Source: Pohlia nutans
Lineage: Eukaryota; Streptophyta; Bryopsida; Bryales; Mniaceae
DNA length: 64,000 bases
Reading direction: 5' to 3'
Assembly: GCA_022496805.1 (NCBI GenBank)
Contig: CM040085.1
Span: forward strand, 46,591,811-46,655,810
Shown: positions 1 through 64,000 of the stretch, one piece after another
Layout: the number at the start of each line of letters is the position of its first letter
Position numbering within the stretch: the first letter of the stretch is position 1
Program-made: the position numbers and the translations under genes
The notes under the pieces: model-generated
Seen by the model: only the letters and a program-made list of their open reading frames with translations
Databases searched by the model: none
Told to the model about the DNA's origin: nothing

Positions 1-80
1 GGAAGTCCACATAGAACCTACTCAAAACTGCTAAAAGAACACAAGGCCTAGTTTGGACTTCTTGGTCTTTTAGGGGTTAA
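1..80. mobile_element. TTAA element (piggyBac-like MITE), subfamily 2, truncated by window edge
   Basis: The stretch ends in CTTTTAGGGG followed by TTAA at 77-80, the right-end signature of the family. Its interior (AAAACTGC, GACTTCTTGGTC) matches the element at 20680-20883 read in reverse. The other end lies before the window. Confidence 0.7.
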
Positions 81-1822
81 TTAAATAATGCCTGTGAATT
101 TGAACAAGTACGTGGCAGCAGCTGGAAGGGGTACGTGGCAGCAGGAGAATGGTCCAGCATGTGAGACGCTGATGGAAGATCGGAAGGCCAGGAGAGCTCG
201 AAAATCAGAAGGCCATAGCTGGGGTTAGGGTTTTGATCGTGTTGTGCACATTGGTTCAGGGAGGATTTTGATTGTGTTGATTCCTTGGGGAGGTAACTCT
301 TTGTATCTTTTGAGTATTACGTGTGAACAAAGGGTATTTAAAAATACCCTTAAAAAAATAAAAGTAATTCTTACTATAATTAGTAATTTGGGAGAATATT
401 CTCATTTTAATTCTTATAATCAATTTTGGGCATCCCATATTAATGTAACTTATTTATAAAATTTACCTTCAAAGATTTATTTAAACCCTATTTTTGTTTG
501 CACACTGTTACGTAATATTTGGAAGTGACCTCCCCGAAGTTGATTCAAGGAGAGCGATGTCTTCTATGGCATCGAGGATTGCGATTGTTCTGGATTGGCG
601 TGCTGGACAATGACAGGGTTGCCACTGAAGGCCACTTCCACAAGTCAGCTCCCCATTTCATCTGCAAGGGAGGCTCTCATGCACATTGTTTCAGTTGCAT
701 GCATCATCACTGGATTTTGAAGAGATTATTGTCGCAGTATCTTCATGACTAGAAAGGAGCTTTCCTACTCGAGCAACACATCTATTCATTTGAAAAAGGT
801 TTACAAAAGAGAAAAAAAACAGGGCGTTTCAACGAATAGAAAATTCAAAATTCTTTGCTTTCCAGATGAAGAATCTCAACTTCAGATCTTCCTTACAATT
901 TTCCAAGATAAACTTCACCTGAGACATCCAACCACCGACGAGCTGAGTGAGCTTTTACTGACGATCGTCTTGTGAAAATGTGTACAAAGCACAACTAAAA
1001 AGTGAAATGTTCAATAGTTGATAAAGATTCTTTACCATATCATCTTTCAAATCAGCAAAGGCAAGCTCTGGCTCAATATCCGCATGAAAAAATCGGTACC
1101 TCCAATGGATACACGACATTCCATCTAAATGTAAGAGGTCATACACATTGTGTACAGTACGATGAGCATACTAGCTAGAAGCACCAAAAAAACACCTTGC
1201 TACAGAATACAGTTTTATAACAAGAAGAAGCGCATAGGCAAAACGATGATACAGTTTGTGTACCCAAAATTCAGCCAAATGTCTGATAACTTAGTGTTCG
1301 AGTTTTCAGCTCAGAAAGTAGGTCCAAATTTTTAGACCTGCTACACATAAGAATTTGTTCAGCCAAGGAATAAGAAAGGACATCAGCTGGTCTGGTTTGC
1401 TCTACCCTCCATAATGACATTCCATAATAGAGTTTTCCGCAAACTGGATGCCACTTACAGCCTCAGTTTTATTGAAATTTTGGGAAACGTAAATTGAGTG
1501 AGGTTCATTAATTAGCAAAAAACAGAGCATGCTCCGGATGAGCCGGTGGTGAAGACAGAAGCATTGATTTGGATTTGGCAGAAGCAAAAAAGCTAATTCG
1601 GGGACATCATAGGTGGAGTCAAAGCTTGGGGCTCCCTGAATGAACTAAAATTGGTTGGATCAAGAAAACTGAGTGTAAAGTTTTTGGGCACCGTTTTTGG
1701 AGCCTTGAAACTTCACACCTCGAGTTTTTAAAAAGCAACTGAAACGTCTACTTTTATTGGGTTTTCAACTATAGTTTTCACAAACTTTGGTCTAGTCACC
1801 CCTCTTTTACAGACTTTGCGAA
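81..1822. other. No gene recognised
   Basis: Only short unrelated reading frames of under 80 codons occur. None shows a protein family signature or a convincing splice chain. Composition is mixed AT-rich intergenic DNA. Confidence 0.5.
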
Positions 1823-1902
1823 TAACTCTAATATGACGATATTATTGTTTCAAGCAAAGTTAGGGCTTTCCAAATATGTCATAATAGAGAGGGACAATTG
1901 TA
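1823..1902 (-). mobile_element. Pogo/Emigrant-like MITE, truncated
   Basis: On the minus strand it reads TA-CAATTGTCCCTCTC then TATTATGACAT, matching the intact element at 18505-18651. The distal terminal repeat is cut short near 1823. Confidence 0.55.
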
Positions 1903-2837
1903 TCAAGGTCGGTACAGTATAAGCATTTAAAAAAGAGTATTATTATTTAAAACTAAGGATGTAGCCTGTCATGTGAACTGTGTACAATTAATGAATGGAT
2001 TGGTAATATAAGTTAGTACCAGAGTGGTGACACAGAAAGTCTGCTTGCTCTCCAGCTCCTTCACAATTGGATGCTAATCCACCCCCACAAAACTGTGTTA
2101 CTTGAAAAACTTATGAGTAGCAAACGCAAGAGCAGTTCGAATCCTAGCCACCTGCGACAAATATGAATCACAATCAACTCACAAATCCCAAAATAATGCT
2201 AGACAATACACTGGATGCTAATCAAAAACCTGTGGTTAACCCATGATGATTATTCATCACGTTCCGTGATAAATTGGGTAACCGTCCCAATTATCGCTTA
2301 CACCTATCATATTGCCTCTTCCATATTTTGAAAAATAAGTATTTTCAAAAACAAATTCAAAAAGGGTCTTTAATTTCATTATTCCTGTTATTGCTCATAA
2401 TTGATTTTGGTAACCAGTTATAGGAACATAGAGTTTGATTCTTATTATTGCTCCTAATCAGTCATGGGGACATAGGTGTACAATTATTAGTACATAAGTA
2501 GTCATAAGGACACCCACTCTATATTGGCTATGGAGATGTAGCAATACTAGATGTGCACTGAATGATAAATAAAGTAGGCATACACACATTCAATTCCACC
2601 CTCAAATACAAGTGGTGTACATTCTAGGATGCAAATGTACACTTGTGATACACGAAGGCAAAATTGTTAAATGGATGGTAATGGGTATGTCTACTTTACA
2701 CTAGTAGAAAGCTGGTCCTTTGTGTCATTTGTGTTTGTGTTTATGTTTGTGTTTGTGACTAGTCCCTTGTGATTGAAATATTACTTTCAGATTCAATTTT
2801 AAAAAATTGAGGACTGCTTAGCTGCAATTTTATTTCC
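1903..2837. other. No gene recognised
   Basis: AT-rich intergenic DNA with no supportable coding region or RNA gene. A box-B-like word (GTTCGAATCC, about 2135) has no accompanying cloverleaf. Confidence 0.4.
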
Positions 2838-3085
2838 ATTTTTCCAAGGGAGTCCTATTGGTGTTTTAAAAATTGAAACTTGAATAATAGAAAGAATTTT
2901 TTTGATGATTTACCAAAAAAATTACTACAAATACATAGCTTTCTATAGAATTGTTGGCTGTACATACTAGTGGTAAGGGAAGATTATGGCTATATACTCT
3001 ATTTCTTTACCCAATTTCTCTTATAGCAACATAGCAAGCCCATTTTTCAAATAGCAAGTTGGCGATGTATAGCCACCAAAAAAAA
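2838..3085 (+). repeat. Dispersed ~250-bp repeat, copy 1 of 3
   Basis: Shares an extended match with 38361-38610 (reverse orientation) and 39820-40020 (same orientation), including CTTTCTATAGAATTGTTGGC and AGCAAGCCCATTTTTCAAAT. The ends carry related inverted words (TTGGCGATTTGAAAA against CTTGCTATTTGAAAAA), so it may be a non-autonomous DNA element. The superfamily is not clear. Confidence 0.6.
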
Positions 3086-3997
3086 TCGTTTGCTTCTAAA
3101 GGACCATTTCAGTCACAAAAGACAAGTCAGAAAGGACCAAATTCCTACAAGTGTAAAGTATTAAGGTACATGTACACCCCACATGGGTCCTATCTCAAAA
3201 AGATACCCCAAAAAGGACCCAACAGGGAAATTGATTGTAGATGTAGATTAAAATCTAGATATTGATTGTACAAGACATACACAATCAAAACATAAGACCT
3301 TATGAGAGCCTAGGGTTGGTTTTGAACACATTTAAAGATACTAATATGAAAATTCATAACTAATTAATATAGTGTCCAAATAATGCATACAAAAGTGTAT
3401 TAGAATCCTCTTTACTTACCATTAAGACCCATTAAAAATAACATGTGTTAAATAATAGAAAACATGCTCAATTGCTATTAGTGGGGATTATGGGTGCCTA
3501 TACCTTAGACCAAATGGTAATATCTAGTTTGGTGTCTTTCTTTTGGAAAAGAATCTAAAAGGATTATAATAAATATACTAGAGCTTTGCGTTGCTCCGCT
3601 CTACCATTGACAAATGTTAGATTTGTTGATTGTTCTTAAATATTAATTTTAAAAAGTAAAAAATAATATTTTTAAATTTTAAGAATATTAGTAAATATGG
3701 TTCTTTTTTAAATATGGGAAATATGGGTCTTATGGTTAAATATTTTTTTGTAAACCTCTTACCGGTATGTGATAACTGCCATTCAATTCTCCTTTGCAAA
3801 TTTCTTCGATGATAACTACACTTTATTTCTCCCCGGCACGTGCACTCTTTATTAAACCTTGGTATCACCTGCGTTTATGACCCCCTTTAAAATACCCCTT
3901 GTACACATTAGAATATTCTTATATTTGTTCATGTATATATGTCTAATGTAAATATACAACCCTATTTTCAGCCCTAAATATGCTTTTTGTGTGTATA
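3086..3997. other. Intergenic; right part is a repeat shared with 49.2-49.46 kb
   Basis: From about 3855 to 3997, continuing at 5694-5770, the sequence is a diverged copy of 49200-49460 (shared words include GCGTTTGTGACC, CCCCTTGTA, CTAAATATG and TTTGTGCACTCAC). The foldback at 3998-5693 interrupts this copy. Nothing coding is seen. Confidence 0.45.
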
Positions 3998-5693
3998 CAG
4001 TCACCTATAGAAAGTAAGGTAACCCCACAATCCTCCATTCTCTAAAATACTATCAAACTCACTACAATGATTTGTCAATCACCAAAATTTTCCCATAACA
4101 CAACTTGTGTATGGTGCAATTTTGTGCCAAATCTGGTGCAAGGAAGATGACCGGAAGTTGCGATAATGTCAATTTACCAACTTTTTTGTCTAATGTGAAA
4201 AAAAGTGTATATCAATTACGCAAAAGCTTCCAAGGATCCAAAAACTTTATAGAAGGTAGAAGTCACAGTAAGGAACAATATGGTGTTATAAAAAAGAATG
4301 GTATTCCTAGGTATTTTTAAATTAAATGGTGACTACATGCAATTCAAAATCAAAAAAATAAGCTACATTTTAGTTTAACTATATAATAAAGTAATTAGCC
4401 TACTTTTGTCACTTTTTTTGTGAGACCGTATTGTCACAGTCATGAACAATATAATGTCATAAAACAATGACAAAAATAGATCAATTACTTTATTATATAA
4501 TTAAGCTAAAATTTGGCCTTACATTTTAAATTTGAATTGCATGCACACACCATTTAATTTAAAAATACCTAGGAATACCATTCTTTTTATAACACCATAT
4601 TGTTCCTTACTATGACTTCTACCTTTTGTGAAAAATTTGGATCCTTGGAAGCTTTTGTGTAATTGATATGCATTTTTTTCCACATCAGGCATAAAAGTTG
4701 GTAAATTGACATTAACCCCTAAAGGTCCCTAGTTTTTTTGGGCTTAAAATCATCATCGCTTTTGATGTGTTATAGGTCTAAATGTAAGTGAGGTATAGAA
4801 ATCTCAACCGTACAATCTTGTAACATACATGTTGTAGATCATGTGGATCAATTTTGGGGTCATTTGGCCATATAGATTGCAAGATCATAGTGTTTTAGTG
4901 CTAAAAAAGGATGCTGAAATTTTCCTAGCAACACAGTTATAGGTGAAATTCGTTTTCAAAATTACTCAAATGAAAAAACGTTGAACTATAAAGTTGTTCA
5001 AAATCATCATATAAACACATTAGTACCAAAAAAGCCTCATGAAAAAATTTAATGTGCCCTAAAATGGCCTTGCAATGTCAAAAAGTAGCCCGAAAAGTGA
5101 CCCATTTGAACCAAAAAGCAAAAAGTGTCCAAACTAGACCCGTGCACTAAAATGACTCCCAAACATTCATAACAACATGGATTGACCTGAAAATTTTACC
5201 ATGATAACTAGACTTCAAGGGGAATTCAACCCAACAAGTTTTATTGAAAACGGACTTGGGATGAAGGAGATACAAGCCCCCAAAGTTGCTGCCATCAGAA
5301 TTCACAGAACTGTCCAAAAAAAACATACCTACTTTCAAATGATCACCAAAAATTCAATTCATCTTGGATTGATCTGAAATTTTTACCACATATTCCATAC
5401 ATCATGCGGGGAGTTTTTTCAAATTTTCAAAAAAATCGGACACGTTTTGCAAAAGTTACAGCTCTTCGAAGGTGACTGTACCCCCAAAAACGTCCAAAAT
5501 ATGGACGCCGGGACGCTTAGGGGTTAATGCAACTTCCATTCATCTTCCTTGTACCAAATTTGGCACAAAAGTGCTTCATAAACAAACTGTATTGTGGGAA
5601 AATTTTGGTGATTGGCAAAGGATTGTAGTGAGTTTGGGAAGCGTTTTAGTGAATGGTGGATTGTGGGGTTACCTTACTTTCTATAGGTGATTG
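3998..5693. mobile_element. Foldback element with ~440-bp inverted arms, interrupted by a TTAA element
   Basis: The left arm (3998-~4435) and right arm (~4440-4711 plus 5528-5693) are inverted copies of each other. Ends read CAGTCACCTATAGAAAG on the left and, complementing the right, CAATCACCTATAGAAAG. Both flanks show TA, which fits a TA target duplication (Tc1/mariner-like), but this is tentative. Removing the 812-bp nested insertion leaves about 884 bp. No transposase reading frame is present. Confidence 0.75.
4712..5527. mobile_element. TTAA element (piggyBac-like MITE), 816 bp including target repeats
   Basis: TTAA at 4712-4715 and 5524-5527 bound CCCCTAAAGGTCCC on the left and, on the complement of the right end, CCCCTAAGCGTCCC. 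It sits inside the right arm of the foldback at 3998-5693. The left arm retains the equivalent uninterrupted site (4163-4166). A subterminal palindrome, CGTCC-7 nt-GGACG, lies near the right end. No transposase is encoded. Confidence 0.88.
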
Positions 5694-5843
5694 TACATTG
5701 TACAGTAGTGTTCAAATTAATCCCCCTCTTGTGCACTCACGTGATTCCTCACACACATAAAAGACTGCACCCTAGGTGTTTCTCCAAGTCACACATCTAA
5801 ACTACATTGAATTAAAAAAATAGTGTATTTTTTTCTCCCTACT

Positions 5844-6076
5844 TTAACCCCTAAACGTCTAAACGTGCTATGGCGGCCAGTAGAATACGGTGTATTTTGG
5901 TTGTATTTGGAATGAATCCACACCTTTAATGGGTTTAAGTGCAAAAGAGAAGTTGAAATTTAGATCAATGCGGTTCTAATGAGTTATTAAGATCCCAATT
6001 TAGAGTTTCTTGTTGATAGCAAATCTCAATTATACGACAACATATATACTATCCCCATAGGATGTTTAAGGGTTAA
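5844..6076. mobile_element. TTAA element (piggyBac-like MITE), 233 bp
   Basis: Left end is TTAA-CCCCTAAACGTC at 5844. Right end is GATGTTTAAGGG-TTAA ending at 6076, whose complement reads CCCTTAAACATC. Short and non-coding. Confidence 0.82.
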
Positions 6077-8464
6077 GGAATGATCTCGGATGAATACATC
6101 ACCAATGCATCATTAAAATATTTCTTCTTATACAGCCTTTCAAATTCAAGTTCAAATCATTTGTGCTCTTTGCAAAAACCACTCAGCCTTAGTCATAGTA
6201 CCAGGCCACCAAAGTAAGGACAGAAGGCAATAATAGAGGGCGCCTAGAGGGACTTATGGACTGTACTCTGGTTCCATGCATGAACTCAAGGATCAAGATG
6301 CTGTATGTATCATTTTGGACCTCACGGGGTCTTTAGGGTAAAGGGTGGTTCTCCCGACCATTTTCAAGAGTGGTTCATATAAGTGTACTTGCACATGTTT
6401 GCAAGTAGGTGCAAATTATTCTTGAGAATGGTCAAACCCAATTTTGATCTTGAAGATGAGTTTTCTTGTGTTACTCGACCATTAGACAAAGTGTCGAACA
6501 CACTGTCGAAGACATCTAGTAGACCTCCTTGCATGTCAGACTATCATATTCTTAAAATATATCCGAAACATTCTAAAATGTTCTTGAATATTATTTTCAT
6601 CCAAGTTGTTTAACATACTTGAAACTCGTTTAATTAAATAATTGACGTCAGATGTCTAATACAATGTCAAGTTGGAAAATAGAGTCAGACATAACAACCT
6701 TGGTCTCAAGGTCTCACATAAAAAATGAAGTTTATTTAGTTTATAGTATACGATGCATTCACAATGAAAAAAGAAAGTGGTCAAATGTGCAATATAAAGA
6801 GTGGTTAGGCAAAAAATTCTTCATATTGTATAGATTTTATACAAAGTAATCTTCATGTTGTATTGATTTTCGTGATTATTAAACATTGATGACGGGTGAA
6901 AGCACGGTAAATTGAACCATTAAAGTCATCCTTAGTGCTGAAATTACAGTTTTTTTGGTCAAAGGCCATAAATTACGACTAAAAATTTCATATATTTAAG
7001 TTCTAATTTGGTAGAGCCCTCCATAGTTCTATTAGGTACTTCAATCCAAAGTTTCAAATTAAAATATTAAAAAAAGGTTACTAAAAGTAAAGCTTGAAAA
7101 TAGATGTCTGAAACAAATTTCGGGAGCAAATTTGATGAATTGAATCATGTTCAATATGAACATAAATTATATATTCTATAAGTTCATTGTGCATTTGACG
7201 GCTCCAAAGAAAACAATTCTTGAAAAAATAAATATTTAATGCAATTTCAACATGTTTTATATCTACTTTTCAATTCGGTCATAACTACTTTTCCAATTTT
7301 AACCGCATTAACCTTACTATAACACACATAAATATTTTTTGAACATGATTTTTTCAATTTTTTTAGTTAGACTTTGTTAAACGTTGTATCTTTTATTTCA
7401 TCTACAAAAAAAAATTCACAAAAAATAAAAACTTAATAGATTTTTGGACCTTGCATTGTTGCTTCTTCACATGGATCACAAGTGGTTTAGTTTACCATGC
7501 TTTCACCCTGACACCCATGTTAAATAGTCCATCAGAAATTGTCAAAATGTATTTTAGGTTGAGGGCAAGGTCAACACATTTATGTTTTTTGAAAAATAAG
7601 GTACAGAAAATAACATATTTTCAAAAATTCTTCAAGTTTTACTTTTTCATTATGAATAATGATATTTGTTGAAAAAACTAAAATTTTACATTTATTTTCT
7701 ATTGACCCTACCTTCTATCTACAGTATTCAAAATAATGTATACAACATATTCAGATGTGATATATATATAGAATTGTTGATTTATGTCGTTTCATCAATA
7801 TAATTGATAATATTAAGGCCCAATAACTCAGCAAGTCACCAACTCACCATTATATATACTCCGTATAATTATGTCAAATTGTGCTTGAAAGTGTGTTTGA
7901 CTTTTCTACCATTGAGGCTTGATATTATGGTACTTACTTAGAATTTTAAAAGGCCTCCATGAGCATGAATGCAATATAATTTCTATCTTCATAAGGTTCT
8001 TTAGCCCTCTTTGTAACACCTTACCACTATTCATGAATCATCGTAGCAAATACCCGAATCATGGTCATTATTCCCCAATCATTGTAGCCGATAACCAAAT
8101 CATGGCAAGTCCATGTCATTTTCAGTTAAAGATTGAGTGGTGAGACATTGTATATAATGTTAAAACTTCTATAGTGCTACTATTGAAAAGGGTGGACTCC
8201 ACTAATTGCTAAAGAACTTTACATCCCTCCTCATAGAGGAACCTTATTTTGTTCCCTATGACCCTACTATATCTCCATTCTTTTCAAAGTGTTCCTTTCA
8301 TGTCCTTTTCGAGTTCCATATCCAAATCTTGGGGTTCACTACACAAAAATATTTGAAACCATGTGTGAAAAAATATAGGGTAATATAAAAAAAATTGTGG
8401 CAAGTATTTTAAATTTTATTACTTGTACATATAATATAGGCCATTTAGAATGGAAGAAGAGTAG
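6077..8464. other. No gene recognised
   Basis: About 2.4 kb of AT-rich DNA with only short frames (at most 80 codons) and no family signatures. Confidence 0.45.
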
Positions 8465-9411
8465 TTAACCCCTAAATTTCCTTGTGTTTTTGGGAGCTTG
8501 AAACCTCAAAACTGCGATTTTCTACCTCTATGTACTCCCGGGGATGTGAACCAAGTTTTTTTACTTCTTTTAGAATTCCAACCGTAAGATCTTGTACCTA
8601 AGCCTATTCATAGCTACTGTTTCAAAAATTGACCGTTGGATGTTTATCATTTGCAAGATCATAACATCCAAAGTTTGTGCAAAAGTTTTTCGGGGCATTG
8701 CTTGGGAGGCATTGTCTCCATAGTGCAAAGGGGGACTTGAAGATTGTTACTCCAAACATTTTGCTCATATTTTTTTCCATGTAGATAACTAAGTTGGGTA
8801 CGCTCATGCAAAATTTTAGAGACTCATTACGCGTTTCAAACCTTCATCCAAATTAATTTCCGGAAGTAGGTATAAAAATGGCAATTTGGTGAAACATGCA
8901 TCACATTAATTGTATTTGATTTTTGGAAAAAATGAACGGTGATTAGGTACCTCTATGATTTTATAAATTAGAGGCGAAATTATTTTAATTTTTTTTCAAA
9001 ATCTCAAATTTTGACAAATTTCAAAAGAAATGGATGTGAAATTACAAAAAACCTGGGAGGTTGCTGTTCTTTATTTTGGAGGCTGCCCTTGTCAAGCCAA
9101 GAATATAATCAACATGGGTCACTTCAAATTCTGAGCCTATATGTGGTGAAGAGCATGTCTCCAAAAAAAAAATTTGAAAAAATGATTATAATAAAAAGTT
9201 TTTTTCTGCCCCAGTTGGGCTTGAAACCAAAAATTTCAATAAAAAGATTATAAAATCCGAATTTGACTTTGTAATTTTTACCCCACACACCTTGTATGTA
9301 TGACCACGCCCACGCCAAATTATAGTCTAAAATTCTTAATTTAGACCTTCCATCTAAGCTGCCCGAAACAGCAAAAAGCCATTTTGGCTTTTAAGGGCCT
9401 TTAGGGGTTAA
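8465..9411. mobile_element. TTAA element (piggyBac-like MITE), 947 bp, largest in window
   Basis: TTAA-CCCCTAAATTTCC at 8465; the complement of the right end reads TTAA-CCCCTAAAGGCCC from 9411. The interior has only short unrelated frames and no DDE transposase is recognisable. It is the best candidate here for the least-deleted non-autonomous form. Confidence 0.82.
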
Positions 9412-9557
9412 AAAAATATAGGCATGCGTAAATATTGGAGTATTTGGTTTTCTTAAAATAAGATAGGATCCAAAGTCATAGGATTCTTGGATTTGTTGTA
9501 GGGTGAGTAGTATGGTTGAATGGATTTAGACGCGTCTTTGCAACTACCTTCTTGCAA

Positions 9558-9915
9558 ATCCCACATAAAAACATATAAAATCTAAAAACTCCAAAAACAT
9601 AAACCTAAACTCCAAAAACTCCAAAATCATAATTTAAAAAACCTTTATAATTTGGAAAAAATTAAATAATTGCATAGAGGTCAATCACCTTTTTGCAAAT
9701 ATTTATATAAACCAATGGATCAAATAGGATGGAAGCATGGAGATTAATTACCTTCTTGCAACTAATGAGAATTCCTAACCGATCATTAAAAAATACATAT
9801 ATCAATACTTAGGTATAATATAATCCACATGAAAACATATTAAATCTAAAAGAACTCCAAAAAACATAAATATGAACTCCAGAAACATAATTTAAAAAAT
9901 AAAATAAAATTATAA
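9558..9915. repeat. Direct repeat of ~95 bp, two copies
   Basis: Two AT-rich copies, about 9558-9650 and 9822-9915, share CACAT-AAAACATAT-AAATCTAAAA followed by ACTCCA-AAACATAA and CATAATTTAAAAAA. Function unknown. Confidence 0.5.
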
Positions 9916-11289
9916 CTAAGATAGGGTATAATTCACTTGGGTGAAAGCATGATAAACTGAACCACTTGCAGTCACTATGAGGAAGCCATAAATCACTGTG
10001 AGAAAGCACTCACTGTGAGGAAGCAATGAAAATCTACAAAGGGTCGGAGTTCCGTCCCTCTACCTTACTCTTTTAGTTCTCCATGGAGCCAACAATGGAA
10101 AGCCAGCAAAGACTCGCCAACTAGTAGAATAGTGTATTAAATTGGCAGTTGATGATAATTTGAGAGTCCGTCATCAACAACTATTCATGAGAGGGACGCG
10201 ATCTGGTCATCAGCTCACACGTGTATCTTACGTTGTGGAGTGCATTGCGGGGTTGCTTTGAGTTGTGACCAAAAACATGTGGATCTGTATGAGTTACCCA
10301 TTCCAATTGTTGCTAGTGACTTTCCGCGTTGTAGGTCTCTCTTACTTCACTCAACATGCAAAGATAAATTTGTCAACTGTATGTATTTGCATGTGCATTG
10401 ACTTTGGGAGCCAGTGAAGCTGTCAATATTACAAAAACCAAATACCACATATTGAGTGAATTGGACGTTTGGGGCCATGTAATGCTCAATGCAGTATTGT
10501 CAGGATTTCCATTTCAAAAGCTGCAAGAGAGCAAAGCATTTGTAATAAAAGAGAATGATTGGTTTTGCAGACAAAACTCAACTGGCAGAAGGAACTTTAC
10601 CATTGGCTAGGCAACTGTCTTTTATAGTGGTACTTCATCCTGTCACAAAATCCAGTTGGTACCAGGATAGGTATATAGCGGTGGTACGCGATGGATTCAA
10701 CTCTTTACCAAAAGAAATGGATTCAATTCTTTTTCCAAAAGAAATTCTATCTACACTGCACCGAAATGGTTATTTAGTATGATACAATGTATTTATCATA
10801 ACGACATAGTATTATTCAGCATCACTTGTGACGATGGCATTATAGCATTTGTGATGTGCACTAGTGACATTGTTAGAGCATTCACACCCATCTCCCTCAA
10901 TTCACCCCTTAACCACTACATTTATTATCCCATTTAGTGCATGTGGTACTAATTCTTGAAGCAAGCACTATTTTGCCAAACCTCAAAATTAAAGAGGGCT
11001 GAAATTTTTACGGAGTGGCTGAAATCTTCATATATCACGCTTATTTTACATCATAATGATATTTAGTATCACCTTCACTAATTCCCCACATGCACTATAA
11101 ACCCCCCTTCCCTCACTAAATGGGATAATCAATGACATATCATCACACCCAAAATTTGGTATCACAAGCTATCGTCTCCACACCCTTCAACTGCACTAAT
11201 ACAATTGTATGGAGATTAGCAGCATGCGCCAATATTCATATCCTAGTCAACCACACTAATATTCAAGTATACAATGCCCTTTAGTCAAC
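9916..11289. other. No gene recognised
   Basis: Two overlapping frames near 10398-10782 show no family signature. A possible PIF/Harbinger-like end (TTA-GAGCATT at 10873) and a short inverted pair (TTATCCCATTTAGTG near 10926, complement near 11116) are present. Confidence 0.4.
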
Positions 11290-11531
11290 TTAAGAACCAA
11301 GAAGCCCAAATTGGATCTCATGTGTTTTTCTTTTCGCATTTTTGAGTAAGTCCTACAAGGATTTCCTTTTGTTCAAAATTATTTGTTATTTGACCAACAC
11401 ATGTATCAATGTTCTTCACTGATTCCAATGATATGAAATTTGGTCCCATCTGAATTACATATTTCACAATATGATTGATTGAATTTGTCATTTTAAAACC
11501 TTAAATCCTCGGTCCTTGAGCCCTGAGTTAA
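11290..11531. mobile_element. Degenerate TTAA element, subfamily 2, 242 bp
   Basis: TTAA at 11290-11293 and 11528-11531. Terminal repeats are eroded: the left begins directly with GAACCAAGAAG, having lost the CCCCTAAAGG part. The interior matches 20680-20883 (TTTTGAGTA-GTCCTAC, TTCTTCACTGATTCCAATGA, GATATGAAATTTGGTCCC). Confidence 0.65.
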
Positions 11532-11965
11532 GTGCTTGCTCAATGCTCAAACTTCATGTGTGACGTTGATTGTTTCAATCAGTTGCAACGAGTTGGTTAA
11601 TGAGTGAAAAGGCTAGAAACCAGTACCAGACTACCAGCCAAAAGAACAGTTGAATCAGTATGTGCAGTTCACCCGTTTTAGCAAGGCCATCATGGGTGGG
11701 AGTGGACTCTGACAACATGGATTCCGTACAGACCAAGTCAAACCAAGTCAATTTCACTTCGGTTTCTAACTCAAGTCAACCAAACTTGAGCAGGCTCTTG
11801 GAATCTTCCGCTGTTTCATGATTCACCGCAAGCATGGATGTGTACACCGGTATCAAACAACTGGGATTTCAACATAAATTTTTTGACAGCTGTTACCGGT
11901 AGTTTGTCCATCCATGCCTCAAGGACATCTACCCTTGGTAGCTTATGAGGCATTGAACAACTGGG

Positions 11966-12079
11966 AACGCCATATTGGTTATTTTGGCCAATCCCTGTTG
12001 TCTTCTAGTGTAACCTGTAACCTGTAACCTTTTGCACTAGAAAATAACAGGGATTGGCCAATATAACCAATATGTTGTT
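11966..12079. mobile_element. Hairpin MITE of ~113 bp, copy 1
   Basis: Nearly complete inverted repeat: AACGCCATATTGGTTAT on the left, with the complementary run ATAACCAATATGTTGTT at the right end. A second copy lies in intron 1 of the glyoxal oxidase-like gene (14798-14910). TAACCTG is repeated in the loop. Confidence 0.75.
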
Positions 12080-12239
12080 TGGGGTTATTAATGAAGCAGC
12101 AGCAATGCAAGCTAACCTGTGAAGGATGCTCAAACAAACAGATGAATTTCTGCTTGAAAATTTGGTTTGCAACGTGGAAGATGAGGTCCTAGATTTTCAG
12201 TTTTTAAAGTACAAGTCATCTTGCATTGCTCAAATACAT

Positions 12240-12289
12240 TGTCAAAGGCAGTTTCCGGTCTGAAAACTAGCTCAAACTTTAGGGGTTAA
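12240..12289. mobile_element. Solitary right end of a TTAA element
   Basis: CTTTAGGGG-TTAA ends at 12289 in right-end orientation. I find no matching left end upstream, so this is a solo or truncated terminus. Confidence 0.4.
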
Positions 12290-12748
12290 AGCTACAGAAT
12301 CGTACAAGGTGCAAAACCATGTCTGAATGGTATTTCAATAAGCAAAGACGAGCATGAATTCACGGTAAAGTTTTAATGCTGACCATCTTGAAGCTTAGTA
12401 CAAAACTACCCCAATTATGTTTTTTGTGTTAGTTTTTTTCAACAAGATTTAACATGCGTACCTCCAAGTGAAAAACATGTTCAAATTTTGCACAACTTTT
12501 TAAAAAATACATATATTTTTTCCCTGTCAGAGAATTTCCGGACAGCAACAGGTTGGCGGAAGTCAGGGCTCTGACGGCTCAGTGAAACAGCTGGAGTCAC
12601 AAGGGCATTCATGAGTAGTCCTTGCAATCATTGTAGCACCGAGATGATCAAAGCAGCTAGAAAAAAAGGGCCGGCTACGTAACCAGGTTTGCACGAAAGA
12701 CAAAAAGTCACTCACCCGCTCCAGATTTTAACGTCAACGTCAACGACA

Positions 12749-13806
12749 AGCTCCTCCCTCGTCCTCTTGTGCTATCGAGCTACGCACTCACTCTCCCATT
12801 ACAAAACCCTAAACACAAATTAACTAATTCATTGTCTAGATAACAAAACTAGCTTCTCACAAACCAACACACTAATCAAAATTAGCTTTACGATCGAGCT
12901 AAAGAATAAGTTTAACCCCTAAACGTACCAGGGTGTTTCAAGAATTGACAATTTGAGAAAAAGCATTATAAACTACTATTTAGAAGAATATTTTGGAATT
13001 GATATACAAATGAAAGTTCTAGATTTTGAATTTTAGATTCCATCCGTACGGTTTGATTCACTAATACTATCTCCAATATTTAATTATAAAATTTGAAAGT
13101 TAAAATTAAAAATTCCTTCTAAATTCGATTACAAACAAAATTTTAATATTTTTTGAGTAAAATTTATTGGAATGAATTTGAAATGAGATACTCTTAAACG
13201 TGGTGATTCTTTGAAATTTTTGTGTTTCTTAAATCTGTGACCTCATTTTTGCAAGGTCACTTTTGAACTACAGTCAATGCAATTTTGGCTTGGTCAACGA
13301 CTTGACACACTTCTACATTTGTAATTTTAGAAAAATATGTAATCAAGTATGACTAAATCCAACCGTTAGATAGGACAACAACTTGGTGAAGAATCTCCGA
13401 AAAATGGGATGACTTTCATCCAAGCATTGATGAGAACGTGAGAAGGGTTTGAATCTGTTAGTCGTCCACTTTCTGGACGCTCTGACGTTTAGGGGTTAAC
13501 CAACTGAGCCTCTTGATTTTATATGTAGCACTTTTGAGTCTGCTTACTTTCAATTACAGCTTATTTTTTATCTACCTCCCTCGTCCTCATCTGATTAAAA
13601 TCATGTCAGTGAGCCAAAACCCAGACACAGATTAACTCGTTCATTCCTTTCCATTCCTTAAACCCTAGACTAGCTTCTCACAAACCAACAAACGCCTCAC
13701 TCTAATCCAAATTAGCATCATGAGCTAATTAAAGCTGAAGTTGAACCAAACTGAACCTCATGATTTTCTAGCACTTTTGAGTTCTTCTCTTCAATTATAA
13801 CATATT
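12749..13806. repeat. Tandem duplication upstream of the glyoxal oxidase-like gene
   Basis: Copy 1 (12749-12915 continued at 13500-13571) and copy 2 (about 13572-13806) share CTTCTCACAAACCAAC, CCCTCGTCCTC, CAAATTAGC and TAGCACTTTTGAGT. Copy 1 is split by the TTAA element at 12912-13499. The duplication lies 0.6-1.7 kb upstream of the gene start, so it may hold duplicated promoter sequence (inference). Confidence 0.7.
12912..13499. mobile_element. TTAA element (piggyBac-like MITE), subfamily 3, 588 bp
   Basis: TTAA-CCCCTAAACGTACC at 12912; the complement of the right end reads TTAA-CCCCTAAACGTCAG from 13499. A subterminal palindrome CGTCCACTTTCTGGACG lies near the right end, as in the HSP60-intron elements. 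It splits copy 1 of a tandem duplication whose copy 2 keeps the empty site (13742-13745). Confidence 0.88.
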
Positions 13807-14426
13807 TTTGATGTACACGTACAATGTTCTTCATGAATCTGAATCAATCTACACCACTGAGGCTGATGTATCGATCGATCACTGTACACGGATAAGAACG
13901 GTTTGTGATAGTTTAATTAACCTCAAGAATCCGGTGGTCGAACTGACAGGAAGAACATTCGATAGGCCGGGAGCCAGCAGGGAATCGTGATGCAGGACAA
14001 AGTGGATGTGCGTGGCAACAATAACAAAAAGCTGGGTGACCAGCACGATGGGGATCGAGCTTGCAGAGAAAGGAAGATCGGAGGGAGTTGGCAGCAGCCA
14101 TAGCCGGTCCCACCGGGTTGCACTGATCACTAACTTGTTCACATGTGACCGTGGAGTACGCGTGCTCACTGACCAGCATGCCGCCCTCACTCACTCATTC
14201 ATGCAGTATTATTATTCGCCTTTTGTCATGATCTGGACAACACTCCTCATTGCCACAGAGAATATATGAGCACCAATCTATCCAATTCTCCAACTCATCA
14301 CAAGCTCCACTAGATCGATCGATCACCGGGGCTGCTACGTGTCGATCGAATTGATTCGACACTGGAATTGAAGCTAGCTCGGTCAGAGGCAGTGCAGGTG
14401 GAATTACTCCAGGATCGATTCGATCG

Positions 14427-17400
14427 ATGGGGGTCGACATGACGAGGTTCCTGGTGTTCCTGGTGGCGATGGTGGTCGCCGTGGACGCGCAAGGCTACTG
14501 GGAGACCGTGGTGAACAACGCTGGAATTGCCACCATGCACTCCGCCGTGACGCATTACGGGAACGTGGTGTTGCTGGACCGCACCAACGTTGGACCCTCG
14601 CAGCTCGCCCTTGCCAAGGGCGTCTGCCGTGACAACCCTGCAGATCGAGTACGTCTTCCATCTCACCATGTCAAATCGCTACAATACATCCCGGTGGCTT
14701 ACACCGGCCATGCCATTATCACTGAAAATCGGGTGTAAACAGCCCACTTCCGTAACATACGCCGGTGTAAGCGGCTGAGATCTGTTGTAGTGGTCAGAAA
14801 CGCTCATATTAGTTATATTGACCATTCCCTGTTATGTTCTAGTGACATAACAGGTTGCAGGTTACTCTAGAAAATAACAGAGATTGGCCAAAATAACCAA
14901 TATGGCGTTTGAAGCTACATGTGATAGTGATGAATTCACTGACATAAAATTATGATGACTCGTAATTGGCTTTCATCAAATTCTGGGGGGGGTGAATTCA
15001 GCGCGAGAATTCATGTAACAGAGATGATGGATTGAATGGGTTGTGATTGTTGAATTCATGCAGGCGTTGAAGCATGACTGCACTGCGCACTCGGCTGTGT
15101 TCACGCCAGGCTCCAACGACGTTCGGCCGCTGTTCGTGTACACGGATACGTGGTGCTCATCCGGTCAGTTTGATGCCAATGGCAAGCTGGTGCAAACTGG
15201 CGGTGATGCTGACGGATTATTGAAGGTACAATTCTGGAAACTGAATCATATTATTACTCACTTTTCCAAAAATTTCCACTATATGCTTTCATTGTGTGGA
15301 GGTCCTCTTCCTTTATCGGTAAGCTACAGCAATTGTTGGGTCGAAATTCGAGTTGCAGGATGGCTGTACGTTGTCATGAATTTCGGAATCTAGTTTGGTG
15401 ATGGATATTGTTATGAATTTCAGAGCGTTATGATTGAATTGATGTCTTAATTCCAGATTCACAATTAGTCTAGTTTGTTGATCGACTCCTCGGATATCGT
15501 TATGCATTTCAGAGCGTTATGATTGAATTTTCATATTCTGATGATGATTGATGACAGATTTTTCATATTCTGATGATGATTGATGTCTTTTTCAGATTCG
15601 GAATTTCTCGCCGTGTGGAGGAGGCGGGTGTGACTGGGTGGAGCTCGACCAAGGGTTGATCGAAGGCCGCTGGTACGCGTCCAACCAGATCTTACCGGAC
15701 GGCTCACAGATTGTGGTGGGAGGTCGCAACGTCTTCACCGTGGAGTACGTCCCTCGCAATGGCCGCGGCGCGTACAACCTCCCGCTCCTCACCAAGGTGT
15801 GTACGCAAATCCCTCACTGAATTAAATTGATACTTCCTTTTTGAATGAATCCGGATTGATTCTGCACACGTAGTGGTTTGCTGCAGTGACTTTTTTGTTG
15901 CTAGTTTTAGCCATACTGCTGCATAAAATTTGTGCTGGCTAATTGATACAAAGGATTTTTGGAAAAAGAAAAGAACAATAGCCAGATTTCCTACATGGAG
16001 TCAAGATGTGTAGCCTCTATAAACCCAAGTAGCACATATGTCATATTACCTATATATTAATATGAAGATTGCTCTTCAAGCCATGGAAAAGTAGCAAAAA
16101 TGTTAAACTGTCTCCTGACGAAAAAAACAATCACTGTTGGGTTTGCAGAGTAACGATCCGCAGAATGACAACATGTATCCATACGTGCACCTATTGCCAA
16201 ACAATCAGCTCTTCATCTTCGCCAACAGGGATTCGTGTCTGTACGACTGGGCAGCCAACAAGGTGGTGCGCGACTACCCGGTGATTCCCGGGGAGCCGCG
16301 GAACTACCCGTCGGCGGGGAGCTCCGTGCTGTTGCCGTTGTCAGCGAATGCGAACTATGGCAACGTGGAGGTCGTGGTCTGCGGCGGCGCGGCGTACGGC
16401 GCGTACCGGAACCCCGCGGGGCAGCCGGCATCGCAGACGTGCGGGCGCATCGCGCCGCTGGCCGCGGGCGCCGGCTGGGCCATGGAGACCATGCCCATGC
16501 GCCGCACCATGGGCGACATGATCATTCTCCCGGATCGCCAGGTGCTCATCATCAACGGCGCGGAGAACGGCGCCCAGGGATGGGGCAACGCGCAGAATCC
16601 CGTCAAGACACCCGTGCTCTACAAGCCTTACAACGCCGCTGGTGCCAGGTGCGTGACGGCCCAATCTCTACTCCTTATTATCACACTCTCTAATATCACA
16701 CCACGGATTTTTCCTTTTTCCAAACAGGGTGGCACCAATGAATCAAACAGTGTAGCACTTTCATATGAATGAGCTCATAATTGAATGAAAATTGCTCAAA
16801 TGGATGAAATATGTCAACACGGATAAATATTTTGATAAAGGAATGCGTTTTGGGTGTATTTTTCCGACTAAAAATAATTTCGCTTTCTAAAAAATTATCT
16901 CTTTCTAAAAATAATTTCGCTTTCTGGCTGTATTTTGCCGACTAAAAAACGGTTGTATCACAATATTGCGGTAATCATCACATTTTCTAATGTTACAAAT
17001 GAGGTGATCAGTGGAAAAATTAGATGATTCCACATGTCACAGTTTGAAAGTTTACGTTAGAAATTTTTTTGGGTGATAGGATTATAGAGTTTCGCTAAAT
17101 TGGCAATCTCTCAAAATTTGTCAAAATGCGATGTGCCCACAAATGTAGCTCCTCAAAAAAAATTATCAAGTTTTGTACACGTATACAAAGCTTTGCCATT
17201 TTAACAAAAAAATATCAATTTAGTCGAAATTTTCTCTAAATTGATCATTTTCAATTGTCAAAACTGAACTAGATAATATTTGAGGAGGCCATTATTGTAC
17301 AGTACTAGTGTCAAGTTGTGTAATGTTATGTACTTTGTGATCATTGAATTTAGTTCTCTTGTGACTAGCTAATGAAATAGTGATATAGTTTCTTTGAACA

Positions 17401-17969
17401 CTGGATTTGGCATTGTGAGATGCACAATGTTTGTTTTCTTTTGACATGCTTATATTCAAATTTATGGAAAATTGTGGAAATTCAGGTTCCAAACGTTGGC
17501 GGGTAGTCCGATTCCACGGGTGTACCACTCAACCGCGAACTTGCTTCCCGACGGGCGCGTCATGGTCGCAGGAAGCAACACGCATCAGTTCTACACACTA
17601 GCAGGCTACCTCCCCACGGAGCTTCGCATCGAAACCTTCTCGCCGCCGAACCTCGGCGCCAACCGGCCTGCATTCGCGGCCGTGCCGGGCGGATTGAAGC
17701 ACGGCCAAGCGTTCACGGCCACCGTGAAAGCGGCCAATCCCAAGTACATCGAACTGAACATGCTCAGTGCGCCGTTCGTCACGCATTCGTACGCGCAGGG
17801 CCAGAGGTTGCTGCAATTGGAGGCCGGCGCACCCGCGGCGGCTGCCGGGGGTTTTGCCGTCGCCTCCAAAGCTCCACCCACTGCCGCGGTCGCCCCCGCG
17901 GGGTACTACATGTTGTTCCCCGTGGCGGACGGCAACGTTGGGTACGCCGCTTGGGTGAAGATTGGCTGA
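14427..17969 (+). CDS. Glyoxal/galactose oxidase-like (AA5 copper radical oxidase), secreted
   Basis: Five exons: 14427-14648, 15064-15225, 15596-15796, 16149-16648, 17486-17969. All junctions are GT-AG and phases join without a break, giving about 522 residues. Residues 1-21 are a signal peptide, so the product should act in the wall or apoplast. The copper-radical site is complete: Cys105 (TWCSSG), Tyr155 (GRWYAS), Tyr375-His376 (RVYHST) and His462 (FVTHS). Family knowledge: these enzymes oxidise aldehydes or primary alcohols and release H2O2; plant members act in pollen, tapetum or cell wall. Substrate cannot be told from sequence. Exons 4 and 5 are much richer in GC than the AT-rich flanks. 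Intron 1 carries a hairpin MITE (14798-14910). A second Met at residue 5 is an alternative start. Confidence 0.93.
14798..14910. mobile_element. Hairpin MITE of ~113 bp, copy 2, in intron 1 of the oxidase gene
   Basis: AAACGCTCATATTAGTTAT and its partner ATAACCAATATGGCGTTT bound a near-complete hairpin homologous to 11966-12079. A separate small inverted pair (GTGGCTTACACCGGC at about 14692, partner GCCGGTGTAAGCGGC at about 14761) lies just upstream in the same intron. Confidence 0.75.
16649..17485 (+). other. Intron 4 of the oxidase gene (837 bp)
   Basis: AT-rich intron between the exons ending at Ala361/Arg362. It contains a local duplication of TAAAAATAATTTCGCTTTCT (about 16866 and 16905). 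No gene is seen within it. Confidence 0.7.
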
Positions 17970-18504
17970 GCTTCATTTCCTTAGCACAGATTCATTCCTT
18001 GTGGATGCATGTATGTATATTGTGTGGAATTCTCGCGCATCCCCATACCTGGAGCTTTGTCAGATTGGTAGAGAAGAGTCTAATATGACCTACAGCACGG
18101 TATTAATGTACGTACCGTTGAGTCACAGGATAACCTATTCCAAAATAAATTTTTGAGATGACTGATTGTTGTAGAACAAAAAAATATACTGTAAAGCTTA
18201 CGCCAGAGTGAGTCAATAAAATGGCTGCCAATGGCTGCGTACTTGTACACAAAACTGGTTGCTATGGACCCAATAATGCTTCATCAAACTGTCATTGGTC
18301 ATGGATGATGATGATGGTTGTTGTGAGTGGAAGCCATTAGAAAGCGACTTGTTTCTTCACAATATATAGCCAGGATGTTTACACTTGCGTGTTGAAACAT
18401 ACATTCAATCCTCTGAAAGAAAGCGTCACGCCATCTAGATTCCTTGGATTCAAGGCATCCTGCTATCTAAGTGGAGGCATCACACATAGCACTCACTACC
18501 TAAG

Positions 18505-18651
18505 TACAGTTGTCCCTCTCTATTATGACATGTTTTGAAAACCCTGATTTCAAGGTGGCAAGCATGGATTAGTCACAGAAATGACTTGTCACATGTGTAT
18601 TGCTTGAAACAATAATATCATGGAGTGTCATTGTATGAAGGGTAGACTGTA
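18505..18651 (+). mobile_element. Pogo/Emigrant-like MITE, intact ends, 147 bp
   Basis: TA at 18505-18506 and 18650-18651 bound CAGTTGTCCCTCTC (left) and, on the complement of the right end, CAGTCTACCCTTCAT. TA target and CAGT-type ends are typical of pogo-like Tc1/mariner derivatives in plants. Diverged copies lie at 1823-1902, 30810-31155 and 58578-58690. Confidence 0.7.
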
Positions 18652-18994
18652 GAGGCATCAAGAGTAGCACTCAATATTGAATTTTTTCAAAACAAAGCAA
18701 CAAGGGTAGTACTTAGTATTTAAAATCATATAATAATTTAGTGAAATTATCCCTAACAAACTCATTTTTTATACCATCCTTAGGCATATAGTTCTTATTA
18801 TTACCTAAAATGTATTGAAGGAAAAACACAGATATCAACAAGAAGCCTGACATGTAATTAAGACATGTTGAAATTTCAAGCAAATTCCTTGGAAAGATCC
18901 ATGATTTTCATGCAAGCATATTAAGGTTCTTAAATAGTTGGTAGAGTTCTCTTTTTTCAACAATAGCACTGTAGGTGGTCTGATACTAAATGTA

Positions 18995-19279
18995 ATCATC
19001 TCAATTTTGCCATCCTATGATTGCCTACATAGGTCCATGTTGTTTCAGTTGGTCATAAATTTGTGTCTCAATGACACGAAAACAACACAATATGGTCATT
19101 GATTCAATGCTAAAACAACAATGATTGAATTGGTGGCCACTGATGTAGTCATTTTCGCTATAGCACTGAATCAGTGACCATATTGTGTTGTTTTTGTGTC
19201 ATTGAGACGCAAACCTATGACCAATTGAAACAACACAAACCTATGTTGGCAATCAATGGGTGGGAAAATTTGAGATGAT
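18995..19279. mobile_element. Long-hairpin MITE, ~285 bp
   Basis: Arms of about 130 bp pair across the element: TCATCTCAATTTTGCC on the left against GGGAAAATTTGAGATGA on the right. Inside, AACAACACAATATGGTCA pairs with TGACCATATTGTGTTGTT. No coding content. Confidence 0.7.
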
Positions 19280-19781
19280 GTCTCACTATCCAATTTCCAA
19301 CTAAATCTTAAGTGGATTTGCTATGATTTGGATATTTGCTAGAATGATTTGGGAATAGTAGCAGAGATTCTAAGTCATTCTAGAGAGGGACTAAAAAACC
19401 TTATGTTAGTACATTTGTGTCCAACATTTAATTTGAAAATGAAATTTATGTGAATATTCTCCAAGATTATCTTTTCCACTGGAGGAAAAAAAATTGAAAA
19501 AAAAAATTAAAAATCCCCTATATTTTGATTTATAATTTTTTACAATTTTTTTGGATTATTTTGATTTTTTGAATTTCGAATGTAAATTCGGGGGAAAGTC
19601 CAGCTAGGACTCGTCGTCTCCGTCTCCTCGTGGTCCCCGGCACTCCCGTTCAATCACCCTGAACTTTCCTCACGTCGCCCCGCTTCAAGCTTCTTCTTCT
19701 CCATTGCCATTGTCTCGTCTTCTCGATTTCTTATTTAGTTTTAGTTCCACAATCATTTTGGTTTTAGATTTCTCAATACCC

Positions 19782-20489
19782 ATGGCGACCGCAATTGCCA
19801 GCCGAGTCTCCGCAATGGCAGTTTGCGCCGGGCGAGAATTCTCTCCGAGCGTGGCTTTCAAGGCGGGCGCCATTCCGTCGCTCGCCGTGGTCCGAAGAGC
19901 CCACTTCGGCAGCCTCTCCAGCAGCACGTTCGGATCCCGCGCGGGTTTGCAGAGGTTCGCGAGTTCGGGGGCACGAACAGTGGCCACGATTTCCGTCGGG
20001 GATAAGCTTCCGGAGGCGCAGCTCTCGTACTTCGACACGGACGGCAATGCGCAGGCCGTGAAGGTTTCGGAGCTCACCAAAGGGAAGAAGGTGGTGCTGT
20101 TCGCGGTTCCGGGCGCATTCACTCCCACTTGCTCCAGCAAGCATTTGCCTGGGTTCGTGGCCAAGGCCGAGGAGCTTCGGAACGCGGGCGTGGACACGTT
20201 GGCTTGCGTCTCCGTGAACGATGCCTTTGTCATGCAGGCGTGGGGGAAGAGCGCTGGCGTTGAAGACAAGGTGCTCATGTTGTCCGACGGCTTGGGCAAG
20301 TTTACTCAGGCTCTCGGCACCGCTGTGGACTTGTCGGATAAGGTTGAGGGCCTTGGCGTTCGATCACGACGATTCTCCATGCTCGTTGAAGACGGCGTGG
20401 TGAAGGTCTTGAACCTGGAGCAGGGTGGCGCCTTCACTAACAGCAGCGCCGAAGACATTTTGAGCAGCTTGCAGAAGGCATCCGCCTAG
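19782..20489 (+). CDS. PRXIIE: Type II peroxiredoxin, chloroplast-targeted (PRXIIE-like)
   Basis: A single-exon frame of 235 residues. It reduces peroxides using thiol donors in the plastid stroma (family knowledge). Residues 1-~65 are rich in Ala, Ser and Arg with few acids, as in a chloroplast transit peptide; the mature domain starts near [14 protein letters not shown]. The peroxidatic Cys117 lies in [16 protein letters not shown] and the second Cys142 in [13 protein letters not shown], the 25-residue spacing of atypical 2-Cys type II enzymes. The motif [15 protein letters not shown] is also diagnostic. The frame is open upstream to 19704, but the Met at 19782 (context ACCCATGGCG) best fits the family. 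Confidence 0.94.
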
Positions 20490-20679
20490 AGAAAATCTCT
20501 TCGGCTTTTTCGTTATCGGTGAGCATCATACTGCCGAGCTAAACCCTAATTACTATTCTTCTTGTACCATTTGTCTCTAGGGTTTTGCAGCACTTAAAAA
20601 GAAGTTGGTTGTTGTAGTGTGGACCTTTCTTCTATGGCGGCATTGTTTCAATGTACGTTGAAGAGTTGAACTTCAGGAC

Positions 20680-20883
20680 TTAACCCCAAAAAGGACCAAG
20701 AAGCGCAAATGTTTTTTTACCAGTTTTGAGTAGATCATGTGGAGACCTTCTTTCGTCTATTTTGTGACTCACACCCAACGCTCTTCGCTGATTCTGTTGA
20801 TATAAAATGTGGCCCCATTTGAATTATATTTTTTACAATATGATCATTTTAAGTCCATTGATTCTTGGTCCTTTACGGGTTAA
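20680..20883. mobile_element. TTAA element (piggyBac-like MITE), subfamily 2, 204 bp
   Basis: TTAA-CCCCAAAAAGGACCAAGAA at 20680; the complement of the right end reads TTAA-CCCGTAAAGGACCAAGAA from 20883. It is the reference copy for subfamily 2 (others at 1-80, 11290-11531, ~27190-27390 and 45242-45525). It lies about 190 bp past the peroxiredoxin stop codon, so it could fall within the 3' untranslated region. Confidence 0.85.
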
Positions 20884-23783
20884 ATCATCAGAGCAGGTGT
20901 CTTTGTGAACTCTGTTAAGGTTGTCGTAGGGTTTTGAATGCAAATTGGATATGAAGCTCGTTTTAACACTTTTGCACGCTTTCGTTTCAGTGATGACAGT
21001 TTGCGGCCAAGCGAAGCAGGACTACGCAGGTCCTTCGTGTTGAGAGTTGTCCTGTTCCATTAGTAGAAGCTCTTTTGTGCGCTTTGTATTCAATCGACAG
21101 TGTAGACTTTCTTGCAGATAGCCTGTAAGCATGAGTTCCTTCATGGATTTTGTAGAGAAACCAGAGGCACTTTCCTATTCCTGTTGTTTGCTTATACCAT
21201 CAGCAGCTGTTCCTTCATAATCTATTGCAGAAACTGTTTCCTAACTACCATTCCATGAGTTGTTTCATTGACCTCTCATTAAGAAGAGCAGATGCAATGC
21301 TTTGGTTAGATTTGAGATCGCATTTTCTGATCAATGACGATCTCACTAGTATTTCCAATTTCATGCCCAACCTCAAGGCAGTGAATCAATCTCAGAGCTT
21401 TCTCCGCTGTATCCATTGCTCCTCCATTTCATATGAGCTGATTCTCTGAATTTATAATGGATTCCACTCAAGACCCAATTCCGTATGGTGACAGCCACTT
21501 CAGAGGGGGAATACAAATGTCCATGCCAATAGGCACACGGTATTGGGGGAAGCCCCACTAAAAGCACACTTACTGTGACGCAGTTGACACTTGGCATGCA
21601 GGCCGTCAGAGAGCCCGCGACCCAAATCCGTGGCTAAAAGAGAATATTATATAAGGTGGGGAATTATAAGGAGGGGGAATTACAAAGTGACGCAAGTCAC
21701 ATGAAGGCCCTCACAGCCGACCACACAAAGGGCACCAAACAGCCTAAGCAACCAAAGTCACTAAGACTAAGAGGGGAAAGAAAACAAACCAAGGCAAGAA
21801 CAACAAGTCACGGTTGAGATCCAAGGGGTCAAAAAGCTCCCAAACAACAAGCAACAGAGCAAGCAAAAAGAAAAGCAGAGCAGAAAATTAAAACTCATAA
21901 TACGGTTTACAAGGGAATTTATTTTCTACCTAAGCCACCATAGATGGGAGCCGAGTTGGAGGAGTCCAGGGACTGATCAAAGAATTGTTGCGCAAGTGAG
22001 TGATCAAAAGTATGAGGAGGCCGAACGTGAAGCGCTAACAGCTGAGGGTGGGCCGCGGCAGGACTAAGAGAAGGGCGAGGAATATGAGAGATAGAAAGGA
22101 TTCCAAGCTCAGAGGGAGTCGACACCACGACTGGAAAAATTCTAGTACTGGAAGGGGGCGTGGGAGCTCTTCGACCTGGTTCTAAATTAGACTAGAAGAG
22201 GGCTTGCTCGTAGAGATCATCTTGGTCTTGTAGGTAATCCGGGAGGTCCTGGATGCCAATATTATAACTGGGGAGGCAGTCGTTGTAGTCACGCTCAGTC
22301 TCTTTGTCTTGATCAATCTCCAAGTCCACATCAACTTTGACCTCATGCATAATTTGATCTAAAATTTCAGCAATGTTTCTTTCTGCCAAATCCTGCTTAG
22401 AGGGATCAAATTGAAGATGAGCAGGGAAAGGAAACCTTGGAGATTGAAGCAGTTGGACTGAGGGAGTGTCATGTGAAGAAGAACTTGGGTCAGTCTGAGA
22501 CTGAAAGAAAGAGAGGGTTGTGTGAGGCTAGCTCTAAAGCTTTTGTACCTATTAACTAGATCTCTAGTCAAAAACTTTTTATGAGGAACTAACTGCCACT
22601 TAATTCCATTGCTAGTGCGACAAATTATATCATCATAACTCCATGTTTTGAGAAAAATCTTTTCCTTTTACTGTTAGTTTGTTGATTTATACCCCATGTT
22701 GTACTTAGTCATCTTGTACCAGGCTTCCATTCAGGCTTCCATTCCTGCTTGAACTGTGGTCTACCAAGCACAAAAGATAGCAACCCCAATGTGAAATTTT
22801 CCATATCTAATATCAAAGGCGGCCTATTGACACCAAAGAAACCATATCAAGCTCATCCTCAATATCTCCCATTGATAGTTGTTCATCTCTAGCTTATTAC
22901 TAAAGCTTGACCTCCCTAAATGTTATTATAGTCTTGAGCCGCATGTAAAGTAGCTTGCTTTGGCTGACTTTGAGGGTTATAAATATTACCTAGGAGCTTC
23001 CCATCATCCCAAAATTCGTTTGGCAAGTTTAGCTAGCTTTCTAAGAGTCTCGAGCTCGCCTATGGTGCATAGGTTGTATATGCCCGAGTGATTCATATGC
23101 ATCCGCCTTCTCCCAGGAGTAGCTCACCTTGGCAAGTAAGCCATATCATAGTCAAAAAAATTATGGAACCCATTTGTGCCAAAGATCTTTATAAAATTTA
23201 CAGCATTGAGCAGTGATATATCCTCTATTGGGCATAGTATGAGAGAAAGGTGGGACTTGACCTTGGCGGGAGTTGATAATTTTGTATCCCCGTTTTGTAG
23301 AGTAGTTGAAAAAAATTTCCCTCCTTAACGTCACCAATCTTGGGCCAATACGATTCTTTCAGGTCCAAGTCTAGATCTTGAATCTTGCCATGTTGAACCA
23401 CATAGATTGGAAAACCCTATTCCAGTATATCCAAAGGATTAAATTTGGAAAAGCCGTATGATAGGCTTCGGAACACCGTTCTAGCCCTGGTGAGTTTCCA
23501 CTTAGGAAGACGGACAAGTGTCTGACCCGGCACATTCTCAAGTCGTTTTGAGCCTTGGAACCACCTGTAAATTTGGACAAATAATTGGTTATGCTCATCT
23601 ACTTGTAAACTTGGACAAATAACCGGTTATGCTCATCTATTGATCTAACTTGGTAGAACTCCTCCGGGAGTGCCCGATTTGGTTCATCTAAAGTGAACCA
23701 TTCTGCCTCTTGGGAAGGCACATTGTCTACCATACTCCATGGGACTGAGTGGACCATATCTTGTCGGATTTTGTCTATGTTAC

Positions 23784-23835
23784 GGGACCGAGTGATCCTG
23801 AATAAAGATCCTCTAACCAACTGAGCTAAGAAGGC
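23784..23835 (-). pseudogene. tRNA-derived fragment
   Basis: The minus strand begins GCCTTCTTAGCTCAG and continues TTGGTTAGAG, nearly identical to the 5' half of the intact tRNA-Ile gene at 24389-24462. The anticodon and T arms are replaced by unrelated sequence, so it is a pseudo-tRNA or the head of a tRNA-derived repeat. Confidence 0.6.
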
Positions 23836-23892
23836 CTATCACCGCGCATTAGTCATACTCCTCGATATTGCTGGCCTAATCAGCTGAAGCCC

Positions 23893-24313
23893 TAAGGTGG
23901 TTACCCCATTCCCAACTGAATAAGAAATACGGATATGAGGCATTTATATTATTTAGTATTATTATTTTTTAGAGTTAGGCAAGAAGAAATAGATTTCAAC
24001 ACAAGTTGAAACATAATTTTTGGATGAAGAATGAATTAGTTATAAATTTTCAAAGTTGAAATATGACACATCCCATTCACGTCATATAGGTAGAGCTCTT
24101 TCTGTCTAAAGAAGATTTGTATTGCACACACTAAAGATGCTTAAACCAACAACAACGAATCCATAACCACACTTACATATACTAAAACCAACAAGAGAGA
24201 ACCCATTACCAAGTGTAACTCATGCTACAACCAACATCGTTGCAGCATTGATTGTGGAAAATGCCCCTAGCTGTTGGTTTAAGGTGCCAGTTGGGAATGG
24301 GGTAACCACCTTA
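23893..24313. mobile_element. Inverted-repeat element, 421 bp, perfect 26-bp terminal repeats
   Basis: The 26-bp arm at 23893-23918 (starts TAAGGTGGTTACCCCATTCC) is repeated exactly inverted at 24288-24313. Ends GGTGGTTACC flanked by TAA/TTA suggest a PIF/Harbinger-like element, but the target repeat is ambiguous because TAA...TTA is itself part of the inversion. No coding content. Confidence 0.6.
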
Positions 24314-24388
24314 AAACCATGCTTGTGAGGCAGTTGACAAAGAGTCTGAGACCTAAATCCGTGGCTAAAAGAGAATATTCCAAAATTA

Positions 24389-24462
24389 TGCCCTCTACAG
24401 GTCTCGAACCTGTGACCTTCGCGTTATTAGCACGACGCTCTAACCAGCTGAGCTAAGAAGGC
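24389..24462 (-). tRNA. tRNA-Ile (anticodon AAU)
   Basis: The minus strand folds into a full cloverleaf. The acceptor GCCTTCT pairs with AGAGGGC (one G-U). The D arm is GCTC-AGCTGGTTA-GAGC. The anticodon stem TCGTG/CGCGA carries loop CTAATAA, anticodon AAT. The T arm is ACAGG-TTCGAGA-CCTGT. Box A and box B promoters are intact, and a TTTT tract follows within ten bases as a Pol III stop. No intron. It is a nuclear-type gene. Confidence 0.88.
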
Positions 24463-24714
24463 ACTCACTCCACCAAGTCAACCTTGAGACTGGAAATCGT
24501 TCAAGACCTGTCCCGAACGAGGAGGGAGGATTGCTGCTCAGGCTGGAAAAACATTGGTACTTATATTGATCGTTGCAACTATTGCTGTGCACAAAATTAG
24601 GGTAGAGGGTTTTAGAGACTCATCACAAAGCTCCTGCGTTGTTACGGAGAGGGCTCCGGTTAGAATCACAGGGAACTGAAGGATTTGGATGCAATTGTAG
24701 GGTTGAATTGTGCA

Positions 24715-25153
24715 ATGGCGGGGGCCGCACCGACATGGACGAGGCGATTGGCCATTCAGCTGGTGCGTGGGCTGCCTGGCACTCGCATGGAGCATCGCGG
24801 GACGGTGCGGGCGCTAGGGCTTCGGAGACGGCACCAAACGGTGTTTCGTGAGAACACGCCGTCGATTTGCGGCATGATCAATCACGTGAGATCCAATTTC
24901 CATTCTTCTTTCTAGGGTTTTGGATTCAACACACCAGACCAATTAATTCCAGGGTTTTTGTTTCATGCTTGCAACGAGTATCATATCGTGGGGTGGATTT
25001 TGCAAGGGCTCAAGCTATTTTGTGATTGTGCAGGTGAAGAGGCTGCTGTCAGTGGAGACGGAGGAGATGTACAATGCGCGACTCGAAGCAGAAGCAAAGA
25101 GGAAAGCAGTCCGACCTCCTCTCGTTTTTCGTCACTCTCCCCCGTCCAAGTAA
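24715..25153 (+). CDS. Mitochondrial large-subunit ribosomal protein uL30 (L30)
   Basis: Two exons, 24715-24885 and 25034-25153, give 96 residues. The donor CAC|GTGAGA and acceptor TGCAG|GTGAAG join in phase 0. The product carries the L30 signature IQLVRGLPGTRMEHRGTV and, across the splice, NTPSICGMINHV-KRLLSVETEEMY. This matches the short plant mitochondrial type of L30, with its C-terminal KAVRPPLVFRH tail. It binds 5S/23S-type rRNA in the large subunit (family knowledge). The first Met in a short basic N-terminus was chosen; an upstream in-frame Met (24685) would add ten residues. TAAACCCTAA, a telo-box word common near translation genes, follows the stop. Confidence 0.88.
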
Positions 25154-25741
25154 CCGTAAACCCTAAAATGAATGTAGAGTGCCTGATCAATTCAGCTGAA
25201 CCTGCACTTTCAGATTTTCTCAAGGCAAGAAACCTGAATTCTGGCTTCCCAGTTATGAGTAACAGGTTGCTGGTGAGTCTTAGGGCTACGAATCTAGGAA
25301 ATTGGTCATGCTATCAACCATCTGTTATCACTCTCCCTGCCTGTTGTAAACCTGACTGTTTTTTAAAGAGGGCAATTCATTTAGCTACATGAGAACAATG
25401 TATGGATTCTGCCGATTTCATGGCTCTGGTATACAGCTTGTCATGTCTGACTTCTTGTAGTTAAGATACAGGGTTTTTTTTTTCTGGCTTCTTGGAGCCA
25501 AACTCCAATGTTGTGGCAGTCACAATGGTCTAAATCTGGAGGGACCACCCTCCACTGCATGCATGGGGCACTGCTACAATGCCAAAAAAGAACCATGTTT
25601 GAGAGTGATGGTATGGAAACTTGTGTTCAGTACAATTCAATGGTAGTATTTCAAATGCAAGAATCTGGTAAGCTTGGTGTATTGTTGAGATTGGGACAAG
25701 GGAATTTGTGAAAGCGTACATGATGAATCGAATCACCTGGG

Positions 25742-26126
25742 TTAACCCTTAAACGTCAAGAGGGCCTGGGCGGGGCAGCCCGGAAGGCATCTTAATTTTC
25801 GGAGAAAAAAAAAAAAAAAAAAAAAAAAAAACGAAAAAAATGCAAAAACGGCTCTACGGGACACTGCTGGCCAGCACTGTAGCACTGCGGCACTGCGGCA
25901 TCTCAGCTGCCCCAACCTCAAAAACTTGTTCAATTTCATAACTTTGATTGCTTACCAACGATTCCACAATCTCTCAAATGAGGCGAAAATTTGCAATCTA
26001 GATCGCTTTTTCAGTAGCTTTCCAACGCACCAATCCACGCTTGATTTGGTTGAGAAAATCTACTTTTTTCTTGATTATTCTCTTTTAAATAAGCCCATGG
26101 GGCTTACCTTGACGTTTAAGGGTTAA
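25742..26126. mobile_element. TTAA element (piggyBac-like MITE), subfamily 4, 385 bp
   Basis: The inverted repeat TTAA-CCCTTAAACGTCAAG is perfect at both ends (25742 and, complemented, 26126). Near the right end AAGCCCATGGGGCTTA forms the palindrome seen in subfamily 4 copies at 30056 and 45771. A run of 27 A (25805-25831) lies inside. Confidence 0.9.
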
Positions 26127-26148
26127 TATCATTTGGAATTATAATTAA

Positions 26149-26230
26149 TACTCCCTCTGTCCTACTAAAACACCATGTTTTCCTTTGTAATGTACAAAGG
26201 AAAACATGATGTTTTAGTAGGACAGAAGAT
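26149..26230. mobile_element. Stowaway-like mini-hairpin, ~82 bp
   Basis: TA-CTCCCTCTGTCCTACTAAAA pairs with TTTTAGTAGGACAGAAG, and the centre TTTTCCTTTGTA pairs with TACAAAGGAAAA, leaving an ATG loop. It lies only 22 bp from the TTAA element at 25742-26126. Confidence 0.75.
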
Positions 26231-26666
26231 TTAACAATTTTTTAGCAGTTGTGAGAACTCAACCTTCTCCAATGTACATGGAGGCTCAAATTCACTGTAG
26301 AGGGCATGCTTCTTCTCGTGGCTTTTAGTACATCCCATCATAGTGGAGCTCAAGATTGTGCACAAAAAGGATCTGGATTCCTTTCCCAAGGCTATGGGTC
26401 ACTTTATTATGAGTGATTCTTTAAAATCTAATGACTCTTTTTGCCCACCTTCTTTCAGATCCGACACTAAGTAGAGTGTAGAATGTTATTATTGAGTGAA
26501 ATAAAATGAATGATTCATTGATGGTGCGGGTCTATGAGAGAGTTCGTCGACTTGAATACCACTAGCCGCTACGTGTTGATGCTTTTGCAAATTGCAATAC
26601 AGTTCATATCATAATATTACATACAAAGATTTACCGCCAGCTGGTAGTGATAATTGCTCTGCACAA

Positions 26667-26845
26667 TTGCCAGGCTCCAGTGAGCCCTTGAGAGCTTCAA
26701 CATATGACACTCAGTAGCCAACACTGGATCCGCCCTGGAATTTCAAGAATATCCTCCACCATCATCCACAATGCAAATTGTAGCTACCATCTTTGACTGC
26801 AAGTATATATTACTTGCACATGTAGGGCTCACTGGAGCCTGGCAA
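26667..26845. mobile_element. Inverted-repeat element, 179 bp, 22-bp perfect ends
   Basis: TTGCCAGGCTCCAGTGAGCC (plus CT) at 26667-26688 is repeated exactly inverted at 26824-26845. No clear flanking target duplication and no coding content, so the superfamily is unknown. Confidence 0.6.
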
Positions 26846-26854
26846 CCCTATCCT

Positions 26855-26966
26855 GTTTACCACGATTTCCTATTCACTTGTAACTTGGATGAAGCTTCTT
26901 CATAGTGGATGTTTACCACGATTTCCCATTCATTTGTAACTTGGATGAAGCTTCTTCATAGTGGAT
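26855..26966. repeat. 56-bp tandem duplication
   Basis: Two adjacent 56-bp units beginning GTTTACCACGATTTCC differ at only two positions. This is a recent local duplication. Confidence 0.85.
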
Positions 26967-27189
26967 GGATCCAAAAGGCAGTCCCAATGATGGCTACTAA
27001 ATGATATTCATGAGAGTTGGTTGTGAGGGCCCATGCCGACATGATTACCTTCGCGCCATTCTGTCAGTGTGCACAGACGCACATCAACAATGCCCTGATC
27101 AGCTTAATTACACCGCATTGGAGCCTCTTTTGCCAACAACAGAAGAGTCTGGACTTCAGTCAGAGACACATATTTGATGATGTTACCGG

Positions 27190-27390
27190 TTCTCCTCTAA
27201 AGGACCAAGGATTTGATCATATTATGCAAAATATAATTCATATAGGACCAAATTCTATAGCACTGGAATCAGTGAAGAACATTGCACTTGTTGGTCACAA
27301 AACAAACAAATTTGAACAGAAGGAAAACTACAGAGGAAAACTACAGAGGACCTACTCAAAAACATGAGGTCTGATTTGGGATTATCATGG
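27190..27390 (-). mobile_element. Degenerate TTAA element, subfamily 2
   Basis: The left end CTCTAAAGGACCAAGGATT resembles the subfamily 2 terminus. The interior is the reverse of 11290-11531 (ATAGGACCAAATTC, GAATCAGTGAAGAACATTG). The second end is eroded near 27380 and both TTAA copies are lost. Confidence 0.55.
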
Positions 27391-27395
27391 AAAAC

Positions 27396-27952
27396 ATGGG
27401 TTTATCATGGAAAACATTATCAGCTTCGCAATACAAAGGAGCAGATTCTAAACCCCAGCCTGTTCACAATTTATGTATAAGAGGTAAGGTAGGGAGGGCT
27501 CTTTGCCAATTGCTCAAGATTTGGAGATGAAAGACCATAGGGTTTACCCATTTTTATAATATCAGAGCTGAAAACCCTAATCACCTATAACCATTCTCTA
27601 CCTCAACATGTGCCAGATCTGATAGAAACAAGAAACGGTTGTGGTATCAGCTAGAACGTACTGCACATGAGGAAGCATTGGTAATCACTGATCTCTGCGA
27701 AACCAGTATGTTATTTTCATCAAATGAGAAACTTGACATTGTGCATCGAGACAAGAGCATTCTGCTGTGTCTCGTTCAAATTATAAAGACGAAGATAGAG
27801 CTCCAAAGTAAATTAAAAGAACTCCTACGGCATAACATGGCAAGTGTAGAAACCAACAAAATGAAGCTCAGGAGTACTTTCATAGCTACACCAAAAAAAT
27901 GGACAGATTCACACATACATAGTTACCTACGCTTAAGCCCCATCAGATATTA
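27396..27952. other. Probable 3' flank of the SPC12-like gene
   Basis: On the minus strand this lies downstream of the stop codon at 27953. It has plus-strand frames (27639-28127) that only shadow the minus-strand gene, and no other feature. Confidence 0.4.
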
Positions 27953-28297
27953 TCATCTGGCCACTCCGGCACTGTACATGGCAGACGTGGGAAAGCACGG
28001 AAACGAAGAGCAATTCTCGGACAATTTCTGCACACGCTTATTCATCCTCGCCATAGCTTGCGTAACGGCCGCTTCGCTGCGCAGAGGCTCGTGCCACATG
28101 AGGGGGCTCCGATTGAAGAACGCGTAATCTGGCACGGCAATGACCAGTCCGCCCACCGCCCCCGCGAAGTAGATCCACAGCATGGTGCTGTAGGACGACG
28201 TGAAGTACAGCGACGCCATGGCCAGGATGGCTGACACCAGCAACATGAAGTGCAGAATCATCTCATTTCGGTTGGGGCTATGGCCACCCATTCCCAT
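27953..28297 (-). CDS. Signal peptidase complex subunit 1 (SPC12)-like
   Basis: A single-exon frame of 114 residues. SPC12 is a small non-catalytic membrane subunit of the ER signal peptidase complex (family knowledge). Two membrane segments, about residues 13-32 and 39-56, form a hairpin, followed by VPDYAFFNRSPLMWHEP, which matches the family block (proline, FFNR-PL-W, proline). Both termini should face the cytosol. It is longer than the usual ~90-100 residues because of a C-terminal tail (about 87-114) without family similarity. The Met-Gly-Met start leaves a second possible start at residue 3. Frame, topology and motif agree, but the match is to a short family, so confidence is moderate. 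Confidence 0.75.
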   Translation of the reverse strand: MGMGGHSPNRNEMILHFMLLVSAILAMASLYFTSSYSTMLWIYFAGAVGGLVIAVPDYAFFNRSPLMWHEPLRSEAAVTQAMARMNKRVQKLSENCSSFPCFPTSAMYSAGVAR

Positions 28298-28377
28298 CGT
28301 CCGTCAGTCCGTCAGTCAGTGCCACAACAAGCTCATATGCATTCAGCCACAACAATGAACGTTCGTTCCTCCTCTAC

Positions 28378-28690
28378 AAAAGTGCGTTGACAGATAGAAG
28401 GGACGACAACAAGAGCTTTGTAGACATTCAATAATGGAGACGTTCCTGCAGTAGTTTTAAACTACAAAAGTGCGTTGACAGAGTTAGCAAATGGAAGCTC
28501 GAAGCTGGGAGAACTACAAGCAAAATGGAAGCCTTTGTCGACATTCAACAATGCAGACGTTCCTGCAGTAGTTTTCTAATAAATGGAAGCTCTAAGCTGG
28601 GACTGTAACAACAAACAAATGGGTACTAGACAGTAGTTTCCGTTTCTCGTCAAGTTTTCTAGCAAATGGAAGCTCGAAGCTGGGGCAACA
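28378..28690. repeat. Irregular tandem repeats upstream of the SPC12-like gene
   Basis: Interleaved repeats include GACGTTCCTGCAGTAGTTTT (28439 and 28556), AAAGTGCGTTGACAGA (28378, 28467) and AAATGGAAGCTC-AAGCTGGG (28490, 28580, 28665). They lie 80-390 bp upstream of the minus-strand start codon and so overlap its likely promoter or leader. Confidence 0.6.
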
Positions 28691-29696
28691 ACAAACAGAA
28701 TGTAGAGATTTAGCAATGCAGGTTCTAACTAAGATGCAATCCTGTGAATACCTCGACTGGCATTGAAAGCCACGCGCTCTAAGTTGGTGACAAGACGATG
28801 GGGAGCTTCTAAAACTTAACGTCAATGAAGGTAGTGCAAGGTACCGGAGCTTACTAGTGAGCCTGTGCGTTAAATGAATGAAATTGTCAGCATGCATGAG
28901 AGTCTCACCCGTCCCACCTAACTGACATCTCACTTCCAGGCCCCCTCACTAATACTTGGGGCCGTATAAAGCCCTTAGGCCCACTTTATACTTGGGGCCG
29001 GATTGAGGGTCGGCCCGAACTCTTCAAATTTCAACCAATAGGATTGCTTGATTCTTTCAAATCTGTCTCAAGGGCTTTATACTAGGGTTGGGCCGGAACG
29101 AGCAATTTTTCCTACATGGCATCCTATGTGGCATGATTTTGGCGCCAAATCTTTGGGCCGGTTTGATGAAATCGGGACAAGGTTTTCTTTGGCCAAAACT
29201 CCAAACTTGGGCCAGATTGAATCGGGCCGGCCTTCCATCCAGCCCCAGCATGTGTATAAGAAGGTTGCTGTAGTCGTGTGGTGGTCATTTCCCATCATGT
29301 GTTGCTCAACGATTAAACTCGGTACTGGGGCGGTGATAATGGCTTGCAGTCACCGGTACCAGTGGTTCATGAATGACCGCTAACCTTTTTTGTCTGGGAG
29401 TCATCTAATGGCCGGCCACTGGAGTTACCCACTGCAGTAACTTAGTATTATCTCTTTTTAACGTTATCCAGAAGAAGAGAATCAGCTGGTAACTTAACTT
29501 TTATGTTGCCCTGAGTTCATGTCAAGGCCTTTCAGAATTGATCCTCTTAGGATCAGGATACAGTGTGTGGTGATCAGAGCATCTCCACCAGCCACTCTGA
29601 ATTGCACTCTGAAGGAGAAATTAGGACGGCTTTCCATGGAGAACCCTAACTTTCATGGTGATGTCATCCACAATTACTTGCTTGATAGAACATGCT

Positions 29697-29732
<36 letters not shown>

Positions 29733-30055
29733 GTAGGTTAAATTAATTGAGTGCCTTGGAGGTTGTAACATATTGAGTTGTGAAGTGTTTATAGTATGTG
29801 TCAAAACTTCTGGATAAAGTTTCCAAGCTTCCAGTCTTGTTTTCTCCACTTTGCAAGACTAGAAGTCAATTCCCAACCTGCACCTCATTTATTCTTCCTA
29901 CCTTCTACACATGTTAGGAGGTACCCACATGACGTCACTATGCAGGTTCAGGCTCTCCATGGAAAGCCAGCGTTACAGGGCATATCAGGTAGCTCCCTAC
30001 CAACATCACTTAATTAGACTTTGAAAATAGTAAGTGAGGCACTCATGATGTGCAA
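28691..30055. other. No gene recognised
   Basis: Short frames only. A possible PIF/Harbinger-like end, AGAGCATCTCCACCAG (29577), precedes a G homopolymer; its partner end was not found. Confidence 0.4.
29699..29731. repeat. G homopolymer, 33 bp
   Basis: Thirty-three consecutive G residues. The length in the assembly may be unreliable. It could form a G-quadruplex on the plus strand. Confidence 0.9.
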
Positions 30056-30607
30056 TTAACCCTTTAACGTCCACACTACATTTACCTAGTCAAACCTCAT
30101 CAATTTTTCACATTTTAAAATGTATTATATTATTTTGGTATTTTTCTCATGTAATTTATTTATTAACCAATTTACATTGATATTTTCATAATTATTTAAA
30201 TGAGAATGAATTTTATAAGATTTTTCAAAGCTTTTCTCTTGTAATAGCCATAGTAATTACAAAATGCCTAAAAGAGTATGAATTTTTTTAGGAAAAATGA
30301 AAATAATAGTGATGAACAACAAGGTGTAGCTGGCATACTTCTTAAGGTTATATAAAAAGAAATTCAATTGAAAAAAAAATTGCAGTGTGTATTGGAATTT
30401 TAAGGCTTTGAGCTTTAAAGTGTTGTGAAAAATGCTATTTTAACAATTTTGAAGAACCTTAAATTGGACTATAAGTAGAATATAACTCCAACACTTTTTT
30501 AGTTGGGACCGTTTTCATTTCAAATTAGGAACTAGGTGAAAATCAACGTTTGACTAAAAAATGATCAAACATGGCCCCATGGGGTTCCTTGCACGCTTAA
30601 GGGTTAA
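30056..30607. mobile_element. TTAA element (piggyBac-like MITE), subfamily 4, 552 bp
   Basis: TTAA-CCCTTTAACGTCC at 30056; the complement of the right end reads TTAA-CCCTTAAGCGTGC from 30607. A GGCCCCATGGGG palindrome lies next to the right end. Confidence 0.85.
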
Positions 30608-30809
30608 GAAGAGAAGAGACATTAGTTTGAGTTGTTTTGAGGGCCTTGAACTGGATTACACTATTTAGTGTCACACTCCAAATAAATTGTTGACCAACCC
30701 AGAGCCAGAGAACTATTCAGAGCACCGGTGAAGATGCTTTCAATCATCCGAATTTCCTTGTTTTACTACCAAGCATTGATTAAGTCTTTGTTAGTAGATT
30801 TTATTCTTG

Positions 30810-31155
30810 TACAATATATTCTACCATCTATACAATGACACTCCCTAATATGATGATATTGTTGTTTCAAGCTATATACATGTGACAAGTCATTTAATAT
30901 GTGATTAATCCGTACAAGCCACCTTGAAGTGTCATAACAGAGAGCTGAGACAGAGAGGGACAACTCCACAAAATTAGAAGAAACTGCAAATATGGTACAA
31001 TCGTCCATGTCTATTGTGACATGTTTGCATTGGAAAAACCCACCTTCAAGGTAGCAGGCATAGATTAGCCATAGAAATTACTTGTCACATGTGTATTGCT
31101 TGAAACAATAACATTGTCATATTATGCAATATCATTGTATGAAGGATAGAATGTG
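30810..31155. mobile_element. Two pogo/Emigrant-like MITEs in opposite orientation
   Basis: A minus-orientation copy (30810-~30970) and a plus-orientation copy (30996-31155) are ~26 bp apart. Both share TGTGACAAG or CTTGTCACATGTGTATTGCT with the element at 18505-18651. Together they can fold as a long hairpin. Confidence 0.6.
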
Positions 31156-31307
31156 GTTTTAATCTATATGTTTAGACCCACGGTGACTCCATGTAAGACT
31201 TGTCCATGTTCACATTTTCATTTAAATGCCTAAATCAATCTACTATGGCTCTTTTTTCTTATTATTATAGTAAATCAGGTTGGGACAAGGTTCACATGTA
31301 GATATGC

Positions 31308-31545
31308 CCTTCTGAACATCTGCACCCTTGTAATGGAAGAATATGACAAATAGCCAAACTTAGTGCCCTACCCAATAGCTTGTGCTAAACAATGACTCTT
31401 CAAATCGAAGTTTAGTTGAATTCATCCTACATATTACTTGTCAGTGGATTTGGTGAACACATTTGATGAGTGAAGAGGGTGAACTTTGAATTGAAGAGTT
31501 TTATATGTAATTTCAATATGTGAGTTCTAACAAGCAAGGTTGTTG
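31308..31545. mobile_element. PIF/Harbinger-like MITE, degenerate copy
   Basis: Matches 37169-37463 internally (TGTGCTAAACAATGACTCTT, AGTTGAATTCATCC against AATTGAATATATCC, GTGAGTT-TA). The left end TGAACATCTGCACCCTT is recognisable; the right end is eroded. Confidence 0.5.
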
Positions 31546-33874
31546 TGAATTCTTTGGATTTTTTTGTTTTTAGATACCATACACAGTAAATATTGGACAA
31601 TAGACATATTCCTTATGTGTATCAAAGTAGGAGTGTTGATTTTGTAGTAGCAAAAAGGTAGACTCAATTTAGAATTGTTTAATTAACAAGTTCATAATTC
31701 TAATAAATTCAATTTGCAGTGTCATAATGCCTTTTGTGCCACGTTTTGGCTCTTTTTGAAATAGAAATGTAAATTAAATTAAATTAAATAATAGCTTTAA
31801 TATCAGACAATAATAACTTTAAACTTTAAATTAACTATGGTAAATCCACGGCTCAATTATTTCAAAACGTTGTCTCTTGAAATGGCTTGTACAAAATTGT
31901 CCAAACTTTTCAAAAAACTACTCTTGCTTACCGGTACTCATTTGTAAATTGTGAGTATTTAAAAAATTGTCAATGGACAACAAAGAGACTTTAAAGCTCA
32001 CATATTGCCACCTCACTGTGGTCTGCCTTAGTTGATGATGTCAAAGCTAAATAGTATTGTAGTCAATGAATCAAAGCATTGGTTTTTGGAGTTTAAATTT
32101 TGCCAATTTAGTTTATTCAATCTTATTGGAGCCTTCCAATTTGACAAAAGAATGTGGCCTTTTAAGGTCTCAATGGGTTTTTTAATTAAAGAACATTTTT
32201 GCCTCTAGAGCTATATAAAGTTTACTTCCAAAAAAGTAAAAATCTATACATTAAGACATGTTGTTTGTTTGTTTGTTTTGTTACATTGAGACCTCCCGGA
32301 CCAAGCACTTGCCGGCTACATTCCCCGCTACGTTCCTAGGACAATCAAAAAGATCTCAACGAAGTGGGGTGCATGGAGTTTGTTTCATTCCGTTTGGGTG
32401 AAAGTTGGAGATTTTTAATCAAATTTCGTCACCATAAATTGAATTAAATTACGGATAAATTATTTTTAAAAGCAAAAGCAAAAGCACGAGGAACACTAGA
32501 CGGGCAGCAAAAGCACGAGGGACTCCGGGACATGTAGAACACGGAGAACATGTGGGCCAATGACATAAGGCCAACTAGTTGAAACAAAGTTTTGGACTAG
32601 TTTTTTTCCTTTTGTAGATGAAATGCATCAACACTTTTTCCCTTCCACATTTTTTACTAACCAAAGACAAAACAATTAATATATATAAAATATCATTTTA
32701 TCAAATATCACATACAATCTTGTGGTTTATTTCACTCATTTCCAAAATGTAATTATAGCTCTTAGATATCTTGATTAAGTGTACATATTACTTTTTATTG
32801 ATATTTATTGCAACTACAAGCCGAGAGTATTAACACTAATTACACCAAACTCATCTAAACTTCATACAAAAATTACACAAATTTCATCCATATTACATTT
32901 TATGTTCCATCTATTTTCATTCAAAAATGGTTTACATAAATTAAACCAAATCTATACTTCATTTTAGGATATTTCTTCCCTTTCTTTAACCACAATCTAG
33001 CAGTTCACACTAATTGAAAGTTTCATATAAAGTACATAATTTCATCAAAAATCATGTGAATTTCATCTAGATTTGAGTTGACGTCCCACCCCCCTCCCCT
33101 TCTTTCTTAGTTTACTAATAGTTTTCACTAATTGGATTGGATTTAAGATTCATCTTAAGATTATTGTCCTTTCTTCAACCACTTGCAATTCATGTTGATT
33201 AAAAAATTCATATAAGGCATGTTATTTCATCTATTTTAGGTCTAAATTTTGTCACTATGGAAATTTCATCTATGTTTCATCCAAAGTCCATTTAAATTTC
33301 ATCCAAATTCCATCCAATTTTTATTAAAGTTAGATCATTTATAATGATAAATGGATATTGGTCATAGATTTCTAAATTGCAGTCTTCTTTGAAATTTGAG
33401 GCCCCAGTGTCTCACTTTTATCCTCATCCAACTTGTAAGTGTCTTAAATCCTATAAGGACTAAATTCAATACATCATTTGACGAACAACAACCCATCACT
33501 GATCATTTCATCTACAATTCATCCAATTTTCATCAAAGTTTTATTTAAAGGTTTTAGAGATTCCCAAAAAAACAAACCAAATACATCTAAGATTCGTTCA
33601 AATTAATGTAAAAATAAATTTCACTAATTGAATTAAACAACACAATATGCCATGTATGCATTTAAAATAAATCATTTCATACAACGTTCATCCAAAATCC
33701 ATCCAAATTACCTATATTCCCAACATCCATGATTTAATTCTTAATGTACGTGTTAATTATTGTAGATGAAAGGACAGTTCCTATCCAATTTGACATTTTG
33801 TTTAACTTTAGAGAATCACATTTTTCAAAGTTTTGGGATGGAAACACCAAATACTTCAACTACATTCACTAGAC
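31546..33874. other. No gene recognised
   Basis: AT-rich DNA without supportable genes. The 33.0-33.8 kb part repeats the words TTTCATC and ATCCAAA many times, as do parts of 43.6-43.7 kb, suggesting an old diverged repeat. Confidence 0.4.
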
Positions 33875-34901
33875 AAGTAAGAAAAATAAACATGTTGTAG
33901 GTTATGACTAGTAACAAATTCTTGTCACGGGTAGTACTTTTAAGTTAATCTAGTGTTGCTACCCACTAAAGGATGAAATTTCAACACGATGATACTTTCA
34001 AATTGAATAAAGTGTTTATCATCTTTCCACCTAGTATATAGGGATTTGAACTTTACACTAATTAGTGATTCGATTATAGTCATTGGTAGTTCTTGTATCA
34101 CTTCAGTCTCTTGTATACATGCTTGTAGGCTTGAAGCTAGTGGGACCCTAACAAAAAATAGCGTCGTCTTACATAATTTTATGCATGGAAAAGAATAAGA
34201 TGCTAGATTAATGGGCAAAATTTCAAGCATTTGACCAAAAAGCTAGAAATATGTTTTCCTCAAAAACTTGACAAAAGTACACTTTAAATCTCAGACAACA
34301 CGTTGAAATGAAATATGCACGGCATTGCTAGATCTATATCAAACATATTTGTAATGTGAGCTGGATTCAAAAAGATACTAAAGTCATTTCTCGTTTACTC
34401 TTTCTTTGTAGTTAGTGTCACCTTTTGACTATATTGACTCTTAACCAAAGTATCTTCTTTAAATAATTTTATTTCATTTCCTATTCTAGTTAACGAACAA
34501 GTATAATTATGAAAAGGGAAAGAAACTAGATTTTGACCGTGTATTCCTGGTTCTATAGTTATTTGAATTATGAAATAGATTAAATTTTGCTACCTTTTAA
34601 ATTGACCCATGCTATTTTCCTCACTAATAGAAGTCTTGTTTAATGTGACATATTTTAATGACTAAATTTTCATAACAACATGTTCATAGTGACTCAAATG
34701 ACTAACAATTATAAAAAGTTAAATTTAAAGACCACATTGAGTCACTGTGGACATTGTTATCAACAATTCACACTGATTTTTCATAACAATACAAACACAA
34801 TGATAAATAAGACAATATGATTAAAAACACTATATAAAGACCTTAGCAATTGTTAAACATCAAATCACTTTGTAACTCTAAACTACTTACCATACACACA
34901 C

Positions 34902-34975
<74 letters not shown>

Positions 34976-35770
34976 CCTATTCTCATAGTATTATTATGGT
35001 GTGTTAGTACATTCGACATTAATTATAACATTTTAAAACAAACAAAATGAAAAGTTTGATTTTTTGAAACTTAATCTTAAAATGAATTAAAATTTTGACA
35101 ACCTCTTATTAAAACTACTATATCAGAGACATAATATTTTGAGTAGCCTTGGCTTGTCTTATTTATCACTGTGTTTGAATAGTTGCAACACATTTGTATA
35201 AAGTGTTAAGGGAAATTGCTTGGGACAAGGATATGAAAATTATTTTATTTCATAATCCAAATAACTATAGAAATAGGAATACAAAGTCAAAATCTAATTT
35301 CTTTCCCTTTCTAATCATTATACTTATTTTCTAGCTCGAATAGGAAAAGAAATTAAATTAAACAAGATACTTTGGTTCAAAGTCAATGTAGTCAAAAGGC
35401 AAAAGGTGACATTGACTATAAGGAAAGAATAGAAGAGAAATAACTTTCGTCTCTTTTTGAATTCAACTTGAGCACATGAAAAATATGTTTGATTAGGATC
35501 CTACTAGCTTCAAGCCCACAAGCATGCACACAAGAGACTGAAAGTGACACAAAAACTACTAATGACTGTAATTGAATCACTAATAGCTTAAAAGTTAAAA
35601 TCTTTATAAGCTAGGTCGAAAGATGATAAACGCTTTATTCAAAGTAAAAATATCAATGTGTTGAAACTTCTTCCTTTAGTGGGTCGCAATACTTGGCTAA
35701 CTTACACACAATACCCTTGACAAGAATTTGTTACTAGTCAAAACTTTCAACATATTTATTTTTCTTACTA
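33875..35770. repeat. ~1.9-kb imperfect palindrome around an (AT)n core
   Basis: The left arm (33875-~34812) is an inverted, diverged copy of the right arm (~35155-35770). Matching pairs include ACTAGTAACAAATTCTTGTC (33908) with GACAAGAATTTGTTACTAGT (35719), and AATGATAAATAAGAC (34798) with GTCTTATTTATCACT (35155). Arms are unequal in length. No transposase is seen. It could be a foldback transposon or a source of hairpin-derived small RNA (inference). Confidence 0.75.
34905..34970. repeat. (AT)n microsatellite, ~66 bp
   Basis: An uninterrupted alternating AT tract preceded by a short (CA)n. It lies near the centre of the 33.9-35.8 kb palindrome. Confidence 0.95.
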
Positions 35771-35775
35771 TAAAG

Positions 35776-35960
35776 GTTTTGTCAAGGTCGGCAAAAAATA
35801 ATTATATAAAGAGAAGTCCAAATCTTTGGGAAATTACTTTTTGAAAGAAAACCTATTTTCTATGGTGAAAAATAAAATCTTAGAAAACATTCACAAAATC
35901 TTGAAGAATATTCGCATCATTTGGGCAAAAAATTAATTATTTGGCATGAACAGCCGACCT
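35776..35960 (+). repeat. Dispersed repeat, copy paired with 43790-43990
   Basis: Reverse-orientation match to 43790-43990: AAAGAGAAGTCCAAAT here against ATTTGGGCTTCTCTTT there, and TTTTCTATGGTGAAAA against TTTTCACCATAGAAAA. It abuts the palindrome's right arm. Confidence 0.6.
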
Positions 35961-36744
35961 TAATGTTTGGGTATGGTATGTGTGTTCAACTCAATCCTTG
36001 TTTATTTTTATTTTTAAGATTGTCAACAACTGAGTAGCCTGTCAAGACTATAGAGTTATTTGTGAAGTCTAACAAAATTTTACTAGCAAAAGAAAGACAA
36101 GGCATAACTGTTTTTTTTAGCTTCAAAGGCAGTAAAAAGAGTTTTGACTCCGTTTTTTAGACCAATCACTAGGCTATGTATTGACAGAGAGATTCGAACA
36201 TACGACCTTCCCAATGCTAAAGAAGCTCCTCCAAAACACACTTGAGTTCCCATGATGGATTCTCACCGTGCCCCCACTCCGGCCTCATGTTCATCCAAAG
36301 CTAGATGACATCTAATTGTTTCCATGAAGTTTACTATCTCTAGCCCAGAAGGGGAGAGACTACAAAAACGCTTCGTTTTCGTTAATTATATGACTAGACA
36401 ATAAAAACAAGCCGTAAAAGTAAATTTGGAATAAATACTAAGGCAAAGACTACGCGACTAGCCGCTTGTTTCTAGCCTAAAAACACCATGTAATAGACAT
36501 GCTACCCCTCCTATACTTTACAGATAACTCACATATTGGATCATATTTGAAGGCGATGCTTAATACTGGCCTTGATAAGACCATACTGAACCACTCTACG
36601 TGAGGGTCAAATTCAGACACTTGGTGTCAACATTGAATTTCTATGTCAAATTTTGAGAGGTACAAGCCACTCCAAACCAATCACCAAATGACATGCATCG
36701 CTTTTTGACATTTTTTATTATTTAAAATTAACATCAAAATTGAT

Positions 36745-37069
36745 TACTCCCTCCATCCCGCAAGAAATCATGATATCAACCTAAAATTGTCCCAAAATAA
36801 AACCATGATTTCGAACCTCTACTCATTTATCGCGTGCGTTTGACAATTGCTTCATGGTATTGCAGACAATCTGGCACCTTATGTTGATACTGAGTTATTG
36901 TCATGGATTTTGGTCATGTATACACTTTCTACAAGTCAAAATATTCCCTCTGTACTCACTTAATCCATAGATTTATCTCACACTCTTCATACTCCTCTGC
37001 AATTATGGGATTAAGCTTAATCCATCAATTTCAGTGAAACCAACGTATTTTTGCGGGACAAAGGGAGTA
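36745..37069. mobile_element. Stowaway-like MITE, 325 bp
   Basis: TA-CTCCCTCCATCCCGCAA at 36745; the complement of the right end reads TA-CTCCCTTTGTCCCGCAA from 37069. TA target and CTCCCTCC ends are classic for plant Stowaway/mariner elements. Confidence 0.85.
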
Positions 37070-37168
37070 CGTTCTAGGGCATTTTAAAGATAATATGTAA
37101 TATCGGCCCCGACAAGTGCTTGTCTGCTCCAATTGCCAAAAATAAAAAGGCTAGTTCAGCTGTTGTGG

Positions 37169-37463
37169 TTAGAGCATCCGCACTCATGCCTTGGAAGTAT
37201 ATGACACACTCAAAAATTGGATGAAAAATCTTGTGGACCCTCCAAATAACCATTGACCCTCAATCATGGTGTGCTAAACAATGACTCTTCAAATTTAAAT
37301 TTAATTGAATATATCCCACATTCTACTTGTGATTGATCCACTGCCTATTTGATATACACATTTGGTATGTGAGGGTGGGGAACTGTAAGTTTAAAGGCTC
37401 TTCAAATATATATGAATGATTTTAGCGTGTGAGTTTTAGCGTGCAAGGGTGCAGATACTCTTA
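37169..37463. mobile_element. PIF/Harbinger-like MITE, 295 bp, just upstream of the small membrane-protein gene
   Basis: Flanked by TTA (37169-37171, 37461-37463). Ends read GAGCATCCGCACTCATGCC and, complementing the right, GAGTATCTGCACCCTTGC. It ends about 100 bp before the likely start codon at 37562, so it may contribute promoter or leader sequence. Confidence 0.7.
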
Positions 37464-37561
37464 CCCACTTGGCCAAATTTTACGGAAAACGATGATCGCT
37501 CAGCTTGTCGAGGGTTTTAGGGTTTTAGTTTCGCGTTCAGTCGACGCTTGCGTGATTAGGT

Positions 37562-38925
37562 ATGGCTATGGCGAATTCGCATCAGCGTCCCGCTACGGAG
37601 CAAAACTTGGACGACTGCTCTCTCTACGGGTAAGTGCATCTTTCCAGCATGTATGTGGATATCAATTTTGAGCTCTCAGTTGAACATGAGGTTGGGACGT
37701 AATCCGAGTTTACTGGATCTGTCAACGAGAAAGAGCAACTGTGTACGAGAGAGAAAGAGAGAGAGAGGTGCGACGAAGGATCTTGCGGTGGTTTGAAAAG
37801 AGCGACGTAATGGAGCATTAGGGTTTTACATTCAAAGCAGAGATTTGGCGGAGTTTATGACCTAATTTATTTTTTTAAAGTTCTTGCTTGAGCTTTAGGG
37901 TTTTTGTGTTGTTGTCTCCGGATATGTCTGTTGACTTATCTTTCTACATGCATATTTTCGCTTGAAGAGTTGTGGCATTGTCTGTTAGTTTACCTTCCAG
38001 TGCCCCAGTCTACACTGCAAGTAAATGTCTGTATCCGGTATCTTGAGCTCAATGATGATCGGGTTTTTCCCAATATACGCTATTCTGAAAGCCTGACGGC
38101 TTTGTGGACAGTATTTTACTGAGAGCTTGGGACATTGTAATGAAAAGTTGGAATGCGAGTAGTGAACGGCCTTATCACAAACCCTACTTGCGAAGAGCAC
38201 CTCGGTCTTCATATGCGGGGTCTCCAAAGCATTGGACCTGGATGAAGAAACCCTAGGGTTTGCTTCTCCGGGTCCTCTATAGTACAAACAAGGCGAAGCG
38301 TTAGTGTAAACAGAATGTTGGATCTGGGAGCAAAGCATGCTGGAGCGTACATCAGCGAATCTTTTTGTGGCTATATATATCGCCAACTTGCTATTTGAAA
38401 AATGGGCTTGCTGCTATGTTGTTATAAGAAAAATTGGGTAAAAACATAGAGTATATCGCCATAATCTTCCCTTATCATTGGTATCTACAGCCAACAATTC
38501 TATAAAAAGCTATGTGTTTGTAGTAATTTTTTTTTAAATCGCAAAAAAATGCTTTCTATTTTTCAAGTTTCAATTTTCAAATCGCCAATGCTACTCCCTT
38601 GAAAAGATGAAAAAAAAATCACTGTTTCCGCTCCAACATCCTAGTGCACTTGATGATTTTGTTCTTCTCTACTTGTCGCAGGTCATGGATATTTTCCGTC
38701 TTGGGAGCAGCGATCGCCATTCCAGTAGGCATTAAGAAGAAATCTCTGGCACCTCTCGTGTTCTTTGGGACCACAGGTGCCATGCTGGACATCGTGCAAA
38801 GCTTTGCAGATTGCGAAAGGGAACGGATTGACAAAGAACGAGCCGCGGAGCTTCTTGCCAGGAAGGATCCTGATGAACTCCTTGTCGATGTCGCTTCGAC
38901 AATGCATTTCACCGAGAAGCAATGA
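37562..38925 (+). CDS. Small membrane protein of unknown function, two exons
   Basis: Exon 1 37562-37629 and exon 2 38682-38925 join in phase 2 (TAC-GG|G-TCA) to give about 103 residues beginning MAMANSHQRPATEQ. An in-frame TGA at 37553 precedes the start. After an acidic DDCSLYG, residues 25-40 (WIFSVLGAAIAIPVGI) and 45-61 (LAPLVFFGTTGAMLDI) form two glycine-rich hydrophobic segments split by KKKS. A charged tail (ADCERERIDKERAAELLARK) follows. This resembles small organellar or ER membrane hairpin proteins, but I cannot name the family. The longer frame open at 37429 is out of phase with exon 2 and is not the coding frame. The 1052-bp intron holds a dispersed repeat (38361-38610). Confidence 0.7.
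38361..38610 (-). repeat. Dispersed ~250-bp repeat, copy 2, in an intron
   Basis: Reverse-orientation homologue of 2838-3085. It ends about 70 bp before the 3' splice site of the small membrane-protein gene. Confidence 0.65.
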
Positions 38926-39819
38926 TATCTGTCTATTCCTCCTCGTCTTATTATTATCATTGCAGAGAAGACATTTGGATGTTGAATGTCCACTCTCTTG
39001 GAGGCTTGCTGATTGTATATCTTCTTTCATTTCTGCAGCCAAACCTGCTCTTTCTGTTCAGCAGGTGTCTTGTAATATATCTCCCAGAGACCTGCCTTCA
39101 CTTCTTGTGGTGAGGACATCAAGGATTTGATGGAGTTCCAACTCTTTTGTTGAGACTGTTTTTTTACATCAAGCTACATCTGAGCAATCTCTTACTCATG
39201 CTTCTACTGATGCATTGTTTGCAACATCAATCTTTCAAGTTGGCTCACATTAGAAAATTTACTATTTCCGGATGTTTCAGGAAAGTATTTGCATTATGTG
39301 TTTAAAGTTTCAATTTTGCAATATGGAAAACGTACACATAGATACTGAATTGCTTCCAGTACACTCTGAGCTTGTTATTATCACTCTTAAATATCACATT
39401 CCAGTGTCTGCAGAGAATATTTGCTATTGTAAACTCATGTAATTGGACACTTTCCACACGCCAGTCCTGAACTCATGTACATAGGTTACAAAAGGGTGAT
39501 ATAAAAGAGTTTTGAGTGTATTGCTTTCAGTATTGCACATTTCAATTATACTTTTCTGATGATTGCTTCCGTATCACGTCGCAGAAGCGTAGGCACAAAT
39601 AATCTTCCATATCGATTCCATGCATCCAGGAACGTTGGAGGTGCATCTGGAACGTCATGCTTTGAAGTACGTTTCTTTTGCAGCCATCTCCAGATCTTTT
39701 CTAGGACCCTCTCCAGATCTTTTCTAGGACCCTCTCAAGTTTCGGCAAGTGGAAGATTAATTGCATGATGCCCGTGACTCGACTGGTGATGAGACCGACC
39801 GTCACTCCATGCAGTGATC
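38926..39819. other. 3' flank and intergenic; no second gene recognised
   Basis: Probable 3' untranslated region followed by intergenic DNA. A ~26-bp tandem duplication CTCCAGATCTTTTCTAGGAC occurs at about 39686-39737. No coding signal. Confidence 0.45.
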
Positions 39820-40020
39820 TTTTGTCCATTTTTTCCCCATTGGCGATTTGAAAATTGAAACTTGGAAAATAAAAAACATTTTTTGGCGATCTAAAAAAAT
39901 AAAATGCAAGCTTTCTATAGAATTGTTGGCTATACATAACAATGATAAGGGAAGATTATGGCAATATATTCTTTTTTTACCCAACATAGCAAGCCCATTT
40001 TTCAAATAGCAAGTCAGCAA
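39820..40020 (+). repeat. Dispersed ~200-bp repeat, copy 3
   Basis: Same family and orientation as 2838-3085. It ends about 100 bp upstream of the TATA-like site of the ASR gene, so it borders that promoter. Confidence 0.65.
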
Positions 40021-40115
40021 AGAAATTCGCTCACTCCATGAAGTCAGAACTTCATTTGCGAGTCCATTCTCATCTGCAAACCAGGCGTATTGGCGTAACT
40101 AGTGGGATCCAATAT

Positions 40116-40126
40116 CTCTATATAAC
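40116..40126 (+). promoter_or_regulatory. TATA-like box of the ASR gene
   Basis: CTCTATATAAC lies about 115 bp upstream of the start codon at 40240, a plausible core promoter position. No experimental support. Confidence 0.45.
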
Positions 40127-40239
40127 GCTACACTCATTGCATTCTCTTCAGTCACCGAGTACTAACTAGTTCATTTTCCTGCCTGTCGATCCGATTCTTG
40201 GTTATACAACAGTGAGAGTGCATTTTGGAGCATCCGACG

Positions 40240-40769
40240 ATGAATCACAACAACGGCTACGGAGATGACATTGGCCACGGCTACCACAAAAGCTCCTTGA
40301 GAAAGGAAAATGTTAGTTCTGCTTGCACTCAAATCATTGCCAGTATCGTTTGGTGCACTGAATTTCAGTCCAAAAGTCTTGAAGTATTATGCAGCGAGGG
40401 CTTCCTCTGTCGATGTTTGAGTCCATTAATTGCGAGATTATTATTGAGTGTGTGACGATGTCCTGCACCACTAGTCCTTTAATTTGTCCGGTGGACATTC
40501 TCCCATGATGGGTGGGTCAAAGAAGACCGGAGTTCTTATCTATTTATCTGTGCATGATGATGTGTCTGCTGCAGGTTGAGAATCTGGCCAACCGCACCGA
40601 CATCTCCGAAGAGGAGAAGCACAGGCGCAAGAAGAAACTAGAGGAGGAGATTGCCGCGGGGGTTGTGGGTGCGGGCATCTTGGGCTATGCCGGGTACCAT
40701 CATCATGAGAAAGGAGCGATGAAAGAGGCTGTGGGCGAGAAGAAGCATCACCACCTCTTCGGCCTGTAA
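40240..40769 (+). CDS. ASR (abscisic acid, stress, ripening; ABA/WDS domain) protein
   Basis: Exon 1 40240-40311 and exon 2 40575-40769 join in phase 0 and give 88 residues. The second exon carries the ABA/WDS core: EEEKHRRKKKLEEEIAAGVV, then GAGILGYAGYHHHEKGAMKE and a KKHHHLFG tail. The first exon is a His-, Gly- and Tyr-rich leader (MNHNNGYGDDIGHGYHKS). ASR proteins are small hydrophilic zinc-binding proteins that protect or regulate under drought and ABA signalling (family knowledge). Histidine clusters at both ends fit zinc binding. It is shorter than the usual 100-150 residues, with a reduced first half of the domain. A one-intron structure is typical of the family. Confidence 0.82.
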
Positions 40770-41393
40770 ATAGCCCTGTAAATGCCATGGATTGCACCGT
40801 GTGCACAGACTCTATGTGATCGTGATAAACCTTGGCTCATAGTTTGGGACTTGTATGCCAGCGTGACATATTTGTACATGATCTGGACCTTGAGATATAT
40901 GTGATTACGATATTTAGCCATCATGTAGTTTGAGCTTTTGAGGACATAGAGCACTTGGTGTATGCAATTTTCTATGCAGTTACAATGTGGAAGTTTGGAA
41001 ATTTATGGCAAGGCAAGCAGCGGCTTCCTTTTTCACCTTCACTTCAAGTTGATTATTTTGTATCCCACAACCTTATTTTGCATGACAAGGGTTTTGTCCA
41101 ATCATCCCTGCTGAAATGAATGGTAGTTGGTGAAAATGTCTAAAGCCATTCTAGTGAATGTGAGGCTGCCACCACGTTTTGAATATGTTCACTTCCACCA
41201 TTTCTTTGGTTGCACTTGCAGCACCGGGTTCACTGAGAAGTCTAATAACTGAAATATCGTAAATCTTTATATTTGTCAGAATGGCAGAATTTCAAGAAAT
41301 TGGCACTTTTCCAGACGCTCATTTGGCACTTCAAATCAATAGCTTTACTAGTTTTAGAACTCCATGCGCGGAGTTTATAATTTTGGTGTTTTG
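40770..41393. other. 3' flank of the ASR gene; nothing else recognised
   Basis: AT-rich sequence with no coding signal, running up to the retroposon at 41394-41560. Confidence 0.4.
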
Positions 41394-41560
41394 AAACAAG
41401 CTATGTTGTTCGTCGTTTTGATTTAGATTCTGAAAAAAGGAAAAAAAAATTGCTCTCGCCGGGGTCTTGGCCCTTGGTTCACTGTGATGTTTTGTTTTCT
41501 CAAAGGAATAAAATGTCCTGTTGTTTCTAAAAAAAAAAAAAAAAAAACAAGCTATGTTGT
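41394..41560 (+). mobile_element. Poly(A)-tailed retroposon with 16-bp target duplication
   Basis: AAACAAGCTATGTTGT occurs at 41394-41409 and 41545-41560. The ~135-bp insert carries GGAATAAAATG about 20 bp before a 19-A tail (41529-41547). Target duplication, poly(A) and an AATAAA signal show LINE-type reverse transcription of a polyadenylated RNA. The parent gene is not in the window. It may be a 5'-truncated processed copy or a SINE. Confidence 0.8.
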
Positions 41561-42151
41561 ACACATGACCCATAGATACGCCAGACATTATCTATGTCAA
41601 TGCATACTTAAAATACCCTCACAAATTCTAAATTCATGTGAACATTTGTTCGTAGCTTCGCCATAGGATACCCGAATTCCACTATTGATTCAGTTTCCAC
41701 AAAAGCCAAACCCGAATATTTGAATGCAACACTATTGATAATGGTCACCCGATTCCCCTCAAAAACGGCAATCTTGAAAGTACATCAAATAAAATTATAC
41801 GTCCTTCAGGAGTTAAGGTGTATCATCCTCTGATTAGTGTCTAGCATGAAAATGATACATAGTTCCTAGAGAATTTTAATTTTTACAGCGAGAGCTTTTG
41901 TGACCTAATTCCACCCATCAGAATGGTTGCTCGAAGCTTTCTGAATTCATGTGAACGTTCGCTTCTCAGCTTCTTACGTCACGAATTACTCCTGTTCCTA
42001 CAAAAGCCAAACCCTAATTCCTGATTCACAAGAATCTCCACCACTGTTGATAGCAGTGGCTACCGTACGAGACATAGGATTGATTCCCCACAAATACCAG
42101 CAAAATCATACAAATTCAAGAGCTATTGATAGAAATCATCCAACCACTGAA

Positions 42152-42458
42152 GGCCCGTTCACATACACCATTTCTGCTGCACGCATGCGTGCGTCAGATA
42201 ATTTTGAAGGAATATGAGGTGAATAGAAAAATCTAAAATAGGCAAGAGAAGAATTACACTACCGCATGACAGAAAGCAACGCAACGCAAAAAACGAACGT
42301 GACTATACTTGCGGTAGTGTATTGCAGTTGCACAGTGCTCAACAATAGTTGCAGCAGGAAAAGACAAAGTCTTGAATATTTTTTTGTTTCTTCATTTTAC
42401 CTCCCATCCTTTCAGGAACGCAAACGCAACAGTGGCACTTGGCTGGTGTGAATGGGCC
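42152..42458. mobile_element. Inverted-repeat element, 307 bp, GGCCC ends
   Basis: Left end GGCCCGTTCACATACACC; the complement of the right end reads GGCCCATTCACACCAGCC. Related ends (GGCCACTTCACA) bound 50554-50910. No transposase. Confidence 0.6.
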
Positions 42459-43120
42459 ATGAATGCTTGCAAATTCTCCAGCTCGAAGCGAGTCCACGTT
42501 GAGTGCTTTGCTCCAATTCTTTCGCCCTGAACGAGTATTGTGAGGGGTATCATCTCCCTGCAATCTCCTCTCTCTATGTCATTGAACCATCCACTGCAGC
42601 ACAACATAACATTCAGTAGCATGCACTGTCTCTGCCTTGGCTCTACAGTAGATGGTGTGGAATATTCCACACCCAACAGTACTTCATCAGTAGCTAAGTG
42701 GACAGGTAGAGGCTCAAGGTGATGAGCAAAGTGCATGAAGAAAAGGCAATGGGCATGAAGGCTATTGAATGCTATAAAATGCCTGGGTCAGCAAAACAAA
42801 TTTTGGTGCATAGTCCTGGTAATGATGTTCTTAGGAACAATTTCTTGACTTTTTTATTTTTTGAATGTAACATCTAATTTTAACCAATCAAATCAAATTT
42901 CAAATGCTAAAAATAAAATCTATAATTTTGGTGAATATTCAATGGTAAATGCTTCTAAATTCATTAAATGAGTATATAAGACAATTTTTGAAAGTTTAAT
43001 CATGCAGATAATTACTAAACATCAACTCATGCTTCTCACTTGTCTCTTTTGAACCAAACTTCATTAAAGTTGTAGAAGTAACATTTTATAACACATTTAA
43101 ATTTTGCCCTTATCTCCTCA
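42459..43120. other. No gene recognised
   Basis: AT-rich sequence with no coding signal. Confidence 0.4.
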
Positions 43121-43136
43121 GATATTTAGGGGTTAA
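43121..43136. mobile_element. Solitary right end of a TTAA element
   Basis: GATATTTAGGGG-TTAA is in right-end orientation. No convincing left end was found upstream within 400 bp. Confidence 0.4.
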
Positions 43137-43441
43137 TCATAATGTTATTCATACAATGTTAAAAAATACATGCTAAGAGAATCTAGAATCCTTTTTCATT
43201 TATCAACAAAAACTAAGATAATTTAATAAATATCAAGAATTATGCTCATCAAATGCTTATAGATGTGGTCACCTTGAAGTATTCTGCAGGGATTTTAAAA
43301 AAGTGATTTACATCATTGGAGATGCTCGAAGGTAAATCACCCTATTAATACCATGTAACTATTTGTGTCACTTTATAGACATTATATGTACCACTGTTTG
43401 AAATTTTAAAATTTTAATTTTATATATGTACAGTACATTGC

Positions 43442-43530
43442 TACTTTCTTTGTCCCAAAAAGAAACCCGGATAAGTGTTCTTCAATACAAGCAAAAATAG
43501 GATTTTATTTTGGTACAAAAGGAGTAGTAC
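43442..43530. mobile_element. Degenerate Stowaway-like MITE, ~88 bp
   Basis: TA-CTTTCTTTGTCCCAAAA on the left pairs loosely with TTTTGGTACAAAAGGAG-TA on the right. Confidence 0.5.
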
Positions 43531-43789
43531 ATAGTGGCACAAAATAGGGTGGTTCACTAATGCAATCACTCACTACTTCATGTCCAAATATTTTATTTTA
43601 AATATTTTTACATAGTACAAATTGGTGAAATGATGAAGCTGTTTACATCCACGATTTAGATAGAATATGAATGAAATGTGATATATTCATCCAAAATGTA
43701 ACAATATCACCCTTGCATTACATCCTTTTTTTAACAAGTATGGCATTATTTTTGGTTACATTTCAATAGTCTATTCTTGAATAATATCG

Positions 43790-43990
43790 TACTCAGACAT
43801 TAGGGTCAACAATTAATGCCGAGTATTTATTTATATTGCCGAAATGATACGAATATTCTCCAAAATTCCATAAATATTCTATAAAATTCTCTTTTCACCA
43901 TAGAAAATAGATCTTTTTTGAAAAATAATTTCCTAAAAATTTGGGCTTCTCTTTTTATAATAATTTTTTTGCTGTTTTGTACGGGTACGG
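43790..43990 (-). repeat. Dispersed repeat paired with 35776-35960
   Basis: Inverted, diverged homologue of 35776-35960. It lies about 270 bp upstream of the bL31c start codon, bordering its promoter. Confidence 0.6.
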
Positions 43991-44257
43991 TATAGCAATT
44001 TTGCCATAAATCTTAAAAAAAAAAGAATACGCTGTTCATGCCACTCATGGGGAACGGGAACCAGAATAGAACGGGAACGGGAACAAGGAACACACTAGGG
44101 AACGTTACCCAGAAGCCCTTCTCCTCCGCTACACACTGCTGGCCCCCTCGTCCATCATCTCCTGGTGCTCATCCTGCTGCACATTTTGCAACACCAGATT
44201 CACGACATCGCTGGAGCCACAACCGATTGCAACTCCAATTCCTTCAGCTCGGTGGCA

Positions 44258-44824
44258 ATGGCGCTCTCCGTCACCTCCCTGGCTACTTGCCCCTCCACTT
44301 TCCTCTCGGGCGCCACCTCTCTTCAGGTAACTCATTCACCACTTGCCATTCAATTCATTCCTCCTCGTCGCAAATCCATTCCTGCCACACAAGCTCCAAC
44401 CTCATAGTCCTAATGCATAACTAATTGCTTGGTTTGTACTGAAACGAATTCCGGTAATGCCATTGTTAGGGTTTAATGAGGTGGGGTTTTGTTGAAGGTG
44501 AACCGGGGTGAGTCGAAGGTGACATGCAAGAAGGCTGACATTCATCCCAAGTTCTTCGACGACGCGAAGGTGTACTGCAACGGAGAGCTCGTGATGACCA
44601 CCGGTGGCACGCAGAATGAGTACGTGGTGGATGTGTGGTCGGGCAACCACCCGTTCTACCAAGGCAACAAGAATGCGCTGCTTCTCGATGCGGACAGAGT
44701 GGAGAAATTCAGGCAACGGTATGGAGGCTTTACGACTATCCAGGAAATCCCCTCGGGATTGACAGGTGAAATTGTGTTCGAGAAGAAGAAGAAGGGAGGT
44801 CTCAAGGGGAAGGGAAAGAAGTAG
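44258..44824 (+). CDS. RPL31: Chloroplast 50S ribosomal protein bL31 (L31)
   Basis: Exon 1 44258-44326 encodes a plastid transit peptide (MALSVTSLATCPSTFLSGAT). Exon 2 44498-44824 encodes the ribosomal domain. They join in phase 0, giving 131 residues. The bL31 signature is clear: KKADIHPKFFDDAKVYCNGE, then TTGGTQNEYVVDVWSGNHPF and FRQRYGG. Only one of the zinc-type cysteines of bacterial C+ L31 is retained (VYCNGE), as in plant plastid proteins. The C-terminus is a lysine/glycine tail (KKKKGGLKGKGKK). The protein sits at the central protuberance of the plastid ribosome (family knowledge). An overlapping frame starting at 44038 is a shadow. Confidence 0.93.
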
Positions 44825-45241
44825 ATCATGTCGTCTTTGCAAATTCTTTTTAGGTTTGAAATTTCTGCTCTGTAGCAAACCACTTAGTAGATGTATCATG
44901 AATATGGCTTAGTCTCGGGCAACCTGTCTTCTTGGTTAGTGTGCAGGATAGTAGTGAGCACCATGCATTTTGAGTAAAGGCTGAGTTTTATGTGATTTCG
45001 TGTGTCATTTGTGTGGAGCTTTGAGTTTTGTTTGCTGGAGTGAAAGTACTATATCTTTCTACAGGTATTATCTCCGAAATTTCTCTTTACAGGTACAGTC
45101 AGTCGGTCCTTAGAAACAGTGTGAAGAAGAAACAGTACAGTGTTAGATCCATACAGTGGAATTAAGATGAAACTATGTCAGATTTTAGGGCAAATGCCTA
45201 ACACCTTTACTGGCCCTTGACTGGACTGGTTATCTAGTACA

Positions 45242-45525
45242 TAAAACCTAAAGGAGCATGAAGCCTGGCCCAAATTGGTCCTTATGTTCTTTTTAATAAT
45301 AATAATATTATTATTATCATTATTATTATTACCAGCAGTTTTGAGTAGGTCCTGTGTAGATTTTTCTGGTTCACATTTATTTGTTTCTTGATCAACACAT
45401 GCAATGTTTTTCACTAATTCCGGTGATATAAAATTTGGTCTCATGTGAAATATATTTTTCACAATACAATCAATTGAATTTGTCATTTTATAACCATGAA
45501 TCCTTGGTTCTTTAGGGAATAACCG
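45242..45525. mobile_element. Degenerate TTAA element, subfamily 2
   Basis: The left end TAAA-ACCTAAAGGAGCATGAAG and right end GGTTCTTTAGGG-AATAA are mutated forms of the terminal repeat. The interior matches 20680-20883 (CAGTTTTGAGTAGGTCCTG, GATATAAAATTTGGTC). A (TAA/ATT)n tract (about 45295-45330) has expanded inside. Confidence 0.6.
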
Positions 45526-45770
45526 GTTTTTCAAGATTCAATTGTGGATATGGTGATTTTGAATCTTGTAGCACACTTATTATGGATTGTGAATTGATTT
45601 TTAATCCAATTACAAAGTGACAAGGAGATGGTATTGACCGGTTATGAATTCTTCATTGGAATTTGATCTTAGGGTTTGGTAGGTAAATGAAGAGAGGGGG
45701 AGAGCTGATACAAGTGTTGTGTACTTATCGTAAGTAGTGGCCATTTCGTGGATAAACTCTATCAATATTG

Positions 45771-46012
45771 TTAACCCTTAAAGGACAATGCAAGCCCCAC
45801 GGGCTTGATAATATTTTGGGAGAATCTTGCTTATAACTTCTACTCTGTTGCACCAAATGGGGTTTTTTAAATGTCAAACCCGGCACTTTTGAGGGATCTA
45901 TACTTCTTTAGAATAGAACCAAAGTAAATTAAAAAGAGAATCATGCTTAAAATGGAGTTTAAAAGAGATTTTGGGTGTGGAATCCGGAAAGCATATGTCC
46001 TTTAAGGGTTAA
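45771..46012. mobile_element. TTAA element (piggyBac-like MITE), subfamily 4, 242 bp
   Basis: TTAA-CCCTTAAAGGACAATGC at 45771; the complement of the right end reads TTAA-CCCTTAAAGGACATATGC from 46012. The palindrome CAAGCCCCACGGGCTTG lies next to the left end. Confidence 0.9.
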
Positions 46013-46999
46013 TTTGTGATTGCTCCAAAGGGTGTCGCACCAAATTGGGTGTTGCACTTCAACCAAGGTTTCAAAGATTAAGGTGGATGATCCAATAACC
46101 GACGTGTGTTATAAACCAACAATATCTCCAACAAGTGTTCATTGAAAGCTTTGAATTCTATACTAGTACTAGATTTGCATGAAAAATTTAAAGTGTTGGT
46201 TTATGGGACATTCACCATAAGTCTTGAATGTAGGAGCTTTGTTTAACAATGTTGAATAGGTTCGATCCAAATTATTTGGTGAACTTTGAAAGTTCTCGCA
46301 TCTACAAATGGTTTAAATTTCTTCATCCTAAATTCTTTGTCTTGCTCTTGTTCTTAACCTCAAATATTAGAAATGCCTCACCAAATTCATGTTCAAATTG
46401 ATGTTCATGGTGAAACTACAAATTAGGGTTAAATAAGGATTTTATTTAGTAGGGCATTCCACTATTGCAATGATCATGTAAATTTGGTTGATCACTAATT
46501 TATTTTGGTTATCAAACTATTTTGCCTTTTGATTGTTTGCACATGGAAATATCCTAATGTTAATTGAAGCAAGACTCATCAACATCTTTCACTAGTCTTG
46601 CATATTCTTACATGAATTCATTGAAATTTAATTCTAAAGGAGACTTATTTGTAATAACAAAGTACTTTGTAGATATCTAGTTTCAGATACAAAATAATAT
46701 AGTGAACAAAAACTTATAGACATTTTGCCATTTGATTAATTCATTCTTTGATTCGTTTTTTTTAACATTGTTTTTTTGCACGTCTCTTTAACAATAGTCA
46801 GAAGAACTTGCAAACGACGATATGTGTTTATGTGAAGTTATAAAAATGATGATTGAGCAACCAAAGGAAATAAAAGTGATGTTGTGAAATTGATAGGAGT
46901 AATATCATAAACAAATTCACCAATTGATTTGGGAACAAGTTCATCAATTGATCTGAAATGTTTGGATAGGCAACTACTCCCAAATAGAAACTTATTGTA
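46013..46999. other. No gene recognised
   Basis: About 1 kb of AT-rich DNA with no coding or repeat structure that I can support. Confidence 0.4.
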
Positions 47000-47030
47000 T
47001 TAACTCCTAAATGCTCGAGGGGGATCCTCC
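47000..47030. mobile_element. Solitary left end of a TTAA element
   Basis: TTAA-CTCCTAAATGCTCGAGG is in left-end orientation. No matching right end is found before the next element at 47322, which may have replaced it. Confidence 0.45.
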
Positions 47031-47321
47031 ACCCAAAACTGCCTCATTTTGAACACTTTCGTTGATAATCTCTGAATGCTTTTCAAAACCTTTTTTTCAC
47101 ATTCCAACCTTAGGATCTTGTACTCCCAGACCTTATAAACCATCCCTCAAAATTTCAAAGCATTTGACCGTACAAATGCCATGATAATAGCAAATGAAGT
47201 TGAGATTTTGAAAATTCAGGCCTTGAAAAATCCGCGCAACCTTGCTTTGATGGGCTCTCAAACCCCCAAAAAAAAAAGTTGAAATGATGTGCCATTCTTT
47301 ACCATCTTCAAGATGAGGTAG

Positions 47322-47911
47322 TTAACCCCTAAAAGACTATGAAGCCACCACGCGGCTTCTGGAATTAGGAAGTGAGGAAATTCAAGTTGTTGGGCCGTGA
47401 ATTGTAAAGTGAGCAACAAAGAGACCTTGGTTCTTTTTGAGAGCTGAATCCGTGGGTACTTTTTGATCAGAATTTCATGAAGTGTGTGATTTTTGGTGAT
47501 TTTTTTGAGTTGCAAGGAGGCTATTTGGGAGTCACTTGAGACCCTCATATCTTCCTCCTCACACCTCCAAATTATGTGAAATGTTTTTCACATGTTCAAA
47601 ATGATGATCTCTATGCATGGTAGAAATTTCGGAATTTTTGGAGCACTTTTGATAAATCCGATTTCAGCATATGTACAAAAAACCCCAAACGAGTTCCATC
47701 AATCTTTTTAACGGTAGCATTGTCTCAAAAATTGTGCGATTTTCTTGATCTTTTCTTATACAAAAGCTATGTAAGTTTTCTTTAATTTCAACGGTGCCGA
47801 TCGTCAAAATAACCCCCACACCAATGAGGAATTGAGCTAGTTATAAGAGCTAGTCAAGAAAATTAGAGCTAAACTAAAAACCCCCACCCCCCTGGGTCCT
47901 TTAGGAGTAAA
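47322..47911. mobile_element. TTAA element (piggyBac-like MITE), 590 bp, abutting the next element
   Basis: TTAA-CCCCTAAAAGACTATG at 47322. The right end is GGTCCTTTAGGAG-TAAA ending at 47911, where the target repeat has mutated to TAAA and is shared with the element that follows. A palindrome AAGCCACCACGCGGCTT lies near the left end. Confidence 0.72.
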
Positions 47912-48479
47912 CCCCTAAAGGACCAAGTGTCCTAACTAGGACATTTCAATGTTCGGGTAGGTTCCCACGGTGTCAATTTTTAATTTTATCTTTTGAAATA
48001 AATTATGTGAATTTGGTATATCTATACAAAAATGGGGATCTAATTTTTTTTTGATGCGGACCTTTTAAGTGGAAGTTATGGAGCAAAAGGGGTTTTTTTT
48101 TTGGGGAGATTGGGCAGTGCAGACAGGGCTCAAAATAAACCTCTGAAATTATTATTTTTCAACTATAATAGTAGAATCTTGTTTTAGATTACCAAGAGAG
48201 TGTATGGTTAAAATTTCATAGAATTTGACCATACAAATTGCAAGATTATAGCGTTTGAAGTGAAAAGATGAAATTGTAGTATTTTTTTAATATTTTTTGA
48301 CCGTCTTTGAAGACATGGGAAAAATTGTTAAAATTGGTCAAAAAAAAATCTTAAATTTTATTTAAATGTTTAATTTGGTATTTTCTATCAAGAGCAAAAA
48401 AATATTTACAAGAAAATGAATAAAAAGAGGTGAAAATGATGCTCCTAAATAGGAAAACCCGCGGTCCTTTAGAGGTTAA
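47908..48479. mobile_element. TTAA element (piggyBac-like MITE), 572 bp
   Basis: TAAA-CCCCTAAAGGACCAAG begins at 47908, sharing its target repeat with the preceding element. The complement of the right end reads TTAA-CCTCTAAAGGACCGCG from 48479. Confidence 0.78.
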
Positions 48480-49824
48480 CAAGATGCATGACTCAATTTG
48501 ACAAGATGTTCAATTCATTAGCATTTTTCAGAGACCTTGTAATAGGTGCGGGTATGAAGAAAGCAAAAGATTTTAGCTAAATTAGATTATCCCTTCAACT
48601 CTCATCCAATTGGATGAACCCACAACTCATGGCATGCTACTCATGTAGGTTGGAGACAACTTCCTTTTAGGTGCCCAATGAATCTCATTGACTTAGATGT
48701 TTTGGCAAGCCTACCCAAAGTGTTGAAACTGCCTTTCAACATTGAAGTGTTTCACTTTGAAAAATTCCTCTAAGTGGAGTTTTGATTGAATGGACATTAT
48801 TTTAATTGATTGGAAAGAAGACTCATTTATTTATGACATCGTGTTTTTTGTTTTGAAAAAGTTATTTTTGGGCCTAGGCAGCCCGGAAAAATGGCAGCAA
48901 ATACAAAATGGTCTCTTTGGAGCTTAGGGGTTCAGAGATTTGATGAAATCATTCCAGTTTGTTTCATTTTTTGATTATTTTCAAAAGCATTGTCTATTAT
49001 GAGACGGAGGGAGTACATAATAATAATAATAACGCTAGCCTAAAGACCATCATGAATGGAGTCTATTGAAGTTAGCTCGTCTATCTATGCTTCAAGGGCA
49101 TATACAATATAACACCATATACAGATTTTATAAACTATCAAAGTGTAATAGTCATAGGTCTACGCAAAATCAACTCACAAAATTTCCTAGGGGGTGCACT
49201 CTACATTATGTTTGAGAATCACGTGCGTTTGTGACCTCCTCCAACAACCCCTTGTATACAAGAGGTTATATGTCTAAAAACCTTTGTATACAAATCTATC
49301 CACTCCTAAATATATATTTAATGTAAGTATACATCAATATTTCAGCTCTAAATATGTTTATTGTATGTAATACGACAATATTGTCTGTATATGTAATACG
49401 ACAATGTGCAACTTAGTACCCCTTTTGTGCACTCACATATACTTGTATGTATTTAGTACAATGTACCCCAGGCAAAATTTGTACTTATAATTTTATATTA
49501 TCAAATATTGAAATTTAGAATATACTATTTATTTTTAATTCATAGAAAAAATACATTAAAAAATAAAATGAATGACTCAAAACTACCCAAGTGATTGGAC
49601 TGGTAGTAAGACTTACGGTTGGCATCCATGACTCTCCGTGAACAGGGTCTTCAATCATCCTTCTCGATTGAAGCTTGAGGTTGAATAAGGGCTGCTTTAC
49701 AACCCTTTTCACCAAGACTAGAGTCCGAAACTTCCAAAACGTTTTTTACATTAAAAACGACAAGATTTGGTACAAGAATTGGGTCCACCAAAAATGAAAG
49801 ACCAATTTTTTAAGGGCATGTTTG

Positions 49825-49827
<3 letters not shown>
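48480..49827. other. Intergenic; Stowaway end and old repeat
   Basis: GAGACGGAGGGAG-TA at 49001-49015 is a solitary Stowaway-like right end. The 49200-49460 part is the uninterrupted paralogue of the repeat split by the foldback at 3998-5693. No gene is seen. Confidence 0.45.

Positions 49828-49906
<79 letters not shown>
49828..49906. repeat. (TA)n microsatellite, ~79 bp
   Basis: Uninterrupted TA dinucleotide tract, 65 bp upstream of the long hairpin at 49971. Confidence 0.95.
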
Positions 49907-49909
<3 letters not shown>

Positions 49910-49970
49910 GGTTAAAAAGTTAAAGATATGGAGAGGAATATAGGTTGAAATTTCCAAGGAATTTATACAA

Positions 49971-50332
49971 TAGAGTTATCCTTAAAGTCACCTTGTGTTT
50001 GAATAAGATACCGTGAATTTTGCTTTAATGTACTCTTATTTGTTCACCCCAAATAGTTAAAAAGTATGGAAAAGCTTGGTGATCTATCATTGTTAGGTGC
50101 GTAAGAGCTTGGTGGTCTCTAAACTCAAGGGAAACTAGTTTAGCCATCAAGAAAGACGGCTAAACTAGTTTTCCATGAGTTTGAAGACCACCAAGCTCTT
50201 ACACACCTAACAATGAGAGACCACTAAGCTCTTACCTACCTTTTAACTATTTGGAGTGAACAAATAAAAGTACATTAATGCAAAATTCACGATATCTTAT
50301 TCAAACACAAGGTGACTTTAAGGATAACTCTA
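49971..50332. mobile_element. 362-bp near-perfect hairpin element
   Basis: The arms pair almost base for base: TAGAGTTATCCTTAAAGTCA at the left end against TGACTTTAAGGATAACTCTA at the right, down to a ~12-nt loop near 50150 (GGCTAAACTAGTTTTCC paired with GGGAAACTAGTTTAGCC). Ends are TA on both sides. Low divergence between arms means recent origin. Confidence 0.85.
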
Positions 50333-50553
50333 ATGGATGTAACATTCTTCAGCCCTTGTTGAACCACACCCTTTTTCTACAATGCCTCTATAGTGCCGCT
50401 ACAATATAAAGTACTAATAAAATAATTCAACTCTTCAACTCTCGTTGCTTGGCCCAGTTGAAGTTATTGTAGATCCTCCAAGATGCTTGTGATTCCAAAG
50501 CATTGTAGATGCAGATTCTTTTGATGTCACATTTGCGGAAATGACATGCTGAA

Positions 50554-50910
50554 AGGCCACTTCACATTATGGCCGAAGGTCAAGAGGCCGTCGATTTCCA
50601 CCAATCGGATTGCAAGAAACCAAGGTCTCTCGACCCTTCATACTAGAGGCCAAAGTCCAAAGGCCGTCGCCCTCCAAATGTTTACATGGCAACACTTTTT
50701 GACCAAGGCGACGACCTCTCGAAAGGAAGTTTGGGTCAGATGGGAATGGAAACCCAAACTATGGTCGAGAGGCCGTCGATTTCTTTTCATAAAAAATGAA
50801 AACTATAATTTATTGCCTATTTTTAGTAGATTTCTTTGGACTCTCAACAAAGTTTGACCACTCAATCCCACGGCCTCTCGACTTGGACGACCATAGTGTG
50901 AAGTGGCCCT
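50554..50910. mobile_element. Inverted-repeat element, ~357 bp, GGCCAC ends
   Basis: Left end AGGCCACTTCACATTATGG; the complement of the right end reads AGGGCCACTTCACACTATGG. Similarity continues further inward (CGAGAGGCCGT words in inverted positions). Its internal 103-codon frame has no family similarity. Confidence 0.65.
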
Positions 50911-51145
50911 AAGAACATTATGAAGTGGATCCATTGCCTTTACATATGGAAGAAATTGGCTCCATTCTAGTCTTGTTGTATTGACTACCTGAGGTCGGGC
51001 CTAGTAAGCCTAATGTAAAGCGGGCCTAATAATATGCCAAAGGGTAGGTCCTTTGCTGTGGCATGTGAGTAATATGTGCCAATAAAATTAAAATTAAAAA
51101 TTAAAATTAAATTAAAAAAAGAAAAAGAAAACTAAATCAAGAATG

Positions 51146-51162
51146 TTAGGGTTTAGGGTTTA
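51146..51162 (+). promoter_or_regulatory. Telo-box-like motif upstream of HSP60
   Basis: TTAGGGTTTAGGGTTTA, a doubled telomere-type motif, lies about 270 bp upstream of the HSP60 start codon. Telo-boxes are common in promoters of plant translation and housekeeping genes. Confidence 0.5.
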
Positions 51163-51430
51163 ACACGAGGAGAGCCCCGGGTCACGAGAGGGGAGAGCCT
51201 TCAGTGAACTCCGCTTTCACTCACGTTGCTTCTGGATGCTTCCACAGCCTCGATCTTTGCACAAACCAAAAGCTCTGGCGATCGCTACAACAACAACGTT
51301 TTACTTTACCACGTTGCAGTTTTGAGCCTCCTCCACTCCATTCATTCTTCCTCTCCCCTGCTGCGATCCTTCTTCTCGTTCTTGTTGCAGTTTGTTCCAT
51401 TCATCGTGGAGGTTTTATTAGGCCACAATC

Positions 51431-54400
51431 ATGTATCGTGCGGCGGCTGCATTGGCGTCCCGTGTCACCAGGTGCCTGTCATTCTCGTTTCGCTTCTCAT
51501 CTCAAGAATTAATTTTCTTTTCTTTTCTTTTCTTGGCGCGATTTGGAGTACCGGAAATGTTGCGTTGTGTTCGCCTTGTTCGAAAGTTTTGTGTTGCGTG
51601 ATTCGTAATCTTTCTTTGATCTTCCTTGGCATTGTGATTCTTTGCTATTTCGATCCGGATATTTGACCTAATACATTTTACCCTTTTTTTTACACCGATT
51701 TTGAGTGAGGCTTACTTGTCATTGCGCCATTGATATGTTGTGTGAGGGACGGTGCGGCTTTGGTTTTGTTGTAACTGTTTTAACTGTGATTAATTTCGTA
51801 TATTGTGTGTCTTGCAGGAGACGCTCACTTGTGCAAGTAATTTTTTCCTCGAAACCGTCGGGTTTAGGGTTTTTAATGGACTCTGCAATATAATAACTTT
51901 CAACTTAATCAGCAATGCAGAAGCACAGGATGAATGTTAATAGTAATGATCACTGTTGTGAGTTTGAAGCTGTATATACTTTCTTTGCGGACGAGTACGT
52001 AGCGAGTAGTCCGGATTTTTGAGTGTGAGAGACTGACTAAAAGCGTAGGTAGAGGATGCTATTAGCGTCACTTCAAGGGTTTTAATATATGTAGGAGTGT
52101 GATTTTTGGGGAGATCTTTGAGTACACGAGCCAAATCTGTTGAGATCAAATTTTTATCGCTATGTATGAATTTCTTATATAATTTGAAAATGGGAGTTTG
52201 TAGATCATTACAAGTGGCAACATCAAATTTTTATCACTATGCATGAATTTCTTATGTAATTTAAAAATGAGAGTTTGTAGATCACTACAAGTGAAAACAG
52301 ACAACCTCATTTCTATTCAAAGATCAGTGGCTATAGACATTTAGCCAAGTCATACTTGCTAATTCAAGGCCAACCTAGTGCATTTATAGATGAGTTACTG
52401 TTGGTAACAAGGTCAGTATAGAACATTGGATCAGGTCTCTAACAGTCTTAGTATCCTCCACCTTACAGGATGTCAGTAAATTGCAGTCAATTAGACATTT
52501 TTCTGCAAAGGATATTAGGTTTGGAGTTGAGGCTCGTGCTCTTATGCTCCAAGGCGTGGAGCAACTTGCAGATGCCGTTCAAGTGACGATGGGGCCCAAG
52601 GTAACTTACTCTTTGTGTCACTTTAAGCATTTTCACATATGTGGAGTGTGATTCTTTGTTTTACTCTCATTTTGATTCTAGGCGTTATATGTGTGTGCTT
52701 GGGGTTTAGTATCGTCATAGTTGAAGACAGGGTTGACAATGCATCTTACGATCAACACAGAACATCATGCTGATTTAGTAGTAGGATATAGTGGATACTA
52801 ATTATGATAGTGCTGAGAATGTCTTCATTTCTTTTATACAGGGCCGAACTGTTGTCATTGAGCAATCTTATGGCTCTCCTAAAGTGACGAAGGATGGCGT
52901 CACTGTGGCCAAAAGCATTGAGTTCAAGGACAGGCTTAAGAATGTGGGAGCTTCACTTGTCAAATCGGTCGCTAATTCCACAAATGATGTCGCTGGAGAT
53001 GGTAATTCCTCGGTCCCAACCTGATTGAAAGTTTTAAGATCTACCGTCTTCGGTACTTATAAACCCGGAGGAAAGAATCAGGGAACACCGATCTTAACAT
53101 TTCTATAAACTTGGCTGACATAAGCTATTGGGTTTTGTAGGAACAACTGCTGCAACAGTGCTCACTCGAGCTATCTTTGCTGAGGGTTGCAAGTCTGTAG
53201 CAGCTGGAATGAACGCCATGGACTTACGCAGAGGTATTAACCTTGCCGTAGATTCTGTTGTGGCTCATCTCAAGAGCCAGGCCAAGATGATCAGCACATC
53301 TGAAGAGATTGCACAGGTGAGCTTATTTTTTTTTCGATTCTGGACAATGTGTGATGATCTTAACCCCTAACTGCCCAACCGTCCATTTTTTGGACGATGT
53401 ACAGATTTCGTCCACGTTTTCTCATCCGTCATGCACTTTTTGCAAGGAAAAAGTATACTACGAATTTTGTATAGTATACTATAGCTTCATGCATGTGTGA
53501 TCGATTAGAAAGGGGATGATTTGTGAAAATTTTATGCCTCATTTCATTTTGCAGTGATTCAACAAAAAATTTGAAGATTTTAGTCTAAATGTGCTCTTGA
53601 AAAAATAAACTCATAAAATTAAGCAACCAAAAAATCTCCAAAAATCACTACACTGAGAGTATTTCATTTCAACCCATAACAACAAATTTCATCCACAAAT
53701 TCTCAATATCTTATTCGTACTTGAATTACAAAATATTTTTGAATTTCAAGTTTCAAATTTTACACAAAATATTGGTGATAGTAATTGCAGATCTAAGCGT
53801 ATGGATAGAATCTAAAATTTATAATGTACAACTTTTATTCATACATCAAGATTAAAATATCACTCTTAGTTGCATTTTATAATGCATCTTTGCAAAACTG
53901 CCAAATTTGGAGAGGGGTGAGGACGTTTAGGGGTTAATTGAGGCTCTTATGGTGCGAACACCAGGATCCAGGACTTCTCAACTCAATTGTATTTATTGCC
54001 GTGAAGTAAAGCTGCAAACATGGAGGTGCTGATTTCATTCGTGTCGTACTTGATTTTTGAGTAGGTGGGAACAATCTCTGCAAATGGAGATCGTGAAATT
54101 GGTGACTTGTTAGCTCGCGCTATGGAGAAGGTTGGCAAGGAGGGTGTCATCACTGTCTCGGTGAGTAGATTTTTGTATTTTCGTGTTTCTTTTATATATT
54201 CAATAATGCTCAAAGTTGTGTATTTCTGTATTTTTCACGTGTTTAGGAGCATGGATGTTAATTGAGAGTTCTATCTAATGACAGAAGAGTCGATGCTTGT
54301 CTTTCTTGTAGGATGGAAAAACCCTTTTCAATGAGTTGGAGGTTGTTGAGGGCATGAAGCTCGATAGGGGATACATTTCTCCTTACTTCATCACCAATGC

Positions 54401-57400
54401 GAAGACTCAGAAAGTGGTGAGTATCCGAATCAAACTCACTGGATGCTGGTAGAGTCTCTGCGCTCACCCTATTAGTAGTCTTTCTTCACTACGCAATTAT
54501 GTGCCTGATCTTTGTTCGAGGTTTGTTTTTAGAGAAACCTACTCTTCATTTAATTTGATGGTGACTGGTGTGATCATCAATGATGCAGGAGTTGGAAAAT
54601 CCCGTTATTTTGATTCACGAGAAAAAGATTAACAGTCTTCAAGCAATTCTTCCAGTGCTTGAGCTTGTTGTGAGGGTAAGCCGTCATTGGTTCTTTATGC
54701 TTATGTTTAGTTTGCTTTCCTTAACTCCTAAACGCCCAACCATCCATTTTCTGGATGATGTACAGAATCAAACTCTGTTTTCTCATCCGTGATACACTTT
54801 TTGCAGTGGATTTTTTACTATAGATTTGGGAAGTTAACTTCATGCATGTGTGATCCAATTAGAAAGGGGATGATTGGTCGTATCCTTAGTCGCATTTTAC
54901 AATGCATCTTTGCAATTCTCCAAATCTGGAGAGGGGTGTGGGCACTTAGGGGTTAAACTGAGTTATCACAATGAAAGTACGAGGGTTTGTTTCCACAAAA
55001 TCTTTGTGCTGTACACAGAAGCTCATGTTTTTCATCGATCACTTCTAAGCTTAGGGATTTTAATATTTTAATATTTTAATTTTTTAATTTTTTAATTCTT
55101 ATTGTGTTGGTGACGCTGATTATTATAGTCAATTTTACCTGGCTGTCAGGATCAAAGGCCATTGTTGATCATTGCTGAGGATGTGGAGAGCGAAGCTTTA
55201 GCTACGCTGATTGTCAACAAGCTTAGGGGAGGTGTGAAGGTATGCATGCGGTGCAACCCTGCCTTCGTGTTCCGATTCGGTGTGTTGGGATGTGCGGACA
55301 TTGCTCTGAACTAAGTGGTAGTTCTTTTAAATGAGTATTGTGTTTAACAAATGATTTCCTTCAGTTTCGTTTCAAATAAGTGGCACTTTTTTCATGTAAA
55401 TTCAATTTTAACCAGGCTTGTTACTTTTGGTTTATGGAAGTTCTGTGGAAGAGACTGATATGTGCTAATTGTGTGAAAACAGGTCTGTGCTATCAAGGCA
55501 CCTGGTTTTGGTGAAAACAGGAAAGCACTCATGCAGGATCTTGCCGTGCTTACTGGTGGGCAGGTAGGACATCATTTGGTTTGTCTCACCGTTGTGATCA
55601 ACTAGATAAAGCACCTCTTTTAATGACTTTTGTTTGATATTGAACTCTCATTAGCTATCTTTTATTAGGATTCCTTTGACAAAGAATTTTGATATTGTGT
55701 CCTCACTGTCAACATTATTATTAATATTTTGAATGACGGATGCAGCTCATCAGTGAAGACCTTGGATTCAAACTTGAGAAGGTTACAGCAGAGATGCTTG
55801 GATCTTGCAAAAAGGTTGGTCATAATTTTGAAACAACTAGGCATTCTTGCTTTGTTCAATGTCCTTGGTTTAAGACTTCCATACCTGTTTGTTCTTGCAC
55901 TTGTCATATCTAAACTCATATCTGTCCAGTTTGAATTAGTTGTTGGCCTTGATACATGTGGGTACAAAGCTTACGACATGTTCTACCTCACAGGTCACAG
56001 TGTCAAAGGATGACACCATTCTCCTGGATGGTGGTGGTGACAAGACCATAATTGAAGACCGTACTGAACAGGTGTTATATCTTCGTTATGATCATGTTCC
56101 TCATATTTTTATGTGGAGGCTGTCCAATATATTTTTTAAATTTTTTAATCCAGTTGGGACCTTTCTCGGTATTATGCCCTTTTAAAAATGCTCTTGTATG
56201 TGGCTTGCTTGAGTTCCTTGTGGATTCCTGCCTCAGCCTTGGTACTAATTGTGGTTGTGATTCACCAAACTATGACTGAGACGACGTTGGTCCTTTACAG
56301 ATTCGAGAGGCTGTCAACAATGCCACTTCTGAATATGACAAGGAAAAATTGCAAGAGAGGTTGGCTAAATTATCAGGAGGCGTTGCTGTGCTTAAGGTAT
56401 GTTAGCTATTTGACTTCCGATAATTGTATTGTTTTATAATGAGTGAAGGATTGTTTGTGATATGCAGATTTTTGTGTGGATAAATGTCTTAGATTGGGAA
56501 TTGATATTTTCCATTTCAGATTGGAGGAGCAAGCGAGGTCGAGGTGAATGAGAAGAAGGATCGTGTAACTGATGCATTGAATGCCACTAAGGCTGCTGTT
56601 GAGGAGGGAATTGTACCTGGTATGTTTGTCACATTCCTAACAAGCGTACAATGTGGGTTTTGAACAAGCTTGTGGTGTGAATATCTTCACACAAATTTAG
56701 GGGTTTGTTTGCTTCAGAGCTACTGTATGGCTAGCTGATTTGCCAAAACTGGCTTATTTGTAGCTTTGTGTGCTTTATATTAATGCTGTTCACTTGGTTG
56801 AATTAGGTGGAGGTGTTGCTCTATTGTATGCTTCTCGGGAGCTTGACAAGATTCAAACTGCAAACTTCGACCAGAAGATCGGAGTGCAAATTATTCAGAA
56901 CGCTCTTAAGGTACTAGAAACTTGAAAAACATAGTACTTGTCATGGCCGTTTGTGATTAATTGGTGATAAGTGTCTGTTAGTCTTGCCTGATAAATCGTT
57001 ACAGGCGCTAGTAAAATGCCCGTCAACGTTTCTAATCTAAATATAAAAAAAGAAGGATGCCCGTATGAGATCCAGAAGCAGGGAAGTTCATAATTACACT
57101 AGTTTGTGTAATTTTTCCTTTTTAGGAGATTCCGTGACATAGTAAGCCTGTTTTGCAGATGCCTGCCTTCACTATTGCTCAAAACGCTGGGGTTGAGGGA
57201 GCTGTGGTGGTTGGAAAACTTTTGGAACAAACTAATCTGAACATTGGTTACGATGCTGCTAAAGGTTGGTCATCTTTCTTGTTCAGTCAGCTTTTTGCTT
57301 TTATATGTTTTGAAACCTATTTGCGTGTGTATTTGAACTGAATAGTGATTTCTTACAGTTCGAGGCTTCTCCTGATAATAGAAATAGTTGATGTTAATGA

Positions 57401-57769
57401 TCTACTTTATTTTGTGCAGCTGAGTATGTCGACATGGTGAAGGCAGGAATTATTGACCCAGTAAAGGTTATAAGAACGGCTCTTGTCGATGCTGCCAGGT
57501 ACTCTCTTGGGGCTTTGCCTTCTGAATATAAAATAAAATTCCTTGAATACATTCTGTGAGCTTTGATTAAGAGAATTGTTTGTCCAAGCTTGTCAGCAAC
57601 CGATCTATAGTCAAGTATTCTAATTTTGTTTCTTCTTGTGTCCAGTGTTTCTTCACTTATGACAACAACTGAAGCAGTAATTGCTGACTGCAAACAAGCC
57701 GATGACAAGGAAATGATGGCTGGAATGGGAGGAATGGGAGGTATGGGAGGCATGGGAGGCATGTACTAG
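51431..57769 (+). CDS. HSP60: Mitochondrial chaperonin HSP60 (CPN60, GroEL family)
   Basis: Eighteen exons: 51431-51471, 51818-51836, 52469-52600, 52842-53001, 53141-53316, 54065-54160, 54312-54416, 54589-54675, 55150-55239, 55483-55563, 55746-55814, 55994-56071, 56301-56396, 56520-56619, 56807-56910, 57159-57264, 57420-57498, 57646-57769. Phases join throughout to give about 580 residues. HSP60 folds imported proteins in the matrix as an ATP-driven ring with HSP10 (family knowledge). A basic presequence ([20 protein letters not shown]) leads to [23 protein letters not shown]-site blocks are [25 protein letters not shown] and [13 protein letters not shown] (each across a splice). A Gly-Gly-Met C-terminus follows. 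Exon 2 is a 19-nt microexon, the least certain part. Introns 5 and 8 each carry a TTAA element. Confidence 0.96.
52145..52297. repeat. 77-bp tandem duplication in HSP60 intron 2
   Basis: Two adjacent copies beginning ATCAAATTTTTATC and ending near ACAAGTG differ at about ten positions. Confidence 0.75.
53360..53937. mobile_element. TTAA element (piggyBac-like MITE), subfamily 3, 578 bp, in HSP60 intron 5
   Basis: TTAA-CCCCTAACTGCCCAACC at 53360; the complement of the right end reads TTAA-CCCCTAAACGTCC from 53937. The subterminal palindrome CGTCCATTTTTTGGACG lies near the left end. It is a longer relative of the element at 54721-54956. Confidence 0.9.
54721..54956. mobile_element. TTAA element, internally deleted subfamily 3, 236 bp, in HSP60 intron 8
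   Basis: TTAA-CTCCTAAACGCCCAACC at 54721; right end GGCACTTAGGGG-TTAA at 54956. Both ends align with 53360-53937 (TTTTCTCATCCGT, TTAGAAAGGGGATGATT, AATGCATCTTTGCAA, GGAGAGGGGTG), but about 340 bp of the middle is missing. Confidence 0.9.
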
Positions 57770-58215
57770 ATAGATTTAGATCTAGATCATTTTTCTTTAG
57801 TGCGTTGAGTTTTAGGGGATTCGCACTAATTATACGGCTTGAAAGGAAGTGCATGTCAGTGATTGGGAAATTCATCTAGACTTGTTTTCTGGAACACATA
57901 CATTTCGGCCACACAATGTAATCAAAGAGTCAGCTTCATTACCCTCAAATCAGGCGGTTCAAAGAGATTTATGAGGGAGAAAGATTTGGCTAATTTCATG
58001 AATTTTTTTATTCATTTTGTCTGGGTTTGTATTCATGAGAGCATAGTTATCAATGCATCCCAAGGGAAAATTTTCAATCAAACATTGGTAAGCTGTACCA
58101 TCTTTTGTAAGTAAAGGAAACACCTTGATTAGCGAATTGAGGAAGTCCAAGTGAAGTTGCAAAGGAACTGAAGCTAGAGTAGCTTGGCTGCCTTGTTTTC
58201 TGGGACCCTCAAATC
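57770..58215. other. 3' flank of HSP60
   Basis: Probable 3' untranslated region and downstream DNA. No further gene. Confidence 0.4.
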
Positions 58216-58556
58216 ACATTTTTGGAGATTTTTTGGTTGCTTAATTTTATGAGATTATTTTTACAAGAGCACATTTAGACTAATTTTTTTGAAATTTTGG
58301 TGGATCATTGCAACATGAAATGAGACATACAAAATTTCACAAATCATCCCCTTTCTAATTGGATCATACATGTATGAAGCTATTTTGCCATAGAATTTTG
58401 TTGTATTTTTTTCCATGCAAAAGCGCAAACATCACATGCCTCACCTTGTGCATCCAATGGTCCATGTTTGGTTAGGAGTTGAGTAGTGCTCATGCTAGAA
58501 GCAAGATTCCTTGGAAATCGAGCCCATGGGGCTTGGAAAGACATTTTAAGGGTTAT
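58216..58556 (-). mobile_element. Chimeric or truncated TTAA element
   Basis: 58220-58385 is the reverse complement of the interior of the HSP60-intron element (53483-53642: AAGCAACCAAAAAATCTCC, AAAGGGGATGATTTGTGAAA). The right end instead has subfamily 4 features: GCCCATGGGGCTTGG then ACATTTTAAGGG and a mutated TTAT target. The left end is lost. Confidence 0.6.
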
Positions 58557-58577
58557 TGTGATCACGTTGGGTCCCAA

Positions 58578-58690
58578 CTTTTTCATTATGACATAGTTTG
58601 AATGTGTGACAAGTGTACCACTGTCATTTATAGTGTTCTAAGTGTGCAGGATATTCTAGAATGTCATTGTATAGAAGGTCATTATAAAAA
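58578..58690 (+). mobile_element. Pogo/Emigrant-like MITE, degenerate copy
   Basis: CATTATGACATAGTTTGAA and GTCATTGTATAGAAGGTCAT match the ends of 18505-18651. It begins about 20 bp after the TTAA element terminus at 58556. Confidence 0.5.
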
Positions 58691-59421
58691 GATTTAAGTG
58701 TACCTGGAAATGCAACTAGAACTTCAAGTCATGGACTAATTTTGAATGATTATAGAGCTTTTTTCGAATGCACATGACTCCATTTAGGGGTAGTTTTGTA
58801 TTTTCAAGGCAAATTGCTTTAATTTTTTTTTAAATTACAATTTTTATTAGAAAAATATGATTTCACTTGAATTCAAGTCCAGTAAGATTTATCTTTACCT
58901 CAAAAATTTGTCACACTTGGTATATTTTCCAAGATGTTCAAATTACTTAAATGAATGGTAATAGGTACTTCCACCTTAGATTTGTAAAACAAATCCCATA
59001 CACCTGAACAACCCTTCGCATCCTAAATGGACCACCATTACCTTGCTAGATTTACCTGTTCATCAGCAATTCTCATCCCACTATGACTCACCAAATAAAA
59101 CTACATATCTAGCCAAACACCAACAATTTATAGCTGATGTAAGATAAAAGAAGGGTCTGCAACTGTGATTCCTTTTAAAAAGCACGCACTATAGCCTTTG
59201 GTCCTAATTTTCAACTCGCGGCGAGTGGATTAATTTGAAAAGTGAACAACCATGTTGACATATTTTCATCCATTTGGGCAAATTCTCATTCATTTATGAT
59301 GACTTCATTTGAAATCTAGATTAGAGTGCTTCAAAATTGTAGAAAAACCCCTGTGTGCAATTTTGTCAAGTCATAGTAAGCTTAGCAGCTTTGACACTCA
59401 AAACACTCAATCATTGTCAAG
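58691..59421. other. No gene recognised
   Basis: AT-rich intergenic DNA without supportable features. Confidence 0.4.
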
Positions 59422-60035
59422 TTAGAACATCTCCACTAGTACTTTGGATACGACTCTGGCTAGTGAAAAATAGATGAGACTGGGTAGATGAACAATTTAG
59501 TTGGCCCTTGACATTGGATAATCCACTAAAAACCGGCTAGGGCCCTCAAAATCACTCTTGCTAGTGTATCTTCTCTTCTTAATTGCACAATCCATATGTG
59601 GTGACTTGTGAGTGGCTCACTTACGATTTTCAAGAGTCTAATTGAGTGAGATTGGTGGAGAACTAAGGTAGAGGGCTCATAATCCGTGCAGGACCAGAAA
59701 CCGTGCACTAGGCCAATCTTCTCAGAAAGAAGATTCTAGCCTTCAAGCCCACCCTCAAATGTACACCAGAGCTTGATCGGTTTAAGGAACACCTATGACA
59801 TCACCTTCCAAAATTCATAACTAAATAAAGAAAAATTGGAAAATTTTGATTCCATCATCAATGCTCTCCAACAAAGTTTGCACATTCTCCCAAAAAAACT
59901 CTTTTGAACACTCCATGAGGAACTTGTTCAACCTGAAATTTGCACGGATTATGAGCCCTCTACCTTACATGATGAGGTCTGACATTTTGAATGACCTTCG
60001 GAGTGCAATGCAGAGTGCTAGTGGAGATGCTCTTA
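59422..60035. mobile_element. PIF/Harbinger-like element, 614 bp
   Basis: TTA repeats at 59422-59424 and 60033-60035 flank GAACATCTCCACTAGTAC and, complementing the right end, GAGCATCTCCACTAGCAC. Inside, a perfect 27-bp inverted repeat (59664-59690 and 59941-59967, starting TAAGGTAGAGGGCTCATAAT) suggests a nested hairpin. No transposase. Confidence 0.7.
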
Positions 60036-60514
60036 TACAAGGTGGAAAACAGAAGGTGATGGTGAGTCCCTTTCGAGCACTGCAGCTGTGGATTGGATTC
60101 ATACATGCTCTTGATTGAATTAAGGTGGAAATCATGCGCCTTCCATGTGCTCACTTCTTCAAGGTACGTAAGTAAGTGGCTATGGCGTTCTATGCAAGGT
60201 CACGCACATTGGAGCTTCCACTTGGAGCTCGCAGCTTCGAATCCCATGATGCAGAACTAACTGCACAATCATATATATATTCATTAGAGCTACAGGAAGT
60301 GCAGATTTCTTGTAATTCGTGCTGTGAGTAGGGTTTGGTCGGATCAACCGCTCTACTCCATTTGATGAAGAATCACGAGAGACTCGGTTTACCATTTGTC
60401 GGTAATGGTGTTGAGCACATCAGTGTTCAAAAACCTTGAATCCCAACTTCATTTTCTCTGTGTAAATTCCTCGGCAGCTCTGTAGTTGCTTAATTCACAG
60501 TGGCTTCTGCACAG

Positions 60515-62954
60515 GTCGATGAAGGAGGAAGGGATGGTGATGATGGACAAGCCACAACTAAGGATGGGACTGTGGATTTCCGTGGACGTCCAGCTCTCAA
60601 GCTCAGCACCGGAGCTTGGAAGAGCTTCTGGTTTGTTTACTGTAAGTTGGGGTTTAGGTTAGGGTTTGGGGTTTCGAACTAGTTACATCTTTTCCATCCA
60701 TCTGTATGTGAATTCTTTTGTGCTATGACTGTTTAGGATGCTAACAATTGCACTTATGTGATGAACACAGCGCAGCAGGTGTTCACAAATCTGGCCTGGT
60801 ATGGATGCTTTGTCAATCTGGTCCCGTACCTCACCACTGTGATGCACCAGAGCAACTCAGTAGCAGCAACGAATACGAGCAACTGGTTAGGAGTTGGCTA
60901 CATTACTCCTATCGTCGGCGCATTTCTCGCGGATGCCTATTGGGGCCGGTATTGGACCTGCTTCGTGTCCGGTGTCATTTACGTCATTGTATGTACCAAC
61001 ATTCTCCTCTTTCCTGAGCAAACTAGAATCCAGTGACTGGGGAAAATAGCTCTTGATTCATCAAAAGAAATTAATGTCTAAGAGAGTTTTTCTTTTTTAA
61101 AATCATAAAGTTTGTGATATTGAAACTCTCTATATTTCAAATTTATAGTCACTCAACACAGCATTAGGTTCCTAACACTTTTAGTATTATCAACCTTATG
61201 AGTTGAAGCTCTATCGATGGGAGAAAAATGCCCTAAAAACTCATTTAGAAAAGGATGTCTCAGACATTATTCGTGTCCGGTGTCATTTATGTCATTGTAT
61301 GTACAAATATTCTCCTCTTTCCTGAACAATGTCAAAAGTTGTTGAATCTAGTTTGTGGCACAGTCGTTGCTGCAACAATTCATATACCTGATCTCTGTGT
61401 CGATTGGCACTAGTACAAAACTACTCCAGTTTGTACGTTTTCTAAGATGGTTATTTTCGGTAGAGAATTCATATGAGAAAACGTGAACTGAGATGGTTTC
61501 AGGGGATGATCTTCCTCACAGTTTCGGCATCGGTAACATCGCTACAGCCCAAGCAATGCTCCACGGAAGACGTGTTGTGCCGTCACGCATCGACTGGGCA
61601 AGCAGCCTTCTTGTTCTTCGCGTTGTACGTGGTGGATGTTGGAGCCGGAATTTTGCAAGTGGTGGTGACATCGTTCGCAGCGGATCAATTTGATGAAGAA
61701 GACGCGGAGGAGAAGATTCAGAAGACCTCGTTCTTTACGTGGTACTATCAGTCCAGCAACATTGGAGGGCTTCTTGCAGTGACGGTTCTCGTGTACCTCC
61801 AAGATAATGTGAGCTGGGGCGTGGGATTCGGAGCCGCACTGATTTCTGTTGCCATTGGCTTCCTCTGCTTTCTGGCAGGAACTCCATTCTACCGACACCA
61901 CCCACCCGGTGGTAACCCGCTCGGCCGAATCGGACAAGTGCTTGTTGCCTCGGCCCGGAAATGGCGCCTCCACTCCCCTGCCAGCAGTGATCTTTACGAG
62001 GTTCCAGAAGAAATGGAGTCTGTCATTCAAGGAAGCCGTAAAATTCGGCATACGAAGGAGTTCAGGTACGTAGGATGCTTTCATCACTGGCACAAAACCA
62101 CCCCAGTTTACGTTTTCTAGGATGAATTTTCTAACGCTCTTTCACATCATGGTTAAGTTCTGTTAATTTATCCTGTCGAAAAGCATTGAAAAAACCAACG
62201 TAAACTGGGATAGTACATGTCTTGCTCATCCATTTTTCTGAGGAAAATGGCACCATGATGGAATTTGGTTAAACCTGGAGCTTACTTGCCCAATTTTGTG
62301 TTTTTGCCCGAACCAGATTTCTAGACAAGGCAGCTGTGAAGCTAGACGGGGACAAGAGCATCATTGCCAATCCATGGAAGCTTTGCACCATCACCCAAGT
62401 TGAAGAGGTACAAAACCATCTCTCCATCTAGAAAATATTACTTCCACAAATTCAACACCGTTCTTTAAGTACTATGTCGACTAATACAAAACCACCGCCA
62501 ATTTACGTTTTCTAGAATGGCGTTTTCAACGCTTATTAGTTAACATGATTTAAAAAAGCATTAGAAAACGTCCTTGAGCAGTTGTCGTTAATGGTGCATA
62601 AATTATGTGTTGTGTCAGGTGAAAATTCTCGTGCGGATGATCCCCATCGTGATCACCAGTGCGATGTTCTCCACCGTGTACAACCAGATGTCAACTCTTT
62701 TTATTCTTCAAGGATCATCAATGGACCTGCACATGGGCCCCAACTTCCAGATTCCTCCGGGATCTCTCACGGTCTTTGAGCTTCTGAGTGTGATTGTTTT
62801 TGTGCCAATCTACGACATCGTCGTGGTCCGCTTCGTCTCCAAAATCACGAAGAATCCACGGGGGTTCACGGAGCTCCAACGGATCGGCGTGGGGCTGTGC
62901 ATGTCGATCTTTGCCATGATTGTTGCGGCGCTGGTGGAAATCCAGCGCTTGAAG
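60515..62954 (+). CDS. NPF (NRT1/PTR) family proton-coupled transporter, partial
   Basis: Visible exons: 60515-60641, 60771-60988, 61503-62065, 62317-62407, 62619-62954; all junctions are GT-AG and in phase, about 445 residues. Family signatures are DGTVDFRGRPALK, the TM2-TM4 block NWLGVGYITPIVGAFLADAY with WGRYW, the motif FAADQFDE and the linker EFRFLDKAA. These plasma-membrane or tonoplast carriers move nitrate, peptides or hormones (family knowledge); substrate cannot be inferred. The usual ExxER of TM1 is replaced: the aligned residues read QVFTN in SQQVFTNLAWYG. No in-frame ATG exists in the first visible exon. ATG|GTGAGT at 60059 would supply a phase-matched first exon, but this is tentative. 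The C-terminal exon(s) lie past the window after an intron of at least 1 kb. Confidence 0.9.
60962..61328 (+). repeat. Duplicated exon-end/donor segment in NPF intron 2
   Basis: About 60 bp covering the last 27 nt of exon 2, its GT donor and downstream intron (60962-61022) recur with few changes at 61270-61328 (TTCGTGTCCGGTGTCATTTA, TATTCTCCTCTTTCCTGA). The second copy keeps a GTATGT donor. Confidence 0.8.
61409..61500. mobile_element. NPF-intron MITE copy a (intron 2)
   Basis: ACTAGTACAAAACTACTCC on the left; the right end GAGAAAACGTGAACTGAGAT runs into GGTTTCAG, the 3' splice site. Related to copies b and c. Confidence 0.6.
62086..62218. mobile_element. NPF-intron MITE copy b (intron 3)
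   Basis: ACAAAACCACCCCAGTTTAC with GTTTTCTAGGATG on the left pairs with AACGTAAACTGGGATAGTAC at the right. About 130 bp. Confidence 0.7.
62479..62597. mobile_element. NPF-intron MITE copy c (intron 4)
   Basis: ACTAATACAAAACCACCGCC then TTTACGTTTTCTAGAATGG on the left; the right arm GCATTAGAAAACGT is diverged beyond that. Confidence 0.65.
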
Positions 62955-64000
62955 GTGGGTACATTCATTGTCAAAGGTCTCATACAAAGTGTAACCAATG
63001 CTTAAATGTTACTTAAATTCACTCAAAAAGTACCTTTCACTCTTAAATTAGTAACAATATTAAATTAGTAACAATTTTGTATATCAAAACAATCCTATGG
63101 TTACTTTACATAGTCCACTTTTTTTTTTTGGGAAAATGTCAATTTTAGGGATGGATTAAGGATTGAAAAGTGCTTGTAACCAGTCCTTAATAAGGGCTAA
63201 AAAGAGCTTAATAAGCACTAAATATGCCCCTTGATCCCTTCTCAAATCCACATTAATGAAAGATTTCATTTGAGTTAACCGAAATCAGAACAGGTGATCT
63301 GACCCCAAAATATTAGGAAACGAGAGTCTATGCCCTTTTTTAGCGTAACCAAAATCAAAGCAAATAGTGAACTCAAGACCCTCCAACTTCAATTTTAGAC
63401 ATGAGCTCCAAGTTGTCAGAGCCAACTAATCAAACCAATCACCTAATTATATCTCAAGTTAGATGTGGGCCATCGCCTCCAAGCCTTGGCTCTCTTTGAA
63501 CTCACCTTAGTCTCAGTTTTGCCTCCTTTGTGACGGAAAAACTAGTTCACACTCCTTTCTATTTTGGATTCTTTGGAAACCATGCCAGTTTGCTTGGCTG
63601 CCTTAGATACGGGTCAGACTCACCTCACCTAACATGTATTTTCTCTTCTTTTTGGTTAACTCTATTGTTTAAGCACTTGTCGGGAGTCCTTAAGTCCTAA
63701 ACATCGGGCCTATGACCATGGAATCTTGCTTTACCCATCACACTCAATTTTGGCACTACAAATAAGATAAGAACTCAACTTTATATTTTTAGTAGATGAA
63801 GCCATGTGTCTACTACAAATCATGAACTTTTCATAAATTTTGGTGAAAATTTGAAATTATTATGATTTTTTGAAGTGATTGTAAAGAAAAATCATTTCAA
63901 TTACAATATGTACTCAAAACTTTCGGTTTTTTTCACCCAAGGTGTAAATTACAATGAAGAATAGTTCAGTAAATGAAAATCATTTGTGTATCTAAATTTA
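62955..64000 (+). other. NPF intron (partial); no exon recognised
   Basis: It begins with the donor GTGGGTAC after Leu-Lys of the last visible exon. I see no NPF C-terminal exon before the window ends. AT-rich, no other gene. Confidence 0.55.

Follow-up and report, generated by a model that had tools for sequence, protein, structure and literature searches.

TTAA-flanked piggyBac-type MITEs with a one-sided subterminal palindrome in the moss Pohlia nutans

The window, a stretch of 64,000 nucleotides of the Pohlia nutans genome, contains a family of miniature elements with CCC ends, together with decayed copies and unpaired ends (Table 1). The first-pass annotation had counted at least twelve elements with two ends, and this count stands: both inverted TTAA-CCCYTAAA-like ends were found in all 12 listed elements, 10 of which have TTAA on either side. 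The elements 47322-47911 and 47908-48479 adjoin and have one common target site, which at present reads TAAA. The tips are imperfect in 20680-20883 and 54721-54956. The element 4712-5527 sits inside one arm of an inverted repeat, the other arm of which is unoccupied.

Table 1. Elements, single ends and the empty site in the window. T17 is a family of full-length copies found elsewhere in the same genome (see text).
Feature	Position	Strand	Remarks
piggyBac-type MITE, 816 bp	4712..5527	-	TTAA both sides; palindromic left-type end at 5527 = CGTCCATATTTTGGACG
piggyBac-type MITE, 233 bp	5844..6076	.	TTAA both sides; without palindrome at 21-37
piggyBac-type MITE, 947 bp	8465..9411	-	palindromic end at 9411 = AAAGCCAAAATGGCTTT
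piggyBac-type MITE, 588 bp	12912..13499	-	palindromic end at 13499 = CGTCCAGAAAGTGGACG
piggyBac-type MITE, 204 bp	20680..20883	.	TTAA both sides; tips decayed
piggyBac-type MITE, 385 bp	25742..26126	-	palindromic end at 26126 = TAAGCCCCATGGGCTTA
piggyBac-type MITE, 552 bp	30056..30607	.	TTAA both sides; without palindrome at 21-37
piggyBac-type MITE, 242 bp	45771..46012	+	palindromic end at 45771 = CAAGCCCCACGGGCTTG
piggyBac-type MITE, 590 bp	47322..47911	+	palindromic end at 47322 = AAGCCACCACGCGGCTT, 5/6 pairs
piggyBac-type MITE, 572 bp	47908..48479	.	adjoins 47322..47911
MITE of autonomous T17 family, 578 bp	53360..53937	+	both ends match T17; palindrome CGTCCATTTTTTGGACG at 53380-53396
MITE related to autonomous T17 family, 236 bp	54721..54956	+	palindrome CATCCATTTTCTGGATG at 54741-54757
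Decayed element	48587..48934	.	loose pairing; interior groups with those of two further sampled elements
Decayed element	57938..58556	.	loose pairing; interior in largest sampled cluster
Unpaired right end TTAACCCCTAAAAGACC	69..80	-	element start would fall before window
Unpaired end TTAACCCCTAAAGTTT	12278..12289	-	no clear partner
Unpaired end TTAACCCCTAAATATC	43125..43136	-	no clear partner
Unoccupied inverted-repeat arm	4044..4273	-	paralogous empty site for 4712-5527

The end motif TTAACCCYTAAA has 16 exact matches in the window, compared with 0.02 on average over 100 dinucleotide shuffles, and 109,650 copies in the whole genome (698 Mb), compared with 1,163 for the reversed control. Pairs of ends were studied in a 264-kb sample, which consists of the window together with twenty 10-kb stretches, of which 11 were chosen at listed genome matches to TTAACCCYTAAA. 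Inverted CCCYTAAA pairs were taken from this sample whatever their flanks, and 26 out of 35 had TTAA on both sides, compared with 0 out of 16 for outward-facing pairs, and the reversed motif yielded no pairs. When the flanks of 4712-5527 are joined, they and the unoccupied arm can be aligned for 170 bp without gaps, with a single TTAA in the joined flanks and ATAA at the target position of the empty site. The pairs and this paralogous empty site bear out the proposed TTAA duplication and confirm that the family of TTAA-flanked, CCC-ended MITEs is real. The land-plant host given in the first-pass annotation is supported too, with one gene pointing to a probable moss.

A 17-bp palindrome, newly described here, lies on one end of 8 of the 12 window elements, at positions 21-37 when the TTAA is counted as 1-4. 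Its letters differ between elements, while its two halves match each other; genome-wide, the matched stem CGTCC-N7-GGACG occurs 2,229 times and the mixed form CGTCC-N7-GGCTT once. In the 264-kb sample a palindrome starting at 21 was found at 32 of 166 ends, in 12 of 88 end clusters; none of the 16 further start positions tried in the range 15-45 exceeded 3 ends and 2 clusters. Among the 72 paired elements of the sample, 52 carry it at neither end, 20 at one end and 0 at both. When hairpins were sought freely at 12-60 bp from 27 ends, 8 of the ends scored at least 16, compared with 5.6% of random places, and fixing the place at start 21 turned this modest signal into a sharp one. A weaker excess of palindromes was also seen at starts 78-80, and at 51 in a looser set.

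Three near-identical copies of about 9 kb, located in the same genome and bounded at TTAA, encode a protein of the piggyBac transposase family (Pfam: PF13843). These copies, T17a, T17b and T2b, are 9103, 8919 and 9134 bp long and 96.7-98.8% identical among the pieces listed; they have identical tips and three different flanks. Their ends begin with TTAACCCCTAAACGTCCAAC and TTAACCCCTAAACGTCCTCACC. The autonomous copies match the window MITE 53360-53937 at both tips and 54721-54956 at the left end: the left end of T17a is 79.4% identical to the former over 97 bp and 81.4% to the latter over 86 bp, and the T17 right end is 91-97% identical to the end at 53937 over 30-35 bp. The end at 13499 also matches the T17 left end, as does the end at 5527 (86.5% over 37 bp). 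The search proposed in the first-pass annotation, which called for a DDE_Tnp_1_7-type transposase inside an autonomous element sharing the MITE ends, thus succeeded for the elements with the CGTCC palindrome. The piggyBac assignment is correct for this group, which is the only one tied to a transposase through its ends.

In T17 the palindrome lies at 21-37 of the left end, which is the 5' end with respect to the transposase. Within the 120 bp scanned, the right end showed no palindrome of at least 5 pairs at a comparable place; an unrelated one is located at 81-98. The place is not universal. Besides the 52 paired sample elements without it, the palindrome is shifted in two other transposase families, T6 (24-41) and T2m (25-41), and T14 has a weak one only.

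PF13843 gave 116 scored matches from 1,305 first-look candidates in the same genome, with each listed match above the cut-off. The T17 transposase matches the family with an E-value of 8.3e-82. Its best match in the PDB is piggyBac of Trichoplusia ni (T. ni; PDB: 6x67, E-value 5.4e-35), and piggyBat (PDB: 9c0f) is matched with an E-value of 2.1e-21. The motifs VTIDE/LTIDE, DNFFTS/DNWFTS and GVDVSDQ/GVDTLDQ are in register with 6x67. D214, D300 and D417, which we take to be the catalytic DDD aspartates, are invariant in four out of four aligned transposases and fully or almost fully conserved across 37 rows. The predicted fold (mean pLDDT 86.0) again has 6x67 as its best PDB match (E-value 1.9e-25). 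C512, C515, C525, C528, C538 and H543 are likewise invariant in the four aligned proteins and form a C-terminal cysteine-rich domain that is predicted to bind zinc. The transposases of T14, T6 and T2m, whose elements likewise have TTAACCC-type ends, are 42-46% identical to that of T17 and belong to at least three lineages. The earlier suggestion that one transposase mobilised many cargos is therefore not upheld.

We propose, with a probability of about 95%, that the window elements are non-autonomous piggyBac MITEs, moved in trans by the transposases of full-length relatives in the same genome. By analogy with T. ni piggyBac, the transposase would cut at the tips, exit via TTAA hairpins and integrate at TTAA. 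Its core domains would recognise the CCCYTAAA tip, and a dimer of the cysteine-rich domain (CRD) may bind, at the left end, the 17-bp palindrome, whose centre lies at bp 25 counted from the tip. Such binding is predicted from the position of the palindrome, seen in T17 and the 8 window elements, and from its polarity in T17. The same scheme probably holds for the element groups without a transposase tie, and some copies may be active today.

Kolobok and Sola3 also duplicate TTAA, so the target site would suit them as well. The autonomous copies with these ends nevertheless encode PF13843 proteins, with piggyBac as the nearest structure and fold; for the CGTCC group, to which the T17 family belongs, this refutes Kolobok and Sola3, and for the elements as a whole we regard either as extremely improbable. 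A Tc1/mariner-like origin would explain the flanks as a TA duplication with an extended T-TA-A preference, given that TTAA includes TA and the outer T and A might be mere preference. Against this, all four TTAA positions are about equally conserved, in 113-118 out of 135 CCCYTAAA sites, and the matching elements encode a piggyBac transposase. This origin is likewise refuted for the CGTCC group and has almost no probability overall.

Another alternative accepts piggyBac for the CGTCC-palindrome MITEs alone and has the AAGCC-type elements (45771, 47322, 25742 and 8465) moved by an unrelated TTAA-using transposase. In its favour, the four transposase families opened yielded no autonomous copy whose end bears an AAGCC-type palindrome. 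These are, however, four of many. The two groups also agree in their TTAACCC tips, in TTAA and in where the palindrome sits (21-37), so that we consider such a split very unlikely.

Beyond the proposal that the window elements are piggyBac MITEs moved in trans, a plant branch of piggyBac may have radiated within one moss genome into many mutually separate lineages with common tips, each with its own CRD palindromes and MITE swarms, partly still active and amounting to about a tenth of the DNA. We offer this wider reading tentatively, at slightly less than even odds.

piggyBac is a standard genome-engineering tool and is known mainly from animals, and for that reason full-length elements and roughly a hundred thousand ends in a moss are striking. 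The first-pass remark that piggyBac is not common in land plants is fair, but it does not hold absolutely, as a review lists PiggyBac among the angiosperm MITE superfamilies (PMC10004981). Surveys report 1,230 PiggyBac copies in Ceratopteris (PMC6890710) and 1 in Stipa (PMC8319324), and according to a 2025 paper, which names red algae, piggyBac occurs in plant genomes only occasionally (PMC12732532). The plant survey entries share with the elements described here a plant host and the PiggyBac label; these two copy numbers are small, and the available parts of their texts give neither transposase nor end anatomy. Searches of the open-licence literature yielded no account of piggyBac having expanded in a moss, or comparably in plants. 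About 110,000 exact tips, autonomous copies 96.7-98.8% identical among the pieces listed and 12 palindromic end clusters in 264 kb would supply plant-adapted piggyBac systems, and the moss set would make the joint change of the cysteine-rich domain and its palindrome testable.

The tip of T. ni piggyBac is CCC, and the element (PDB: 6x67/6x68) resembles T17 in its TTAA target, its DDD transposase of the PF13843 type and its asymmetric ends. The elements here are 5.0-9.1 kb long, compared with 2,472 bp for T. ni piggyBac (PMC10140906). In T. ni piggyBac a CRD dimer binds one LE end at a palindrome that spans bp 17-33 (PMC7351741), the same left-end place as in T17. According to PMC11707139, that palindrome is present in the other T. 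ni end too, whereas T17 has it at one end, with letters that vary among the elements here. The closest sequence relatives of the moss transposase are unnamed environmental proteins. With the C-terminal Cys/His domain of piggyBat (PDB: 9c0f), the T17 transposase showed a weak second stretch of similarity that was not significant. The left end of piggyBat (Myotis lucifugus) has an imperfect palindrome 3 bp past a motif at bp 11-16, and its right end is described in the same text as lacking such a region (PMC11707139), as in T17. The motif-palindrome unit occurs three times in the piggyBat left end (PMC11707139); in T17, a scan of 120 bp showed one palindrome, at 21-37.

The first-pass annotation had assigned the TTAA-flanked, CCC-ended MITEs tentatively to piggyBac, to be checked by searching the genome for a matching autonomous element, and such an element with a DDE_Tnp_1_7 transposase was found in the T17 family. 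Searching the assembly (697.8 Mb in 332 contigs, with the window at G000:C1:46591811-46655810) with the Pfam model of this transposase (PF13843) gave 1,305 first-look candidates, of which 116 were scored. All of the matches listed were above the cut-off, with E-values from 1.6e-81 to 3.1e-74, and many have open frames of more than 500 codons. None of the 14 named genomes used as controls, of unstated kinds, was positive in this search. We opened four transposase families, T14, T6, T2m and T17.

Autonomous elements, tip-to-tip junctions and other repeats (L numbers are stretches of the same genome, L030 holding an autonomous copy)
Feature	Location	Size	Description
T14 element		5,035 bp	TTAACCC tips at both ends
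T6 element	L031	5,507 bp	TTAACCC tips at both ends
T6 second long frame	L031 39-1109	357 codons	upstream of transposase
T2m element	rc(L032+L035)	5,909 bp	TTAACCC tips at both ends
T2m second long frame	rc(L032+L035) 4186-5430	415 codons	upstream of transposase
T17 family, three copies	L029, L036, L037	9,103, 8,919, 9,134 bp	bounded by TTAA in three distinct surroundings
Tip-to-tip elements with one common TTAA	window 47908-47911; L030 4891-4894; L032 978-981
Long inverted repeats or near-perfect palindromes	window 33876-35769, 49965-50338, 19003-19270	arms 134-228 nt	arms 82-90% complementary

The three T17 copies are 96.7-98.8% identical in the listed pieces. Their left end, TTAACCCCTAAACGTCCAAC-CGTCCATATTCTGGACG-ATGTACAGATTTC, matches the window MITE at 53360 with 79.4% identity over 97 bp and that at 54721 with 81.4% over 86 bp, with less extensive matches to the window ends at 13499 and 5527. 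The T17 right end TTAACCCCTAAACGTCCTCACCCTTCTCC is 91-97% identical to the window end at 53937 over 30-35 bp; the right end of 54721-54956 resembles it by eye and was not reported by BLAST against it. Inside the 9-kb element, tandem repeat arrays lie on both sides of the transposase frame, with BLAST-piece offsets of about 40 bp, and are partly inverted copies of each other. The second frames of T6 and T2m are partly alike (73.7% over 315 bp), and a Pfam scan of part of the T6 frame gave no match.

The T17 protein matches the Trichoplusia ni piggyBac (6x67, E 5.4e-35) and piggyBat (9c0f, E 2.1e-21), and its three catalytic aspartate motifs align in register. These two are also the first matches of its predicted fold (mean pLDDT 86.0). 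Two protein searches returned 113 and 115 relatives, the nearest being environmental proteins without an organism name (up to 74% identity). The organism-named relatives are animals, and no land plant is named in either search. An unrooted tree was built from 44 rows, namely the four transposases and 40 sequences picked from these relatives. In it, T17, T14, T6 and T2m share a 100/100 group with 18 unnamed proteins and are scattered among them, while all ten animal-named rows lie outside. The genome probably harbours several transposase lineages, and their branch is probably old, not a recent acquisition from any of the animals sampled.

The window contains 16 copies of the motif TTAACCCYTAAA, versus 0.02 expected; genome-wide there are 54,687 + 54,963 copies, versus 524 + 639 of the reversed pattern. 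All 12 listed window elements have both ends; TTAA flanks ten on both sides, and the remaining two have a common site, now TAAA. We also used a 264-kb sample, namely the window and 20 stretches of 10 kb (11 on C1 picked near listed matches and nine arbitrary ones on C2-C10). Here TTAA was present on both sides of 26 of 35 inverted CCCYTAAA pairs chosen irrespective of flanks, compared to 0 of 16 outward-facing control pairs, and the reversed motif gave no pairs. Element 4712-5527 lies within one arm of an inverted repeat, and its flanks, joined by one TTAA, align without gaps over 170 bp to the unoccupied other arm. That arm has ATAA at the position of the TTAA, so the empty site is paralogous rather than allelic. 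Where elements lie tip to tip, the TTAA duplicated by one element seems to have been reused as the target of another; in L030 and in L032 the junction is found at the 3' end of an autonomous copy.

In the nine arbitrary stretches, loosely paired elements occupy 8,785 of 90,000 bp, and in the window 8,308 of 64,000 bp, which, extrapolated from small samples with a loose pairing rule, would amount to about a tenth of the genome. The suggestion that differing interiors stand behind identical tips was borne out: by their interiors, the 72 loosely paired elements sampled form 37 clusters, including two large ones with 13 and 12 members. A single transposase behind the many cargos, as also proposed, is not required: the tips are common to several transposase lineages, so one transposase need not account for the varied interiors.

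A 17-bp palindrome at 21-37 (TTAA being 1-4) was found at one end in eight of the 12 window elements, with at least 5/6 outer pairs, and at both ends in none. It starts at 21 in 32 of 166 ends (tip mismatch ≤1) versus at most three at any of 16 other starts between 15 and 45. After collapsing similar ends, it remains in 12 of 88 clusters versus at most two elsewhere. Looser or shorter tests gave weaker secondary peaks at starts 78-80 and 51, and in shorter windows 11 of 166 ends had a palindrome at starts 79 and 80. The letters vary (CGTCCA/TGGACG, CGACCA/TGGTCG, CAAGCC/GGCTTG, CATGCA/TGCATG and others). At the palindrome's place, matched halves (CGTCC-N7-GGACG) occur 1,064 + 1,165 times genome-wide and mixed halves (CGTCC-N7-GGCTT) once; many copies are related, so these are counts of copies and not of independent events.

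In piggyBac, a passage of one paper describes a cysteine-rich domain dimer binding a palindromic repeat at bp 17-33 of a left end (PMC7351741). These positions would correspond to 21-37 here, if counted from the first base after TTAA. Such numbering fits the piggyBac end. The T17 palindrome has the polarity of the piggyBac one, as it sits on the transposase-5' end. For piggyBat, imperfect palindromes are likewise described on the left end, with none found on the right, in the relevant passage (PMC11707139). The palindrome is shifted in T6 and T2m, hardly present in T14 and missing at 21-37 in 52 of the 72 paired sample elements, all of which speaks against the generality of this position.

The mechanism is ordinary, because these elements are piggyBac by every superfamily feature testable in the group whose transposase is known. 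What is unusual is the host, the number and the set of differing palindromes behind one common tip. The papers disagree about plants: piggyBac-like elements are stated to exist there in passages of two (PMC8086355, PMC10140906) and to be only occasional, for example in red algae, in a passage of a third (PMC12732532). PiggyBac is also named among angiosperm MITE superfamilies (in part of PMC10004981), and repeat tables count 1,230 copies for Ceratopteris (PMC6890710) and one for Stipa (PMC8319324). Our literature search of open-licence papers found no published account of a comparable expansion.

The window also carries plant genes for a glyoxal oxidase, a peroxiredoxin and an NPF/PTR2 transporter. 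Among the best 120 of 641 peroxiredoxin matches (7,997 candidates scored), the best organism-named relatives come from a moss, Ceratodon purpureus, with 78% and 77% identity across the whole protein, followed by Selaginella and Sphagnum (68-69% over 69-72%), with flowering plants little behind. Judged by this single gene, the host is probably a moss. At about 49003-49019 of the window, GGAGGGAGTA looks like a Stowaway-type end.
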